In this document: positions 1-64,000 of the stretch, one piece after another
Layout: each line of letters starts with the position of its first letter
Numbering within the stretch: position 1 is the stretch's first letter
Assembly (NCBI RefSeq): GCF_007994075.1
Contig: NZ_VIWU01000001.1
Coordinates: 4,030,001 to 4,094,000, forward strand
Length of the DNA stretch: 64,000 nucleotides
Origin: Pseudonocardia hierapolitana
Lineage (GTDB): Bacteria; Actinomycetota; Actinomycetes; Mycobacteriales; Pseudonocardiaceae
Direction: 5' to 3'
Made by a program: the position numbers and the translations under genes
Notes under the pieces: generated by a model
Database searches by the model: none
The model's input: only the letters and a program-made list of their open reading frames with translations
What the model was told of the DNA's origin: nothing

Positions 1-2
1 TC

Positions 3-152
3 GACCCGACGTGGCCGGAACTTCCCGACGGCGAGCACCCCGTCACCGAGCTCGCCAGCCCGCTTCAGGGCTCGCTCTCCCCGTTCGGGGACGTGGAGTT
101 CCCGCTCGACGAGGTGCCTTACGTCCACCCCAGGACGGAGATCAACCGATAG
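3..152 (+). CDS. C-terminal end of an unidentified protein (5' partial)
   Basis: An open frame enters from the left edge and ends at a TAG at 150-152. About 49 residues are visible, acidic and proline-containing, ending in a Tyr-Val-His-Pro-Arg-Thr-Glu-Ile-Asn-Arg tail. I do not recognise the family from this tail. Its stop overlaps the apparent start of the following nucleotidyltransferase gene, and a GGAG sequence inside it sits eight bases before that start, so the two are probably translationally coupled in one operon. Given the Mo-enzyme maturation genes downstream, it could belong to a molybdenum hydroxylase locus, but nothing in the visible residues proves this. Confidence 0.6.
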   Translation, partial: DPTWPELPDGEHPVTELASPLQGSLSPFGDVEFPLDEVPYVHPRTEINR

Positions 153-754
153 CCCCCGCCGGGCTGCTGCTCGCCGCAGGCGCCGGCAGGCGGATGGGCC
201 GGCCCAAGGCGCTCGTGCGGTTCGACGGCGAGCCGCTCGTCCGGCGGGCCGTCGAGGTGCTCGCCGGCGGCGGCTGCACGCCGCTGCTGGCCGTCCTCGG
301 TGCTGCGGCCGAGGAGGTCGAGCCGCTGCTGCCGTCCGGTGTGCGTGCGGTTCTCGCTCCGGACTGGGAAGAGGGCATGGGCGCGTCCCTCCGCGCCGGG
401 CTCGCCGCGCTCGAAGGGCTGGATCCGGTGCCGGACGCCGCGCTCGTGCACCTGGTGGATCTGCCCGGGGTCACCCCTGCGGCAGTGGCCCGCCTCGCGG
501 TCCTGTCCTCCCCCGATGTGCTCGCCCGCGCGGCCTACGAGGGTCGGCCGGCCCATCCGGTGCTGCTCGGGCGGGCCCACTGGCCCGGTGTCCGGGACGC
601 GGCAACTGGCGACTCCGGCGCCCGCACGTACCTGTCGGGCCACCCGGACCTGGAACTGATCGAGTGCGGCGACCTCGCCGTGCCGGACGACGTGGACACG
701 CCGGAGCAGCTCGATCGTGTCGCACAACGAATTCCGCGCTCGCACACCGACTGA
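149..754 (+). CDS. MocA/MobA-like molybdenum cofactor nucleotidyltransferase
   Basis: This family transfers CMP or GMP from the NTP to molybdopterin, giving the dinucleotide form of the cofactor used by Mo hydroxylases. The N-terminal nucleotide-binding signature LLLAAGAGRRMGRPKAL is present. A His-Leu-Val-Asp-Leu-Pro segment corresponds to the metal-binding Asp region, and a GRPAHPVLLGR segment follows, all as in MocA. The start is unusual. The first in-frame ATG (194) would delete the NTP-binding loop, and the GTG at 11 would overlap the upstream gene by about 140 bases. An ATA at 149 lies eight bases after a GGAG and overlaps the upstream TAG, so I place the start there. The stop lies in the loop of a long hairpin shared with the convergent rpf-like gene. 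The cytidylyltransferase versus guanylyltransferase choice is not settled; the nearby XdhC/CoxDE context favours the CMP (MCD) form. Confidence 0.85.
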   Translation: MAPAGLLLAAGAGRRMGRPKALVRFDGEPLVRRAVEVLAGGGCTPLLAVLGAAAEEVEPLLPSGVRAVLAPDWEEGMGASLRAGLAALEGLDPVPDAALVHLVDLPGVTPAAVARLAVLSSPDVLARAAYEGRPAHPVLLGRAHWPGVRDAATGDSGARTYLSGHPDLELIECGDLAVPDDVDTPEQLDRVAQRIPRSHTD

Positions 755-779
755 GGTCGGTGCGCGAGCGCGGAATTCG
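728..779. terminator. Bidirectional hairpin terminator between convergent genes
   Basis: Bases 728-751 and 756-779 are reverse complements with a single mismatch, giving a 24-bp stem around a four-base loop (TGAG). The loop contains the stop codon of the nucleotidyltransferase. The hairpin lies between the ends of two convergent genes and has no T tract, as is common for actinomycete terminators. It should act in both directions. Confidence 0.7.
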
Positions 780-787
780 GCGTGGGA

Positions 788-1399
788 TCAGAGGGTGAGG
801 CGCTGGCCCACCTTGAGGTTGTCCGGGTCGGCCTTCAGCGCCGGGTTCTTCTCGAGGAGCGCCTTCCAGCCGCCTGCGACCTTGTTGGCGGCCGCGATGC
901 GGCCGAGGGTGTCGCCGCGCTTGACGACGTAGTCGCCGCTCGTCGTGGTCTCCTGGGCGGCCAGGCGCACCTGCTCGCCGGAGTTGCCGGACTTGCGTGC
1001 CGAGGCCTCGCGCTGGGTGGAGGACTCGCCGCGGACGCCCGTCTTGCGCGAGCAGGAAGGCCAGGCGTTCCAGCCCTGCTTGGCGAGCACGCGCTCGGCG
1101 ACGATGATCTGCTCCTCACGGCTGGCCTTGTAGGCCACCGGAGCGAACTCCTTGCCGCCGAAGCCCGACCACGTCTTCGGCGAGAACTGCAGGCCACCGT
1201 GGTAGCCGTTTCCGGTGTTGATGTCCCACCGGCCGCCGCTCTCGCACTGGGCGAGCTTGTCCCACGCCGAGTCCGGGGCGGCGTTGGCGGGGGCTGCGAC
1301 GAGCAGCGGGGCGCCTGCGACGGCGCCAGCGACGGCGGTGCGGGCGATGGTCCGACCGGTCCTGCTCGGGGCACGGTGACGGCCGCGGTAGCGGGCCAT
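788..1399 (-). CDS. Rpf-like secreted transglycosylase with C-terminal LysM
   Basis: The product is 203 aa. Residues 1-41 form a signal peptide: an Arg-rich start, a hydrophobic Ala/Val/Gly core and an ANA-A cleavage site. Residues 42-119 match the Rpf/transglycosylase-like fold, with the catalytic Glu53 in QCESGG, the NTGNGYHGGLQFSPKTW segment and a conserved Cys pair. A LysM peptidoglycan-binding domain (about 157-203, YVVKRGDTLGRIA) ends the protein. Rpf proteins cleave peptidoglycan glycan strands and promote resuscitation and growth. I chose the ATG at 1399 because a GGAG lies about eight bases upstream and the signal peptide follows at once; a longer open frame upstream has no coding character. 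It is convergent with the nucleotidyltransferase and divergent from moaC, and has a long leader. Confidence 0.92.
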   Translation of the reverse strand: MARYRGRHRAPSRTGRTIARTAVAGAVAGAPLLVAAPANAAPDSAWDKLAQCESGGRWDINTGNGYHGGLQFSPKTWSGFGGKEFAPVAYKASREEQIIVAERVLAKQGWNAWPSCSRKTGVRGESSTQREASARKSGNSGEQVRLAAQETTTSGDYVVKRGDTLGRIAAANKVAGGWKALLEKNPALKADPDNLKVGQRLTL

Positions 1400-1799
1400 G
1401 GGGCAACTCCGCGCGCTGCGCATCCGGACGACGACCGCCGGGGAGCTGGCGGCGCGGCCTGATCGGCCGCGGGTCCGTTTCCTGTCCTGCGCTTCGTCGG
1501 GGGCGGGGCCGGGATCGCCGGACAGGGGAGCGCTGCGATTCCCGGGATCCGTCCGGATCTGGGGCACCCGGGCGAACCGAGGAGGGACGTTACGTCCGGT
1601 TCAGCCGATCGAAAACCCCCGCCGCGGCCACCGGCATCCTCGGTGCGGTGAGTGAACAGCGGTTGAACGCTCGATCTGCGCAGCTCAGCTGCGACGTCCC
1701 GCTCAACGGTCAAGATATTTTCAGGTTGCTAAGTAGTGGCCTAGATCACGTTTCTAGTGGGTCTCGGCCCGGTCACGGTCGAGGTCGTAGGGTTCCCCT
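1400..1799 (-). promoter_or_regulatory. Long leader/divergent promoter region of rpf-like gene and moaC; possible riboswitch
   Basis: This 400-base stretch holds no convincing gene. It is AT-richer around 1,710-1,760, where divergent promoters for moaC and the rpf-like gene are expected, and it contains a 15-base palindrome at 1,679-1,693. Read on the minus strand, about 1,450-1,620 is a structured, GC-rich leader. It has several short complementary arms, including GATCCG/CGGATC around 1,547-1,560, and a GGAATCGCAGC-type segment. Actinomycete rpf genes are often preceded by the ydaO-type c-di-AMP riboswitch, and this position fits. The match to its conserved core is only partial by eye, so the riboswitch is a candidate, not a call. 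Confidence 0.3.
1679..1693. promoter_or_regulatory. 15-bp palindrome in divergent promoter region
   Basis: CGCAGCTCAGCTGCG is a perfect inverted repeat around a single central base, located between the rpf-like leader and moaC. It could be an operator for either gene; no regulator is evident nearby. Confidence 0.3.
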
Positions 1800-2279
1800 G
1801 TGGAGCTGACCCACGTCGACGCCGCCGGTGCGGCCCGCATGGTCGATGTCACCGGCAAGGAGGCCACCGCGCGCACCGCCGTGGCCACCGGACGGCTGCG
1901 CACCACGGCCGAGGTGGTGGACCTGCTGCGCCGCGACGGGCTGCCCAAGGGCGACGCGCTCGCCACGGCCCGGATCGCCGGGATCATGGGCGCCAAGCGC
2001 ACGCCCGATCTGGTCCCGCTGTGCCACCCGATCGCGCTGAGCGGTGTCGTGGTCGACCTCGAGGCAGAGGGCGACGAGGTCCGGATCCGGGCGACGGTGC
2101 GCACCACCGACCGCACCGGCGTGGAGATGGAGGCGCTGACGGCCGTCGCCGTCGCCGGGCTCACGCTGCACGACATGGTGAAGGCCGTCGATCCCGCCGC
2201 CGTCCTCGACGCGGTCCGCGTCGAGCGCAAGGAGGGCGGCAAGACCGGCACCTGGACCCGGCCCGAGGACCGGTCGTGA
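1800..2279 (+). CDS. moaC: MoaC, cyclic pyranopterin monophosphate synthase
   Basis: MoaC converts the MoaA product (3',8-cyclo-7,8-dihydro-GTP) into cyclic pyranopterin monophosphate in the cytoplasm. The 159-aa product has the usual length. The family landmarks are present: Lys50 in GLPKGDAL, the GIMGAKRTPDLVPLCHPIAL signature with His76, Glu109 and Glu111 in VEMEAL, and Asp125 and Lys128 in LHDMVKA, matching the catalytic positions known for MoaC. The start is a GTG at 1800 with a weak AGGG upstream. Its TGA overlaps the GTG start of the next gene, so moaC, mogA and moaE form a tight operon. moaA, moaD and moeA are not in the window and must lie elsewhere. Confidence 0.95.
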   Translation: MELTHVDAAGAARMVDVTGKEATARTAVATGRLRTTAEVVDLLRRDGLPKGDALATARIAGIMGAKRTPDLVPLCHPIALSGVVVDLEAEGDEVRIRATVRTTDRTGVEMEALTAVAVAGLTLHDMVKAVDPAAVLDAVRVERKEGGKTGTWTRPEDRS

Positions 2280-2758
2280 CCGCGGAGCGGCGGGCGCGGG
2301 TGGTCACGGCGTCGAACCGGGCGGCGGCAGGCGTCTACGCCGACCGCGGCGGCCCGATCATCGTCGAGTGGCTGCGTGAACGCGGGTACGCCACCCCGGA
2401 GCCCGTGGTCGTACCGGACGGGGAGCCCGTGGGCGAGGCCCTGCGGGCGGCCGTCGCCGACGGGGTCGACGTCGTGATCACGACCGGTGGCACCGGGATC
2501 TCGCCGACCGACGCCACCCCCGAGGTCACCCGGGGCGTGCTCGACTACGAGGTGCCGGGGCTGGCCGACGCGATCCGGGCCGCCGGCGCCCCGACCGTGC
2601 CGACGGCGGTGCTGTCGCGCGGGCTGACCGGCGTCGCGGGGCGCACACTGGTCGTGAACCTGCCCGGATCGACAGGTGGAGTTCGAGACGGTCTGGCCGT
2701 GCTGGCCGACGTGCTCGACCACGCCGTCGACCAGCTGCGAGGAGGGGACCACCGATGA
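2276..2758 (+). CDS. mogA: MogA/MoaB-type molybdopterin adenylyltransferase
   Basis: This family adenylates molybdopterin before molybdate insertion. The product is 160 aa, with the diagnostic molybdopterin-binding motif TTGGTGISPTD at residues 69-79, the DxxPEVTRGVLDYEVPGLA segment after it, and the C-terminal NLPGSTGG loop at 128-135. The GTG start lies inside the stop region of moaC (GTGA), and its own TGA overlaps the ATG of moaE, so the three genes are translationally coupled. Assignment to MogA (catalytic) rather than MoaB (often inactive) is by family context and not certain. Confidence 0.93.
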   Translation: MTAERRARVVTASNRAAAGVYADRGGPIIVEWLRERGYATPEPVVVPDGEPVGEALRAAVADGVDVVITTGGTGISPTDATPEVTRGVLDYEVPGLADAIRAAGAPTVPTAVLSRGLTGVAGRTLVVNLPGSTGGVRDGLAVLADVLDHAVDQLRGGDHR

Positions 2759-3198
2759 CCGGAACCGGGACCGGCGCCGCCGTGCTGCGCGCCGAGGTCG
2801 GCGAGGCCCCGCTCGACGTCGCGGAGCACGCGGCGCTCGTGGACCAGGCCGCCGCGGGGGCGGTGGTCACGTTCGCCGGGGTGGTGCGCGACCACGACGG
2901 CGGGCGCGCCGTGCGCGGTCTCGAGTACAGCGCCCACCCCACCGCGGAGAAGGTCGTGGCCGAGGTCGCCGCGGACGTCGCGGCCAGGGCCGTCGGGGTG
3001 CGAGCGATCGCGGTGAGCCACCGGATCGGCCCGCTCGGGATCGGCGACGTGGCGCTGGCCTGCGCCGTCGCCGCCGATCACCGGAAGGAGGCCTTCGCGG
3101 CCTGTGCCGAGCTGGTGGACGAGGTCAAGCGCCTGCTGCCCGTCTGGAAGCACCAGCTGTTCGCCGACGGCACCGACGAGTGGGTCGGCTCGGCCTGA
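2755..3198 (+). CDS. moaE: MoaE, molybdopterin synthase catalytic subunit
   Basis: MoaE, with the thiocarboxylated MoaD, adds the dithiolene sulfurs to cyclic pyranopterin monophosphate. The product is 147 aa. Visible family features are GVVRDHDGGR (43-51), the LEYSAHPTAE segment (57-65), SHRIG (88-92), DHRKEAFAAC (108-117) and the catalytic lysine region VKRLLPVWKHQ with Lys125 and Lys132. The ATG overlaps the mogA stop as ATGA. The gene ends about 37 bases from the end of the convergent second rpf-like gene. No moaD is adjacent. Confidence 0.95.
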   Translation: MTGTGTGAAVLRAEVGEAPLDVAEHAALVDQAAAGAVVTFAGVVRDHDGGRAVRGLEYSAHPTAEKVVAEVAADVAARAVGVRAIAVSHRIGPLGIGDVALACAVAADHRKEAFAACAELVDEVKRLLPVWKHQLFADGTDEWVGSA

Positions 3199-3222
3199 GC
3201 GCCGCCGGCTCGGCATCGGCGC
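3199..3222. terminator. Weak hairpin between moaE and convergent rpf-like gene
   Basis: A six-base stem (GCGCCG at 3,199-3,204 with CGGCGC at 3,217-3,222) lies in the short gap between two convergent genes. The stem is short and the loop long, so this is only a candidate terminator. Confidence 0.3.
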
Positions 3223-3234
3223 CTCGCCATCGGA

Positions 3235-3594
3235 TCAGTCGCGGCCGCGCAGGCCCAGCTTCTTCGAGCAGGACGGCCACGCCTTCCAGCCCTGGTTCGC
3301 GAGGACGCGCTCCGCGACCTTGATCTGCTGCGCCTTGCTGGCCTGGTGGGCCATGCCCTGGCCGCCGTGGGCGCGCCAGGTGCGGTGGCTGAACTGCAGA
3401 CCACCGTAGTAACCGTTTCCGGTGTTGATCTTCCAGTTACCGCCGCTCTCGCACTTCGCGAGCTTGTCCCAGGTCGAGGTCGAGGCCGCGTTCGCGGTCC
3501 CGGCGACGGCGAAGGGGGCGCCGACCGCAACTGCACCGACGACGGCCAGTCGCACCAGCTTTCGGCCCAGGCGGGAATCGGGTCGTGAAGTCAT
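3235..3594 (-). CDS. Small Rpf-like secreted transglycosylase
   Basis: The product is 119 aa. It has a signal peptide of about 37 residues (basic start, Val/Ala/Gly core, ANAA cleavage region) followed by only the Rpf-like catalytic domain: TWDKLAKCESGG with Glu49, NTGNGYYGGLQFSHRTW, and the Cys pair closed by WPSC. It lacks the LysM of its neighbour at 788-1399, so it may be less strongly tethered to peptidoglycan. The ATG at 3594 follows a GGAG by eight bases; an ATG seven codons upstream is poorer. Together with the other rpf-like gene it brackets moaC-mogA-moaE on the opposite strand. Confidence 0.92.
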   Translation of the reverse strand: MTSRPDSRLGRKLVRLAVVGAVAVGAPFAVAGTANAASTSTWDKLAKCESGGNWKINTGNGYYGGLQFSHRTWRAHGGQGMAHQASKAQQIKVAERVLANQGWKAWPSCSKKLGLRGRD

Positions 3595-4095
3595 TTCGGT
3601 GTCTCCTGCTCGCACTGACGAAGCGAACGTGCTCGTCAGCGGGCTGGAGGAAGCCCGCTGATCACGTTCTGGTGATCATGAATTGCCACGGGGGATGGCA
3701 CTCATGAATGCCGTGCTCGACCCGGCCCCGCCTTCTGCTCGACGGACCGGAACCGTGGGACCGGGTGTAGTGCGACGGTTCCGGATGCATTTCGGTCGAA
3801 CCTTCCGATCCGACCGCTCGTTGACCGTACGAGCCGGATCCCGCGAATCGTCAAACTCTGCAGACGTGAGCAACCTCACGTTAATGGAGCGATTGACTTG
3901 ACGATAAGCGGATACGCCCAGGTCAGCAGAGGTCTGATCACGGTTCCATCACGGCGGAACCAATATCTCCAAACCGGAAGTATTACCGATTGCGCCGCGT
4001 TCAATGTGACGCTCCGTGATCGATCGGTTACGCAGCAGGCATGACCGGGCTCACCAGTAGTGGCTGCCCGGCTGCCGGTCCGTCATGCTGGAACC
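3595..4095 (-). promoter_or_regulatory. Intergenic region with structured leader of the small rpf-like gene
   Basis: No convincing gene is seen in these 501 bases; short open frames are Arg-rich and lack coding character. Immediately upstream of the rpf-like gene is a perfect hairpin (3,636-3,661). The part beyond about 3,830 is AT-richer than the surroundings and is the likely divergent promoter region for the rpf-like gene and the MoxR gene. I could not recognise a known riboswitch core here. Confidence 0.4.
3636..3661 (-). promoter_or_regulatory. Perfect 10-bp hairpin in rpf-like leader
   Basis: TCAGCGGGCT and AGCCCGCTGA are perfect reverse complements around a six-base loop. On the minus strand this hairpin sits about 45-70 bases upstream of the start codon, in the 5' leader. 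It could be an attenuator, a stability element or the last stem of a leader structure. Confidence 0.45.
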
Positions 4096-4998
4096 GTGAC
4101 AGAACGCCCCTCGAATGCCGCGGGGTCGCCCGCGGAGCTGGCGGCGGCCCTGCGCTCCACCGGCTACCTCGCCGACGACGGACTCGCCACCGCCGCGTTC
4201 CTCGCGATGCAGATGAACCGTCCGCTGTTCTGCGAGGGGGAACCGGGCACGGGTAAGACCGCGCTGGCGCAGGCGCTCGCCCAGGTGTTGGACGCCGAGC
4301 TGATCCGGCTGCAGTGCCACGACGGCATCGACGCCTCCCAGGCCCTCTACGACTGGGACTTCCCCCGGCAGCTGCTGCACCTGCGCGCCCTGGAGGCGGC
4401 GGCGTCGGCCACCGGGGAGACCCTCGACGCCGACGCGGTCGAGGCCTCGCTCTACGACCCCCGCTTCCTGCTCGCCCGCCCCATCCTGCGCGCCCTGCAG
4501 ACGAGCCCGAGCGTGCTGCTGATCGACGAGATCGACCGCGCCGACGACGAGTTCGAGGCCTTCCTCCTCGAGGTGCTCACCGAGCACGCCGTGTCGATCC
4601 CGGAGGTCGGCGAGATCAGGGCGAAGGAACCGCCGCTCGTCGTCCTCACCTCCAACCGCACGCGAGAGGTGCACGACGCGCTCAAGCGACGCTGCCTCTA
4701 CCTCTGGCTGGACCACCCGGACCTGCAGCGCGAGATCCAGATCCTGCACTCGCGGCTGCCCGGTGTGCCCGAGCGGCTCGCCGCCCAGGTCGCGGGAGCG
4801 GTGCGGAAGCTGCGCCAGCTGGACCTGCTCAAGCCGCCCGGCGTCGCCGAGACGATCGACTGGGCGCGGGCGCTGCAGCTGGTCGGCGCCCGGCACCTCG
4901 ACGTCGACGCCGCGGCAGCCACGCTGGGTGCCGTCCTGAAGTACCGCGAGGACGCCGATCGCATCCGCGTCCAGCTGGACACCCTCCTCGCGTCCTGA
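4096..4998 (+). CDS. CoxD-type MoxR-family AAA+ ATPase
   Basis: The product is 300 aa. It carries a Walker A GEPGTGKT at residues 48-55, a Walker B LLIDEIDRAD around 140, a sensor-1 VLTSN and an arginine-finger region HDALKRRCLY. MoxR ATPases pair with VWA-domain partners to remodel or mature metal enzymes; the CoxD branch inserts sulfur/copper into the Mo-Cu site of aerobic CO dehydrogenase. The CoxE-like VWA gene follows directly and XdhC next, which supports that branch. I use the GTG at 4096; the open frame reaches slightly upstream. Whether the client is CO dehydrogenase or another Mo hydroxylase cannot be told, since no Mo-enzyme subunit lies in the window. Confidence 0.9.
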   Translation: MTERPSNAAGSPAELAAALRSTGYLADDGLATAAFLAMQMNRPLFCEGEPGTGKTALAQALAQVLDAELIRLQCHDGIDASQALYDWDFPRQLLHLRALEAAASATGETLDADAVEASLYDPRFLLARPILRALQTSPSVLLIDEIDRADDEFEAFLLEVLTEHAVSIPEVGEIRAKEPPLVVLTSNRTREVHDALKRRCLYLWLDHPDLQREIQILHSRLPGVPERLAAQVAGAVRKLRQLDLLKPPGVAETIDWARALQLVGARHLDVDAAAATLGAVLKYREDADRIRVQLDTLLAS

Positions 4999-5004
4999 GA
5001 CCGG

Positions 5005-6135
5005 ATGGGACCGACGCTCACACCGCAGGCCACGGACCCGCTCCCCGGGCTCGTGGGGTTCACGGTCGTGCTCCGCAACGCCGGGCTCGCCATCACCACC
5101 GACCGGGTGGTGGCCTTCCTCTCCGCGCTCGACGCGCTCGACGTGACCGACCGGACGCATACGTACTGGGCCGGGCGGCTCACCCTCTGCTCCGACCCCG
5201 ACGACCTGCCGCGCTACGACCAGGCGTTCGCCGGCTGGTTCGAGCCGGGGCAGGGTGGTCGCACCCAGGTGCGCGACGAGCGGCCGCCGCCTCCGCCGCG
5301 GCTGGCCGCGCTCACCCCGGAGGAGGCGGAGGGCGGCGAGGAGGGCTCGGACTCCCCCCAGATCCACGCGCGGGCGAGCGGCACCGAGATCCTGCGCCAC
5401 CGCGATCTCGGCGAGCTCACGCCCGCCGAGCGGGAGCACCTGCGCCGGCTGATGGCGCTGCTGCGCCCGCAGTTGCCCACCCGCGCGTCGCGCAGGCTGC
5501 GCCCGTCCACCCACGGCAGCACCGACCCGGGGCGCACCCTGCGGGCCGCCCTGCGCAACCACGGTGAGCTGCGCGAGCTGCGCAGGCGCGACAGGTCCCG
5601 GCGGGCTCGCCGCGTCGTGCTGCTGCTCGACGTCTCCGGTTCGATGGAGCCCTACGCCGACGCGCTCCTCCGCTTCGCGCACGTCGTGGTCCGCCGGGGC
5701 CCGGCCTCGGTGGAGGCCTTCACGCTCGGCACCCGGCTCACCCGGGTCACCCGCGAGTTGCGGATGCGCGACCCGGAGCGGGCGCTCGCCGCAGCGGCGA
5801 AGGCGATCCCGGACTGGTCGGGGGGCACCCGGCTCGGCGAGGTGCTGCGCGCCTTCGTCGACCGGTGGGGACAGCGCGGCGCGGCCAGGCGGGCCGTGGT
5901 CGTCGTGTTCTCCGACGGCTGGGAGCGCGGCGAGACCGACGTGCTGCGCGAACAGATGAGCCGGCTGCGCCGGCTGGCCCACCGCGTGATCTGGGTGAAC
6001 CCGCACGTCGGCAAGGACGGCTACGCGCCCGTGCAGGGCGGAATAGTCGCAGCGCTGCCGTTCTTGGACGAGTTGTTGGCGGGCCACAGTCTGGCCACCC
6101 TGGAACGACTGCTCGAGGTGGTACGAGATGCGTGA
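5005..6135 (+). CDS. CoxE-like VWA-domain protein
   Basis: The product is 376 aa. The N-terminal half has a helical region and an acidic, Pro-rich linker (about 91-125). The C-terminal half is a von Willebrand factor A domain with the metal-ion-dependent adhesion site DVSGS at residues 209-213, followed by the FSDGWERG segment. CoxE proteins partner MoxR/CoxD ATPases in maturing aerobic CO dehydrogenase and related Mo hydroxylases. The gene starts six bases after the ATPase stop and overlaps the xdhC-type gene by eight bases, so the three are one operon. It has no signal peptide and should be cytoplasmic. Confidence 0.9.
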   Translation: MGPTLTPQATDPLPGLVGFTVVLRNAGLAITTDRVVAFLSALDALDVTDRTHTYWAGRLTLCSDPDDLPRYDQAFAGWFEPGQGGRTQVRDERPPPPPRLAALTPEEAEGGEEGSDSPQIHARASGTEILRHRDLGELTPAEREHLRRLMALLRPQLPTRASRRLRPSTHGSTDPGRTLRAALRNHGELRELRRRDRSRRARRVVLLLDVSGSMEPYADALLRFAHVVVRRGPASVEAFTLGTRLTRVTRELRMRDPERALAAAAKAIPDWSGGTRLGEVLRAFVDRWGQRGAARRAVVVVFSDGWERGETDVLREQMSRLRRLAHRVIWVNPHVGKDGYAPVQGGIVAALPFLDELLAGHSLATLERLLEVVRDA

Positions 6136-7243
6136 TGTCGTGGATCAGCTCGAGGGCTGGTGGAAGAACGGGCAGACCGCGGCCCTCGCCACGGTCGTCG
6201 GGACGTACAGCTCCGCGCCCCGGCAGCCCGGCGCGTCGATGCTCGTCGGGCCCGGCGGTGAGGCCGTCGGGAGCGTGTCCGGCGGGTGCGTCGAGGGCGC
6301 GGTGTACGAGTTGGGCCAGCAGGTGCTCTCCGACGGGCGGCCGGTGCTGCAGCGCTACGGCGTGTCCGACGACGACGCGTTCGCCGTGGGGCTCACCTGC
6401 GGCGGGATCATCGACATCTTCGTGGAGAAGGTCGACCGCACGACCTACGAACAGCTCGCCACCGTGGCCGACGCGATCCGCTCCGGCTCACCGGTGGCCG
6501 TCGCCACCGTCGTCGCCGGGCCCGCGGAGCGGCTGGGCAAGCGGCTCGTGATCTGGCCGGACCGCACCGAGGGCGGCACCGGCTCCGACCGCCTCGACGA
6601 CGCCGTCCGCGACGACGCCCGCGGCCTGCTCGACGCGGGCCGCAACGCGATGCTGCACTACGGCGTCGACGGCCAGCGCCGCGGCGAGGGCCTCGACGTG
6701 TTCGTCGAGTCGTTCGCCCCGCCGCCCCGCATGATCGTGTTCGGCGCGATCGACTTCGCCGCCGCCGTCGCCAAGATCGGCAGCTTCCTCGGCTTCCGGG
6801 TCACCGTCTGCGACGCACGACCCGTGTTCGCCACGGCGTCCCGGTTCCCCGGCGCCAACGAGGTGGTGGTCGAGTGGCCGCACCGCTACCTGAAGGCCGA
6901 GGCCGAGGCGGGGCGGATCGACGGGCGCACCGCCCTGTGCGTGCTCACCCACGACCCGAAGTTCGACGTCCCCCTGTTGGAGGTCGCACTGCGGCTGCCC
7001 GAGGTGGGCTACATCGGGGCGATGGGTTCGCGGCGCACCCACGAGGACCGCCTCGCCCGGCTGCGCGAGGTGGGCGTCACGGACGAGGAGATCGCCCGGA
7101 TGTCCTCCCCGATCGGCCTCGACCTCGGCGCCCGCACGCCGGAGGAGACGGCGGTCTCGATCGCCGCCGAGATGATCGCCCTGCACTGGGGCGGCGTGGG
7201 CAGCAGGCTCGCCGAGCGCGAGGGCCCGATCCACTCTGCTTGA
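6128..7243 (+). CDS. XdhC/CoxI-family Mo hydroxylase maturation protein
   Basis: The product is 371 aa. The N-terminal XdhC/CoxI domain shows GTYSSAPRQPGASM, GSVSGGCVEGAVY and a LTCGGIIDIFVE segment with its conserved Cys. The C-terminal Rossmann domain ends with THDPKFDVPLLEVAL, YIGAMGSRRTHEDR and the GLDLGARTPEETAVSIAAEM signature. XdhC binds Mo cofactor and delivers its sulfurated form into xanthine dehydrogenase-type enzymes. It overlaps the CoxE-like gene by eight bases. It is the last gene of the moxR-coxE-xdhC operon; about 180 bases without a gene follow before the protease. Confidence 0.93.
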   Translation: MRDVVDQLEGWWKNGQTAALATVVGTYSSAPRQPGASMLVGPGGEAVGSVSGGCVEGAVYELGQQVLSDGRPVLQRYGVSDDDAFAVGLTCGGIIDIFVEKVDRTTYEQLATVADAIRSGSPVAVATVVAGPAERLGKRLVIWPDRTEGGTGSDRLDDAVRDDARGLLDAGRNAMLHYGVDGQRRGEGLDVFVESFAPPPRMIVFGAIDFAAAVAKIGSFLGFRVTVCDARPVFATASRFPGANEVVVEWPHRYLKAEAEAGRIDGRTALCVLTHDPKFDVPLLEVALRLPEVGYIGAMGSRRTHEDRLARLREVGVTDEEIARMSSPIGLDLGARTPEETAVSIAAEMIALHWGGVGSRLAEREGPIHSA

Positions 7244-7380
7244 TCGTCTCCGCTCCGCTCCGGCGGGCTCGCGGGCCCTTCCCGGCGCGCTCGCGGCGCA
7301 CGAGGCATGTCGCTTCGAAGAGTCGAGCCACGCGCGGACGCCGCTGCGGAACACGGAGGTCTGGCACGGCGTTCTCCTCG

Positions 7381-7407
7381 TGCACGCAAGACGTGCAACG
7401 CTGTAAT
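7381..7407 (+). promoter_or_regulatory. Inverted repeat next to a possible -10 element upstream of the HtrA-like gene
   Basis: TGCACG and CGTGCA (7,381-7,386 and 7,392-7,397) form a six-base inverted repeat around five bases. A TGTAAT resembling a -10 box follows at 7,402-7,407. A strong GAGGAGG ribosome binding site is at 7,411-7,417. The repeat may be an operator or simply part of the leader. Confidence 0.25.
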
Positions 7408-7422
7408 CGCGAGGAGGCCGTC

Positions 7423-8334
7423 ATGGACGAGCTCGACTCCTACTCCCGCACCGTGAGCGCTGTGGCGGCCGAGCTCACCGGGCGCGTCGCCGCCGTCCGC
7501 ACCGGCCGGGGCAGCGGGTCCGCGGTGGTCGTCCCCGGCGACGGGATCCTCGTCACGAACGCCCACGTGGTCGGCGAGGCGCGCACGGGCCGCGCCGACT
7601 TCGTCGACGGCACCCAGGCCGGCGTCACCGTCGTCGGCACCGACCCGCTGTCCGACCTGGCTGTCCTGCGCGCCGACCGGCCCGGTGACCTCCCGCCGCC
7701 CGCGCGCCTCGGCGACGCCGACGGGCTGGTGGTGGGCCAGCTCGTCGTGGCGGTCGGGAACCCGCTCGGCCTCGCCGGTTCGGTGACCGCAGGTGTCGTG
7801 AGCGCGCTCGGCAGGGCCCTGCCCACCCGCAGCGGCCGGGCCGGGCGGGTGGTCGAGGACGTGATCCAGACCGACGCCGCGCTCAACCCGGGGAACTCCG
7901 GCGGTGCACTCGCCGACTCCCACGCTCGCGTGGTGGGCATCAACACCGCCGTGGCGGGGATCGGGCTGGGTCTCGCGGTCCCGGTCAACGCCACCACGCG
8001 CCGGATCGTGGAGACGCTGCTCGCACACGGACGGGTGCGGCGGGCCTACCTGGGCGTGGTCGGGAGCCCGGCGCCGGTGCCCACGGCCGTCGCGGAGAAG
8101 TACGGGCGCAAGAACGGGTTGCGGCTCGCCGAGGTGATCGGCGGCAGCCCCGCTGCGCGGGCCGGGCTGCGGGCCGGCGACCTCGTGCTCGACGTCGGCC
8201 GCAGGCCCGTGCAGGACGCCCAGGGCATCCAACGCCAGCTGTTCGGCGACGCGATCGGCGTGCCGCTCCCCGTCACGGTGCTGCGCAACGGGGCGATGGT
8301 CGACGTCGTCGCGGTGCCGACCGAGCTCGGCTGA
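7423..8334 (+). CDS. HtrA/DegP-type trypsin-like serine protease with PDZ domain
   Basis: The product is 303 aa. The trypsin-like domain carries the triad His48 (TNAHVV), Asp78 (SDLAVLRAD) and Ser159 (NPGNSGG), with the oxyanion GNPLGLAGSVTAGVVSALGR stretch between. A PDZ domain fills about residues 208-300 (GLRLAEVIGGSPAARAGLRAGDLVLDVG). Unlike most actinobacterial HtrA proteins it has no signal peptide or membrane helix, so the predicted protein is cytoplasmic. The ATG has an excellent GAGGAGG upstream, so an N-terminal extension is unlikely. Only 19 bases separate it from the methyltransferase gene, suggesting cotranscription. The substrate is unknown. Confidence 0.92.
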   Translation: MDELDSYSRTVSAVAAELTGRVAAVRTGRGSGSAVVVPGDGILVTNAHVVGEARTGRADFVDGTQAGVTVVGTDPLSDLAVLRADRPGDLPPPARLGDADGLVVGQLVVAVGNPLGLAGSVTAGVVSALGRALPTRSGRAGRVVEDVIQTDAALNPGNSGGALADSHARVVGINTAVAGIGLGLAVPVNATTRRIVETLLAHGRVRRAYLGVVGSPAPVPTAVAEKYGRKNGLRLAEVIGGSPAARAGLRAGDLVLDVGRRPVQDAQGIQRQLFGDAIGVPLPVTVLRNGAMVDVVAVPTELG

Positions 8335-8353
8335 CGTCGGTACGGTCGCCGGT

Positions 8354-8944
8354 GTGACGCGCGCCATCCGGGAGGCCTGGGACAACCAGGCGAACCGCTT
8401 CGACGAGCAGCCCGATCACGGTCTCTCGGATGCGCGCGTCCGCACAGCCTGGGCGGCGCTGCTGCAGGACGCGCTCCCGGTGCCACCGGCGCGGGTCCTG
8501 GACGTCGGCTGCGGCACCGGATCGGTGGCCGTCCTCATGGCAGCGCTCGGCTTCGTCGTGCAGGGGATCGATCTTTCTCCCCGGATGCTCGAGCAGGCGG
8601 CCGCGAAGGCCCGGCGCCTGGGTGTGGAGGTCGCCCTCCTCGAGGGTGATGCGCGCGATCCGCAGGTAGGTGGGCCGTTCGACGTCGTGCTGTCACGGCA
8701 CGTCCTCTGGGCCTTGCCCGACGTGCCTGCAGTCCTGCACCGCTGGGCGAGCCTGCTCGTGCCGGGTGGTCGGCTGGTGCTCGTGGAAGGGCGCTGGCAC
8801 ACGGGCGCCGGATTGCCTGCCGAGGACCTGCTTCCGCTCGTCCGGAGCGCGACCAGCGCAGTCGAGCTGCACCACCTGCCGGACCCGGCCTTGTGGGGAG
8901 GCCACATTGAGGATGAGCGCTATCTGATCGTGGCAACGGCCTAG
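8354..8944 (+). CDS. Class I SAM-dependent methyltransferase
   Basis: The product is 196 aa. Motif I VLDVGCGTGSVAVL is followed by an acidic strand end (GIDLSPRML), then EGDARDPQ and the FDVVLSRHVLWALPD segment typical of small-molecule methyltransferases of the Methyltransf_11/25 type. The start is a GTG at 8354; a clear ribosome binding site is not seen. It lies just downstream of the HtrA-like gene on the same strand and probably shares its transcript. The substrate cannot be inferred. Confidence 0.88.
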   Translation: MTRAIREAWDNQANRFDEQPDHGLSDARVRTAWAALLQDALPVPPARVLDVGCGTGSVAVLMAALGFVVQGIDLSPRMLEQAAAKARRLGVEVALLEGDARDPQVGGPFDVVLSRHVLWALPDVPAVLHRWASLLVPGGRLVLVEGRWHTGAGLPAEDLLPLVRSATSAVELHHLPDPALWGGHIEDERYLIVATA

Positions 8945-8989
8945 CCGGCACTACCCCCGGGTTTCGTGATCATGGTGGTGGCACCGCCA

Positions 8990-9021
8990 GGCGCGTTCAG
9001 CGGTGGCATGCCGCTCGCGCC
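8990..9021. terminator. Hairpin between convergent methyltransferase and response-regulator genes
   Basis: GGCGCG (8,990-8,995) plus AGCGG (8,999-9,003) pair with CCGCT plus CGCGCC (9,011-9,021), giving an 11-bp stem with a three-base bulge and a seven-base loop. It lies in the 250-base gap between convergent genes. I see nothing else in that gap. Confidence 0.45.
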
Positions 9022-9194
9022 GTCGGCCAGGCTGGAACGGGGCCGTCGAGTTGATCTGGTCGGGTGAGGTTGCGGTGGGCGCGCCGTTCCGGGCTCGGGC
9101 GCGACGGCGGCCGCCGGCTCTCCGGGGCCTCTCGCGTGTGCACGCCTTTCCCCTCTCCTCGACCGCTCACCTGTGTGGCCACCCCGTACAGCGG

Positions 9195-9836
9195 TCAGCG
9201 CACCTGGCCGTGCTCCCACGCCCACGCGGCGATCTCGACGCGGTTGCGGGCCGACAGCTTGGTCTGGATGTTCGTGAGGTGCGTCTTCACCGTCGAGAGG
9301 GAGACGAAGAGCTCGGCGGCGATCTCGGCGTTGGTGCGGCCGCGCGCCACGGCGCGCACGACGTCCAGCTCCCGCGGCGAGAGCGGGTCGGGCAGCCGCG
9401 GTGTGCGCGCCACCGGGCTGGTGGCCAGGTGTTCGAGCAGCCGCACCGTGACCGACGGTGAGACGAGCGCATCGCCCGCCGCCGCGGCCCGCACGGCCTC
9501 GACGAGCAGCCGCGGGCCCGCGTCCTTGAGCAGGAAGCCGCACGCGCCCGCGCGGAGCGCGCCGTAGACGTACTCGTCGAGGTCGAACGTCGTGACGACG
9601 ACGATGCGCGGCGGCTTCGGGTCGGCGACGAGCACGCGCGTTGCCTCCAGACCGTCGAGCTGGGGCATCCGGATGTCCATCAGCACGACGTCGGGACGCA
9701 GCTCCCGGGCCCGCGTGACGGCGTCGACGCCGTTGCCGGCCTCGCCGACCACCTCGACGCCCGGCTCGGCGGAGAGGATCAGCCGGAAGCCGGTGCGCAC
9801 CATCTCCTGGTCGTCGGCGAGCAGCACCCGGATCAT
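9195..9836 (-). CDS. NarL/LuxR-family response regulator
   Basis: The product is 213 aa. The receiver domain has the acidic pair Asp8/Asp9, the phospho-acceptor Asp54 (VLMDIRM), the Thr of VVTTF and the Lys of GFLLKDAG. A LuxR-type helix-turn-helix follows (about 148-208: LSPRELDVVRAVARGRTNAEIA, then STVKTHLTNIQTKL). The ATG overlaps the stop of the sensor kinase as ATGA, so they are translationally coupled. The pair is divergent from an ABC exporter operon, a common layout in which the two-component system controls the transporter. Confidence 0.95.
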   Translation of the reverse strand: MIRVLLADDQEMVRTGFRLILSAEPGVEVVGEAGNGVDAVTRARELRPDVVLMDIRMPQLDGLEATRVLVADPKPPRIVVVTTFDLDEYVYGALRAGACGFLLKDAGPRLLVEAVRAAAAGDALVSPSVTVRLLEHLATSPVARTPRLPDPLSPRELDVVRAVARGRTNAEIAAELFVSLSTVKTHLTNIQTKLSARNRVEIAAWAWEHGQVR

Positions 9837-11005
9837 CGGGCGCCTCGCAGCGGGAGCCGCACCGACACCGTCCAGAACCCGGGAGCGGTCGGTCCCGCGG
9901 CGAGCGTGCCGTCCAGCGCGGCCACCCGCTCACCCATCCCCACGAGGCCGAACCCGCCTCCGACCCGCCCGCTCACCGGGGCCTGGGGGACGCCGTCGTT
10001 GCGCACCGACACCAGCAGGGCCTCCTCGCGGATCCGGACGTCCACCTCGACGGTCGCGACGTGCGGCGCGTGCCGGCGGACGTTGGTGAGAGCTTCCTGC
10101 ACCACCCGGTAGCCGGTCGCGGCCACCCCCGGTGGCAGCACGGCGTGCTCGAGCCCGGGGTCGGTGGACAGGCGTACCAGGCGGGCGTCGGGGTCGAACC
10201 GCTGTACGAGCGTGCGCACCTCGGCCAGCTCCGCACCGGGGGTCCGCCCGCCTTCGGCGTCCTGCCCGCGCAGGACCCCGACCATCCGCCGCATCGCGGT
10301 GAGCGCGTCGGTGCCCGCGTGCTCGATGGCGGCGAGCGCGCGGTCGACGTCGTCGGGGGAGGTGCGGGCGACCACGGCTGCGGCCTGGGCCGCGACGACG
10401 ATGCCCGTGACGTGGTGCGCGACGACGTCGTGGAGCTCGCGGGCCAGCTCCATCCGCTCGGTGGACCGGATGTCCTCCACCGCGGCCCGCCTGCGGGTGT
10501 CGATCTCCCGGAGCACGAGCCCGACCGCGACGGCGCCGCCCCAGCCGAGCGCCGACAGCACGCCGAACCCGCTCGCGGCGGTCTCGGTCTCCCGCATGAT
10601 CGGCGAGCCGACGATGGCCACCGCCGCGGCCGCCGTGAGCACCAGGGCGGGCCGCAGCGGGCACCGGTGCAGCACGGTGACGACGACGACGGCGAGCGCC
10701 AGCTGCTCGGTGAACGACAGCGCGGACACCGGTCCCGGTATCACCGGGAGCACCGCGGCCTGCACCGCCGAGACCAGCGAGATCGCGACGGACAGGCCGA
10801 TCGCGACGGCGGCCGAGGGCACCAGCCGGGCGCCGGGTCGCCTGCGCGCCAGCACGACGAGGGGGACGGCCACAGCGGGGACGAGGACGCCGATCGGACC
10901 CGCGACGACCGACACGACGAGGTCGACCATCAGCCAGAAGCCGTAGGCGGCCAGTTCGGCGACCAGTCCGACGTGCCGCCGGATCCAGCGGAGCAGGCGG
11001 ATCAC
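9833..11005 (-). CDS. DesK/NarL-type membrane sensor histidine kinase
   Basis: The product is 390 aa. The N-terminal 165 residues hold about five or six hydrophobic helices with no large extracellular loop, as in kinases that sense through the membrane. The HisKA_3 dimerisation/phospho-acceptor segment is RELHDVVAHHV with His192. The ATPase part has an N box (QEALTNVRRHA) and a GFGLVGMGERV G box. The start is a GTG at 11005. It is the first gene of a kinase-regulator operon, divergent from the ABC exporter locus with about 120 bases between, and probably responds to a membrane-active compound. Confidence 0.93.
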   Translation of the reverse strand: MIRLLRWIRRHVGLVAELAAYGFWLMVDLVVSVVAGPIGVLVPAVAVPLVVLARRRPGARLVPSAAVAIGLSVAISLVSAVQAAVLPVIPGPVSALSFTEQLALAVVVVTVLHRCPLRPALVLTAAAAVAIVGSPIMRETETAASGFGVLSALGWGGAVAVGLVLREIDTRRRAAVEDIRSTERMELARELHDVVAHHVTGIVVAAQAAAVVARTSPDDVDRALAAIEHAGTDALTAMRRMVGVLRGQDAEGGRTPGAELAEVRTLVQRFDPDARLVRLSTDPGLEHAVLPPGVAATGYRVVQEALTNVRRHAPHVATVEVDVRIREEALLVSVRNDGVPQAPVSGRVGGGFGLVGMGERVAALDGTLAAGPTAPGFWTVSVRLPLRGAR

Positions 11006-11122
11006 GGCACGAGCCTATGTGCGGAGGCCGGCGGTCCCCTCGGCCGGAAGTACGAGCCGCCTGTGCGGGGTTCCGCCCTGCGGCCGAGGCGGGCGCCCGT
11101 GCCGCCCGACGATCGTGTCGGC

Positions 11123-11242
11123 ATGGCACAGATGATCGTGGCGTTCCTCGGCACGGCGGCGTGGGTGGGCGGGGTGCTCATCCTCGTGGTGATGGCGACG
11201 CTCCCGCTCCTCGAGAACCTCGCCGACGGGAACCGCCGGTGA
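11123..11242 (+). CDS. 39-residue membrane peptide at head of ABC exporter operon
   Basis: A short frame starts at an ATG at 11123 and encodes one strongly hydrophobic helix (IVAFLGTAAWVGGVLILVVMA), followed by a short acidic/basic tail. Its TGA overlaps the GTG start of the ATPase gene (GTGA), the same coupling seen between real genes here. It could be a small regulator or accessory of the exporter, or a leader peptide. I do not recognise a family. The ribosome binding site is weak, which lowers confidence. Confidence 0.5.
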   Translation: MAQMIVAFLGTAAWVGGVLILVVMATLPLLENLADGNRR

Positions 11243-11946
11243 CGGTCGGCCCACCGGCGCTGCGCGGCATCCGGCTCACGCACCGCTTCGGTGCGACCCC
11301 GGTGCTGCTGGGCGCGGACCTCGTGGTCCAGCGCGGCGAAGTGGTGGCCGTGACCGGACCGTCCGGATCCGGCAAGTCGACGCTCCTGCACTGCCTCGCC
11401 GGCATCCTGCGCCCGGACGACGGCGAGGTGTGGCTGGGCGCCGACCGGATCGACGGGTGGTCGGAGGCGCGGCGCACCGCCCTGCGCGGATCGCGGCTGG
11501 GTTTCGTGTTCCAGTTCGGGCAGTTGCTGCCGGAGCTGCCCGCCGTCGAGAACGTGGCGTTGCCGTTGATGCTCGGCGGGGTGGGTCGCAGTACCGCGGT
11601 GGCGCGTGCCGCGGAGTGGTTCCCCGCGCTCGGCCTCGACGGGCTCGAGCAGCGCAGGCCCGGTCAGCTGTCCGGGGGCCAGGAGCAGCGGGTGGCGATC
11701 GCGCGAGCGCTGGTGACCGGGCCCGAGGTCGTGTTCGCCGACGAGCCGACGGGGGCGCTCGACACCGACACGGGCCGCACGCTGATCGACCTGCTCACCG
11801 GGCTCGCCGCGCGCACCGGCACCGGGCTCGTGGTCGTCACCCACGACGCCGATGTCGCCGCGCGGTGCCACCGGGTGATCGTCCTGCGGGACGGACGGAC
11901 CGACCCGGTTCCGGTCCCCGCCGTCGGGTTCGGCGGTCCGCGGTGA
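11239..11946 (+). CDS. ABC transporter ATPase (LolD/MacB-like)
   Basis: The product is 235 aa. It has the Walker A GPSGSGKST (about 40-48), a Q loop in VFQFGQLLPELPAVEN, the signature LSGGQ followed by EQRVAIARAL, a Walker B VVFADEPTGALD and a H-loop VTHD. This is the ATPase type that works with FtsX-like permeases in antimicrobial-peptide export or resistance and in lipoprotein export. The GTG start at 11239 overlaps the 39-aa peptide gene, and its TGA overlaps the GTG of the permease. Confidence 0.95.
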   Translation: MTVGPPALRGIRLTHRFGATPVLLGADLVVQRGEVVAVTGPSGSGKSTLLHCLAGILRPDDGEVWLGADRIDGWSEARRTALRGSRLGFVFQFGQLLPELPAVENVALPLMLGGVGRSTAVARAAEWFPALGLDGLEQRRPGQLSGGQEQRVAIARALVTGPEVVFADEPTGALDTDTGRTLIDLLTGLAARTGTGLVVVTHDADVAARCHRVIVLRDGRTDPVPVPAVGFGGPR

Positions 11947-13880
11947 TCGTCCGTTCCGCCGCGCTCTCCCTCCGGCTGTTGCGGCTCGGTGGGAGCCGCG
12001 CGATGACGGCGGCCTCGCTGGTCGGAATCGGGATCGCGACGGGTACGGCGCTGCTCGCGGTCGCGCTCGGCGCCGTGCACGGCTGGGACGCCCGTGAGGA
12101 CCGCGTCGGGTGGCGCACCGGAGACGTGACGGCGGGAGCCGGCGTGCCCGTCGCGCTGGTGCGGACGAGCGTCGACTCTGCGGCCGGCCGGGTCGTGCAC
12201 CGGGTGGACGTCGCGGCCGTTGCCCCCGGCGCTCCCACCCCGCCGGGGCTGCCCAGGATCCCCCCGCCGGGCGAGGTGTGGTTCTCGCCCGCGCTCGCCG
12301 CGCTCGCCCGGCAGCTCCCGCCGGACCAGCTCGCCGCCCGGTTCCCGGCACCGGCGGGAATGATCGATGACGCCGGGCTGATGGGGCCCGACGAGCTGGT
12401 CGCCGTGGTCGGCGCCGCACCGGCCGACCTCCCGGACGCCGTGCCGGTCTCCGCCTTCGGCGCGGCGCCGTCGGACCTGCTGATGATCTACCGCCAGCTC
12501 ACGTACGTGGCGGCGGCGCTGCTCGTCTTCCCGGTGGCGAGCCTGCTCGGTGCGTCGGCCCGGCTGAGTGCCGTCCGGCGCGCCGAGCGACTGGCGACAA
12601 TGCGCCTGCTGGGCGCGTCCACCGGGCAGGTGACCGTGGCCGCGGTCTCCGAGGTCGCGGTGATCGCCGTCGTGGCGGCCGTGGCGGGCGTTGTACTGCA
12701 GTGGACGGTCGCGCCCGCGCTGGCGGCGATCGAACTCGGTGGGAGCGCGTGGTTCCCAGGCGACCTGCGTCCCGGACCGGCGACGGTCGCCGGGATCGTG
12801 GCCGGGGTGGCCGTCCTCGCGACGCTGTCCGCTCTCGGTGGGATGCGCGAGGTCGTGATCGGACCGCTCGGCGTCGTCCGCAGGCAGCGCCCCGGCTCGG
12901 CGCGGCTCCTGCGGTTGCTCGGCCTCGCAGGCGGCGTCGCCGTGTTCGCGGCCGCGAACGGTGCCCGCCAGGTGACACCTGCCGCGCTCGTCGGGCTGGT
13001 GTTCGGTGTCGGCGTCCTCGCGATGTTCGGCGCGGTGTCGCTGATCGGGCCGCTCGTGGTGCGGCTGCTCGGCGCCGGGATGGCGCGCTCGGCGCGCACC
13101 CCGGCCGCGCTGCTCGCCGGGCGCAGGCTGCTCGACGACCCGCGTGGTGCGTTCCGGCCGGTCGCCGGTCTCACGATGGCCGTGTTCGTGGCGGGGTTCC
13201 TGGCACCGCTGACGGCCGCGGTTCCGGCCGCCGCGTACGGGGACGACACGGCCTTGCGCGTCGTCTCGTCGGGACCGGTCGCCGACCTCGAGGCGGCCGT
13301 CCGCGCGCGGCTGGTCGAGCGCGGGATCGCCGCCGACGTCGTGCCGGCAGACGTGAACGGGCAGCCGGGCCTCGCCGTCGCTCCCACGGTCCCCGCCGAC
13401 CGCGACGTCGTGCGCACCGCGCTCGCACCGCTCGCGGACGAGCCGGTGCTGACCGAACGCGAGTCGGATGCCGAGGGCGGGCAGCTCGTGGCCGATCTGC
13501 GGACCGGCGCGCTCGTGGTGCTCGCAGGCACCTTCCTCATCGCCGCCACCGCCACCGGCACCACCGCGGCCGCCCGTGTGCTGGACCACCGCCGCACGCT
13601 GCGCCTGTCGAGCCTCGCCGGCACCCCGATCAGGGTGCTCGACGCCGCCCGCCGGGCGGAGACGCTGCGCCCGCTGCTCGTGGTCGGCGCCATCGCGCTG
13701 GCGATGGGCCTGCTGTGCGCGTCCCCGTTCGCGGCCGCGTCCGGAGTGCTGGAGCCGTCCGGGCTCGCCGTGCTCGCGGCGACGCTCGCCGGGGGCGTCG
13801 GGCTCGTGGTTGCGGCGTCGGCCGCGTCCCGCCCGCTGCTACGGAGAGTGACTACCGGGGTCCTGCGCGACGACCGGTGA
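11943..13880 (+). CDS. FtsX-like ABC transporter permease
   Basis: The product is 645 aa with about ten hydrophobic helices, arranged as two FtsX-type halves with extracytoplasmic regions after helix 1 and after about helix 7. The first helix (SLVGIGIATGTALLAVALGA) is followed by a polar, Pro-rich domain. The start is a GTG at 11943 that overlaps the ATPase stop. With the ATPase it forms one exporter; with the divergent kinase/regulator it fits a detoxification or stress-export locus. It ends one base before the convergent TPR gene. Confidence 0.92.
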   Translation: MIVRSAALSLRLLRLGGSRAMTAASLVGIGIATGTALLAVALGAVHGWDAREDRVGWRTGDVTAGAGVPVALVRTSVDSAAGRVVHRVDVAAVAPGAPTPPGLPRIPPPGEVWFSPALAALARQLPPDQLAARFPAPAGMIDDAGLMGPDELVAVVGAAPADLPDAVPVSAFGAAPSDLLMIYRQLTYVAAALLVFPVASLLGASARLSAVRRAERLATMRLLGASTGQVTVAAVSEVAVIAVVAAVAGVVLQWTVAPALAAIELGGSAWFPGDLRPGPATVAGIVAGVAVLATLSALGGMREVVIGPLGVVRRQRPGSARLLRLLGLAGGVAVFAAANGARQVTPAALVGLVFGVGVLAMFGAVSLIGPLVVRLLGAGMARSARTPAALLAGRRLLDDPRGAFRPVAGLTMAVFVAGFLAPLTAAVPAAAYGDDTALRVVSSGPVADLEAAVRARLVERGIAADVVPADVNGQPGLAVAPTVPADRDVVRTALAPLADEPVLTERESDAEGGQLVADLRTGALVVLAGTFLIAATATGTTAAARVLDHRRTLRLSSLAGTPIRVLDAARRAETLRPLLVVGAIALAMGLLCASPFAAASGVLEPSGLAVLAATLAGGVGLVVAASAASRPLLRRVTTGVLRDDR

Positions 13881-13881
13881 A

Positions 13882-14664
13882 TCAGCCGCGGTCGCGGCTC
13901 ACGTCCGCCATCCGGCCGATCGAGAAGAACCACGACCGATCGTGTGCGTGCGCCAGATCGGCGAACAGCGCCTCGGTCTCCGGGTGCCCCCGGCCGAGGA
14001 GCGCAGCCGCGTCGGCTGCGGCACGCTGCAGTTCGCCTGCGGCTTCGGCGGGTCGCCCGAGCAGGGCGAGGCAGCCCGCGAGGTTCGCGCGCAACGCGAT
14101 GACGTGTTCGTGACGCGGCCCGTGCGCCCGCTCCGCGTCGTTCAGGGCAGCGGCGAGGAGGGCGAGCGCCGGCTCGGTGTCGCCGAACGCCGCCAGCGCG
14201 AGCGCGTGCCCCAGCCGTGAGGTCAAGGTGTCGGGGTGGCTGGGGCCGAGCGCCCGGCTGCGCTCGGCGGCCACGCGCTCGGACAGCGCGACCGCCTCGT
14301 CGATCCGGCCCACGACGCGGTAGGCGGTGGCGAGCGCGTCCACGGCCGTCAGCGTGCGGGGGTCGGACGGGCCGAACACGAGCGTGCGATCGGCGACGCT
14401 CGCCGCCAGCAGATCGACGCCCCGCTGCCACGCGCCTGCCGAGAAGCAGACGGCGCCGAGGTTGCCTGCGACGGTGAGCGTGGCGGGGTCGTCCTCTCCC
14501 AGCCCGACGCGGCAGCTTTCGAGGGCTTCTTCGATCAGGGCCACGGCCTCCTCGGCGCGCCCCGCGCGCCAGAGATCGACGCCGGCTGCATGGCGCGCGG
14601 CGATCTCGTGTGCGCCTTCGCGCGTCCGGCGTGAGCCTCGTCGACTGCGCGTCCACTGCGGCAT
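13882..14664 (-). CDS. Tetratricopeptide-repeat protein
   Basis: The product is 260 aa. It is nearly all TPR_12-type repeats of about 42 residues, each with a GxxHPDTL or GPSDPRTL-like turn and AL/AxxLxxxG helices. Such proteins bind partners; no enzymatic motif is visible. The ATG at 14664 has a strong GGAGGA about six bases upstream; the open frame continues far upstream but is Arg-rich and not coding-like. It lies tail to tail with the permease gene, one base apart, and an AGCCGCG/CGCGGCT palindrome (13,884-13,899) near its 3' end may serve as a terminator for the permease. Confidence 0.85.
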   Translation of the reverse strand: MPQWTRSRRGSRRTREGAHEIAARHAAGVDLWRAGRAEEAVALIEEALESCRVGLGEDDPATLTVAGNLGAVCFSAGAWQRGVDLLAASVADRTLVFGPSDPRTLTAVDALATAYRVVGRIDEAVALSERVAAERSRALGPSHPDTLTSRLGHALALAAFGDTEPALALLAAALNDAERAHGPRHEHVIALRANLAGCLALLGRPAEAAGELQRAAADAAALLGRGHPETEALFADLAHAHDRSWFFSIGRMADVSRDRG

Positions 14665-15555
14665 CCGGCGTCCTCCTCTCCCATTCACCCGATCACGCCC
14701 CGAACGTCGACGCAACGCCGGGGGGTGCTCGGGGCCATTTCCGGACCACTCGGATGAGACGCAGGACGGCGGCGTCGCCGGGATCACCGTTGATGAGATC
14801 GCTCCACCCGTGCGGTGACGACGAACGTTCATCGATTCTTGCCCGTCCGGACGACGTGATTTCGCCTCCTGCTCGTCATGCGCCCGGCGGAGACGCGAGC
14901 CGTCGCGGAGAACGCGATCGCGGGGTGGTCGGACCGGCCCGGAAAGGGAGGCACATCGATCGGGCTGGGGCTTCCGTGCGCGACGGTGCGGGGGCACCGC
15001 AGCCGCGGGCGCGCTCGGCGGCGCCGCGCTCCGCGGCACTGTCGCGCCCATTCACGCGTAGCCACGACCGGACCCGCGCCTGCCCGCCCGATTCCGTGGA
15101 CCCCGGACGCGCCGCCGCCTCGTGGCTCGGATGTCCGGCCCGGAGGGCGTGCACGGCTCGGCGGGTGACGCTGCTCCGGCCGCGCCCGCGACCGCCGCCC
15201 GCGGTGCCCGATCCGGCCGCGAGAGCGCGTCGGACCAGTGGCATCGGGGCGGTCGGGCAGCGATGTCACGACAGGGCTCGACGAAGTTGATGAACATCTG
15301 GTAGCTTCCGGATGGCTTCCTCCCATGGAGGAGGTTGCGATCTTGGATCTGCTTGTTGCTGACGTTGCGCGACGGGCGGGTCGGGACCGCAAGGCTGCCG
15401 GGCGTGAATCCACCGCCTGGCTGTGGGTCGCTGCCTCAGGCGCGACGTGCGGGATCAGCCTGTTTTCGCATGCCTCTCTTCGTCCTGTGGGCCTGATGTC
15501 GCAGGCCTCGGAACCTCATCAGTAGTTCTCCACCGACCCTGTGGGAGTCGCAGCC
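14665..15555. other. About 0.9 kb without a convincing gene, upstream of the giant gene
   Basis: Open frames exist on both strands but are Arg/Pro-rich shadows without family features. A weak + strand frame ends in a TAG at 15,523-15,525, in the same frame as the giant gene and 30 bases before its start. Its last 66 codons from an ATG at 15,327 could be a leader peptide, but I do not call it a gene. A small TCCTCC/GGAGGA inverted repeat lies at about 15,321-15,336. The promoter of the giant gene should lie here; no clear -35/-10 pair is recognised. Confidence 0.5.
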
Positions 15556-18500
15556 ATGTCCACGCACTTCGCGTACGACGGTGAGGCCGCCGGCCTCTCC
15601 GCGTGCGCTGGTGTCGTGCGGCTGCGGCTCTCGCCGATGGACCGGCTCCTGTGGGTCGTGCGGTGGGTGTTCGGTCTGGCCGGTGCCGTGGTGGTGATGT
15701 GGATCGGGGCGGCGTTCCTCGCGACGCCCGCGTCCGCGGCTGCGGTGGTGCCGGCGGCGGCCGTCCAGCAGAGCCTGATGAAGGGAGGTGCAAGCAGCAG
15801 GCAAGGTGGCGACGGCGATGGCGACTCGGGCGGTGGCGACTCCGACGGCGGGGGTGACTCCGACGGCGGCGGGGACGACAAGTCCGAGAAGTCTGAGAAG
15901 AGCGAGAAGAAAGAAAAGAAGGAAAAGAAAGAAAAGAAGGAAAGTAAGTCCGACAAGAAGGACGAGGACGAGTCCGAGAAGTCGGAGAAGAAGTCCGACA
16001 AGGATGAGAAGAAGTCCGAGAAGAAGTCGGAGAAGAGCGAGAAGAAGAAGTCCGAGAAGAAGGACGAGAAGTCCGAGAAGAAGGACCGCGAGGAGTCCGA
16101 CGACGAGGGTGAGCGTCGCTCCCGCGAGGACGGCACCGACGAGCGTTCGGGTGACGACCGGGAACGCGACAAGGGTGAGCGCGAGAACGACGACGCGGAC
16201 GATCACCCGCAGGTTCGGCACGAGGAGCGCGACGAGCGCGATTCCGAGCGACGTGAGTCCGGGCAGCGTGAGTCCGAGGGGAGTGACTCCGCGCAGGACG
16301 AGTCGGAGGCCGAGGACGCGAAGGAGCGGGATCGCTCCGAGCGCGCCGACTCCGACGGAGCGGCCGCGGGGCGGCTCGGCGACGCCGACACCGAGAAGGT
16401 GCGGGCCGAGGAGCGCTCCGGAGGTCGCGACACCGACGGCGAGGATGACGGCAGCGACGCCCGTGGCCGGGACGGCGCCGAGTCGGACGACGACGGCGGG
16501 GACAGCGTCGCCGCGGTCCGGAAGGCCGCCGAGCGCGGCGATGGCGACGGCATCCGGGAAGCCGTGCGGGAGCGGGTGCGGGGAGCGCTCGGCGAGGCGC
16601 GGGAGCGGACCGAGCGCGCTCGGGAGTCCGCGGAGGACGCCACCGACGATGCCGCCGAGCGCGTCGGCGATCGCGATGCGCGGTCGGAGGACGAGGAGCA
16701 GGACGGCCGGGCGGCGCGGGTGCGTGCCGCCGATCGCGACGACGACGGGGCAAAGGACACGCGCCGCAAGAAGGCCGCGCGCGACGCTGTGGAGGCGGCG
16801 GACGGCAACGGCGACGAGGACGGCGCACGCCGCTTCGAGAAGGAGTTGGGCGAGCGCGTCTCGGAGGCGGGCGACGACGTCGAGGGCGCGGTGCGCCGGT
16901 TCGCGAAGGACGTGGCGGAGAAGGTCGAGGGCGCTCGATCGAAGCGGGGCGACGACGAGGGCAAGCGCTCGGCCAAGAAGGACGACGACCGCGAGCGGCT
17001 ACGGAGCGTAGTTCGCGAGCTGTCGGACCGGGCGCGCAAGGCGGGGTCCGAGCGTGAGGACGGCGAGGAGGAATCCGGCCGTCGCTTGGCCGAGAGGCTG
17101 GCCGAGGCGGCGGACTCCGCCGACGAGAAGGACGGCTCGAGGAAGGCCCTGGCGGAGCTCGTCGGTGAGGGCAGCCGCTCGGACGAGGACGATGACGAGC
17201 GCGGCGACCGTGCCGGGGAAGCCACTCGCTGGGTGCACGATCTCGTCGAGAAGGCACGGGCCGGGGACCGGTCCGGCAAGAACGACAAGAAGAAGCCCGA
17301 CTCCGGTGAGCGTGCCGAGAAGTGGGCGAAGCTGGCCGGTGACATCGCCGAGGCCGTCGGCTCGCGGCACCGCGCCGATGACGACTCGGACAAGGCTGCC
17401 GACAAGAAGGCCGATCGTGCCTCGGCCGAGCTGCGGCGCGCCGTGTCCGAGCGGATCGGGTCGGCGCTGGCTCGCGGCGACGACGAGAGCGACGACGGCA
17501 AGAAGGACCGGGGCGCGGATGTTCGGCGCCTCGTCGAGCGGGCCGGTGAGTTCGCGCGGGACGTCGCCGACGGCGAGGTCGACGGTGACGTCGGCAAGGC
17601 GGTCAAGGGGCTGGTGCGCGAGGCCGCGCGGGTGGCCGCCGATCACGCGGATGTCTCCGAGGGCGACGTGAAGCGGATCGAGGGTGAGGTCCGAAAGGCG
17701 ATCCAGCGCGGCGACACCCGCGCCGACGGCAAGGCCGGCGACGAGAAGGTGTCGGCTCAGGACGAGAAGGCCCTCGCCAAGCTCCTGTCCGCGGGCGACG
17801 ACGAGAAGGCGACGGCGAAGAAGCTGGCCGGCCTCGACGCCGAGGAGCGCGAGCAGCTGTGCGGCGACGGCGGTTGCTCGGATCTGACCTCGGATGAGAT
17901 GTCCACGCTGTCCTCGCGCGAGTTCTCGGACACGCGGTCCCGGGCGCCACCGCGCGACGAGGACGACGATGACAACTGGGAGTCCGACGATTCGGCCGAG
18001 CAGACCGAGCGGGTGCTCGAGGGCCGGATCGAGGTCGACAAGAGCGAGAAGAAGCTCCAGCAGACGAAGAAGGACGTCGCGTCGGGCAAGGCCACCAAGG
18101 CCGAGTACGACAAGCAGGCCGCCGAGCACAAGAAGCTGCAGCAGCAGTACGGGGCGGACCGGGCGGAGCTGTCGGAGGATCGCGCCGAGCTGGTCGACGA
18201 GGTCGTCGACGGGCACGAGAAGCTCAGCGACAGCGAGAAGAAGCTGAAGGCCGAGGAGAAGAAGGTCGCCGGCGGCACGGTGACCGCGGCCGCGCACAAG
18301 AAGAACGTCAAGGCGTACGAGAAGCAGCGTGACGAGGTCTACGAGGCCACCGACGAGCTGATGGACGCCACCGACCGGCACGTGGAGACGGTGTCGGAGG
18401 ACGACCTGGACGGTGAGGGCTCGGCGGCCGGCTGTGGCTCCGACGGGGCGTTCACGGCCTGCGGGTCGGCGAGCGAGTCCGCGGACGGGACGCGGGACTC

Positions 18501-21500
18501 CGAGCGGAAGGTGTGCCTGTCCGGGGTGTCGTCCGGGTGTGGCGCGTCCTCGTCGGCGGGCGACTCCAAGGCCGAGGCCTCGTGTGACGACACCGGTTGT
18601 GGGAGTAGTGCGTCCAGTCGCGGTGCCGACGGTGAGGTGACGAAGGCGTCCGCGAGGTGCGACGGCGACCCGGGCAGCTGTGGGCAGTCCAGCCGGGCCG
18701 ATCGTGAGGGTGCGTCGGCGGAGTGCGAGTCCGGCGGCGGAGGCTGTCGTACGGATTCGTCCGGACCCGCCCGCGAGGGGGCATCCCCGGGCGGTGCGGA
18801 ACGTCGCACGGCCGCGCAGGCGGCGTGCACCGGGGCGTGCGGCACCGATTCCTCCGCGGATCGCGAGGGTGCCGAGGCGGGCTGTGACACCGCGGGCGGT
18901 AGCTGCGACAGCAGCAGCACCGGCTCGGGCAGCGAGCGCCCGCAGGCCCGGCTGGCGTCCACCGCCGCGGCGAACGGGGACACCGACCAGGCGAGCCGGA
19001 AGGGCAGCAGCACCGCGCACTGCGAGGGCGCCGGCGGCTGTGGCACCTCCAGCAAGGTGGACCTGGGCGACGAGGAGTCCACCGACGAGGTCGTGGCCGA
19101 CGCGGATGTCGACTGCGCGGCGAAGTGCACGGGGTCGGCGAGCAGCACCACCGACGCCGGCCACAAGACCGGCACGGAGAAGGGCGCCGGCGCCGCTGCG
19201 GCGAAGACCGCGCAGGACGGGCCGGAGTCGGCAACCAACGGCAAGGCCGAGTGCACCGTCTCCGGTGGCGGGTGCACGACCCGCAGCCGGTCCGGCGCGG
19301 ATGACGAGGACTCGGCGGGCAGCGCGGGCAGCAGCGACGCGGTGGTCGAGGTCGACTGCGAGGCGGGTTGCACCGGTACCGGCACGACCAGCACCGCGGG
19401 CACCGGCCGTGGGGTCGCCGCGGGTGCGGAGCGCAAGAGCTCCGGCACCGCGTCGTGCGAGTCGGCGGGCAGCGGTTGCCAGGCCTACAGCAGCACCGAT
19501 GTGGACAGCCAGGTCGACGAGCAGGACTCCTGGACCGACCGGCTCACCGGCGGGACGGTGCGGCCCGCGGCGCTGACCGACGGCGACGCCACCGCCTCCA
19601 GCTCTGCGGGCGCGAACGTCGACTGCGACGCGGCCGGCTGCAGCGGTAAGGCCAGCAGCGCCACCAACGGCACCGTCACCGGTGCCCCGGCGACCGCGGG
19701 GGCGGCGGCCCCGGTTCGCACTACGAAGGCTTCCTCGTCGTGTGAGGCGAAGGCCGGTGGGTGCGGGATCGAGTCGGACTCCCAGGTGTCCGACAACGCC
19801 GGTGAGACCTCCTGGTCGGACCAGCTCGGTGCCGCGGCGAAGGCAAAGGCCCCGGCCGCGCGGGAGCTGACCGCATCGAGCACGGCGGGTAGCGAGATCG
19901 AGTGCGCCGCCGCGACCTGTGTCGCGTCGGGCAAGAGCACGACCGCGGGTGGCGCGTCGGGTGATGTGAAGGGTGTGCGCGACAGCACGGGCACCTCGTC
20001 CTGCACCGCGCACGGTGCCGGTGGTGGCTGCACCACCGCGGCGGACACCACGGTCGCCGACCGAGACCCGGCCGATGTCGACCCGGCGTCCGGTGTGGCC
20101 GCGGTGTCCGGCCCGGTGAGCGTGTCCCACGCCGCGGGTTCGGTGCAGTGCTCCGGTGCCGCGACCGAGTGCGGCGGGACCGCGACCAGCTCGACCAGCG
20201 CCCGGGACACCGGGGTGTCCCCGCACGCCCGCGGCACCTCCGCGACCACGGAGTGCACGGTGACCGGTGGTGGCTGCTCCGGCGAGACCTCGTCGTCGGC
20301 CTCCAGTGCCCCGGACTTCGTGGCGGTGGACCCGAACACCGGGAAGCCGCTGCCGGGCCAGTCGTTGTCCGGGCCGTCCTCGACCTCGTCGTCGAGTGCC
20401 AGCCTGGCCTGTGACGCGGGAACGGCCTGCTCCGGTTCGGTGCGCACCACCACCAGCGCGTGGGACGGTGCGGTCGCGGGCGGGAAGCCGCGGACCTCGG
20501 AGGGCATCGCGTCCTGCACCGGTGGCACGGGTGGTTGTCAGGTGCGGTCGGTGTCGACGGCGTCGACGGGTCCGGGTGCGGCGCTGGCGTTGTCCGGTCC
20601 GCAGGCGGACGGGACGGCGCAGCCGGTGAACACCGCCCGGTTGGTGGCGGGTCCGTCGGCGGCCTCGGCGGCGGGTGCGGTGCTGGTGTGCGAGGGCCAG
20701 GCGGCCTGCACGGGCAAGGTCACCAGCGCGGCGTCCGCGACCGACCCGAGTGTGTCGGCCGACCCGCGCGGCTCGCGGTCCGAGGGATCGTGTGAGGGCG
20801 TGTCGGGTGGGGTGTGCCAGGCGGTCACCAACTCGGGTGCGTCCAGCGGCCCGGACGGGAACGTGATCGCGCCGCTGGTGCAGGCCCGCTCGACGGCGAA
20901 CGCGACCGTCGCCTCGGAGACCACCGGGGAACAGGGGCAGACGCCTGCCGACGGGCAGCAGGGTCAGGGCTCCGACCAGCCGGCGACGGTGCCCGCACCG
21001 GTGGCGCCGGGTTCGAGCGCGAACTCGGGTGGCCCGACGGTGCAGGGTGCGTCGAGCTGGTCGATGGCCTCGGCCACGATGGACTGCGCCGGGGGCACGC
21101 TGTGCTCCGGCACGGCGCGAAGCTCGGCCACCGGTCAGGACGGGCCCTCGGCGGTGAACGACGGCAACGGGGCGCGTGGTCCTCCGGGGACCGGCACCAC
21201 CACCTCCAGCGGCAGCTGCACCAGCTCGGTCAGCGGCTGCCATGCCCAGACCGATTCCTCCGCGGGCTCCGGCCAGGTCGTGGCCGACATCATCGCGGAG
21301 CAGCAGAACACCCAGGCCGAGCAGGCCGAGCAGCAGGCGAAGGAAGCCGAGCGGCTCGCCGCGCAGGCCGCGAAGGTCGCCGCCCGTCCGGGTGCGACCG
21401 CCGCACAACTGAAGACCGCCGCCGACGCCGCAGCCGCGGCGAAGGACGCGCGCAAGACCGCCGCCGAGGCCGCGAAGCTGGCTGCGAAGCCGGTCACCGA

Positions 21501-24500
21501 CGCGCCGGCCACGTTGTCGCAGTCGGGTGCGACCGCGCAGTGCGCCGGGGCCGGGTGCACCGCCGCGACCACCGGTGGCACGAGCGGCATGCCCGGTCGG
21601 ACGCAGACCGCGGCCACCTGCACTGCCGCTGCGGGCGGGTGCGTCGTGGCGAGCGACGCCATCGCGTCGGCCTTCCGCGACTCCGGCCAGACCACCGGTA
21701 GCGGCAAGGATGCCAAGCGGATTCCGGGCTCCTCCGGCAGCGCCCAGGCCAGCTCCCAGCTTGTGTGCCCCGAGGCCGGATGCACCGGGAAGGTCACGGG
21801 CAGCGTCAGGGCCGTCGCCGGTCCCAAGGGTGAGCGCAGCACCAGCACCGCCACGGGGTCGACCGGTTGTGCCGGCACCACCGCATGCCAGGCACGGATC
21901 AGCGTCGCCTCCGCGACCGCGGCCACCGCGCCGGGAGCCAAGGCTGAGCAGCGGTTCGCCACCACGACCGCGTCGGTGACCGCCGTATGTGACGACGGCA
22001 CCAAGGCCGGCTGCGCCGCCCGGGCCACGTCCGAGTCGAATGCAGTCGGCGCGAGCGATGTTCGGGGCAACGCCGCCGCCACCTGCCAGGCGGCCGGAGG
22101 TTGCCAGGCCGCTACCGGCGGACTCGCCGCCGAGAACGCAGTCCAGGTGAGCGCCCAGTGCGTGGGTACCGGCTGCAGGACGCACACCGAAGGTGTCGCG
22201 CGGGCCGCCGCGCCGGGTGGCACGAGCTCGGCGGTCTCGCGCAGCGACTGCACCGCCGGCGCCGACGGCGGGTGCGCCGGCTCCAGCCTTGTCGGGGCGA
22301 GCAAGGAAGCCGGAGCGCAGGCCTCCGCGACCTGCCAGGGCACCGATGGCTCCAGCTGCTCCTACTCCACTCGCAGCGACGCGCAAGCCGCGACCGGAGG
22401 GAACTCCGCTGTCGCGACGGCCAGCTGCGGCGACAACGCCAACGGTGGCTGCACGACGACCGCCGCCGCCCAGGCGACCGACGACGTGGCGATGGCCGCT
22501 GCGGCCTGCCAGGGCAGCGAGGGATCCGGCTGCCGCTACTCCTACCGGGCACACAGTGCGGCCTCGGCCACCGGTCCGGGAACCAGCGCGAACGCATCGG
22601 CCACCGGTCGTGGCGCCGGCACCTTCGGCGGCGGCCAGGCGATGACCACCGCGACGGCGCAGGCGGGTCCGGGCTCTGCGGCCGCGTCGGCGTCCTGCAC
22701 GGGCACCGCGGGGACGAGCTGCAGCCACCACTACTCCGCGACCGCGTCCGCGTCTGCGTCGGCGGCCGGTGCCTCGGCGAATGCCTACGCTCACGGTTCC
22801 GGCGGTGGCGGCATGGGTGGCGGTGGCGTCATGGTGTCGGCGTCTGCCCAGGCGAGCCCGGGTTCGGCTTCGGCGTCGGCGTCGTGCATGGGGTCGCCGG
22901 GGACGAACTGCACGCATTCGTTCTCCGCGACCGCGTCCGCGTCGGCCTCGGCGGCCGGTGCCTCGGCGAATGCCTACGCTCACGGTTCTGGTGGCGGTGG
23001 CATGGGTGGCGGTGGCGTCATGGTGTCGGCGTCCGCGCAGGCCAGCCCGGGTTCGGCTTCGGCGTCGGCATCGTGCATGGGGTCGCCGGGCACGAACTGC
23101 ACCCACTCGTACTCGGCGACCGCGTCGGCGTCGGACTCGCACCCCTCCGGGTCGTGGGCCAAGGCGTACGCACACGGCTCCGGCGGTGGCGGCATGGGCG
23201 GCGGCGGCGTCGGTGTGATGGCCTACGCGGTGGCCGGCGACGGCTTCGCCAACGCAGGCGCGTCCTGCTCCGGAGCGGCGAACTGCACCGCCACCTACTC
23301 CGCGCACGCCGAGGCGTACGACGAACTGAACACGCCGTACGGCAAGTACATCGCGGAGAAGTGGGCGACCTGCTCCGGCTCCGGCAACGGCGGCTGTGGC
23401 GCCTGGGCGGTGGCCATCGCCGGCCCCGACGGTGTCGCCGAGGCCGGATGCACCGGCAACGGCTCCTGTGACAAGGGCGGACGTGGTGCCGACTTCATCC
23501 CGGCCAAGCCGGTCGACACCAGCGGCCTCGGCATGGCCGTGGACAAGAACGGCAAGCCGATCAAGATCGAGGACGTCGACCCGAACCACGACGCCGTCGA
23601 GGTCACGCCCGGCGAGAACGGCCAGATCGTCATCAAGATCAAGCCGAAGGGCCAGGACGAGCCCACGACGTACACCTGCCAGGCCCCGTGCAGCAAGACC
23701 ATCGACGGGATCACCGGCGGCAATGACCACGGCCAGAGGAACCCCCACGGGGACTACTACGGCTCGATGCCCGTGGCGGGCCGCCCGGACAAGCGGCACG
23801 AGGTGCGCGGCGAGAACGGCGTCGGGATGGCCCAGGACGCCGAGGGCAACGCCGAGGCGTGGGCCCGCGGCAAGGGTATGGCTGTCGACGGGCGCAGCGG
23901 CGACAAGATGATCTTCACGCGCAAGGCCGCTGCCGAAGAGGGACAGAACAACGTCCGGTTCTCGAACAAGAAGGGTTCTCCGTTCACCTCCACGTGCAAC
24001 GGCGGCTGCGAGTGGACCTCCCCGACCGGTGAGCACCTGACGATCGACGGCAAGTGGGGCCAGATCCAGGCGCAGGACGCCAACGGCAGCCCGGCGCAGA
24101 TCAAGTTCATCGGGCCGGGCCACTTCACCAACAAGCAGGGCGACATCGTCCACGCGGACAACAAGGGCGCGAACGTCGGTGTCACCGACATCATCGGCCG
24201 CTCGCGCGACGGGAGCCCCGGGATCTACTCGGTGAAGAACACCACCGGCTACATCCAGTTCGTGGACCCCAACTACAAGGGCGAGGACGGCAAGAACGTC
24301 TACAAGATCCAGATCACTGGCGGCGACCTGAGCCAGGGGATCAAGGGGACCACTCCGGACAAGGACGGCAAGGGCGGATCCCTGTGGTGCGAGGGCGACT
24401 GCATCCGCACCATGCCGGGCTCGTTCAACGACGGCGCGAACGGCAAGGCCATCTACGACCCGGTGACGGCGTGCAAGAACTGCCGCATCACCGAGCAGCT

Positions 24501-27500
24501 GCCGACCGGCACCGGCCGCTTCCCGAACGGTTACGGCAGCGTCGAGCTGTTCGACGACAGCAACGGCGGACCGGTCTCGCGCTACACCCCGTGGGGGGAC
24601 AAGCAATCCTGCACGGCCGGTGACTACTGCGGGTTCACCCAGTACAACCGCAGCGCCGACGGTCAGGGCGGGGGCGCGATCTGCAACGCGTCCGGCGCAG
24701 GCGGTGGCTGCTACGGCTTCAACAAGGAAGGCGACATCCAGAACGCCACCGTCAAGGTCGACAAGGACGGCAAGCCGTACACGGACGCCGAGGGCAACCC
24801 GATCGGTGTTCGCACCGGGCTGCTCTACCGCGACAAGGACGGGAAGCACGCCGGCCGCTTCTGCGCGGAGGGGGGCGACTGCAGCGGCTCGGGCTCCGAG
24901 TCGATCGAGGCCCCGAAGGGAACCATCGCGGCGATGGTCGCGGTGCTCGACCCCAGCCTGAAGGTCACCGAGGAAACCGCGAAGGATCTCTCCGAGGTCA
25001 CCGGCCCGGACGGGAAGAAGCTGCTGGACCGCAAGCCGGATGATCGGCGGCCGCTGAGCCAGAACGAGATCGACCAGCTCAAGGCGGCCGGTCGCGAGGA
25101 CCTGATCACGGCCCACAACCGCGACATCGGCGAGCTGTCCCGGGCCCAGCTCGACGGCGCCCAGATGTCCATCCTGGACGACACCGTGACCCAGAAGGAC
25201 ATGGGTCCGAAGTACAAGGAGCTCGAGCCGAAGATCGACAAGCTGGCCGGGCTGACCGAGAACGCACTCGAGGGCGACAACCACATCGACGCAGGCGAGT
25301 GGGCCGAGATCGATCCCCTCCGCAAGGAGATCGATGACAAGGCACCGGGCATGCTGGAGAAGTGGCTGCCGGCGCAGAGCCGGCTGCAGGCGATGCGTCA
25401 CGCGTCCTGGTCGATGGACGACTTCACCGCCGCCAACCAGGCCGTGGGCAACAACCGCCAGCTGATCGACAAGCTGGTGCCGGGCTACGACCCGTCGAAG
25501 GCGCCGACGCCTGGCCAGCAGGACGAGGCGATCCGGATCGTCGCCGAGCAGCAGAAGGACGTCGGCAACGCCCAGCTGGCGTTGCAGTCCGCGATCGGGG
25601 AGCGCAGCCAGAACCTGAACGACCGCGTCGCCAGGTACAACGCCGCCTTCCAGCGGATCAAGGATCGCGGCGGCCCGACCGTCGGCGAGTCGATCTGGCT
25701 CCAGGGCGAGTACCAGTCGATCAACCGCGAGAAGGACGCGATCACCGCGATCGCACGACCGCTGCAAGCCGACATCGACGCCAAGGAGAAGGTGCTCCGG
25801 CAGACCGACCTGGCTTACGCGGACGCCTCCGGCAACCAGGCATGGGCCGGCGACCTGCACGGTGCTTTCGACCGGCACAACCGGGTCAACAACCTCTACC
25901 AGCGACTCTCGGTGTCGCCGCAGAAGCGTCAGCAGACCTTGTCGGAGACGTTCGGGACGCTCACCTCGCTCACCGAGCTGCAATACAACGCGGTTCGCGA
26001 CAAGCCGTTCGCGGCGCCCAAGAATTACAAGCCGGGCAATAGCATCGCGCCAAACGAGAGTTTGATGGGCGGGAGAGCTCTGCCCTCGACCATGTTGCAG
26101 GACTTCCGCTACATCCACGCGGCGGCCAAGTTCAAGGCCGATTGGGACGCTTACCAGGGCCCCTTGCGCAAGATCATCGATGAGACGATGGACCTCGATG
26201 CGCAGGCGGCTGCGGCAGCGTTCGGGCGGACTCCGAAGATCATGGAGGCCGAGCGGCGTCCGCAGGAGATCGACCGCAGCTTCGCGGCCATCTATGAGGA
26301 GTTGGGTGGTGACCGCAACGAGAAGGCGCGCGAGCAGGCCCGCAATGTGCTGAACACCATCGGCGAGAAGGCCGGGGACGGCAGCAAGGTCGAAGCGATC
26401 CGAATGCCGTACTACCAGCCCGACACCGAAAACCAGGAGGGCGGGTGGACCACCGTCACCCTGTTCCGCGTGAAGCAGGACGACGGCAGCTACCGCTACA
26501 TCGATGCGACCGGTGCGCACTTCGGCAGCCTCGACGACTTCCGCAACAACAACGAGATGCTCGCAGAGGACGGCACGCTGATCGCGCCGTCGAATCTCGG
26601 TATCGAAGGCGTGGACAAGTTCGGCAGGCTCGACAGCACCGACAAGCCGGCCACCGACTGCGGCTGTGAGCTCACCACCACGTCGGGCAGACACATCTCC
26701 GGCTGGGACAAGGCCAAGCACTGGGTCGTGGGTGGCGCCATGGTGGTCGGCGGCGCGTTGCTGTGGGTCGGCGGCGGCTTCGCCACGCTGGCGACCCTGG
26801 GTGCTGCCTCACCGCTCGGCGCTGCCGCGGCGATCGGAGGTACCGCCTTGATCGCAGGCGGGATCGCCTACACCACGTACGACGTGGCCTCCAACATGAT
26901 CAACCGCAGTAACCACGGCCAGTCCAACAGCTGGTCCAACCCCGCCGCCCGGGCCGACTACATCGGCATGGCGGGCAACCTGCTGGCCGCAACCGGTATG
27001 GGCATCGGGATCAAGGCTGCATTCACCGGCGCCGCCAGAGCCACCGCCGCGGAGGCGGCGGCGGGCGCGGCGAGTGCAGGAGCGAGAGGTGCCGCGGGCG
27101 CCGGCACGTCGTTCTGGGGGCGGACGTTCAGCGGGAAGTGGGCCACCGGCGCGCCCGGATGGCAGGGGACGTGGACGGCCGCGCACCAGGCGTACAGCCC
27201 GGGGATCAAGGCGATGGTCAACGGCACGGCCTCCCGGGCCGCGTATGCCCACAGCGCCTTCAACTGGGCAGGCTTCGGTGTCTTCGGTTACACGGCGGTC
27301 GACGGCACGATCTCGTACCACAAGAACAAGAGGGACATGACCCCGGCGCAGCGGTCCGAGGCCGTGTCCGGACTGTGGGCGACCTGGTCGATGATGGCCG
27401 CGCCGCTTGCGATCGGCGGGATCGGCATGGTCACCAAGACCCGGTTCCCGGTCGGCCTTGCCCGTTCCGGCAACACCACTCCGCCTCAGGGCGACGCGCC

Positions 27501-30500
27501 GCCGGGGACCCCGCCGGGTGGCTCGCCGGCCACCCCGCCCGGCAGCCTGCCGCCTGGACCGCCCAAGCCCGCCGCGCCACCGCCGGCCAATCCCGGCACG
27601 AGCGGATCCGGCACGGGCACCGGCTCGGGTGCGAGCGGTGCAGGCAGCGGCGGCTCCGGTCCCGGCGGCAACGGAGCCACGGGTGGGTCCGGTACCGGGT
27701 CCGGCGGCACATCGTCCGAGGGCTCCGCGCCCGCAGGTACCGGACGCGGCTCCGGCTCCAATCCCGGAGCCGGTGACCCGCTCAACCGCGGCGGTGGGTC
27801 GCGGACCGGATCGTCCACGGCGCACGAGGCGACGGGTGTGCCCGGGGAGCAGGCCCGGCCGGGCACGGACCCCGCCACCGCGGTTGACGGTGTCGGCGGC
27901 CGCGGCCAGCAGCCGGCCGACCCCGCCACGATTTCGCCGCGTGGCACCACCCGCGGTGACATGGGTGAGTCCGCCAACCCGCGGCCCGCGGGCGAGGGCG
28001 TCACCGAGGGGCCGGGCGCCCGTCCGGTCGAGGACGGCGTCGCCGGGCGGGTCCGGGCCGGCGAGGAGGCTCCGGCCCGCACCGAGCTCGACGCCCCGGC
28101 CGCTGTGCGGCAGGCGCGCGACGCCGCTGACACCCCGGCCCGGCAGCAGGCGGATCGGCAGGCCGCCGAGATCCGGGCGCAAGCGGATCGCGACGCCGCA
28201 GTGGTCCGGCAGCAGGCCGACCAGGAGGCCGCGGCGGTTCGGGCACGCGCCGATCAGGAGGCGGCTGAGGCCCGGGCAACGGGTGACAAGGAGTCCGCGG
28301 CGCTTCGGGACCAGGCGGATCGGCAGCAGATCGCTGACGGCCGGACTCGGGCGGAGCTGGATGAGGCCGGCATTCGGGCCCGTGCGGAGGAGGACGTCGC
28401 CGCCATCCGGGCCCGTGCCGAGCAGGACGAGGCCGCTATCCGGGCCCGCGCCCAGCAGGATGAGGCCGCCATTCGGGCCCGTGCCGAGCAGGACGCCCTT
28501 GACGTGCTGAGCCGAGCCGAACGGGATCGGCCTGCCGTTCCGGCGCCTGCTGAGCAGGAGGCGGGCCTTGCTGCACCGCGCACGGCCGGGGAAGGTGCGA
28601 CGGGCGATGTCCCGGCCCGCTCGCAGGGGCGGTCCGTCGCCGGCGAAGCGTCCGGCGACGGGATCGCAGGCGTCGCCGCGGGTGCCCGACCGGGGAGCAA
28701 CCCGATGGGCGGGTCCGACCCGGGCGCCGGCCTCGAGATCGCGCAACCTGGCGGGCAGCAGCCGCCCGCGCCCCCGCGGGCCGGGCCGGACCTGGCGCCC
28801 CCGGGGTCCGAACCAGTCGCGACCCGGGGTGTCGGACAGACCGTTCGGCCCGACCAGGCCCAGCTGGCGAGCCCCGGGGCTCCCGGTGCCGTTGGCGCCC
28901 GGGACCCGCCGGCCGCCGTGCCCTCGAACCCGACTGGTCAGTCCGTGGCCGCGGGCGCCGTCGCTGAGTCGGGCTCCGGTCCGATCGCCGCGCCCACGCC
29001 GGCCACGGGCGGTAAGGAAGGCATCAACACCGCCCACACCGGGACGGGTACCGCCGAACCCGGTTCCAGCGGCGCTACCGGTGGTGGACACCGTGGCGTC
29101 ACCACCGCCCCCGGCCCTCGCGGTACCGCCGACGGCACGAGTGCCGGAGCCGAGAAGTCCTCGGGCCCGACGCCGCAAGAACCACAGAAGCTTCCGCCGA
29201 ACCCAGGCGGCCCGGAGAACCCGGCCTTGCCGGTCGGGCGAAACAACGAGAATGCCGGATCCGGTCGTGGCGACCCGCCAGGCCCCAAGCCGGGTGGTAC
29301 AGACTCGGGCGCCGGCCCGGATCCTGCCGGGCGACGTTCGGTCGACGGGCCCCTCGCGAAGACCAGTTCCGGTGAGGCACCGGCGCCGAACCACGATGCC
29401 AACACCGCGACCGGGATTCCGCCCCCGGCCGAGTCCGCGACCACCGGTAAGGCCGGCGACGCCGGCCGGGTGGAGGTCGCTCCCGCCGAGCCGAACGGCA
29501 TCGGTCGGGACGCTGCAGGCAGCGGACAGCAGGCGGGCAAGGACGCCGTCGCGACGGACGCTGCCGGTCGGGACAACGTCGGTGTGGAAGGCGCTCGTAC
29601 CGTCGAGGCGCCGATCGACAGGACGGAGGCGGGACAGGCACGGTCGGCAGGTCAGAAGCGCAACCCGAGTGAGGAGATCCACGACCAAGACGGCAACACC
29701 GAGATCTCCCTGAACCGCGCCTCCTCGGCGGCGGAGCAGAACGCCGACGCCAAGCGGGGAGCGGCAGAACCAGCGGGTGAGCCCGCTGGCATCGAAGCAA
29801 CGAAGACCGGTTCCGGTCGCGAGGGCGATTCGGTCGCCACTGCGTCCGAGCCGCCCACCCAGCCGGGTGGCGGCACGGCTTCGCGGACGGCGGGCAAGGG
29901 GCCCACGGCCAAGAAGCTGACGCGGGCCATGCGCGGCATGCCCGTGCGCAGGGCGAGCGAGGTCGCCGGTGAGATCCGCAGGGGTCTGACGCGCAAGCCG
30001 ATGACGGAGCAGGAGCTCGCCGACCGGATCGGTCAGCAGGGGGACCTGGGCGACTTCGAGTACTTCGTCGAAGCCAACCCGGCCACCGGCGAGCAGGTCG
30101 GGTTCGTCCGGCACTACCGGCACGGCCGAGCGAGCGAGAACGGCCTCCGGATGTCCTACGACGCCTCCAGCGAGTCGTCGAAGGGGAGGAACGAGCACGA
30201 CGACGCCTTCGAAGCGGGCAACCGCGCGATGGAAGAGGTCATCGACGCGCTGCTCGACCCCGAGCGCGGCGCGGCCGCCGAGGGCGGGCCACGCATCACC
30301 GAAGAGCCCGGCGACGGCGCGTACGGCCCTGACCCGGCCCTGGCCGCCCAGGTGCGCGACGCGATGTCGGCCAGGATCGAGGCCAAGAAGGGCTACACGG
30401 CTCCTGCCGAGGAACTGGCGCGGGAGCTGGGAGTTCCGGAGGCGCAGATCGAAGCTGCGCTGCAGGGCGCGGGCGACGTCTTCTACTACAAGCCGACCGG

Positions 30501-33500
30501 CGAGGACGCGGGGCGGGTTGCCACGGTCGGAATGCGCGGTGCCGAGGCTCTGTCCGAGGCGGACCTGGCGGCGGTGCACCGCCACATCCGGAAGTTCGGC
30601 TGGCGCACCACGAAGTGGCTGCGGGACCGGTACCAAGAGCTCACCCGGCAGGTGTCCAGCGGTGAGCGTCGCATCGAGGACGTCGAGCTGGAGTGCCTGG
30701 GCCTGGTGTGCGAGGCCTCGGCCCGGCCGAGCAAGCCAGGGCTCCAGGACGGCAAGGTCGTGCGCCCGGACCAGGTGGCCGGCGCGCTCGCGATGGTGCG
30801 CGGTTACGTCGTGGAGATGCGGACCGGCGAGGGCAAGACGCTCGCCGGCGCGGTCGCAGCGCTGGTGCGGGCGGTGGACGGCCGTGGCGTGCACTGGCTG
30901 ACTACCGACGACAACTCCGCGGGCAAGGCCGTCGCCGAGGTCAAGCGGATCGGTGGGCGGCTCGGCGCATCCGCGGAGCTGGTGGTCGACACGCGGAGCC
31001 CGTCCGGGAAGCGGGACGCCTACCAGGCGGACGTCACGGTCGGCACCGCCGAGATCGTGTTCGACCTGCTGCGCGACCGATCGGGCATCCCACAGCTCGA
31101 CAAGGCAGAGCTGACCACCCTTCTCGAGCAGGCGCGGGGCGGCGACCGCGCGGCGCTGGTGAAGCTGCGTGACCTGACCCGCGATGCGAAGAAGCCGGTG
31201 CAGGACGGCCGGGGCGGGTTCCTGATCTTCGACGAGGTCGACCTCTTCCTCATCGACGACGCGAACATGCGCTATCGCATCGCCGACGAGGTCCCGAACG
31301 CGGAGGTGCCGCTCGCGGAACTGGAGTACGCCTACAACATCGCCGCGCGGCTGGATGTGGGCAACGGTGACGGGACCGCGCACGTCAAGATCGAGTGGGA
31401 TGCGCACGGCGGCACCGCGAAGGTGACCACGAAGGGCCTCGAGTTCATCGAGCGCCTGCCGGCCGATCGAGGCGGCCGGAAGTTGGCGGAGAACGACCCG
31501 CTGGTGAACCGGATCAACCAGGCGTTGACGCAACGTCACGTGCTCAACGAGGGCGGCCGTTCCCCAGGACTGGACTACGTCGTCAAGCCCCACCCGGTCA
31601 CGGGCAAGTACATGGTCGTGCTCGTCGGCAAGTACCGCCGTCCGCTTCCGGGGCGCCGCTTCAACAACGGCTTGCAGGAGGCCATCGAGTACGCCGAGTC
31701 GCTGAACCACCCCGACCTCGAGATCGGCAAGCCGTCCCGGACGGTCGCCTCCATGAGCATCCGCGAGTTCATCGGCGAGCGGGACACCGCGGGGATGACC
31801 GGCGTCATCGGCGAGACCGAGCCCGCGTTCCGGCAGCAGTACGACAAGGACGTGATCTACCTGGAGCCGCACAACGGGGTGCACCGGATCGACTTCGACC
31901 CAGTCGACCACCCGAACCGGCAGTCGGCCCGGGAGGGCGTGGTGGCCGACGCGGTGACCGCGCACGCGGACGGGCGCCCGGTGTTGATCGACGTCCCCGA
32001 CGCCACCGAGGCGGCGATCATCTCGCGGATGCTGCGGGAGGCGGGGGTCGAGCACCGCACCCTCACCGCGGAGAACATCGGCAGCGAGGGTGTCATCACG
32101 GCCAGGGCCGGCCGCAAGGGCGCGGTGACGGTGAGCACCATGAGCAACCGGGCCACCGACATCATGCTCGGTGGCGACGTGGTGTGGATGACCGCGCGCG
32201 AGATGAACCGGCGCTACCCGGGCTGGAGCCGGGACAAGGCGCGCTACCAGGCCGAGTACGAGGCGGTGTACGCGCGGGTGGCAGCCCGCCAGAAGGCCGA
32301 GGGCGCAGACCTCGACGCGCGCGGCGGGCTGGCGGTCATCGGCCTCGGCGAGCAGGTGTCGGCGCGGGCTGATGGCCAGCTGCGCGGTCGCGCCGCCCGG
32401 AACGGCCAGAACGGCAGCGCCATCATCCACCGCTCGCCCGAGGACCGGGTCCTGCAGCGCCGGGCGAACCAGCGCCACGAAGCGGTACGGGATGTCACCA
32501 GCGAGCTGACCGAAGCCGTGGACATCGACGGATTGGACGCCCTGTTCCGCGTCGCCCGCCACGAGAACGAGGTCAAGACGCTCCTCGAGCTGGAGTTCGG
32601 CACCTCGGCCGCTACGGACAAGGCCGCCAAGAACGAGGCCAAGGCCGAGGTCGAGCTCGCCAAGCAGGTACTGGCGGGCGACGAGGTCGTGAACCTCCCG
32701 GCCCTTCCCAGTGACGTCGCCTTCGACCTCGCGCACCTGGAAGCGGCCCTGCTCGAGGAGCCGGTCGCAGGGCTCTCCGACGAGCAGAACACCGAGGTCC
32801 AGCAGCTGGCGAAGCAATACGTGAACGACGCCGACCCGGCGGCCGCTCAGCGGCTGGCGGAGCTGATCCCGCAGCGGACCTGGATGCCGTACCAGTACAC
32901 CCAGGACGACCTCGCTGGTGCGTTCGAGCGGCAGGAGAGCATCGCCGACGAGCTGCGCGCGTTCGAGCGGAACACCGAACTGCGCGGGAAACTGGGGCTG
33001 GACCGCCCGACGTTCGTCGCGACCCTTGTCGTTGCCGCGCAGGAGCTGGCCCATCGGGAGCAGGAGCGGACGGCCGAGCCCGAACTCGACGCGGCGCCGA
33101 TCCGGGTCGATCCGGCAGACCGGCTGCGGCTGACGGCGCTGAGCGACCGCGAGCTGCGGGCGCTCCTGGACTACGCGGCAGGTCTGTCGGAAGCGGCGAT
33201 CGCGCGGCGGCTCAACGAGCAGATCCTCGACCGGCACGCGGCCGTCCAGCCGCACCAGGTGGCCGGGATCATCGATGGGATCGGCGAGAAGCTGACTCGC
33301 GAGTTCCACAACAACGCGCTGCTCGGCGGCCGGGAACCCGCCGGCCGGGGCGTGCGCACCGAGGCGGACGCGCGCGACGCGATCATCGCCGAGGCGGTCG
33401 CGCTGCCGCTGCTCGCGGAGGCACTGGGGCTGGACGTCGAGGACGTGCGGGACCTGGTGCGCAACGAGGTCGTGGCCGCCGCTGCCGGGATGAGCGTCCA

Positions 33501-36500
33501 GGAGCTGCTGCAGCGGGTTCGCAACCAGGTCGTCCTGTTCGGGCAGGACCGCTGGGACCTGATGGAGCTGTGGGAGTCCGTGCCGGACGAGTTCCTGGCC
33601 CAGGCGGTCGGGCTGACGGTCGAGCAGCTGTGGGAGAAGGTCCACGACCGGCTGGCGGCCAGGGGGCTGGACCCGGCGGATGCGCGGGAGGCGATGCGGG
33701 ACGAGGTCCTCGCCGAGGCGGCCGGGATGAGCATCGACGCCCTGCGGCGGGCGGTCCGCGACGAGCTCGTGGACGATGCGGACTGGCTGAGCCCCGAGGA
33801 CATCGTGGAGTGGCTGCCCGAGCAGGTCATGGCCCAGATGGTCGGCCTGGATCTTCACCAGCTGCACCGGCGCATGCGCGAGCGCACGATCGCGCGGGCG
33901 GAGGCCGAGCTGGGCGCCGCGACGCTGCGCGAGGCGGTCGAGTCGATGCTGCGCGACCCGGCTGCGAGCACCGGCTTGTGGCGGCAGGTGCGCGACGCGC
34001 TGCGCGCGGTGCATGACTTCGACCTGCACCCGGCCGAGCGGGCCGCGCTCTGGCAGCGCGCGGACCGGATCGAGGAGTTCATCGTCCAGCTGCCCGCCCG
34101 GCACCAGGAGCGGGTCTACCGGGTGCTGGTCCGGACCGGGATCACCTCGCTGGCGCAGCTGGCAGCGCTGTCCCGCGACCAGCTCGCCGACCTCGACCTG
34201 CCCGCCCACACGATCCGGGCCGTCCGCCGGGCGATCGCCCAGCTCGGGGCGCGCGGTGCGGTGCCGGGGCGCCGAGGAGACACCCGCGACCGGCACGTCG
34301 CCGCAGAGCTGGCCGGAAACCTGGAGTGGGGGCACGAGGAGCTGCTCACCGCACTGCACATCGCGGCGGGGCAGGCCCGTGACCCGAACCGCGCGGCCAC
34401 GTTCGGCTGGATGCACCGGATGCGGCTGACGACTGCGATCGCCGAGCTCTCGGTGCTCGCCGACGGACTGCCGGAGCCCGCCCGGGCACTGCTCGTCCGG
34501 GCCCGCGAGGGCAAGCTCACCGAGTCCGAGGTGGCCACGCTCGTCTCCTACGGGTCCGGCTCGCTCCGGATGGCGCAGCCGGCCCAGGCGCGCCAGGTGG
34601 GTGGGATGAGCCAGCACGTGGCTCTGCTGGTGCTCGACGCGCACGTCGGCGCGCGGCACGGGCAGGCTCCGATCGGGCCTGCGCCACAGCAGCGTCGGTT
34701 CCCGGCCCGCGTCGCGGCCGGAGCGGGCGCGCTGACCGGCGCCGCCGGTGCCGGACTGGCGGTCCTGGCCGGTATGAGCGCGCCCGGCATGATCGCGCTC
34801 GGTGTGGCCGGCATGGCGTTGGCCGGGGCCGTGGTCGCCATCGTCCACCTGGTCCGGAACCGCGGCCCGCCTGCCGAGGCGAGCCTCCCGACACCCACCG
34901 CCAGCGGCATGGCCGCCCGGCGGTGGAGGGACCGGGTTCTGATCGGCACTCCGTTGCTGGTCGTCCCGGTCGCACAGCGCCCGGCGCTGATCACGCTGGT
35001 CGGCGTGGGCCTGCTCGGGTTGCCGCTGGTGTTCGCAGGTGTGCCCGGGGTGGGCCTGCTCGCCGTCGGCGGGGCGATCGCCGCAGGTGTGCGACTGCTG
35101 AACGGCGTGCTGCAGGCGCTGAAGGCTCGGCTGCCGGCGCCGGCGCGCAAGGGCACCGGCCGGTTCGGTCCCGCCGGACTGCAGCCGGACGTGCCGCGCG
35201 GGTTCCTCGGCGTGCTGTCGACGGCTGCCCCCGTGCTGGGCACCGCCGGGTGGCTGGCGTTGACCGGGCACGGCCTCGCCGCCCCGCTGCTGGTGCTGGT
35301 CGGCGGGCTGGCCGCCGCGATCACGATCGTGGCACTGCACGGGATGGGCGACCCGCGGTCGCGTGGCTCGCCCACCATGGCGCGGCGGATCGGCAGGGTC
35401 GTCCTCGTGGCCTCCGCGGTCACGGGCATCCCCGCGACCGGTCTGTGGTGGGTGCTCGAGCACGGCCTGCTGCACCCGGTCACGCTCGTGAGCGGCGGCG
35501 TGCTCGTCGCGGCCGCAGCCGTCCTGACCTACCGCTGGACGCACCCGGCACGAGGCGGCTCGCCGATGCCGGTCCGGATGGGCAGGCGGATCGGCACCGG
35601 TGTCACCGCCACCGCGGTGCTCGGCGTGCTGGGCCTGTCGATGGTGGGCGGCCTGGCGCACCAGCCGGACGCGCCGGTGCGCGAGCCGAACGCGGTCGTG
35701 CAGGTCGAGATGACCAACGTCAGCGCGGGCACCGTGCTGAACCTGCCGACGCTGACCGGGCAGGACACGCAGACGAATGCCGGCCGTGACGTCGTGACAC
35801 AGCGGCCCGACTCGGTGGCGAGCCTGGCGGACGGTCTGGCCACGACCCCGGCCTCGGTGCGCGCCGCGATCCAGGCGGCGAACCCCGGCATGAGCCTGCC
35901 GGCGAGCGACCGTGCCACGCTGCCCGAGGGAACCCGGTTCGCGGCCCCCGCCGGTACCGGGAACACCTGGAAGACCCAGGGCCACGGCGACAACCTGACC
36001 TGGATCGCCCACCGGTTCGGGCTGCGCGACTGGACGGACATCGCCGACGCCAACCGCGACACGCTCGCGGGCCGGGACGAGAACCTCATCCACCCGGGCG
36101 AGAACTGGAACGTGCCCGGCGCGGCTCCGCCGCCGGTGCAGCCGTCGGAGAAGCCGACCGACAAGCCGACCGACAAGCCGACGACGCCCCCGACGACCGG
36201 GCCGCCCACGACCGGGCCGCCGACGTCGCAGACTCCGACGACCGGTCCGGAGACGGGGACACCGGACGCGACGCAGACGCCCGGGGCGACGGTGAGGCAG
36301 ACGCCCGGTCCGGCGACGAACCCGACCGAGCAGCCCGGGATCCGGGGCCCGCCGTCGGGCGTCGGGCAGGTTCTGTTGCTGGTCGGCGGCGCGCTGGTCG
36401 TCGGGTTGGCGGCCTGGTTCGGGCTGCGCCGCCTGGTGAGCTCGATCCGGTCGTGGGATGCCGCGCGGCTCGTTCACGCGGTGCGCGGGCTACCGGGCCG

Positions 36501-39500
36501 TGCGGCCCGGGCAGCCGAGGCTCTGTGGGCCACACCGATGGGACCGGGCCGGGCTCGTGCCGCGCTGCGGGTGGGTGCCGGGTTGGGTGTCGCGGGTGGC
36601 GCCACGCTCGTCGTGTTCGGCACGGGCACCACGGCGACGCTCGCCGGAGTGGTCGTCGCGGGTGCGGCGGCGGTGGCCCTCGCGCGGTCGAGGTGGACAC
36701 CGGCGCAGATCCGGGCGCCGACCCGCGCCGAGCTGATCGCCGCGTTCCACGCGGTGCGCGCGGTGGTGTCCGGGTGGGGTGCGGCCGTTGCCGACCGGTT
36801 CCGGGCGTTCCGGGACGCCTGGCCGATCCAGTGGACAGCGTCGTACTGGGGTGCCGCACTCCGGGCGTGGGCGGACCGGCTGTGGCAGAACACGAAGACC
36901 GTGACCAGGGTGGTGCTCAGCCCGGCCGGGTTGGTGCACATCGCGGTGGGTGCGGTGTTCGTGGCCGCCACCGGAGCCCAGATGCTCTGGGCGCTGCCGA
37001 CGATCAGCGCGATGGTGGCGTTCCAGGTACGGGGCAGCCTCAACACCTTCAAGCTGCTGCTGTCGCAGAACGTGTGGGTGCAGCGCGGCCTGCTGACGGC
37101 GATCGTGGCCACGCTGTCGGTGAACATCCCGCTGCACCTGCAGGGGATGCTGAACGCCGCGGCACCGGACGCGAACCGGTGGATCTCCGGGCTGTTCGGT
37201 GTGGCCGCGGTGACCACGGTGGTCGGCGCGCTCTCGATGCTGGCGGCGCTCTTCACCACGTCGACGCCGGCCAAGGTCACGTTCACCGCGTGGTGGAACC
37301 GGGTCACCGACCGCCTCGCCACGCTCGGGGCCACCGCGACCTTGGTCTCGATCCCGTTCATGGTCTACGCGGTGGTCTTCCACCCCACCTACGACACGAT
37401 CGTCAACATCCACCCGGTCGTGTTCGCCCTGGTGGTGACCACGTTCACCGGGTTCGGTGGGGAGGCGCTGCTGCACCTGCTCGGCAAGGTGCTCCGCCGG
37501 GACCTGCCGGCGAAGCTCGTCAAGTTCTTCACGGTGTACTCGGCAGCGACGATCGCCGTGTACGGGCTGCTCTACCAGCTGCACCACCTGCCCTTGCTGA
37601 TCACGGTGACCGGCACGCTCACGCTGGCCGGTCTGTTGCACTGGGCGCTGACCCGGCCTCAGCTGACGGGTTGGGCGAAGGCGAGGCACGCGCTGGTCGC
37701 AGCGGCGCTCACGGTGGTGAACGCGCTGGCTGCGGCTGCGCTGTTCGTGGGTTGGCCGGCGCTGCCCGCCGCGGTCGCGATCACCGGTGGCGTGATCGGT
37801 GTGATCACCACGCTGATCTGGATCTGGGCCATCCGCGGCCCACCGGGCGGCCCGGACGGCCCCAGCACACCGGGGTCCGGCACTCCGGGACCGATCGGTC
37901 CGACGCCCGCGACGTCGACGAGCACCCCGACCACTCCGACCACTCCGACCGTGACGTCGACGACCGGGGCTCCCGGCCTCCAGGCCCCGCCGTTGGGGAT
38001 CCGCCGGATCGTGCGCCGCGCTGCCGGCGCCGTCGTCGACGCGCTGGTGGCCTGGCTCGGGCTACGCCCGCTGCTGGCCGTGTCGGGCCGGAGGTTGGGC
38101 CAGACGTTCGGGCGGCTCACCGGCCACGGGTCCGGCCGCAGGCCAACGGACGCCGAGAACGCCTACCGGGCAGCACTGGACGCGAGTGCGAAGGCGCAGG
38201 CGGAGTTGGCGAAGGTGTCCGGCTGGGTGCCGTGGTTGGTGATGTGGCTGCGCAAGGACGGCCTGCTCAGCGAGCTGCTGGTCTACAAGCGGGTCGCCGG
38301 CGCGGTGGGTATGGACTGGCGGGAGGTCCGGGCGCTGGACCGGCAGCGTCACCAGGTGCATCCGCCGGCGCTGCTGGCTCCGGAAATCCTGGAGATGAGC
38401 GGAACCCAGGCGCTCGCGGCGGTGCGGGCAAAGGTCGCGCAGCTGGCCAGGAAGGCGGAGGAGGCGGCCGAGGCGCTGCGCGACGCGAAGGGGGACCTCG
38501 ACACCGAGCGCGCCGCCCGGGGCACGGGGGCCACCGGCGGCACCGCGGGTACCGGGTCGGCGAGCGGGCTGCGCAAGCCGCACGGCTCCGGGCTCGACGA
38601 GTCCGGATTCCGCCGCTGGCTGTTCGGTGTGCGCATGAGCCCCGACGAGCGGGCGGGGCTGGCCGACCAGCTGCGCTCCCACACGCTGCCCACCCTGGCG
38701 GGGCTGCCTGCCGAGCTGATGCCGCTGTGGCAGCAGGCCGCCGCCGAGCTGCTGGACGGTGTGGTCGGCGGACCCGCGCTGTCCGAGCTGCTGGCCCGGT
38801 ACCCGCGGGGCCCGCCGACGGTGGAGTTCCACTGGCTGTTCGCGCCGATCGTCGATCGGGCCACCGGGCTGGTCGCTGACGCCGGGCACAAGGTCGGCGG
38901 GGACGGCACGCTGCACGTCTACGTCAGTGACACCGGCACGGCCGCCGGTGTGCTGCACGAGCTGGTGGAGGCGCTCTTCGCGCCATGGGCCGGCTTCACG
39001 CCCGCGCAGGCGCACGCCATCGCGGTGCTCGCCGAGCGCGGGGTGGCCGACCCGGCGCAGCAGGGTGGCTCCTGGCTGACCGCCCGCGCCCGCCGCGAGA
39101 TCGACCAGCTCGCGCGCGAGCGTCGCACCGACGCCCTCACCGTGCTGGTGCGCGGGTACGACGAGGTCCGCGGGCAGATCCTCGAGGCGTTCGAGGGCCA
39201 GCCGGCATGGCGCAACCTGCTGCTCGGCTACGCCGAAGCGTTCCACGGCCTCGCCGAGGAGACCCTGGGCCCGCTGGTCGACGAGTTCCTCGACAGGCGC
39301 CGCAACGCCCGGGTCCGGGCGTTCCTCCCGAGCATCAAGCGCACCCTGGTGGAAGCGGTGAACGGTGCCGCCGCGAGCACCGGGCTGGACGCGGCGGCGG
39401 ACGAGTTCACCAGTGCCGCCGCCCAGCTCGACAAGGCCGTGACGAACTGGGCGGGCCGCGCCGACCTGGCCGCCTTCGCGGTCGCGGCGCTACGCGCGGC

Positions 39501-42500
39501 GGACGCCGCGCTCTCCGAGGAAGCGGCGATCGAGCGGGCTCGCACGCTGCTCGACCTGCCGGCCCCGGTGGTGGCGCACGCCGTCCACGCGGGCCTGCCC
39601 GCCACGGCACCGGACCACTGGAACCCGGAGGTGCCGGCTGCCGAGCAGCTCCGCGCGATGATGGACACCCGCCGTGGCGCGCTCGAGGACACCAGCATGC
39701 GGGTGGACCAGACGCTGCGGGTCTTCGGGGACACGCTCACCCGGGAGGACCCGGCCGGGGCGGCCCCCGGCTTCTACCAGGCGGTGGAGGGCGCGGTCGC
39801 CGAGGCCTCGCGGCAGGGCATGTCGAACTTCCGCATCCACAAGTCCACCGGGATCGACTTCGAGACGGTCTCCGCGATGACCGGCCGGATGGAGCCGAAC
39901 CCGCGCGAGCGGATGCCGATCGTGGACAAGTTCATCCAGACCTACGCCGCGATCTGGGCCTGGGCCCACGCGGAGGCCGCGCCGCCTCGCGAGTACCGGG
40001 CCGCCGCGAACTCGATCGACACCCGGGATCTCGGGGAGCTGCAGGCACGCCTGGTCGCCCTCGGCGTCGAGGAGCGGGCCGCGGCTCTGGTCGGCAAGGA
40101 GCGCCGTGCACTGGGGCTGCTGTGGGACACCCACCTGCACCACAACGACTACTCCGACCCGCGCTACACCCGCATCGCCAGCCAGCTGAAGTACATGCGG
40201 GCCGCGGGCATGCAGGGCGTCGTGATCCTCTCGCCGATCCCGCAGCGCGGACGGGGCATCTTCACCGCAGGCTCGGGCAGCTTCTACTACGCCCAGATCG
40301 GCGTGATCCGGCTCGGCATCACGTTCGGGGTGCCGATGCTGACGATGCACGGCAAGTTCCCCGACGTCCGGCTGTTCGACAGCGTGCGCGAGCTGAGGAC
40401 GAAGGACGCCGACCTGGGCTGGCGGGCCATCCCGGGCATCTCGGGGGCACGGGTGGACATACCGGGCGCCCGGGGCTACCTGCACGCGATGCTGATCACG
40501 CACCCGGACCTGGCCTACGCGGTGGCCGAGACCACGTTCGCCAAGGAGGGCGTGACCCGGCTCCTCGGCCGCCAGGCTGCGCACGTGCTCAACCCCGACT
40601 ACCTGGAGTACGCGGGCAAGCTGATCGACGCCGCCCGGCACGTCAAGCGCTCGCTGGGCAAGCACCACATCAGCCGCAAGTACCTGGTCGAGGTGGCCCC
40701 CGGCCTCGCCGAGGTGTTCCCGGCAGGTGGTGGGGGCACCACGCTGGATCCGGTCGCGCTCCTCGAGCGGCTGAACGACAACCGGCACGAGCTGGAGCAG
40801 CTGCTCGACGAGCTGTCGCTGTCCAGGAAGGCGAAGAGCCTGGCCCGCGCCGCGGCGAAGGCCTACCGGTCCGACACCGGCGAGCTGCAGATGTACAGCC
40901 CGCACACCGAGGAGCTCCTGCGGGCCTCGCAGGAGACCGGCCAGATGGTGATCATCCACAACGACGCAGGCCTGGCCCGGTTGGGCATCGACGGCCTCTA
41001 CAAGGCCGGCGAGACCGACGAGCGCTACCTGATGCCGCTGATCGGGCTGCTGCGCAAGTACCCGGGGGCCAACGTGGTGATGGCGCACCTCGGGCTCGGC
41101 AAGTGGACCACGTTCTCCGACACCCACCTCGACGTCATCGACTGGATCCTGCGGCAGTTCCCCGAGGAGCAGGTCAACTTCGACGTCTCGTGGAACGACC
41201 TGGCCCAGCACATCAAGGCCAGCGCGACGACACGCAAGCGGTTCGTCCAGCTGGTGCTCGACCACCCGACGCGCTTCCTGTGGGGTTCGGACTCGGTCAA
41301 AGCGCCGACGCCGGACAACTACGAGCGGCACTACCACGACATGACGCCGCTGTTCGAGGAGATCGAGTCCAAGGCCGGCGGGAAGCGGGCCGTCCAGCTC
41401 ATGCTGCACGGCAACGCCGCCAGGGTGCTCGGCAACGCCACCCGTCGCGGCCAGCAGTGGGCGTTCACCGAGATCACCTCGGGCAAGTGGGACGCGTTCC
41501 TCGACGCGCTGCCGGAGAACCGCAAGCAGTTCGTGCTCGAGTGGGTCGACGAGCAGCAGAGGGCGGGCCGGGTCGCGACGCGCGACGCCGGTGGGGCGAT
41601 CGTCGCGGACGGTCCGGGCAACTGGCGCGAGCACGAGCAGATGCAGTCGTTCGTCCGCTGGCACTGGGCGGTCACCGGCAAGGTCGTGGCGGGCAAGGAC
41701 ACCCTGCGGCTGCGCTGGCGGGCCCTGCGGCTGATCGCGCTCGACGCCAAGATCGTGCTCAGCGAACGGCTCACCCAGCTGGCCCTGTCGTGGAAGGAGC
41801 GCGGTGGGCTGCGACCCGCCGACGACGCCGCCGTGCTCGGCGTCGACTACACGCCCGAGGCGATCGTGGCGGCACAGCAGGTCGACCTGATCACCGGCAC
41901 CAGGAGCGGCGGTCCCGACCGTCGCGAGTGGATGGACAAGGTGCTGGCCGACGTGGACGGCACCCAGCGGGAGGCGAACGCCACCGAGCGCAGGATCGGT
42001 GAGCTGCGCAAGGAGCTGCGCAGGAACTTCCGCATCAACATGGCGATCGGGGCCGGGCTGATGGCCACCGGTGCCTGGCTGGCCTGGTTCGGGCCGATCC
42101 CGCAGCTGGTTCCCGCCGGCGTGCTGGCGATGTCCAACAGCCTCGCGTTCATCGCGCGAGGCCTGATCACCGTGACGCGGACCGGGCACGGCCAGCAGGC
42201 CCGCGTGTTCGGTGAGTCGATCATCGAGCGGGGTCGGATCGACCTGAACGTGATCGCCTGGCAGGCCAACCTGATCCGCAAGTACCTGCCCGACGAGCTC
42301 ACCCGCGTGGTCGGCAAGCGGGACCCGGACCTGGTGGAGGCCAAGCTCGCCGAGTTCGACCGGCTCACCGACGAGTTCCTCAAGCTGGCGGCCACGATCC
42401 GCTACACCCCGCTGAACGGGGTCTCGGTCGCGGCCCGCCAGAAGCTCGCGGTGGCCGAGTACTCCACCTACCAGGACCGGATCAGCCGGTTGATCGGCGC

Positions 42501-45500
42501 GACGGCCAACTCGATCGTCGGGCTGAACCCGCACTCCGGGATCACCGGCCGGCTGGTGCACACCACGCTCGCGACCACGTTCATGGTGAACCTGATCGGG
42601 CACATCGCGCTCGCGGTGGCCGCGAACGACCCCCTGACGTTCACGGTCAACGCGGCGTACGCGATCTCGGACGCCATCTTCGGGTTGCACGCCGTGGCGG
42701 GCGCCGCGAGCGGCTGGGCAGGCTACGACACCAGCACCCACCCGTGGTTCCGGTTCATGGTCCAGGTGCCCGGCTTCCTGGTGCTGACCACGGCCAACCT
42801 CCTGCTCGGCGTCCAGTTCGCGGCGGAGGGCGAGGTGATCCCGGCGCTCTCGGCGCTGGTGCTGACGTTCACCACCGCGTACGTGCTGAACCGCGGTGTG
42901 GCGCTGGAGCTGAACCTGGGCCGGCGAGCGCCCAAGCGCGGGGCGGCCGCGAACTTCATGATCGGCTCCTCCCTGATCGCGCTGGGCCTGATGAACCTCA
43001 ACCCGGGCAACACGTGGGTGCAGCTCGTCGGCCTCGGGATCGGCGCCTCCGTGCCGATCGTCATCGTCGTCCGGGGTCTGGTGGAGCGCCTGGTCCGCCT
43101 GATCCCGCGCCGTGAGGTGCCCAACCGGTCGTTGCCGGCGCACCCGGGCGGCCCGCCGTCGTCCGGGCCGCGCGGGCCCACCGGCCCCAGCGGGCCGACC
43201 GGTCCGGGCGGGCCGGGCGGATCCGCAGGTCCGTCCGGCCCGGGTGTCGGTCCGTCCGGGCCGCGCGCCGGGCCGACCGGCCCTGCCCGCCCCGGGCGGG
43301 TCGCGCGCGTGGCGGCGGCAGCCGGTGTCCTCGCGGTGCTGCTGCTCGGCGGGCCGCTCGACAACGGCCCGGCGCAGAGCCAGTCGCCGGCAGCGCCCTC
43401 GGTCAGCGCGCCCGCCAACCCGGGTACCGGGCCGCCCGCGGCGGTGGTGCCGAGCACGCAGGCGCCGAACACGCCGGCGACCGGCAAGGCGCAACCGAGT
43501 ACGTCGCCTGCGACGACGAACTCCCGGACGGGCCAGCCGGGCATCCGCGCACCGCCTGGGAACGAGGGGACCTCCCCGGTCGCCCGCGTGCTGTTCGTCG
43601 TGGGCGGCGCGATCGGCGCGCTCGCCGGCGCGGTGGCCGCCTGGTTCGGGCTGCGCGCGTGGTGGCGGCACCGGGCGGCCCTCGGCGGGCCGGCCGGCGC
43701 GGCGAACCCGGACCTGGTGATCCGCCGGGCCACCGATGCCGACGTCGACGCGGTGGTGCAGCTGCGCCTGGAGCGGGCGGAGTGGCTCGAGGCACGCGGC
43801 TCGGACCAGTGGACCGGTGGCATCACACTCGACACCTGGCGGGCGCGGGTGGCCGAGTCCGTGCGGGCCGGGCGGACCTGGATGGCCACCACCCGCGACG
43901 GCAAGGTGCTGGGCACGATCGCGATCGACTTCCAGGCGACGCCCGGCCTGTGGACGGCCGAGGAGCTGGCGACCGCGGTGATGGTCCACCGCCTGATGGT
44001 CGGCGTGGACGCCGCGGGCCAGGGCGTGGGCGCAGCGCTGCTCGCGCACGCCGACCGGATCGCCGTCGACTCCGGCCGGGAGTGGGTGCGGCTGGACGCG
44101 TGGACCTCCAACGCCGAGCTGCACCAGCTGCACCTGCGGTTCGGGTTCACGTACGTGCGGACCGCGACCGGCGTCACGACGCGGTCGGCCGCGTTGTTCG
44201 AACGCCGGGTCGGGTCCTGGCGGCCGGACGCGCGCACCGAGCACGGTCACGGACACGGGGAGGTCGAGGTACCCGACATCGCCCGGGGTACCTCGATCGA
44301 GCGCGAGTGGGCCCGGCTGGGACTGGCCGGGGCGGCCTGGATCGCCCTGCCGGTGCTCACGGTCGCCGCCGCGTCGGGGATCGTCATCGGGCTGCTGACC
44401 GGCTCCGGAGCGGTGCTCGCCGACGCGCTCCACAACCTGGCCGACCTGATGCCCGGTCTGCTGGCGATCGTGGCGGCGCGGATCGCGGCGAAGCGGTTCG
44501 ACACGACCGTGGACCGGTTGATCGGGGTCGCCATCCTGGTCAGCGGCGTGCTGATCGGTGTCGACGCCATCAGCGGCGCGCACCACCTGACGGGATCACC
44601 GTGGTGGGTGGTCGGCGCCGGCGCGCTGGGGCTCGTCGCCAACGGGGTGGGCTTCTGGCTCTACCAGCGGACCGGCAACAGCACGGGCAAGGCGTCCGCG
44701 GCGCACGCGCTGTCCGACGCGTTCGGCTCCCTCGTGGTCGTGCTCGGCGGGGTGGCGGCGCTGGTCGGCCTGCCGGCCGCGGTGGCCGACCAGGTCGCGG
44801 CCGCCTTCGTGTCCGGGCTGATCGTGCTGATGGGTATCGGCGTCACCACGGGCCGCGACGTCGATCTGCTCGAGCTGCGGCACCCGATCAAGTGGCTGCG
44901 CGAGATGTTCGGCGCCGTCGCCGACCTGGTCCGGCTCGTCGACAGCGGGCTGGCGCACCCGGTGCGGCACGTGCGCAGCGGCGCACGGGAGGCGTACCGC
45001 TGGTGGGCGGAGTACCGCGTCCGGCGGGTGATGCGCGGCGACGTCATCGCGCTGCCCATCGACGACCCGCGGCTGACGCGGATCCGCCGGATGCGCGAGG
45101 CCGTCGCCCTCAGCGAGCGGTTCACCGTGGTGGGCGACCTGGTGGTCCGGCGGTGGAGCCTGTGGCACCGGCCGGTCGACCACACCGTGATCGCCCTCGG
45201 CCCGGACGAGCTGATCGCGCTGCGCCGCGACGCCGCTCTGCACGCCCTCAACAACGGGCTCTCGGCCCGCCAGGTGGGCAGGCTGCTCGGCCTGCCTCGT
45301 CGCGAGGTCACCCGCTGGGTGGAGGCCGGGCGGGTCCCGACCCCCGCCGCGGTGGCCCATGACGAGGCGCTCGCCCGCAACGACGAGGCCGTGGTCCGGC
45401 TGCACGAGTTCACGCACGGCTCGGTGCCGTGGCTGGTGAGCCAGCTGCGCTCCACCGGCCGCCGGAGCGATGCCGACGTGATCAAGGCGGTAGCGGCCGC

Positions 45501-48500
45501 GCTGGGACTCGGCGTGGACGTCGTGGCCGCGATCTCCCGCAATCCCGACCTGACGCTCGACCCGCCGGGCGACCCGCTGTCGCCCGACATCCTCGAGATG
45601 GCCCCCGGCCGGGCGCTGCGCGCCGTCGAGGCGCACCGCAAGCGGCTGGAGGCTGCGGTGAAGCGCTCGACGGACGAGGTGCGGTCCACGCGCGCCGCCC
45701 TGGACGCCGAGAAGGCCATGGGCGGCGGCGTCGTCACCCCCGGTGGATCCACCTCAACGGGTCCCGCGTCCCCCTCCGGGCTGCGCAAGCCGCACGGCTC
45801 CCGGATGGACGAGACCGCGTTCGGCCGCAAGCTGGGCGGGCGGGTCCTGTCCCGGGACACGCGGGCCGAGATGGCAGAGCGGCTGCGCGCAGGCGGCACC
45901 GTGCCGGTCGGGCCCGGCGAGCCGTCCGACCTGGTGGGGCTGTGGCGACAGGCCGCCGCCGAGTACCTGGACGGGGTGTTCGACGGCCCGGCGGCGTCCG
46001 AGCTGCGGCGCCGGTACCCGGCCGCCCCGAGGGCGCCACCCGCGATCGTGTTCCGCCGGTTGAACCGGCCGATCGCCGACCCGCGCACGGGCCTGTCGGC
46101 CGATGCCGGGCACCGGTTCGGTCCGGACGGCACGCTGCACGTCTACGCGGGCGATGCGGCCGGCGTGCTGCACGAGCTGGTGGAGGCGCTGTTCGCGCCG
46201 TGGGCCGGGTTCACCCACGAGCAGGCGCACACCGTCGCGGTGCTGGCCGAGCGCGCCGTGGCCGACCCGGCCCACCAGGACGGCGAGCTCCTCACCGCAC
46301 GCGCCCGCCGCGAGCTCGCCCAGCTCGTGGCCGACGGCCGGGCGGACGTGCTGGCCGTGCTCGCGGGCGAGTACGGCCAGGTGCGTGACCGCATCCTCGA
46401 CGCCTTCGCCGGGCAGCCGCGCTGGCGGCCCGTGGTGCTGCGCTACGCCAGTGAGTTCCACAGCGCGGTGCTCAGCGCCCAGCACGAGGCCGTCACCCAG
46501 CACGGGCGGCACCAGCGCTGGGCCCGCAGGCACGGCTACGCGTTCTCCGTGAAGCGGCAGCTGATGGCCGTGGTCGACGCCAAGACCGAGGCCGTGGATC
46601 GCACGCTCGACGCCTACGAGGCGGCCGTCGGCGACCTGCAGACCGCCGTGGAGAGGTGGGACGACCGCAGGGACTGGGTGACGTTCACCGTGGAGGCGCT
46701 GCGCGACGCCGACGCGAGCCTGTCCGAGGGCGCGGCGATCGCGCGGGCCGCCACCCTGCTCGAGCTGCCGGCCGTGGTCGCGGAGGCCGCCGTCGTCGCC
46801 GGCAAGCAGTCGATCGCCCCGTCGGGGTGGACCGCGGGAACGGATGTCACCGACTTCCTGCGGGCCCTGCTGCAGGGCATGCGCCACGACCTGCGCCACA
46901 CCACCGAGTGGGTCGACGAGAAGCTGGTCGACGAGGGCAACGCCCTGGTCGCCTTCTACGACGCGGTGAAGGGCGCGGTCGCGGAGGCGTCCGAGAACGG
47001 CATGTCGAACTTCCGGATCCACAAGGCCACCGGTATCCCGTTCGACACCGTCGCGGAGATGACCCGGTTCCCGGAGGCGAACCCGGGCGAGCGGCTGCGC
47101 TGGGTGGACAAGCTCATCCCGGTCCGGGCCGCGGCGTGGGCGCGCTGGCGGGCATGGGTGAGCGGCGTGCCGCCGGTGCCGGCCGAGTACCGGGCATCGG
47201 CAGCGTCGATCGACACCCGTGACGTCGAGCTGCTGCGCGAGCGGCTGGTCGAGCTCGGGGTCGAGCGGAGGGCCGCCGAGCTGATCGGCAAGCAGCGCCG
47301 CGCGCTCGGGCTGCTGTGGGACACCCACCTGCACCACAACGACTACTCCGACCCGCGCTACGTGCGGATCGAGAACCAGCTGAAGATGATGCGGGGCGCC
47401 GGGCACCAGGGCACGGTGATCCTCTCGCCGATCCCGCAGCGCGGCATGGGCCTGTTCACCGCCGGGTCGGGCACGTTCTACTACGCGCAGATCGGCGTCT
47501 ACCGGCTGGGCATCACCTTCAACATCCCGATGCTCGCCATGCGCGGCAAGTTCCCCGACGTCCGGCTCTTCGACAGCGTCCGGAACCTGGACGAGAACCT
47601 GCGGTGGCGAGTGGTGCCGGGCATCTCGGGGGCGCGGCTGGACATCCCGGGTGCGCGCGGCTACCTGCACGCCATGCTGATCACGCACCCGGACATGGCC
47701 TACGCGGTGGCCGAGACCACCTTCGCGAAGGAGGGTGTGACCCGGCTGCTCGGTCCCCAGGCCGCGCACGTGCTCAACCCGGAGTACGTGGACTACGCGG
47801 GCAAGCTGATCAGCGCCGCCAAGGTCGTCAAGAAGGCGCTGCGCACCGAGAAGATCAGCTTCACCCACCTGCACAAGGTGGCGCCCGGCCTGGTCGACGT
47901 GTTCCCCACCGACCACACCGGCACCGGCCTCGACCCGCTGGAGCTGCTCGAGCGGCTCAGCGCGAACGTCGGCGCGCTGCGCACGCTGCTCGCCGACCTG
48001 TCGAAGCACCGGCTGGCCGCGACGCTGCCCGACGCCGCGCCCGACATGTACTCGCCGCACACCCGCGAGCTGCTGCAGGCCTCCGCCGAGACCGGCCAGA
48101 TGGTGATCATCCACAACGACGCGGGCCTCGCCCGGCTGCGCGCCGACGGCCTCTACCGGGCGGGCACCCCCGACGAGCGCTTCTTCGTGCCGCTGCTCGG
48201 ACTGCTGCGCCAGTACCCCAAGGCCAACGTGGTGCTCGCGCACCTCGGCACCGGGAAGTGGACCACGCTCTCGGAGAACCACCTCGAGGCGATCGACTGG
48301 GTGCTGCGCAACTTCCCCGAGGAGCAGGTCAACTTCGACGTCTCCTGGAACGACCTCGCACAACACATCTACGCCAGCGAGGCGATCCGCAAGCGGTTCG
48401 TGCGGCTGGTGCTCGACCACCCGACCCGGTTCCTGTGGGGCTCGGACTCGGTCAAGGCACCCACCGAGGACAACTATGAGCGGCACTACCACGACATGAC

Positions 48501-51500
48501 GCCGCTGTTCGAGGAGATCGAGGGGCAGCGGGGCGGCAAGCGGGCCGTCCAGCTGATGCTGCACGGCAACGCCAACCGCGTGTACGGCAACGCGCGCCGC
48601 CGTGGCCAGCAGTGGGCCTTCGCCGAGATCACCTCCGGGCGCTGGGACGGCTTCCTGCGGGCGCTGCCCATCGAGCGGGAGCGGTTCGTCCGGTCGTGGG
48701 TGGAGGAGCAGCGCGTCGGCGGGCGGACGGTCGACCCCGACCACGTACTGGTCGGCCCGGGCAACTGGCACGCGCACGAGCAGATGCGCTCGATGCTGCG
48801 CTGGCACCACGCGGTGACCCCGGCCGTCGTGGAGGGCCGCAACACGTTCGGCCTCTACAAGCGGGCGCTGCAGCTGGCCGCTTCCGAGCAGGTGGCCAAG
48901 GTCAACGGCCGGCTCGACGGGCTGGCCGACAAGTGGCTCGAGCGCAGCGGGCTGCGTCCGGCGGAGCGGGCCACCGAGCTCGGCGTCGACTACAGCGTCC
49001 AGGCCATCGTGCTCGCCGCCCAGGTCGACACCGCCACCGGCACCACCCCGGGGTCGGCGGGGCGCACCGAGTGGATGGACGCGGTCCGCGACGACGTGGA
49101 GGCCACGCAGCAGGAGGCCGGGAACAGCGAGAACGCGATCCGCGAGATGCGGCAGACCCTGCGCAGGAACTTCCGGATCAACATGGCGATCGGCGGCGCG
49201 CTGATGGCCATCGGGGTGGCGATGGCGTTCGGGCCGGTCACCGCACTGGCGCCGACCGGGATCCTCACCATCACCAACAGCCTGGCGTTCATCGTGCGCG
49301 GGACGATCACGCTGACCCGCACCGCGCACACCCAGCAGGCCCGGGTGTTCGGCGAGTCGATCATCGAGCGGGGCCGGGTCGACCTGAACGTGATCGCTTG
49401 GCAGACGCACCTGATCCGCAAGAACCTGCCGTACGAGCTGGAGCCGGTGCCCGGCCGCGGGCGGGCGGATCACCTGCGGTACGTGCTGGCCGAGTTCGAC
49501 CGCCTCACCGACGAGTTCATGCGCCTGGCCGCGGCGCTGCGCCACGTGCCGCTGCTGCCGGACGAGCGGGTCTCGGACCGGCAGAAGCTGGCCGTGAAGG
49601 AGTACTCGATCTACCAGGACCGGATCAGCCGGTTGATCGGCGCCACGGCCAACTCGATCATGGACATGAACCCGCACTCCGGGCGGTTCGGCCGGGCCCT
49701 GCACACGACGCTGGCGGCGACGTTCCTCGTCAACCTGATCGGGCACATCGCGCTCGCCGCGGCCAGCGGCGGCCTGGCGTTCTGGGTCAATGCCATCTAC
49801 GCGGTGGCCGACGCCGCGTTCCTGCTGCACGCCGCGGCCTCCGCGGCGAGTGGCTGGGCCGGCTACGACATCGGCGGGCACCCCCGCTTCCGGTGGATGG
49901 TGCAGGTCATCGGCTTCCCGGTGCTGACGCTCGCCAACTTCCTGCTCACCGTGCAGTTCGCGGCCGACCTGAACTTCCTGTCGGCGCTGTCCGCGGCGGT
50001 GCTCACCGGCACCACCTACTACGCCTCCCGCCTGGGTGTGGCGCTGGAGCTGTCGCTCGGCCGCAAGGCCCCCAAGCGCGGCGCCACCGCGAACTTCACG
50101 ATCGGCGCTTCGCTGATCGCACTCGGTCTGATCAACCTCAACCCGGACAACCTGGCCGTCCAGGTCGCGAGCCTGGTGTTCGGCGCCTACGGCCTGATCA
50201 CCTTCCTCGGGGTCGAGGGGCTGCGCCGGGTCCGCGCGACCGGTACCTGGAAGCAGGACATCGCGCCGAGGCTGCCGTTCGCGGCGGCCCGCCCGCGTGG
50301 CCCGCCGCCCAGCCCGGCCGGTGGTCCGCGGGTCGGTGCGCTGGCGGTGGAGTCGTTGGGCGCGGCCCGCGACGGTTTCGAGGCTGCGCTGGGGGCGGCC
50401 CGGCCGACCCGGCTGCTGACCCGTGACGGTGGCGCCGGTGGCTTGTTGGTGTCCGCGGCGGCGCTTCGCGAGCGCGGCGTCGGCGACGAGACGCTGCGGA
50501 GCGTCATCGCCTACACGCTCGACGGGCGGGTGTACGTCACGGACGAGCAGCTGTCGGCGATGCGGCGGCTGCAGGCCAAGGGCCTGCTGCCGGCGGACTT
50601 CCTGGAGCGGGTGCTCGCGCACGAGCACACGTACCGGGTCGACCGCCCGGTGTCCGTCGAGGAGTTGGCGGCGTGGCGGGAGCGGCGCCGGGGCAGCGCT
50701 CAGCGGTTGGCCGGGCAGTGGCTGCGCGCGCTGGCGGCCGAAGCCGAGGCCGTCCTCGCACGCCACCCGGTGCTCGCGGCACTGGGCACCGACCCCCTCC
50801 CGGTGACCAGCGATCAACCCGCCGCCGCGTACGGCGAGTACTACGGCAACCCCGACTTCCGTTCCTCCGCCGAGGACCAGCGTCGCTACCTGGCCAACCC
50901 GCCGGTCGACTCCGGAATCGCCACGCGCATCCACCGGCTGATCGACACGATCCAGTCCCGGGGTGCGCTCCGCGACATCCCGCGTGCGGACCTGCACGCG
51001 ATGATCGTGTACCTGTCGGCGTTCTACGCCGAACCCAATGCGGCGCTGCGCTCCGGCGACCCCGAGCAGATCAGGCGCCACGACGCCTTCATCCGGACCG
51101 CGACCTCCGGGTTCAACCAGCTACCCGCCGTCAGCGGCACCTCCGCCTATCGGGGCATCTGGCTGTCCCAGCGGGACATCGCTCGGCTCCCCGAGACCCA
51201 CCCGATCGGCGGGCTCGTGGTCGACCCCGGGTTCGGGAGCACGGAGATCCCCGGGTACGCGCCGCCGGGCGCTGACCCGACCGCCGGGCTGCGCACCGCG
51301 TACTACAGCGAGAATCCGGTCACCATCGAGGTCCGTTCGCGCACCGGCCGGGACTCCTTCCGGGTGATCGACTGGTTCGCCGGGGGGCTCTTCCACGAGC
51401 TCACCTTCATCCCCGGTTCCGCATTCGTGGTCCGCGATCTGCGGCTGACCCGCCACGACGACGGCGCGTACCTGGCGCACATGGTGTGGGAAGACGTCAG

Positions 51501-54500
51501 CGACCTGGCCCCACCGGGTGGCCAGACCCTGCGTGGGCTGCACCGCGAGCTGATCGGTGAACTGGCGGCGCTCCGCGCGTTCCTCGCTCGCGCCGACGCG
51601 CATCCGGTTTCGCGCTCGGAGGCACGAGAGGTCCTCGAACGCGCCGAGCGGGCGCTCGCCACCGACATCCCCCGGGAAGAAGCCGCGGCACCGCATGACT
51701 GCGCGCAGTGCGGCGAGGTGGTCGCGCCCGACCATCGGTTCTGCGAAGCGTGCGGCGCTCGGCAACCGTCCGGTGGTGCGCTGGCGGTGGAGCCGTTGGG
51801 CGTGGCTCGTGACGGTTTCGAGGCCGCGCTGGGAGCGGCCACGCCGACCCGGCTGCTGACCCGTGACGGCGGCGGCGCCGGCGGCCGGCTGGTGCGCGCA
51901 GCGGACCTGCGGCACCGGGGTGTCGGCGACACCACGTTGCGCAACGTCATCGCGTACACGCTCGACGGGCGGGTGTACGTCACCGACGAGCAATTGGCGG
52001 TGATGCGGCGGCTGCAGGCCAAGGCGTTGCTGCCGGCGGACTTCCTGGAGCGGGTGCTCGCGCACGAGCACGCGTACCGGGTCGACCGCCCGGTGTCCGT
52101 CGAGGAGCTGGCGGCGTGGCGGGAGCGGCGCCGGGGCAGCGCTCAGCGGTTGGTCGGGCAGTGGCTGGACGCGTTGGCGGCCGAGCAGGCCGGCCTGCGG
52201 ACGTCGGTGGCCGAGGGCCTGGCCGAGCTGGCCTCGATCGTCGAGTCCGCGCTGTCGGCGGCGGCCGAGCACCGGCCCGGGCGCTGGACGGCGGCGGCGT
52301 ACTCCGAGGTCGCGGACGCCACGACTCAGTCGGCCCTGCTCACCGAGCGGCTCGCCGAGGTCGCGGACCCGGCGGTGCGCGCACAGCTGACCGGCGAGCT
52401 GGCCGTGGTCGCGCGGCGGCTGGACCTGGCTCGGCGGATCCTCCGGATCACCGACGACCGCTCCCTGGGCTCCTCGCCGAGCACGCAGCTGTGGCTCACC
52501 GCGATGGGTGTGTTGCGGGACCTGGCCGCCGAACCGGTCGCCGGGGCGGAGGCGTGGCGGACCGTGCTGGTCGTCCGGCTGTTCCAGGCATCCCGGCGCC
52601 CGTTCGCCGCCGCCGACGACCCGGCGTGGAGCGCGGTCGCCACCCTGCCGAGCTGGGTGGCCGACGCGCTGGGCCGGCCGTACTGGCTGGAGCGGTCGTG
52701 GACGCGCAAGGCGTCCATGCGCGACCGGCTCGCGCTGGCGCTGTTGATCGCGGCCACCGGCCGGGCGCCGTGGTTGGCGGACCTGCCCAAGCGCCGCCGC
52801 GGTGCGGCCGTGCTGTCGGACCTGACCGAGGCGTTGCTCGGCATGACATGGGGCCCTGCACTGGACGAGCTGCTCGCGAACGCGCCGGGCGCCGAGTGGG
52901 GCCAGGACCGCAAGCTGTACCTGGGTGCGTGGCTGGGCCTGGCGCGAACACTTGCCCGGCTGGACGGCGTGCTCGCGAAGCTGGACCTGACCGCGCCCGT
53001 CCAGGCCGACCTGCGCACGCTGGCCGCTGGAAAACCGGCGCGCGCGGCGAAGCGGGCCGCCCCGCTCACCGCGTACGAGCGGCAGCTGCGCCGGACCGTC
53101 GGACGCAGCATCGGGGCGCTGCTGCGGGTGTGGCTGTCGCCCTCGCGGGCGGTGCAGCTCAAGCCCGGGGGCATGCTGTGGAACGCCCTGGTGGAGTACC
53201 GGGGGAAGAGCCGCTGGGACCTCGAGCAGCTGCTGGCCCGCTACTTCGCGGTACTCCACCGCGGCGGTGACGCCGACGAGGCAGCCACCGTGGCCTGGAC
53301 CTGGTGGCACGACCAGCTGACCGTCCGGCTGGGCGGGGTACGGCCGTGGGTGGCGCGCGAGCACGCCCCGGCCCCGGAGCGTCTCTCGATCGACGGTCGG
53401 CACGTCCAGCTCGACGTCTCCACCGACCCGGTGGAGATCCTCCACCTGGGCTGCGGGTTCGGGAACGCCTGCCAGCACCTGCTGACCGGGGTGGAGCGGG
53501 AGTACGCCCAGGAGAACGTGCTGCACCCGCGGATCGCGGTGATCTACGCCCGCGAGCTCGACGCGCACGGCTCCGTCGGCGAGCGGATCGCCCGGCTCGC
53601 GGTGTTCGTCACCGACAACGAGATCCTCCCGCTCAGCCACGTCATGACCGACCGCGGGGATCTGGACCTCGGGCCGGCGTTCGTCGGGTTCCTCACCGGA
53701 TGGGCCACCGAGCTGGGCGTGGACCACCTCAAGCAGACCCGCCCGACCACGTGGTACGACCCGGACCTCCTGCCCACGGCTTCGGGCGCGGTCACCCGGG
53801 CCCGGAGCATCCAGCTCTTCCCGTACGGCAAGTGGAACGGGGCAGAGGCCGACCTCGACGAGAAGGGCACGGCGCGCGGCATCTCCGCCGACGTGTTCGC
53901 GGCAAGCCCGGCCTCCCGGGTGACCATCCCCGGCCACCGCCCCCTGCCCAGCACCTACACCGAGACCTTCGAGGTGTGGTCCCCGGCCACGGCGCCCGCG
54001 CAGGGCCGGGTGCGCCCCGACACGGTGGCGTGGATGCTGCGTGCCGCGCGCGACCGGCTCGTGCTGGCCCACGACCTGCTCAGCGACCGGTACGCAGGCG
54101 AGGACGACCGCGACTACGCGGCGGAGCTGCTCACCGACGCCGAGGCGGGCCTGGCCGACGTCGCCGCCGTGCCGGGCGGCATCGAGCAGGCCGGGTACAT
54201 CGTCAACCGCTACCTGCTGGAATCGACCCGCGCGCTGGCGGACAACCGGTCGGGCCGGGTCACCCGGCTCGACGCCGGAATCACCGGCTGGCTGGTCGAG
54301 CACTTGCACACGGCGGGCGAGATGGTGCTGGCCGAGCGGTACGAGTCGTTCGAGCCGGCCGTCGCGGTGCACCCCGCGCTGGTCAGGGCCATCGTCGCCG
54401 ACGCCCGGCTGGCGATCACGCTCGGCGCCGGTGACGCGGTGGTGGTCCGGCTCGCCGACCGGGCCGGGTTCACCCCGGTCACCCGGGGTGGACGCGACCT

Positions 54501-57500
54501 GTGGCGGCTGGGTGGGCCGGGGGTCAGCGCACCGCTGCTGGTGGATGCCGACTTCCCCGCCTCGACCCCGCTGCTCGACCCGAGGCTCGGAACCTTCGAG
54601 CTGGTCGCGCGGCTGTGGCGGGCCGCGGGCGGTCCCGTGCTGGCGTCCGGTTCGCTGACCGTCCGGCAGGTCTTGCACGACGGGGCGGTGTACTCGCTGA
54701 TCGTCGAGGGTGACGAGCTCGTGCGGCTGCTGGTCGTCGAGCAGCCGGCGGCCCCGACGACCGGGCGGCAGGCATGGAAGGTTCTCGCCGCATCGCTGCC
54801 GACGTTCGCCAACCCGCACGGCCACCGCGAGAACGCCGAGGGCGCGGTCGAGGTGGGCAGCCCCGAAGCGGCCGCGCTGATGGGCACCGGGGCACCCGTG
54901 GGCTGGGAGCTGCGCGCCGACGGCACCTTGTGGCTGGTGCCCGGGCCGAGCACCGAGGCACTGGTGCCGGCGGCCGGCACCGTGGCCGGCGCCGAGCTCA
55001 CCGTGCTCACCCGGAGCCGGCGCGCGTACGCCGACACCGACGCCGAGAACCGGCTGCTGACGGCTGTCGTCGAGGCAGCGTTCGCCCGAACCGGCTGGAC
55101 GGCCGTCACTCGCGACGGCGGTGAGCACCGACCGCACGCCGGTGCGGCGATCCGGGGAGGCGTCCTGCCCGGCGAGGAGCCGCTGCAAGAGGCGCTGCGG
55201 CGGGGTGTGGCTGGGCCGCGGGATCCGGCCCGGCTGCCGGAGTCACCGCGAGGACCTCCGCCGGGGTCGGGGCCGGCGGCCGAGACCGGCGCGACCGACA
55301 CCGGTACCGCGGGCGGTGGCGGGCGGGGCGGCCCGCTGGCGGTCGGTGATCTGGTCACCCCGGTCGTCAGAGCGGTGCTGCGGCGGATGCCCGAGCTCGT
55401 GTTGTACATGCGTTCGGTGGCGTGGTGGCAGTTCCCGCTGTTGCCGCGGCCGTCGCCGCGGTGGGCGCCCCCGATCTGGACGTGGGACGCGGAGGCGTCG
55501 ACGGTTGCCGCGTTGCGTGACGCCGGGGTGTCGAACCCACGTGAGGTGCTGGTCGCGTTCGGGTGGGTGCATCCGGTGGACGCCCCCAACGGGGCGATCG
55601 TGATCTTCCAACACGTGTTGGAGGAGGTGCATCGGCTCGTCGAGTCCGGTCGCCTGAACCCGGAGTGGTTCACCGACCTGATCGCCTACGAGACCCGGTT
55701 CCGGATCGAGGGGCACACCCGCTCGGCGGACGGCCGCTCGCGACAGGAGGTCGCCGCCGAGCTGCTCGAGCGTCTCGACCGGGCCCGCCGGACGCCGCCG
55801 CCGACCGTGCGGCAGCTGCTGCAGCACACCGGCGTCGGCCCCGTGCGCGGCATGCTGCTGCGGTACCTGATCCCGCGCGACGCGGAGGCGTCGGTGCGCC
55901 GGCACGAGCGGTTCGGCAGCCCACTGGTCCGCCGGGTCGTGATGGGCACCGTGGGGCGGCTGACCGTGCCTTGGGAGGGCCGCCTCTCCCGCAACTACCG
56001 GCTCGACGGGAGGCAGCCCCCGTTGGAGGCGGTGACCAGGTTCGCGCTCGGCGGCAGCGTGTTCAACGAGATGCTCCACCTCGCGGTGGTGATCTCCACG
56101 AGCGCGCAGATGTTCGACGAGGCGACGGCAGGGGGGTTCGGCTCGGAGTTCTGGGATGACGCGGGGCTCTTCGTGTGGAACACCCTGCTGGTCGCGTTGC
56201 AGCGCTACAACCGGGCCCGCGCGGTCCGGGCGGCGGACCGCTTGCTGACCAGGAACGGCTACCGGTCCGACTTCCGCAACTGGGCCGGGCTGGACGAGCG
56301 GGCGGTGCGGCGCTACTACGAGGCCGAGCGTGCCGGGCCCGGCCCCCGGCACGACATCGCACCGGGTGGCGACGGTGGGGCGGTGGTGCTCGGCGAGGAT
56401 CTGGTGAGCGCGCAGCGGGCGCAGGTGGTGCGAGACCTGCGCACGCAGGCCGGCAAGCTGGTCCCGCTGGAGGGGCTGGCGTTCCGGATGCCGCCGGGAC
56501 CACCCGGCGTCCGGGTGCTGGTGGCGGGCGATGACGTCGTGGTCTCCCATGCCGACCGGCTGGTGGCGTTCGGATGGAAGGACCATGCGGTACCGCAGGC
56601 CCGCAACGGTGTCGTGGTCGTCACCCTGGCGATGCTCGAAGAGATCTCCGGACACGTTCGGGCCGGTCGGTTGCCGGCGCGGTGGTGGTACCGGCTCCTC
56701 GTCCACGAGCGCGACTTCCACCTGCACGGCGACGAGCACACCGGCCACCGACACGCCGCACATGCCGCCGAGTTGGCCGCGCCGCTGATCGCGGCCATGG
56801 CGCTCGCCGACCGCGACTCCGCGTGGTACCGGTCCGGTCAAGCGGTCAGCGCGCTGGGCTCGCAGGTCTCGACGTTGCTGGTGCCGTGGATCGCGGTGAC
56901 GGTCCTGGACGCCTCGACGCTGCAGGTCAGCGTCCTGACGTTCCTGTCGGCCGTCGCCTTCCTGCTGGTGTCGCTGCCCGCGGGCTCCTGGCTGGAGGGG
57001 GTGCGGAAGCGGCCGCTGATGATCCGCATCGAGCTCTCGCGCGTGGTGCTGCTGGCATCGATTCCGCTCGCCGCGTTGGCCGGGGTGTTCAGCCTTGCCC
57101 AGCTCTACGCGGTGGTCGGCGGTCTCGCTCTGCTGGAGGTGTTCTTCCAGATCGCCGCGCAGTCCCATGTCGACGCGCTCGCCGGCGGCGACCAGCGACG
57201 CCTGCGCGACATCCGCGCGAAGCTGCTCACCGACCAGTCCGTCGCGCGAGCGGCCGGGCCGACCCTGGGGGTGTCGCTGGCCTCCGCGATCGGCACCGTG
57301 ACCGCGATCGTCGCCGATGCCGCCTCCTATGCGTTCAACGCGTTCGCGCTGACCCGCGTCCGCACCATCGAAGGCAGCCCTGCACCGGGCGAGCGCGCGT
57401 CGACCAGGGCGGGAGCGTTCAGCACGCTGCGCGGCATCACCGAAGGCGTGCGTTTCGTCGCAGGCCATCCGGTGCTCGGCAGGACGAGTGCGGTGTACGC

Positions 57501-60500
57501 GACTGCGAACTCCTTCTCCGCGGCGACCAGCGCGCTGCTGGTCGTGTTCCTGGTCAAGTCGCTCGACGCCTCGTCGCTCCAGTTCGGCGCCGTCACCAGC
57601 GTTGCCGCGCTCGGCGGTGTTCTCGGCGCCCGGCTCGCGCGTCAGCTGCTCCAACCTCCACCCACCGCCGCGCCGGTGGGGTGGTCCGGCCGGCTCAAGG
57701 CGAAACGGGTCGGCAACGCACGGCTCTTCTGGATCGCCACGGTCTGGCCGGGGCCGCTCTACCTGCTGTTGCCGCTGGCACAGCCCGGGTGGGGGATCCT
57801 GCTCGTCGCCGCCACCCTGACTGTCGCGAGCGCGTCGGCTGCAGTGTCGATGGTCGTCACCGGTCCCTACCGTGCTTCAGTCACGCCGCCGGAGCTGGAA
57901 ACCCGCACCCTCGCCGCAATCGAGTGGATCTCCCGGATCGGCATGGCACCCGGTGCCCTGCTCGCCGGCTTCGCCGCGACGCAATTCGGGCTGGTGCCCA
58001 CATTGCTCGTCGCCGGTCTCGGCCGATGGGCACCGGCCCTGCTGCTGGTGTCGTCCCCACTGCGCACCGCCCGGGAGTTCGGACAGATCTCGGCCGGCAA
58101 CGGTGCTGCCGTCCAGGGTGGTTTCCTGCCCGGGGAGGAACCGCTGCTGGCTTCGCTCCTGCGGGCGGCGCTGCGGCGGGGGATCGCGAGACCGGTGGAC
58201 CCGGCCGAGCTGCCGGGCGTCCCGCGCGGCACGCCGGTCCGGGCGGTCGTCGTTCCGGGTGCCTTCCTGCGGGTGCGGGGCCTGGGCCGGGTGGCGGACC
58301 ACTTGGGTGCCTACACACTGCACACCGAGCGCGGGCCGGTGGTCGTGTTCACCGACGAGATGTTCGCGCGGCTGCGTGCCGCCGGTCTGCTCGGCGAGAT
58401 CCTGCGCATCGAGATCGAGGACCGGGTACAGGGCCGGCGCACCGAGGACGCCCACCAGCGACGCGTCGACGCGGTGCTGGGGTGGCTGCCCCGCCTCGGG
58501 CAGGCGGAGCCGACCGCGCGCGAGGTCGAGCGGCTGACCGGCGCGATCGTGGCGTTGCTGCGGGGGAGTCCGGAGGGCGTGCTCGGTGTGCGCGACGTCG
58601 AGCGCCGGTTCTCGCTCACGGGCAAGACGCTCCGGTACGTGGTGGGGGCATCCGGTGGCGAGCTGTTCGTCTCCGACGACGGTTCGCGGGTGGCGCTGAC
58701 CGGTTCCCGGTCCACCGGCGGCGCGGCGATCCGGGGTGGGTTCCTGCCGGGTGAGGAGCCGGTGTTGCAGGCGGTGCTGCGGGAGTCGCTGCGGCGGGGT
58801 GTGGCGAAGCCGCTGGACCCGGCCCGGTTGCCGGCGTCGCCGCGCGGTCCGCCGCCGGCACCGGTGGTCCGGGTTCCCGGCGCGTTCCTGCGGGAGCGGG
58901 GCCTGAACCGGGTGGCCGACCACCTGGGCGCTTACACCTTGCACACCGAGGACGGCCCGGTGGTGTTCTTCACCCTGCGGATGTTCGCTCGGCTGCGCGC
59001 CGCCCGTCTGCTGGACGAGATCCTCTGGATCGAGATCGACGACCGGGTGCACACCCTGCGCGACGAGGACGCCCACCAACAGCTGGTGGACGCGACCATG
59101 GAGCGGCTGCCTTCGCCGCGCAGGCGTCCAGAGGCGACTGCGCGCGAGATCCTCCGGGTGACCGGCGAGATCGTGGCGGTCCTGCGCGAGAGCCCCGACG
59201 GTGTGCGGTCTGCCAACGACGTCGCGGAGCAGTTCTCGCTCAGCGTCCGCGAGCTGCGCTACGTGGAGTGGGCATCCGAGGGAGAGCTGTTCATCTCGGA
59301 CGACGGGTCCAAGCTTGCGCTCACCGAGGTCATGCGCGAGTGGTGGCTGGGCAACGAATTCCGGGTGAGCGACGCCGAACGGGCCGCGCATTTCGCGATC
59401 TGGGAGGACTTCATCAAGGCGCGTCAGGCCAAGCATTCGGAACTGGCCAACGTGCCGTGGCAGGACCTGTCCGGTGTTCGGGGATACGTCAAGCGGAGTG
59501 CGATCTTCAACGGGCCCCTGCGGTCGTTGGCGCTGACCGAGATGGCCGGTCTGACCTCTCAGATCCGGTTGCTGGTTTCGGGGCTGAACCAGATCCCGTT
59601 CCGCGGTTGGGTGAACCGCGGCGTCTTCTTCGGCAGCAGGGAAGAGGCGGCCCGGTACGTCGAGCGTTACGTGCCGGGGCGGACCGTGACCGAGTCGCAG
59701 GTGATCAGCACCAGCAAGTACAAGGGGTACCGGGCGACGGTTCGGTTCCGGATCTTCTCGATCACCGGTGGGGATGGCCAGCTGGTCTCGTGGAGCAAGA
59801 CGGACTACGAGGTCGTGTTCCGCCCGGGCACGACGTTCCACGTCGTCCACCGGCACGAGCGTCGGCGCGGGCGTTGGACGATCGTCATGGTCGAGGCAGG
59901 CCCGGAGGGGCCGGGTGCACCGTGGCCCGGAGTCCGCGACGAGGCTCGGCGGGCCGAGCTGGCCGCTCGGGTCGCGCGCAGCGGCAAGTTCATCCCGGAG
60001 GCGCACAGCCACACGCTGAAGCGGATCGGCGACCGGATCGACGACATGATGCTCTTCGCGTCGGGACCGGTCGTCCTCATCTCCATGGTGGTCCTCCTGC
60101 CGCTGTGGCTTGCGGCTGTGGTCGTGGCCGGTGCGTTGCTGGTCGTCACCATCGGGCTGGCCTTCGCGTTGCGGCCGTTCACGATGCTCGGCCGCGGGCT
60201 CCTCCACCTCGGCTACCACGCATGGTCGGCAGCGGGTGCGGCGAGCGGATCGCTGTTGCGCCAGTCCCCTCACCTGTCGAGCGGAACGCTGGGCATCCGC
60301 CCGCTCGGCGAGAACGAGCAGCATGCGCTCGCCGACGCGTTGCCGTGGGCGTCGGCGAGGACCTCGCCGGGGCTACCGCACCACCTCCACAGCGCATGGG
60401 ATCTGATCAAGGTGCGGTGGTGGGTGCTCGGGCCGCTCCAGCACGCGCTGCCGGGCTGGCGGATCCGCATGGTCGCGACCGGGCACGTCACCAGGGAACT

Positions 60501-63500
60501 GGTCCGCGGAGGAATGGACCTTGAGACGGCCCGGACGCTCGCCCGCCAGCTGGTGGTGTCCGTGGACGCCGCCCATCATGCGGTCTACGTCACCACCGAC
60601 ATGGTGCTGGCGACCCTGCGGAACACCGACAACCACCGCCTGCTGGACAAGCACTGGTGGGCCGAGCTGTTCTCCGGATCCACGCGGCGCGAGACCACCG
60701 CGGTGGAGAGCCTCGACGGCTTCATCGGTCTGTTCACCGGCCCGGCCTCCGCGGCCGCCGCCGCACCGCCCGCCCGCTGGCCCGGCCGGCCGGCGCCGCG
60801 TAGATGGACCGACTGCACCGCTTGCGGCCAGCGGCACTGGGGCGCATACGGCGCGGCCGGAATGCTGCTCGTGCACCGCGCGCCGGACGGGACGAACTGG
60901 GTGCTCATGCAGCACCGGTCGAGCCGGAACCAGCACGCGGGCACCTGGTCGCTGCCCGGTGGGGCTCTCGAGCAGGGGGAGACCGCCGAGCAGGCCGCGG
61001 TCCGGGAGACGCTCGAGGAGACCGGGCTCCGCGCTTCGGTCGACTACACGTTGGCCGGGCGGAGCTACGTCGACGACCACGGCAACTGGGCCTACACGAC
61101 GGTGCTCGCCCACGCCGCCTCGCTGGTCCGGCCCCGCATGTCGGGGAAGGCGAGGAAGGAGAGCATCGAACTGCGATGGGTCCGGGTCGACGAGCTGCAC
61201 ACGCTGCCGCTGCACCCGGGTCTCGCGGCGACCTGGCCGGCCGTGTCCGCCGCCCTGCTGGCCGGCACCGTCCGCGGCGGCGACGGTGCCGCGATCCACG
61301 GTGGGTTCCTGCCCGGTGATGAGCCGCTGCTGCAGTCGGTGCTGAGGTCGGCGTTGCGGCGCCGCGTGGCCAAGCCGATCAACCCGGCCGAGCTGCCTGC
61401 GTCGCCTCGTGGACCGCCGGTGCAGGTGGTCCTGGTGCCGGGTGCGTTCCTGCGCGTGCGCGGCCTGGGCCGCGTGGCGGACCACCTGGGCGCCTACACG
61501 TTGCACACGGAAGAGGGCGCGGTCGTCGTCCTCACCGACGAGATGTTCGCGCGGCTGCGTGCGGCCGGGTTGCTCGGCGAGATCCTGCGGATCGAGATCG
61601 ACGACCGGGTCCGGGGCCTGCGCAGCGAGGAGGTCCACCAACGGCACGTCGACGCGGTCATGGGCCGGCTGCCGCGGTCGGCCGCGCACGCGGAGCCGAC
61701 CGCGCGCGAGGTCGAGCGGCTGACCGGCGCGATCGTGGCGTTGCTGCGGGGGAGTCCGGAGGGCGTGCTCGGTGTGCGCGACGTCGAGCGCCGGTTCTCG
61801 CTCACGGGCAACACGCTCCGGTACGTGGTGGGGGCATCCGGTGGTGAGCTGTTCGTCTCCGACGACGGTTCGCGGGTGGCGCTGACCGATGTGATGCGCG
61901 AGTGGTGGCTGGGCCACGAGTACCGGGCCACCGACGCCGAGCGCGCCGAGTACCGCGAGCTGCTCGGCACGCACCGGATGCGCCTGATGAAGCGGGGTTT
62001 GATCGCGCCGTCGCTCCGGAGGTTGCTCGCCTGGCATCCCGAGCTGGCCGGCGTGCCGGCCGAGGACCTGCTCGCGGGCCGCGACTACACGAGGTGGGGC
62101 TCCCGGTTCAACCGCGCGCTGCGCTCGGTGGACGTCGCCGAGCTCGCCAGGTGGACGGTGCACATCCGCATGCTGGTGTCCGGGTTGAACCAGCTCCCGG
62201 TCCGCGGCTGGGTGAACCGGGGGGTGTACTTCGAGAGCGCCGGCTCGGCGAACCGGTTCGTGGAGCGCTACGTGCCCGGCCGGACGGTGACCGAGTCGCA
62301 GATCATCAGCGCCAGCAAGCGCAAGGGCTTCTCGCCGACGGTGAAGTTCCGGATCTTCTCGGTCACCGGGGGGTACAGCGGGCTGGTCTCGAGCGTCCCC
62401 GCTCACCACGAGGTGACCTTCCGGCCCGGCACCACCTTCCACGTGCTGTACAAGCAGCAGGACCGGCGGGGGCGCTGGACACTCGTCCTGGTCGAGGCGG
62501 GCCCCGAGGGGCCGGAGGCGCCGTGGCCCGGACTCCGGGACGAGGTCCTGCGCGGTGCGCTGGCCGCCCGCATCGCCCGCGGGGGCAAGTACCGGTCGCT
62601 GTACCACGTGGCGACGTTGAAGGACCCCGTCGAGCGGCTCTTCACGAAGGGGGAGACCCCGTCCCCGGGCCGCTACCTCCTGTTCGGGGCGGGGATGGCG
62701 GTGGCCGTCGTCCTGGTGACCGCGCTCGGTCCGCCGTTGGTGGTCGGATTCCCGGTCTACGTGGCGGCGCACCGCCTCGCCCGGGAGGTCGTTCATCTCA
62801 CCCATCGCTCGTGGCTGGCCGGGCACCGCTGGACGTGGCGGCTGCTCCGGCGGGTTCCCGTCGTGCCGGACGCGGTGGTCGGTACCCGTCCGTTCACCGA
62901 GAACGAGCAGGGGGAGATCCGCACGGCGTTGGCGCAGGCGTGGGAGGCCGCGGCGGGCCGGTCCCCGCGGGGATCGGGCAGCGCACGGGCGTTGCTCCGG
63001 TCGGAGCGGTGGGTGCTCGGGCCGCTGCGCACCCGGCTGCGCGGCTGGGAGGTGCGGGTGGTGGCGCCCACGAACCTGGCCCAGGTCCTGGCGGGTCGCG
63101 GGACGGATGCCGTGGAGGCGGTCCGGCTCGCCAACCGGCTGGTGGTGTCCCTCGACGCCACCGACAGGGTGGCGTACCTGACCACCGAGATGGTGGGCGC
63201 GACCGTGCGTCACACCAAGGAGTACCGCCTGCTGGGCAAACACTGGTGGGGCGGGTTCCTCGGCCTGCTCGCCGAGCACGGCTCGGCCGGCCTCGCCGGC
63301 GGCGCTTCCGTCGAGAGCCTGGACGGCTTCCTCGGTCTCGTCCGCAGCCGGCTCGGTGTGCCCACGGCCCCGCCCGCAGTTCGTCACCCACGCTTCGGGA
63401 AGCCGCGGTGGACCTCCTGCACGGGCTGCGGTCACCGGCATCGGGGACCGGCGGGCGCAGCGGGCCTGCTGCTCGTGCATCGCGCACCGAACGGGACGCG

Positions 63501-64000: not shown

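Follow-up and report, generated by a model that had tools for sequence, protein, structure and literature searches.

West-Roberts et al. 2023 (bioRxiv) are said to report that most full-length giant genes carry a divergent SecA, and that actinobacterial giants exceed 30,000 aa. The closest described systems are giant actinobacterial toxins. As described in passages of Zhang et al. 2012 (PMC3482391), SACTE_5178 is a toxin of 13,652 aa with ART domains. The passages of PMC8195603 on giant secreted toxins of actinobacteria describe a combination of ART, SecA-like and MFS domains, and propose a role in secretion for the SecA and MFS domains. GT4, HTH, caspase-like and lethal-factor-like domains are, in these partial descriptions, components of a varying mix. 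Giants are also described from Omnitrophota, where passages of one report give a gene of 39,678 aa for which 42 membrane helices are predicted (PMC10066038) and lengths of up to 85,800 aa are quoted elsewhere (cited in PMC12057145).

We analysed a stretch of 64,000 nucleotides (hereafter, the window) at positions 4,030,001-4,094,000 of the 8,856,958-base genome of Pseudonocardia hierapolitana, which is assembled as a single contig. Features are given in window coordinates, and all lie on the + strand. A frame opens at 15,526 and contains, in frame, a GTG at 15,541 and the start ATG at 15,556, with GGGAG visible 5' of the ATG on direct inspection. A sequence-only reading had claimed a single +1 frame of more than 48 kb, free of stops from 15,526 to the window end, and an ORF scan bore this out: the portion within the window (15,556-64,000, residues 1-16,148) has 16,148 codons and no stop. 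Extension past the window, which the same reading had proposed, located the first stop at 81,199, 17.2 kb beyond the window end, giving a gene of 21,881 codons (65.6 kb; 21,891 codons from stop to stop). The claim of a single giant frame therefore stood, but its size had been put too cautiously, since the gene is 65.6 kb long and the frame of one relative reaches 58,228 codons. GC content at codon positions 1, 2 and 3 is 0.74, 0.54 and 0.92 for the whole gene, and a coding-like pattern is present in every block of 1,000 codons; the early blocks are of low complexity with high GC at position 2, yet GC at position 3 is still 0.89-0.90. On the opposite strand no frame exceeds 3,240 aa, which we took as the noise level for DNA of 73% GC. 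Fifteen other giant frames have no internal stop (one, G000b, being counted only from the edge of the sequence examined), and the four checked for N contain none. Judged from sequence, the frame is one gene: a second species keeps a largely colinear counterpart of 19,925 aa.

The chain is ordered as signal-like anchor, charged spacer, stalk, DUF4781, SecA-like motor and variable cargo. An exported-type N terminus had been predicted, and hydropathy and inspection by eye agree, placing an anchor-like hydrophobic segment at residues 38-56 (15,667-15,723) ahead of TPASA-AA, a putative signal peptide or signal anchor. The N-terminal 80 residues share 67% identity with those of a syntenic giant (G004b). 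A low-complexity sequence rich in Lys, Arg, Asp and Glu (residues 66-640; 15,751-17,475) precedes a Ser/Ala/Gly-rich repeat with paired cysteines, the marker of the family (residues ~950-2,500; 18,403-23,055), for which we infer a stalk-like shape. Residues 1,531-2,320 of this stalk are kept in all 12 giants aligned. DUF4781 (PF16013) matches residues 3,641-3,829 (26,476-27,042; Pfam E 6.3e-10).

Pfam matches (SecA_DEAD, E 6.5e-34; P-loop_SecA, E 4.2e-31) and intact ATPase motifs (Walker A MRTGEGKT, DEVD and QLRGRAAR) confirm the SecA-like motor that had been noticed in the chain; its SecA_DEAD, preprotein cross-linking and P-loop regions span residues 5,008-5,642 (30,577-32,481). The Walker A, DExD and arginine-finger residues are invariant in six of six aligned giants, and a profile of these six motors retrieves M. 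tuberculosis SecA (1nkt) at E 4.8e-111. A seventh giant outside that alignment, P0004, has an altered Walker A (LTGQGKE), and 2 of 14 giants, including the longest, give no match to the SecA profile. As in the SecA translocase, both nucleotide-binding domains, the cross-linking domain and the ATPase motifs are present; unlike the translocase, the motor sits within a chain of 21,881 residues, in which neither Pfam nor the six-giant profile detects the helical scaffold/wing (SecA_SW). The structure model of the SecA stretch is weak (mean pLDDT 58.6). Its best 36 PDB matches are SecA, with TM-scores of only 0.19-0.26 by query length, and hence we make no domain-level structural claim for it. Regions behind the motor (residues 5,655-6,390; 32,518-34,725) are common to several other giants and have no family match, and a protein search with residues 5,001-10,000 returned nothing.

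The cargo of the whole chain comprises two amidohydrolases, a GNAT acetyltransferase, a cation-efflux domain, an MFS domain, five ART-like domains and four Nudix domains. A LysM-like pair recognised by eye (residues 6,740-6,862; 35,773-36,141), flanked by hydrophobic segments and by a linker rich in Pro and Thr, has no Pfam match at E 0.01. A cargo block is duplicated, each copy with an amidohydrolase (copy 1, residues 7,756-9,164, 38,821-43,047, Pfam 8,448-8,626; copy 2, residues 10,164-11,544, 46,045-50,187, Pfam 10,815-11,011). Between the copies lie the GNAT acetyltransferase (residues 9,434-9,531; 43,855-44,148; Pfam E 2.6e-6) and a cation-efflux (CDF) membrane domain (residues 9,595-9,761; 44,338-44,838; E 3.2e-16). 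The first ART-like domain (residues 11,793-11,985; 50,932-51,510), which has no library match of its own, was assigned by eye and by a profile built jointly with the two XopAI-like copies. It is followed by a zinc-ribbon-like CxxC...CxxC below the Pfam cut-off (residues 12,049-12,066; 51,700-51,753) and an MFS domain (H+ antiporter family 2A0121; residues 13,761-14,145; 56,836-57,990; E 3.1e-34, under the model's curated cut-off). Two XopAI-like domains, both under the curated cut-off (residues 14,605-14,772, 59,368-59,871, E 3.6e-9; residues 15,535-15,631, 62,158-62,448, E 5.3e-6), alternate with two Nudix domains with complete boxes (residues 15,109-15,222, 60,880-61,221, E 4.2e-19; residues 15,964-16,108, 63,445-63,879). 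Past the window end there are two more Nudix domains, two more ART-like domains and a second membrane block. Besides the XopAI-like pair, the ART-like set includes one match over the model cut-off to DUF3990, which we take to be an ART-type family; the other two rest on our own profiles or on inspection by eye. Four of the five ART-like domains are followed by a Nudix domain, and seven of eight profile-detected Nudix domains come after an ART-like domain. The view that many unrelated families share this frame was upheld, Pfam and NCBIfam placing eight in the window part (DUF4781, SecA, amidohydrolase, GNAT, cation efflux, MFS, XopAI-like ART and Nudix), and transporters, ARTs and Nudix domains do occur together, as had been stated. 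A recurring module of ~110 residues was considered as a metallopeptidase and rejected, its model being weak (mean pLDDT 61.5) with no PDB match at E 0.001.

Actinobacterial giants that carry SecA, MFS and ART domains have already been published as toxins in the passages cited above, and the Pseudonocardia gene is therefore a variant of this known kind. The suggestion that its combination is not known from any described system did not survive these precedents (PMC3482391, PMC8195603) and the existence of public Pseudonocardia relatives. Like giant toxins, the gene encodes a single chain of more than 10,000 aa (21,881) with several ARTs, a SecA-like ATPase and an MFS domain. The toxins of Zhang et al. 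2012, as far as described in those passages, are likewise actinobacterial, longer than 10,000 aa and equipped with several ARTs per chain (PMC3482391), but Pfam and NCBIfam detect none of their caspase-like, lethal-factor-like and MCF1-SHE domains in our chain; our gene is 1.6 times longer than SACTE_5178, compared by its description, and has a stalk. The toxins of PMC8195603 also unite ARTs, a SecA-like ATPase and MFS in one giant that is called secreted, whereas our searches detect neither their GT4 nor their HTH domains, and the passages concerned have no Pseudonocardia, stalk, Cys exclusion or sizes of up to 58,228 codons. At E 0.01, GT4, HTH, caspase-like and lethal-factor-like domains gave no match with Pfam over the whole chain or with NCBIfam over residues 501-20,433. 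Polyketide synthases of the same genus are also multi-kilobase single frames but have ordinary Cys content in our control set, and Pfam finds no ketosynthase, adenylation or carrier domain in the chain. Omnitrophota giants resemble it in extreme length and many membrane segments, our chain having 57 hydrophobic segments, and SecA domains occur in two large Omnitrophota ORFs (P0013 and P0014, for which SecA_SW is listed); they differ in phylum and cargo. Scanned in the same way, P0013 lacks hydrophobic segments and has 0.28% Cys, and P0014 has five segments and 0.21% Cys, with Cys spread along the chain.

Among same-genus genomes the stalk is present in 20 of 56, our own included, and its family numbers 60 frames that reach 5,000 codons or more, up to 58,228. 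A class-wide draw found it in 1 of 118 genomes, namely our own; how far the family extends beyond the genus is judged from these 118 genomes and from named matches. A public-database search, covering lengths of ~5,500-17,500, returned relatives from Pseudonocardia that measure 5,856-7,969 aa; some of them are annotated as 'DUF4781' or as 'preprotein translocase subunit SecA'. The search for homologues in the same order that had been called for yielded the counterpart of 19,925 aa in a second same-genus species (G064), colinear over most of its length. Against it, dN/dS is 0.12-0.79 in 21 of 22 bins of a thousand residues; the remaining bin has only eight aligned codons. The two chains differ in blocks near residues 13.2-15 k and 16-18 k. 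Syntenic copies in two further genomes (G022 and G004b) have the front part in common with our chain and little of the cargo; with G022 residues 20,604-21,334 are also shared, the point where G022 ends; our chain and G064 both go on to a DUF3990-Nudix tip. A conserved body with a variable C-terminal part, the layout of polymorphic toxins, is thus seen in our gene, G022 and G064, and cargo variation between species at one locus, together with the presence of ART and Nudix families, suggests conflict-type evolution. Unlike in a classical polymorphic toxin system, the downstream neighbour is a Trypsin_2 protease and not an immunity gene; no immunity-type gene was recognised adjoining the giant gene.

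Behind the stalk our chain has 16 Cys in 18,581 residues, against 158 expected, and each has a partner at most 30 residues away. Fourteen giants together have 88 Cys in 181,096 residues behind the stalk, against ~1,539 expected, and 84 of these are paired. By comparison, eight polyketide-synthase frames from one giant-bearing genome contain 260 Cys in 44,356 residues, and 32 local membrane-type genes have 0.68% Cys, which argues against membrane nature as the reason for the depletion. The pooled cargo rate of the 14 giants is under 1/10 of the control rates, and that of our chain ~1/7 to 1/10. The literature passages on giant proteins considered here contain no mention of lone-Cys loss, which suggests itself as a quantitative pointer to the final location of the chain. 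Hydrophobic segments occur at 3.43 per 1,000 aa in the 14 giants, against 0.65 in the polyketide-synthase control, and their flanking charges are opposite in 212 cases and the same in 71, a positive-inside alternation. By eye, enzyme domains lie on the charged side, and the loops that are LysM-like or rich in Pro and Thr lie on the other, uncharged one. On sequence evidence, what is new here is the near absence of lone Cys behind the stalk, the positive-inside segments and the cargo that differs at one locus.

With a probability of about 0.5, we read the gene product as a series of effector enzymes in one chain, exported or displayed at the surface, which is predicted to cross the membrane with the help of its own motor and to act on other cells. 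The N terminus would enter the Sec pathway, and the stalk would fold outside, locked by its paired cysteines. The emerging motor might then grip the remaining chain of 16,000 residues and drive or pace its insertion and export. Hydrophobic segments would seat the cargo in the membrane with enzyme domains toward the positive side, and the ART-like domains, Nudix domains, amidohydrolases and acetyltransferase would reach a competitor, prey or host cell, where an ART could put ADP-ribose on a target and the adjoining Nudix domain trim it to a phosphoribosyl mark. The signal-like N terminus and the exclusion of Cys favour secretion; the polytopic signature argues against full release. Against action as a weapon there are also the lack of a recognised immunity-type gene next to it, the missing SecA scaffold/wing and weak motor model, the two giants without a SecA-profile match, and cargo types that are not toxin-like (MFS, CDF, rhomboid, PP2C, FHA). 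PADLOC matched three of nine pieces, all with candidate (PDC) anti-phage models; the Nudix stretches reached E 9.6e-13 at best and the DUF3990 stretch E 2.4e-14. We did not adopt an anti-phage defence reading, which keeps some probability, as the matching domains are generic.

The strongest competitor, itself unlikely although well ahead of the others, is a resident membrane machine, inserted once, with the stalk outside and the enzymes in the producer cytoplasm, that would serve in envelope, transport or signalling functions and attack nothing. The segments alternate as in ordinary polytopic proteins and should therefore stop in the producer's own membrane; they could hold enzymes in its cytoplasm, at odds with export of the cargo. 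The side on which loops and enzymes lie, and the transport and signalling domains (CDF, MFS, PP2C, FHA and rhomboid), fit this arrangement. However, cytoplasmic domains offer no obvious reason for losing Cys to less than 1/10 of control rates in pooled cargo, species differ in cargo at one locus, and ART and XopAI-like domains are present.

It is doubtful that one transcript and one primary chain are cut by a protease into many proteins, for example at R-[GA]-P-P. Behind our motor there are 16 copies of this motif, where shuffling predicts 1.4. In each of 12 giants its count exceeds the mean of the shuffles, and in 11 of them it exceeds all 200; the motif is kept as amino acids and not as DNA (93 different 12-mers at 164 sites). 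A protease gene with a Trypsin_2 match, an HtrA-like look and a triad by eye adjoins at 81,260-82,513. Yet homology ends at most 30 residues from the motif in 67 of 1,028 cases, against 5.6% at random, and the protease gene has no match beside G022 and matches in three pieces beside G064, and we rejected it as a fixed partner. Candidate cutters would be the trypsin-like neighbour or rhomboid or trypsin-like cargo; the internal trypsin-like domain, under the Pfam cut-off and by eye lacking the catalytic histidine, was rejected as a processing enzyme. We also rejected the motif as a scar of recombination or a border between modules, since homology ends are hardly enriched at it and the site DNA is diverse, and as part of the ~110-residue module, because just 20 of the 164 sites are 60 residues or less from where a module begins.

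Equally doubtful is the bolder idea that the whole chain might enter another cell, where its SecA motor, running on that cell's ATP, would pull in the rest and seat foreign transporters, proteases and effector enzymes in that cell's membrane, correctly oriented between inside and outside; passage through the outside world would then account for the few lone cysteines, with up to 39,374 residues without one. An adhesion or prey-digestion giant of the kind proposed for Omnitrophota, acting as a coat or stalk protein for attachment, is improbable: the stalk, the numerous membrane segments and the embedded SecA would suit it, as would the SecA-containing ORFs P0013 and P0014, but the chain has no attachment, carbohydrate-binding or carbohydrate-degrading Pfam family at E 0.01, and its effector families point to other roles. 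An assembly or frame artefact, or a decayed fusion not made as one chain, can be dismissed almost entirely, for although chance frames in such GC-rich DNA do grow long, the single contig, the colinear counterpart with dN/dS below 1 through the last bin, the coding pattern of GC and the further giants free of internal stops, four of them checked and free of N, all oppose it.

The finding directs attention to a genus that includes named strains and whose frames of 5,000-58,228 codons make up one family: they share a marker domain, two of them are orthologues, and their cargo changes. Three questions become testable: whether bacteria translate frames of this kind as single chains, by what route so long a product gets through a membrane, and for what reason SecA domains are built into giant ORFs in two phyla. 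If the exported or surface-displayed reading is true, a family of very large bacterial proteins would become open to experiment.

The sequence-only reading had described a single open frame running to the end of the window, and this frame was confirmed. Its reading is open from 15,526, its ATG at 15,556 is preceded by a GGGAG site, and no stop occurs inside the window. We extended the sequence as that reading had proposed, and the fetched DNA beyond the window placed the stop at window-coordinate 81,199. The gene therefore has 21,881 codons (65.6 kb), of which the window holds the first 16,148; it lies in a genome assembled as a single contig of 8,856,958 bases, where the window occupies positions 4,030,001-4,094,000, and has coding-like GC by codon position right to its end. 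As a comparison for chance frames, the longest on the opposite strand is 3,240 aa (window 16,999-26,721, minus strand); it and a second antisense frame of 3,222 aa (26,809-36,477, minus strand) are most likely by-products of high GC and codon bias. We also sought a same-order homologue, and found in another species of the genus (G064) a 19,925-aa frame that is colinear with our giant over most of its length. dN/dS, here a simple counting estimate expected to be inflated by strong GC3 bias, was 0.12-0.79 in all 21 scorable of 22 thousand-residue bins of this pair, and 0.30-0.74 in ten other segment comparisons. Bin 14,001-15,000 has only 8 aligned codons, because the cargo (the variable effector and membrane domains) differs there. 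Identity is 72-97% in most bins and 41-59% in four (16,001, 17,001, 19,001 and 20,001), where the global alignment may pair unrelated stretches.

At the front of the chain, residues 38-56 are hydrophobic and uncharged, and are followed by an Ala-x-Ala-like stretch and a Lys/Glu/Asp-rich spacer. Residues ~950-2,500 form a Ser/Ala/Gly-rich repeat with paired cysteines, hereafter the stalk; all 12 giants compared (very long frames of the same family) conserve the portion that was aligned. Next come DUF4781, a Gly/Pro-rich linker and, at residues 5,008-5,642, a SecA-like motor. The ATPase motif residues of the motor are all kept in six of six aligned giants; P0004, a database protein outside that alignment, has an altered Walker A. 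The match to solved SecA comprises the nucleotide-binding and cross-linking domains and does not cover the scaffold and wing. A profile built from our SecA stretch matched 12 of 14 giants, with no match in the giant of genome G004b or in a 58,228-codon frame; the former gave a weak match in a separate comparison. SecA domains including the scaffold/wing family PF07516 occur inside large partial ORFs of Omnitrophota (P0013, 7,167 aa; P0014, 5,630 aa). The sequence shows one frame with an anchor-like start, a paired-cysteine region and a SecA ATPase motif set; the N terminus would enter the Sec pathway, and the motor may act in cis on its own chain.

Using the SecA stretch as a query, we recovered giant frames from many genomes of the genus. 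Of 56 genomes of the genus with a completeness of 90% or more, 20 (ours among them) matched a stalk query (residues 1,531-2,290) at E 1e-15; in a class-wide draw of 118 genomes, the stalk was matched in our own genome only. Eighteen of the 20 stalk-positive genomes contain at least 60 different stalk-bearing frames of 5,000 codons or more, at least seven of them above 20,000 codons, these counts being lower bounds because 19 candidates per genome were scored. None of the 60 listed frames has an internal stop. One genome (G012; seven contigs, contamination estimate 7) carries at least 12 stalk frames; the 12 listed together measure 251,456 codons and take up about 7.9% of its 9.6 Mb. One of these, at G012:C3:815157-989876 (loci L063-L072), has the same stalk and spans 58,239 codons stop to stop, or 58,228 if counting begins at the first start; two others, at G012:C3:68607-191447 and G012:C1:2914925-3000700, measure 40,947 and 28,592 codons, both stop to stop. 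Examined whole, all three are stop-closed, N-free and coding-like in GC. Named database relatives are Pseudonocardia, bar one Actinomycetes bacterium among 12 in one search.

Upstream of our giant gene lie a LuxR-type response regulator and histidine kinase (window 9,195-11,005, minus strand) and, just upstream, an FtsX-like permease frame (11,430-13,880, plus strand) and a TPR-repeat frame (13,882-15,051, minus strand). The giants of two further genomes, G022 (20,140 aa) and G004b (11,651 aa), adjoin genes resembling our neighbours, namely a similar histidine kinase and either an F420H2-quinone reductase with thiD and thiC or an xdh-type gene, as identified partly by Pfam for our locus and by eye for the other two. 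These two giants and ours have the front part in common, and only a small part of the cargo is shared. Fourteen pieces over residues 5,141-20,140 of the G022 giant, minus two gaps at locus borders, contain rhomboid, trypsin-like, PP2C, cation-efflux and MFS domains; in the 58,228-codon frame, residues 10,001-16,000 were covered in six pieces and contain MFS, PP2C and FHA domains and a sub-threshold sigma-factor match. Our residues 20,604-21,334 are shared with the G022 giant, which ends there, and our giant and that of G064 have an extra DUF3990-Nudix tip. Directly downstream of our gene is an HtrA-like trypsin-like serine protease gene, membrane-bound by eye (81,260-82,513; L008:1260-2513). 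Next to the G064 giant, tblastn found this gene as three pieces; next to that of G022 it gave no match.

Behind residue 6,500, our chain has two amidohydrolase blocks that are an internal duplication (64% identical), together with GNAT, cation-efflux, MFS and XopAI-like ART domains, DUF3990, which we take to be an ART-type family, and four Nudix domains. Two further ART-like domains and one kinase-like domain were found by our own profiles or by eye. Three of the four Nudix boxes are complete, and the third in order has Leu in place of the first Glu. Profiles from these copies found eight Nudix domains in 14 giants (our four, two in G064, and one each in the 58,228-codon frame and G011). An ART-like domain lies 9 to 678 residues upstream of seven of the eight, the exception, by the same means, being that of G011; the seven cases are not independent, because two of ours stem from one duplication and those of G064 are orthologues. 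ART-Nudix chemistry would act on targets. A recurring module of ~110 residues with an HE..FH signature (our residues 13,284-13,408, 13,630-13,745, 18,286-18,395 and 19,625-19,738) has 31 profile matches across 12 of 14 giants, and at these positions gave neither a Pfam family nor a PDB fold match.

The 18,581 residues that follow the stalk in our chain contain 16 cysteines, versus 158 expected from 197 local genes, a set from a simple frame-bias caller in which false genes are possible; the local cysteine content is 0.68% in genes with at least four hydrophobic segments (n=32) and 0.97% in those with none (n=124). All 16 have a partner within 30 residues. The same region of 14 giants contains 88 cysteines in 181,096 residues, 84 of them paired, and the 58,228-codon frame has a stretch of 39,374 residues without any. 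Twelve database relatives, which share at least one protein (P0012) with the 14 giants, have 28 in 44,444 residues, all paired; eight polyketide-synthase control frames from G010 have 260 in 44,356. Some of the pairs that our chain retains resemble zinc ribbons, not disulfides. Even cysteine numbers are described as frequent in mycobacterial exported proteins in the part of a report bearing on this (PMC12421883). The cysteine pattern suggests that the whole chain would pass through an oxidising space, and the giant may be displayed or exported and then act on other cells.

The alternative is that the enzymes stay inside the producer, and the strongest evidence for it is the membrane-segment pattern. 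Behind residue 3,400, we counted 617 hydrophobic segments of 19 residues in the 14 giants (3.43 per 1,000 aa, against 0.65 in the polyketide-synthase control). Of 283 scorable pairs of neighbours less than 60 residues apart, 212 have opposite orientations as judged from the Lys/Arg beside them, so the segments are probably real membrane spans. This signal and the cysteine depletion that favours passage of the whole chain clash under any simple model. Variable effector-type cargo, cysteine loss and a membrane signature are all shown at the level of sequence. The motif R[GA]PP has 16 copies behind our motor versus 1.4 expected from composition shuffling. A wider count took in 12 giants, starting from the Walker A site in two and from residue 5,000 in the other ten: every one of them has more copies than the average shuffle, and 11 have more than any of the 200 shuffles (G014 ties). 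[GA]RPP is missing from those 12, and the 58,228-codon frame has a single copy. Of 134 R[GA]PP sites, 75 are close to a hydrophobic segment, against 22% of random positions; the motif is absent from the polyketide-synthase control and has no clear location at homology borders. Its spacing in giants is roughly every 1,000 residues, with examples at our residues 14,430 and 18,304.

West-Roberts et al. 2023 reportedly described giant genes with SecA domains and many membrane regions. Two reports deal with giant actinobacterial toxins (PMC3482391; PMC8195603); those in the second contain SecA-like and MFS domains for which a part in secretion was predicted. Omnitrophota giants of 39,678 aa (PMC10066038) and up to 85,800 aa (PMC12057145) are comparable in length or longer, and our SecA search also matched two Omnitrophota ORFs. 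Our search of the open literature found no description of the Pseudonocardia giant family. The Pseudonocardia giants are a newly recognised variant within an already described kind of giant protein.
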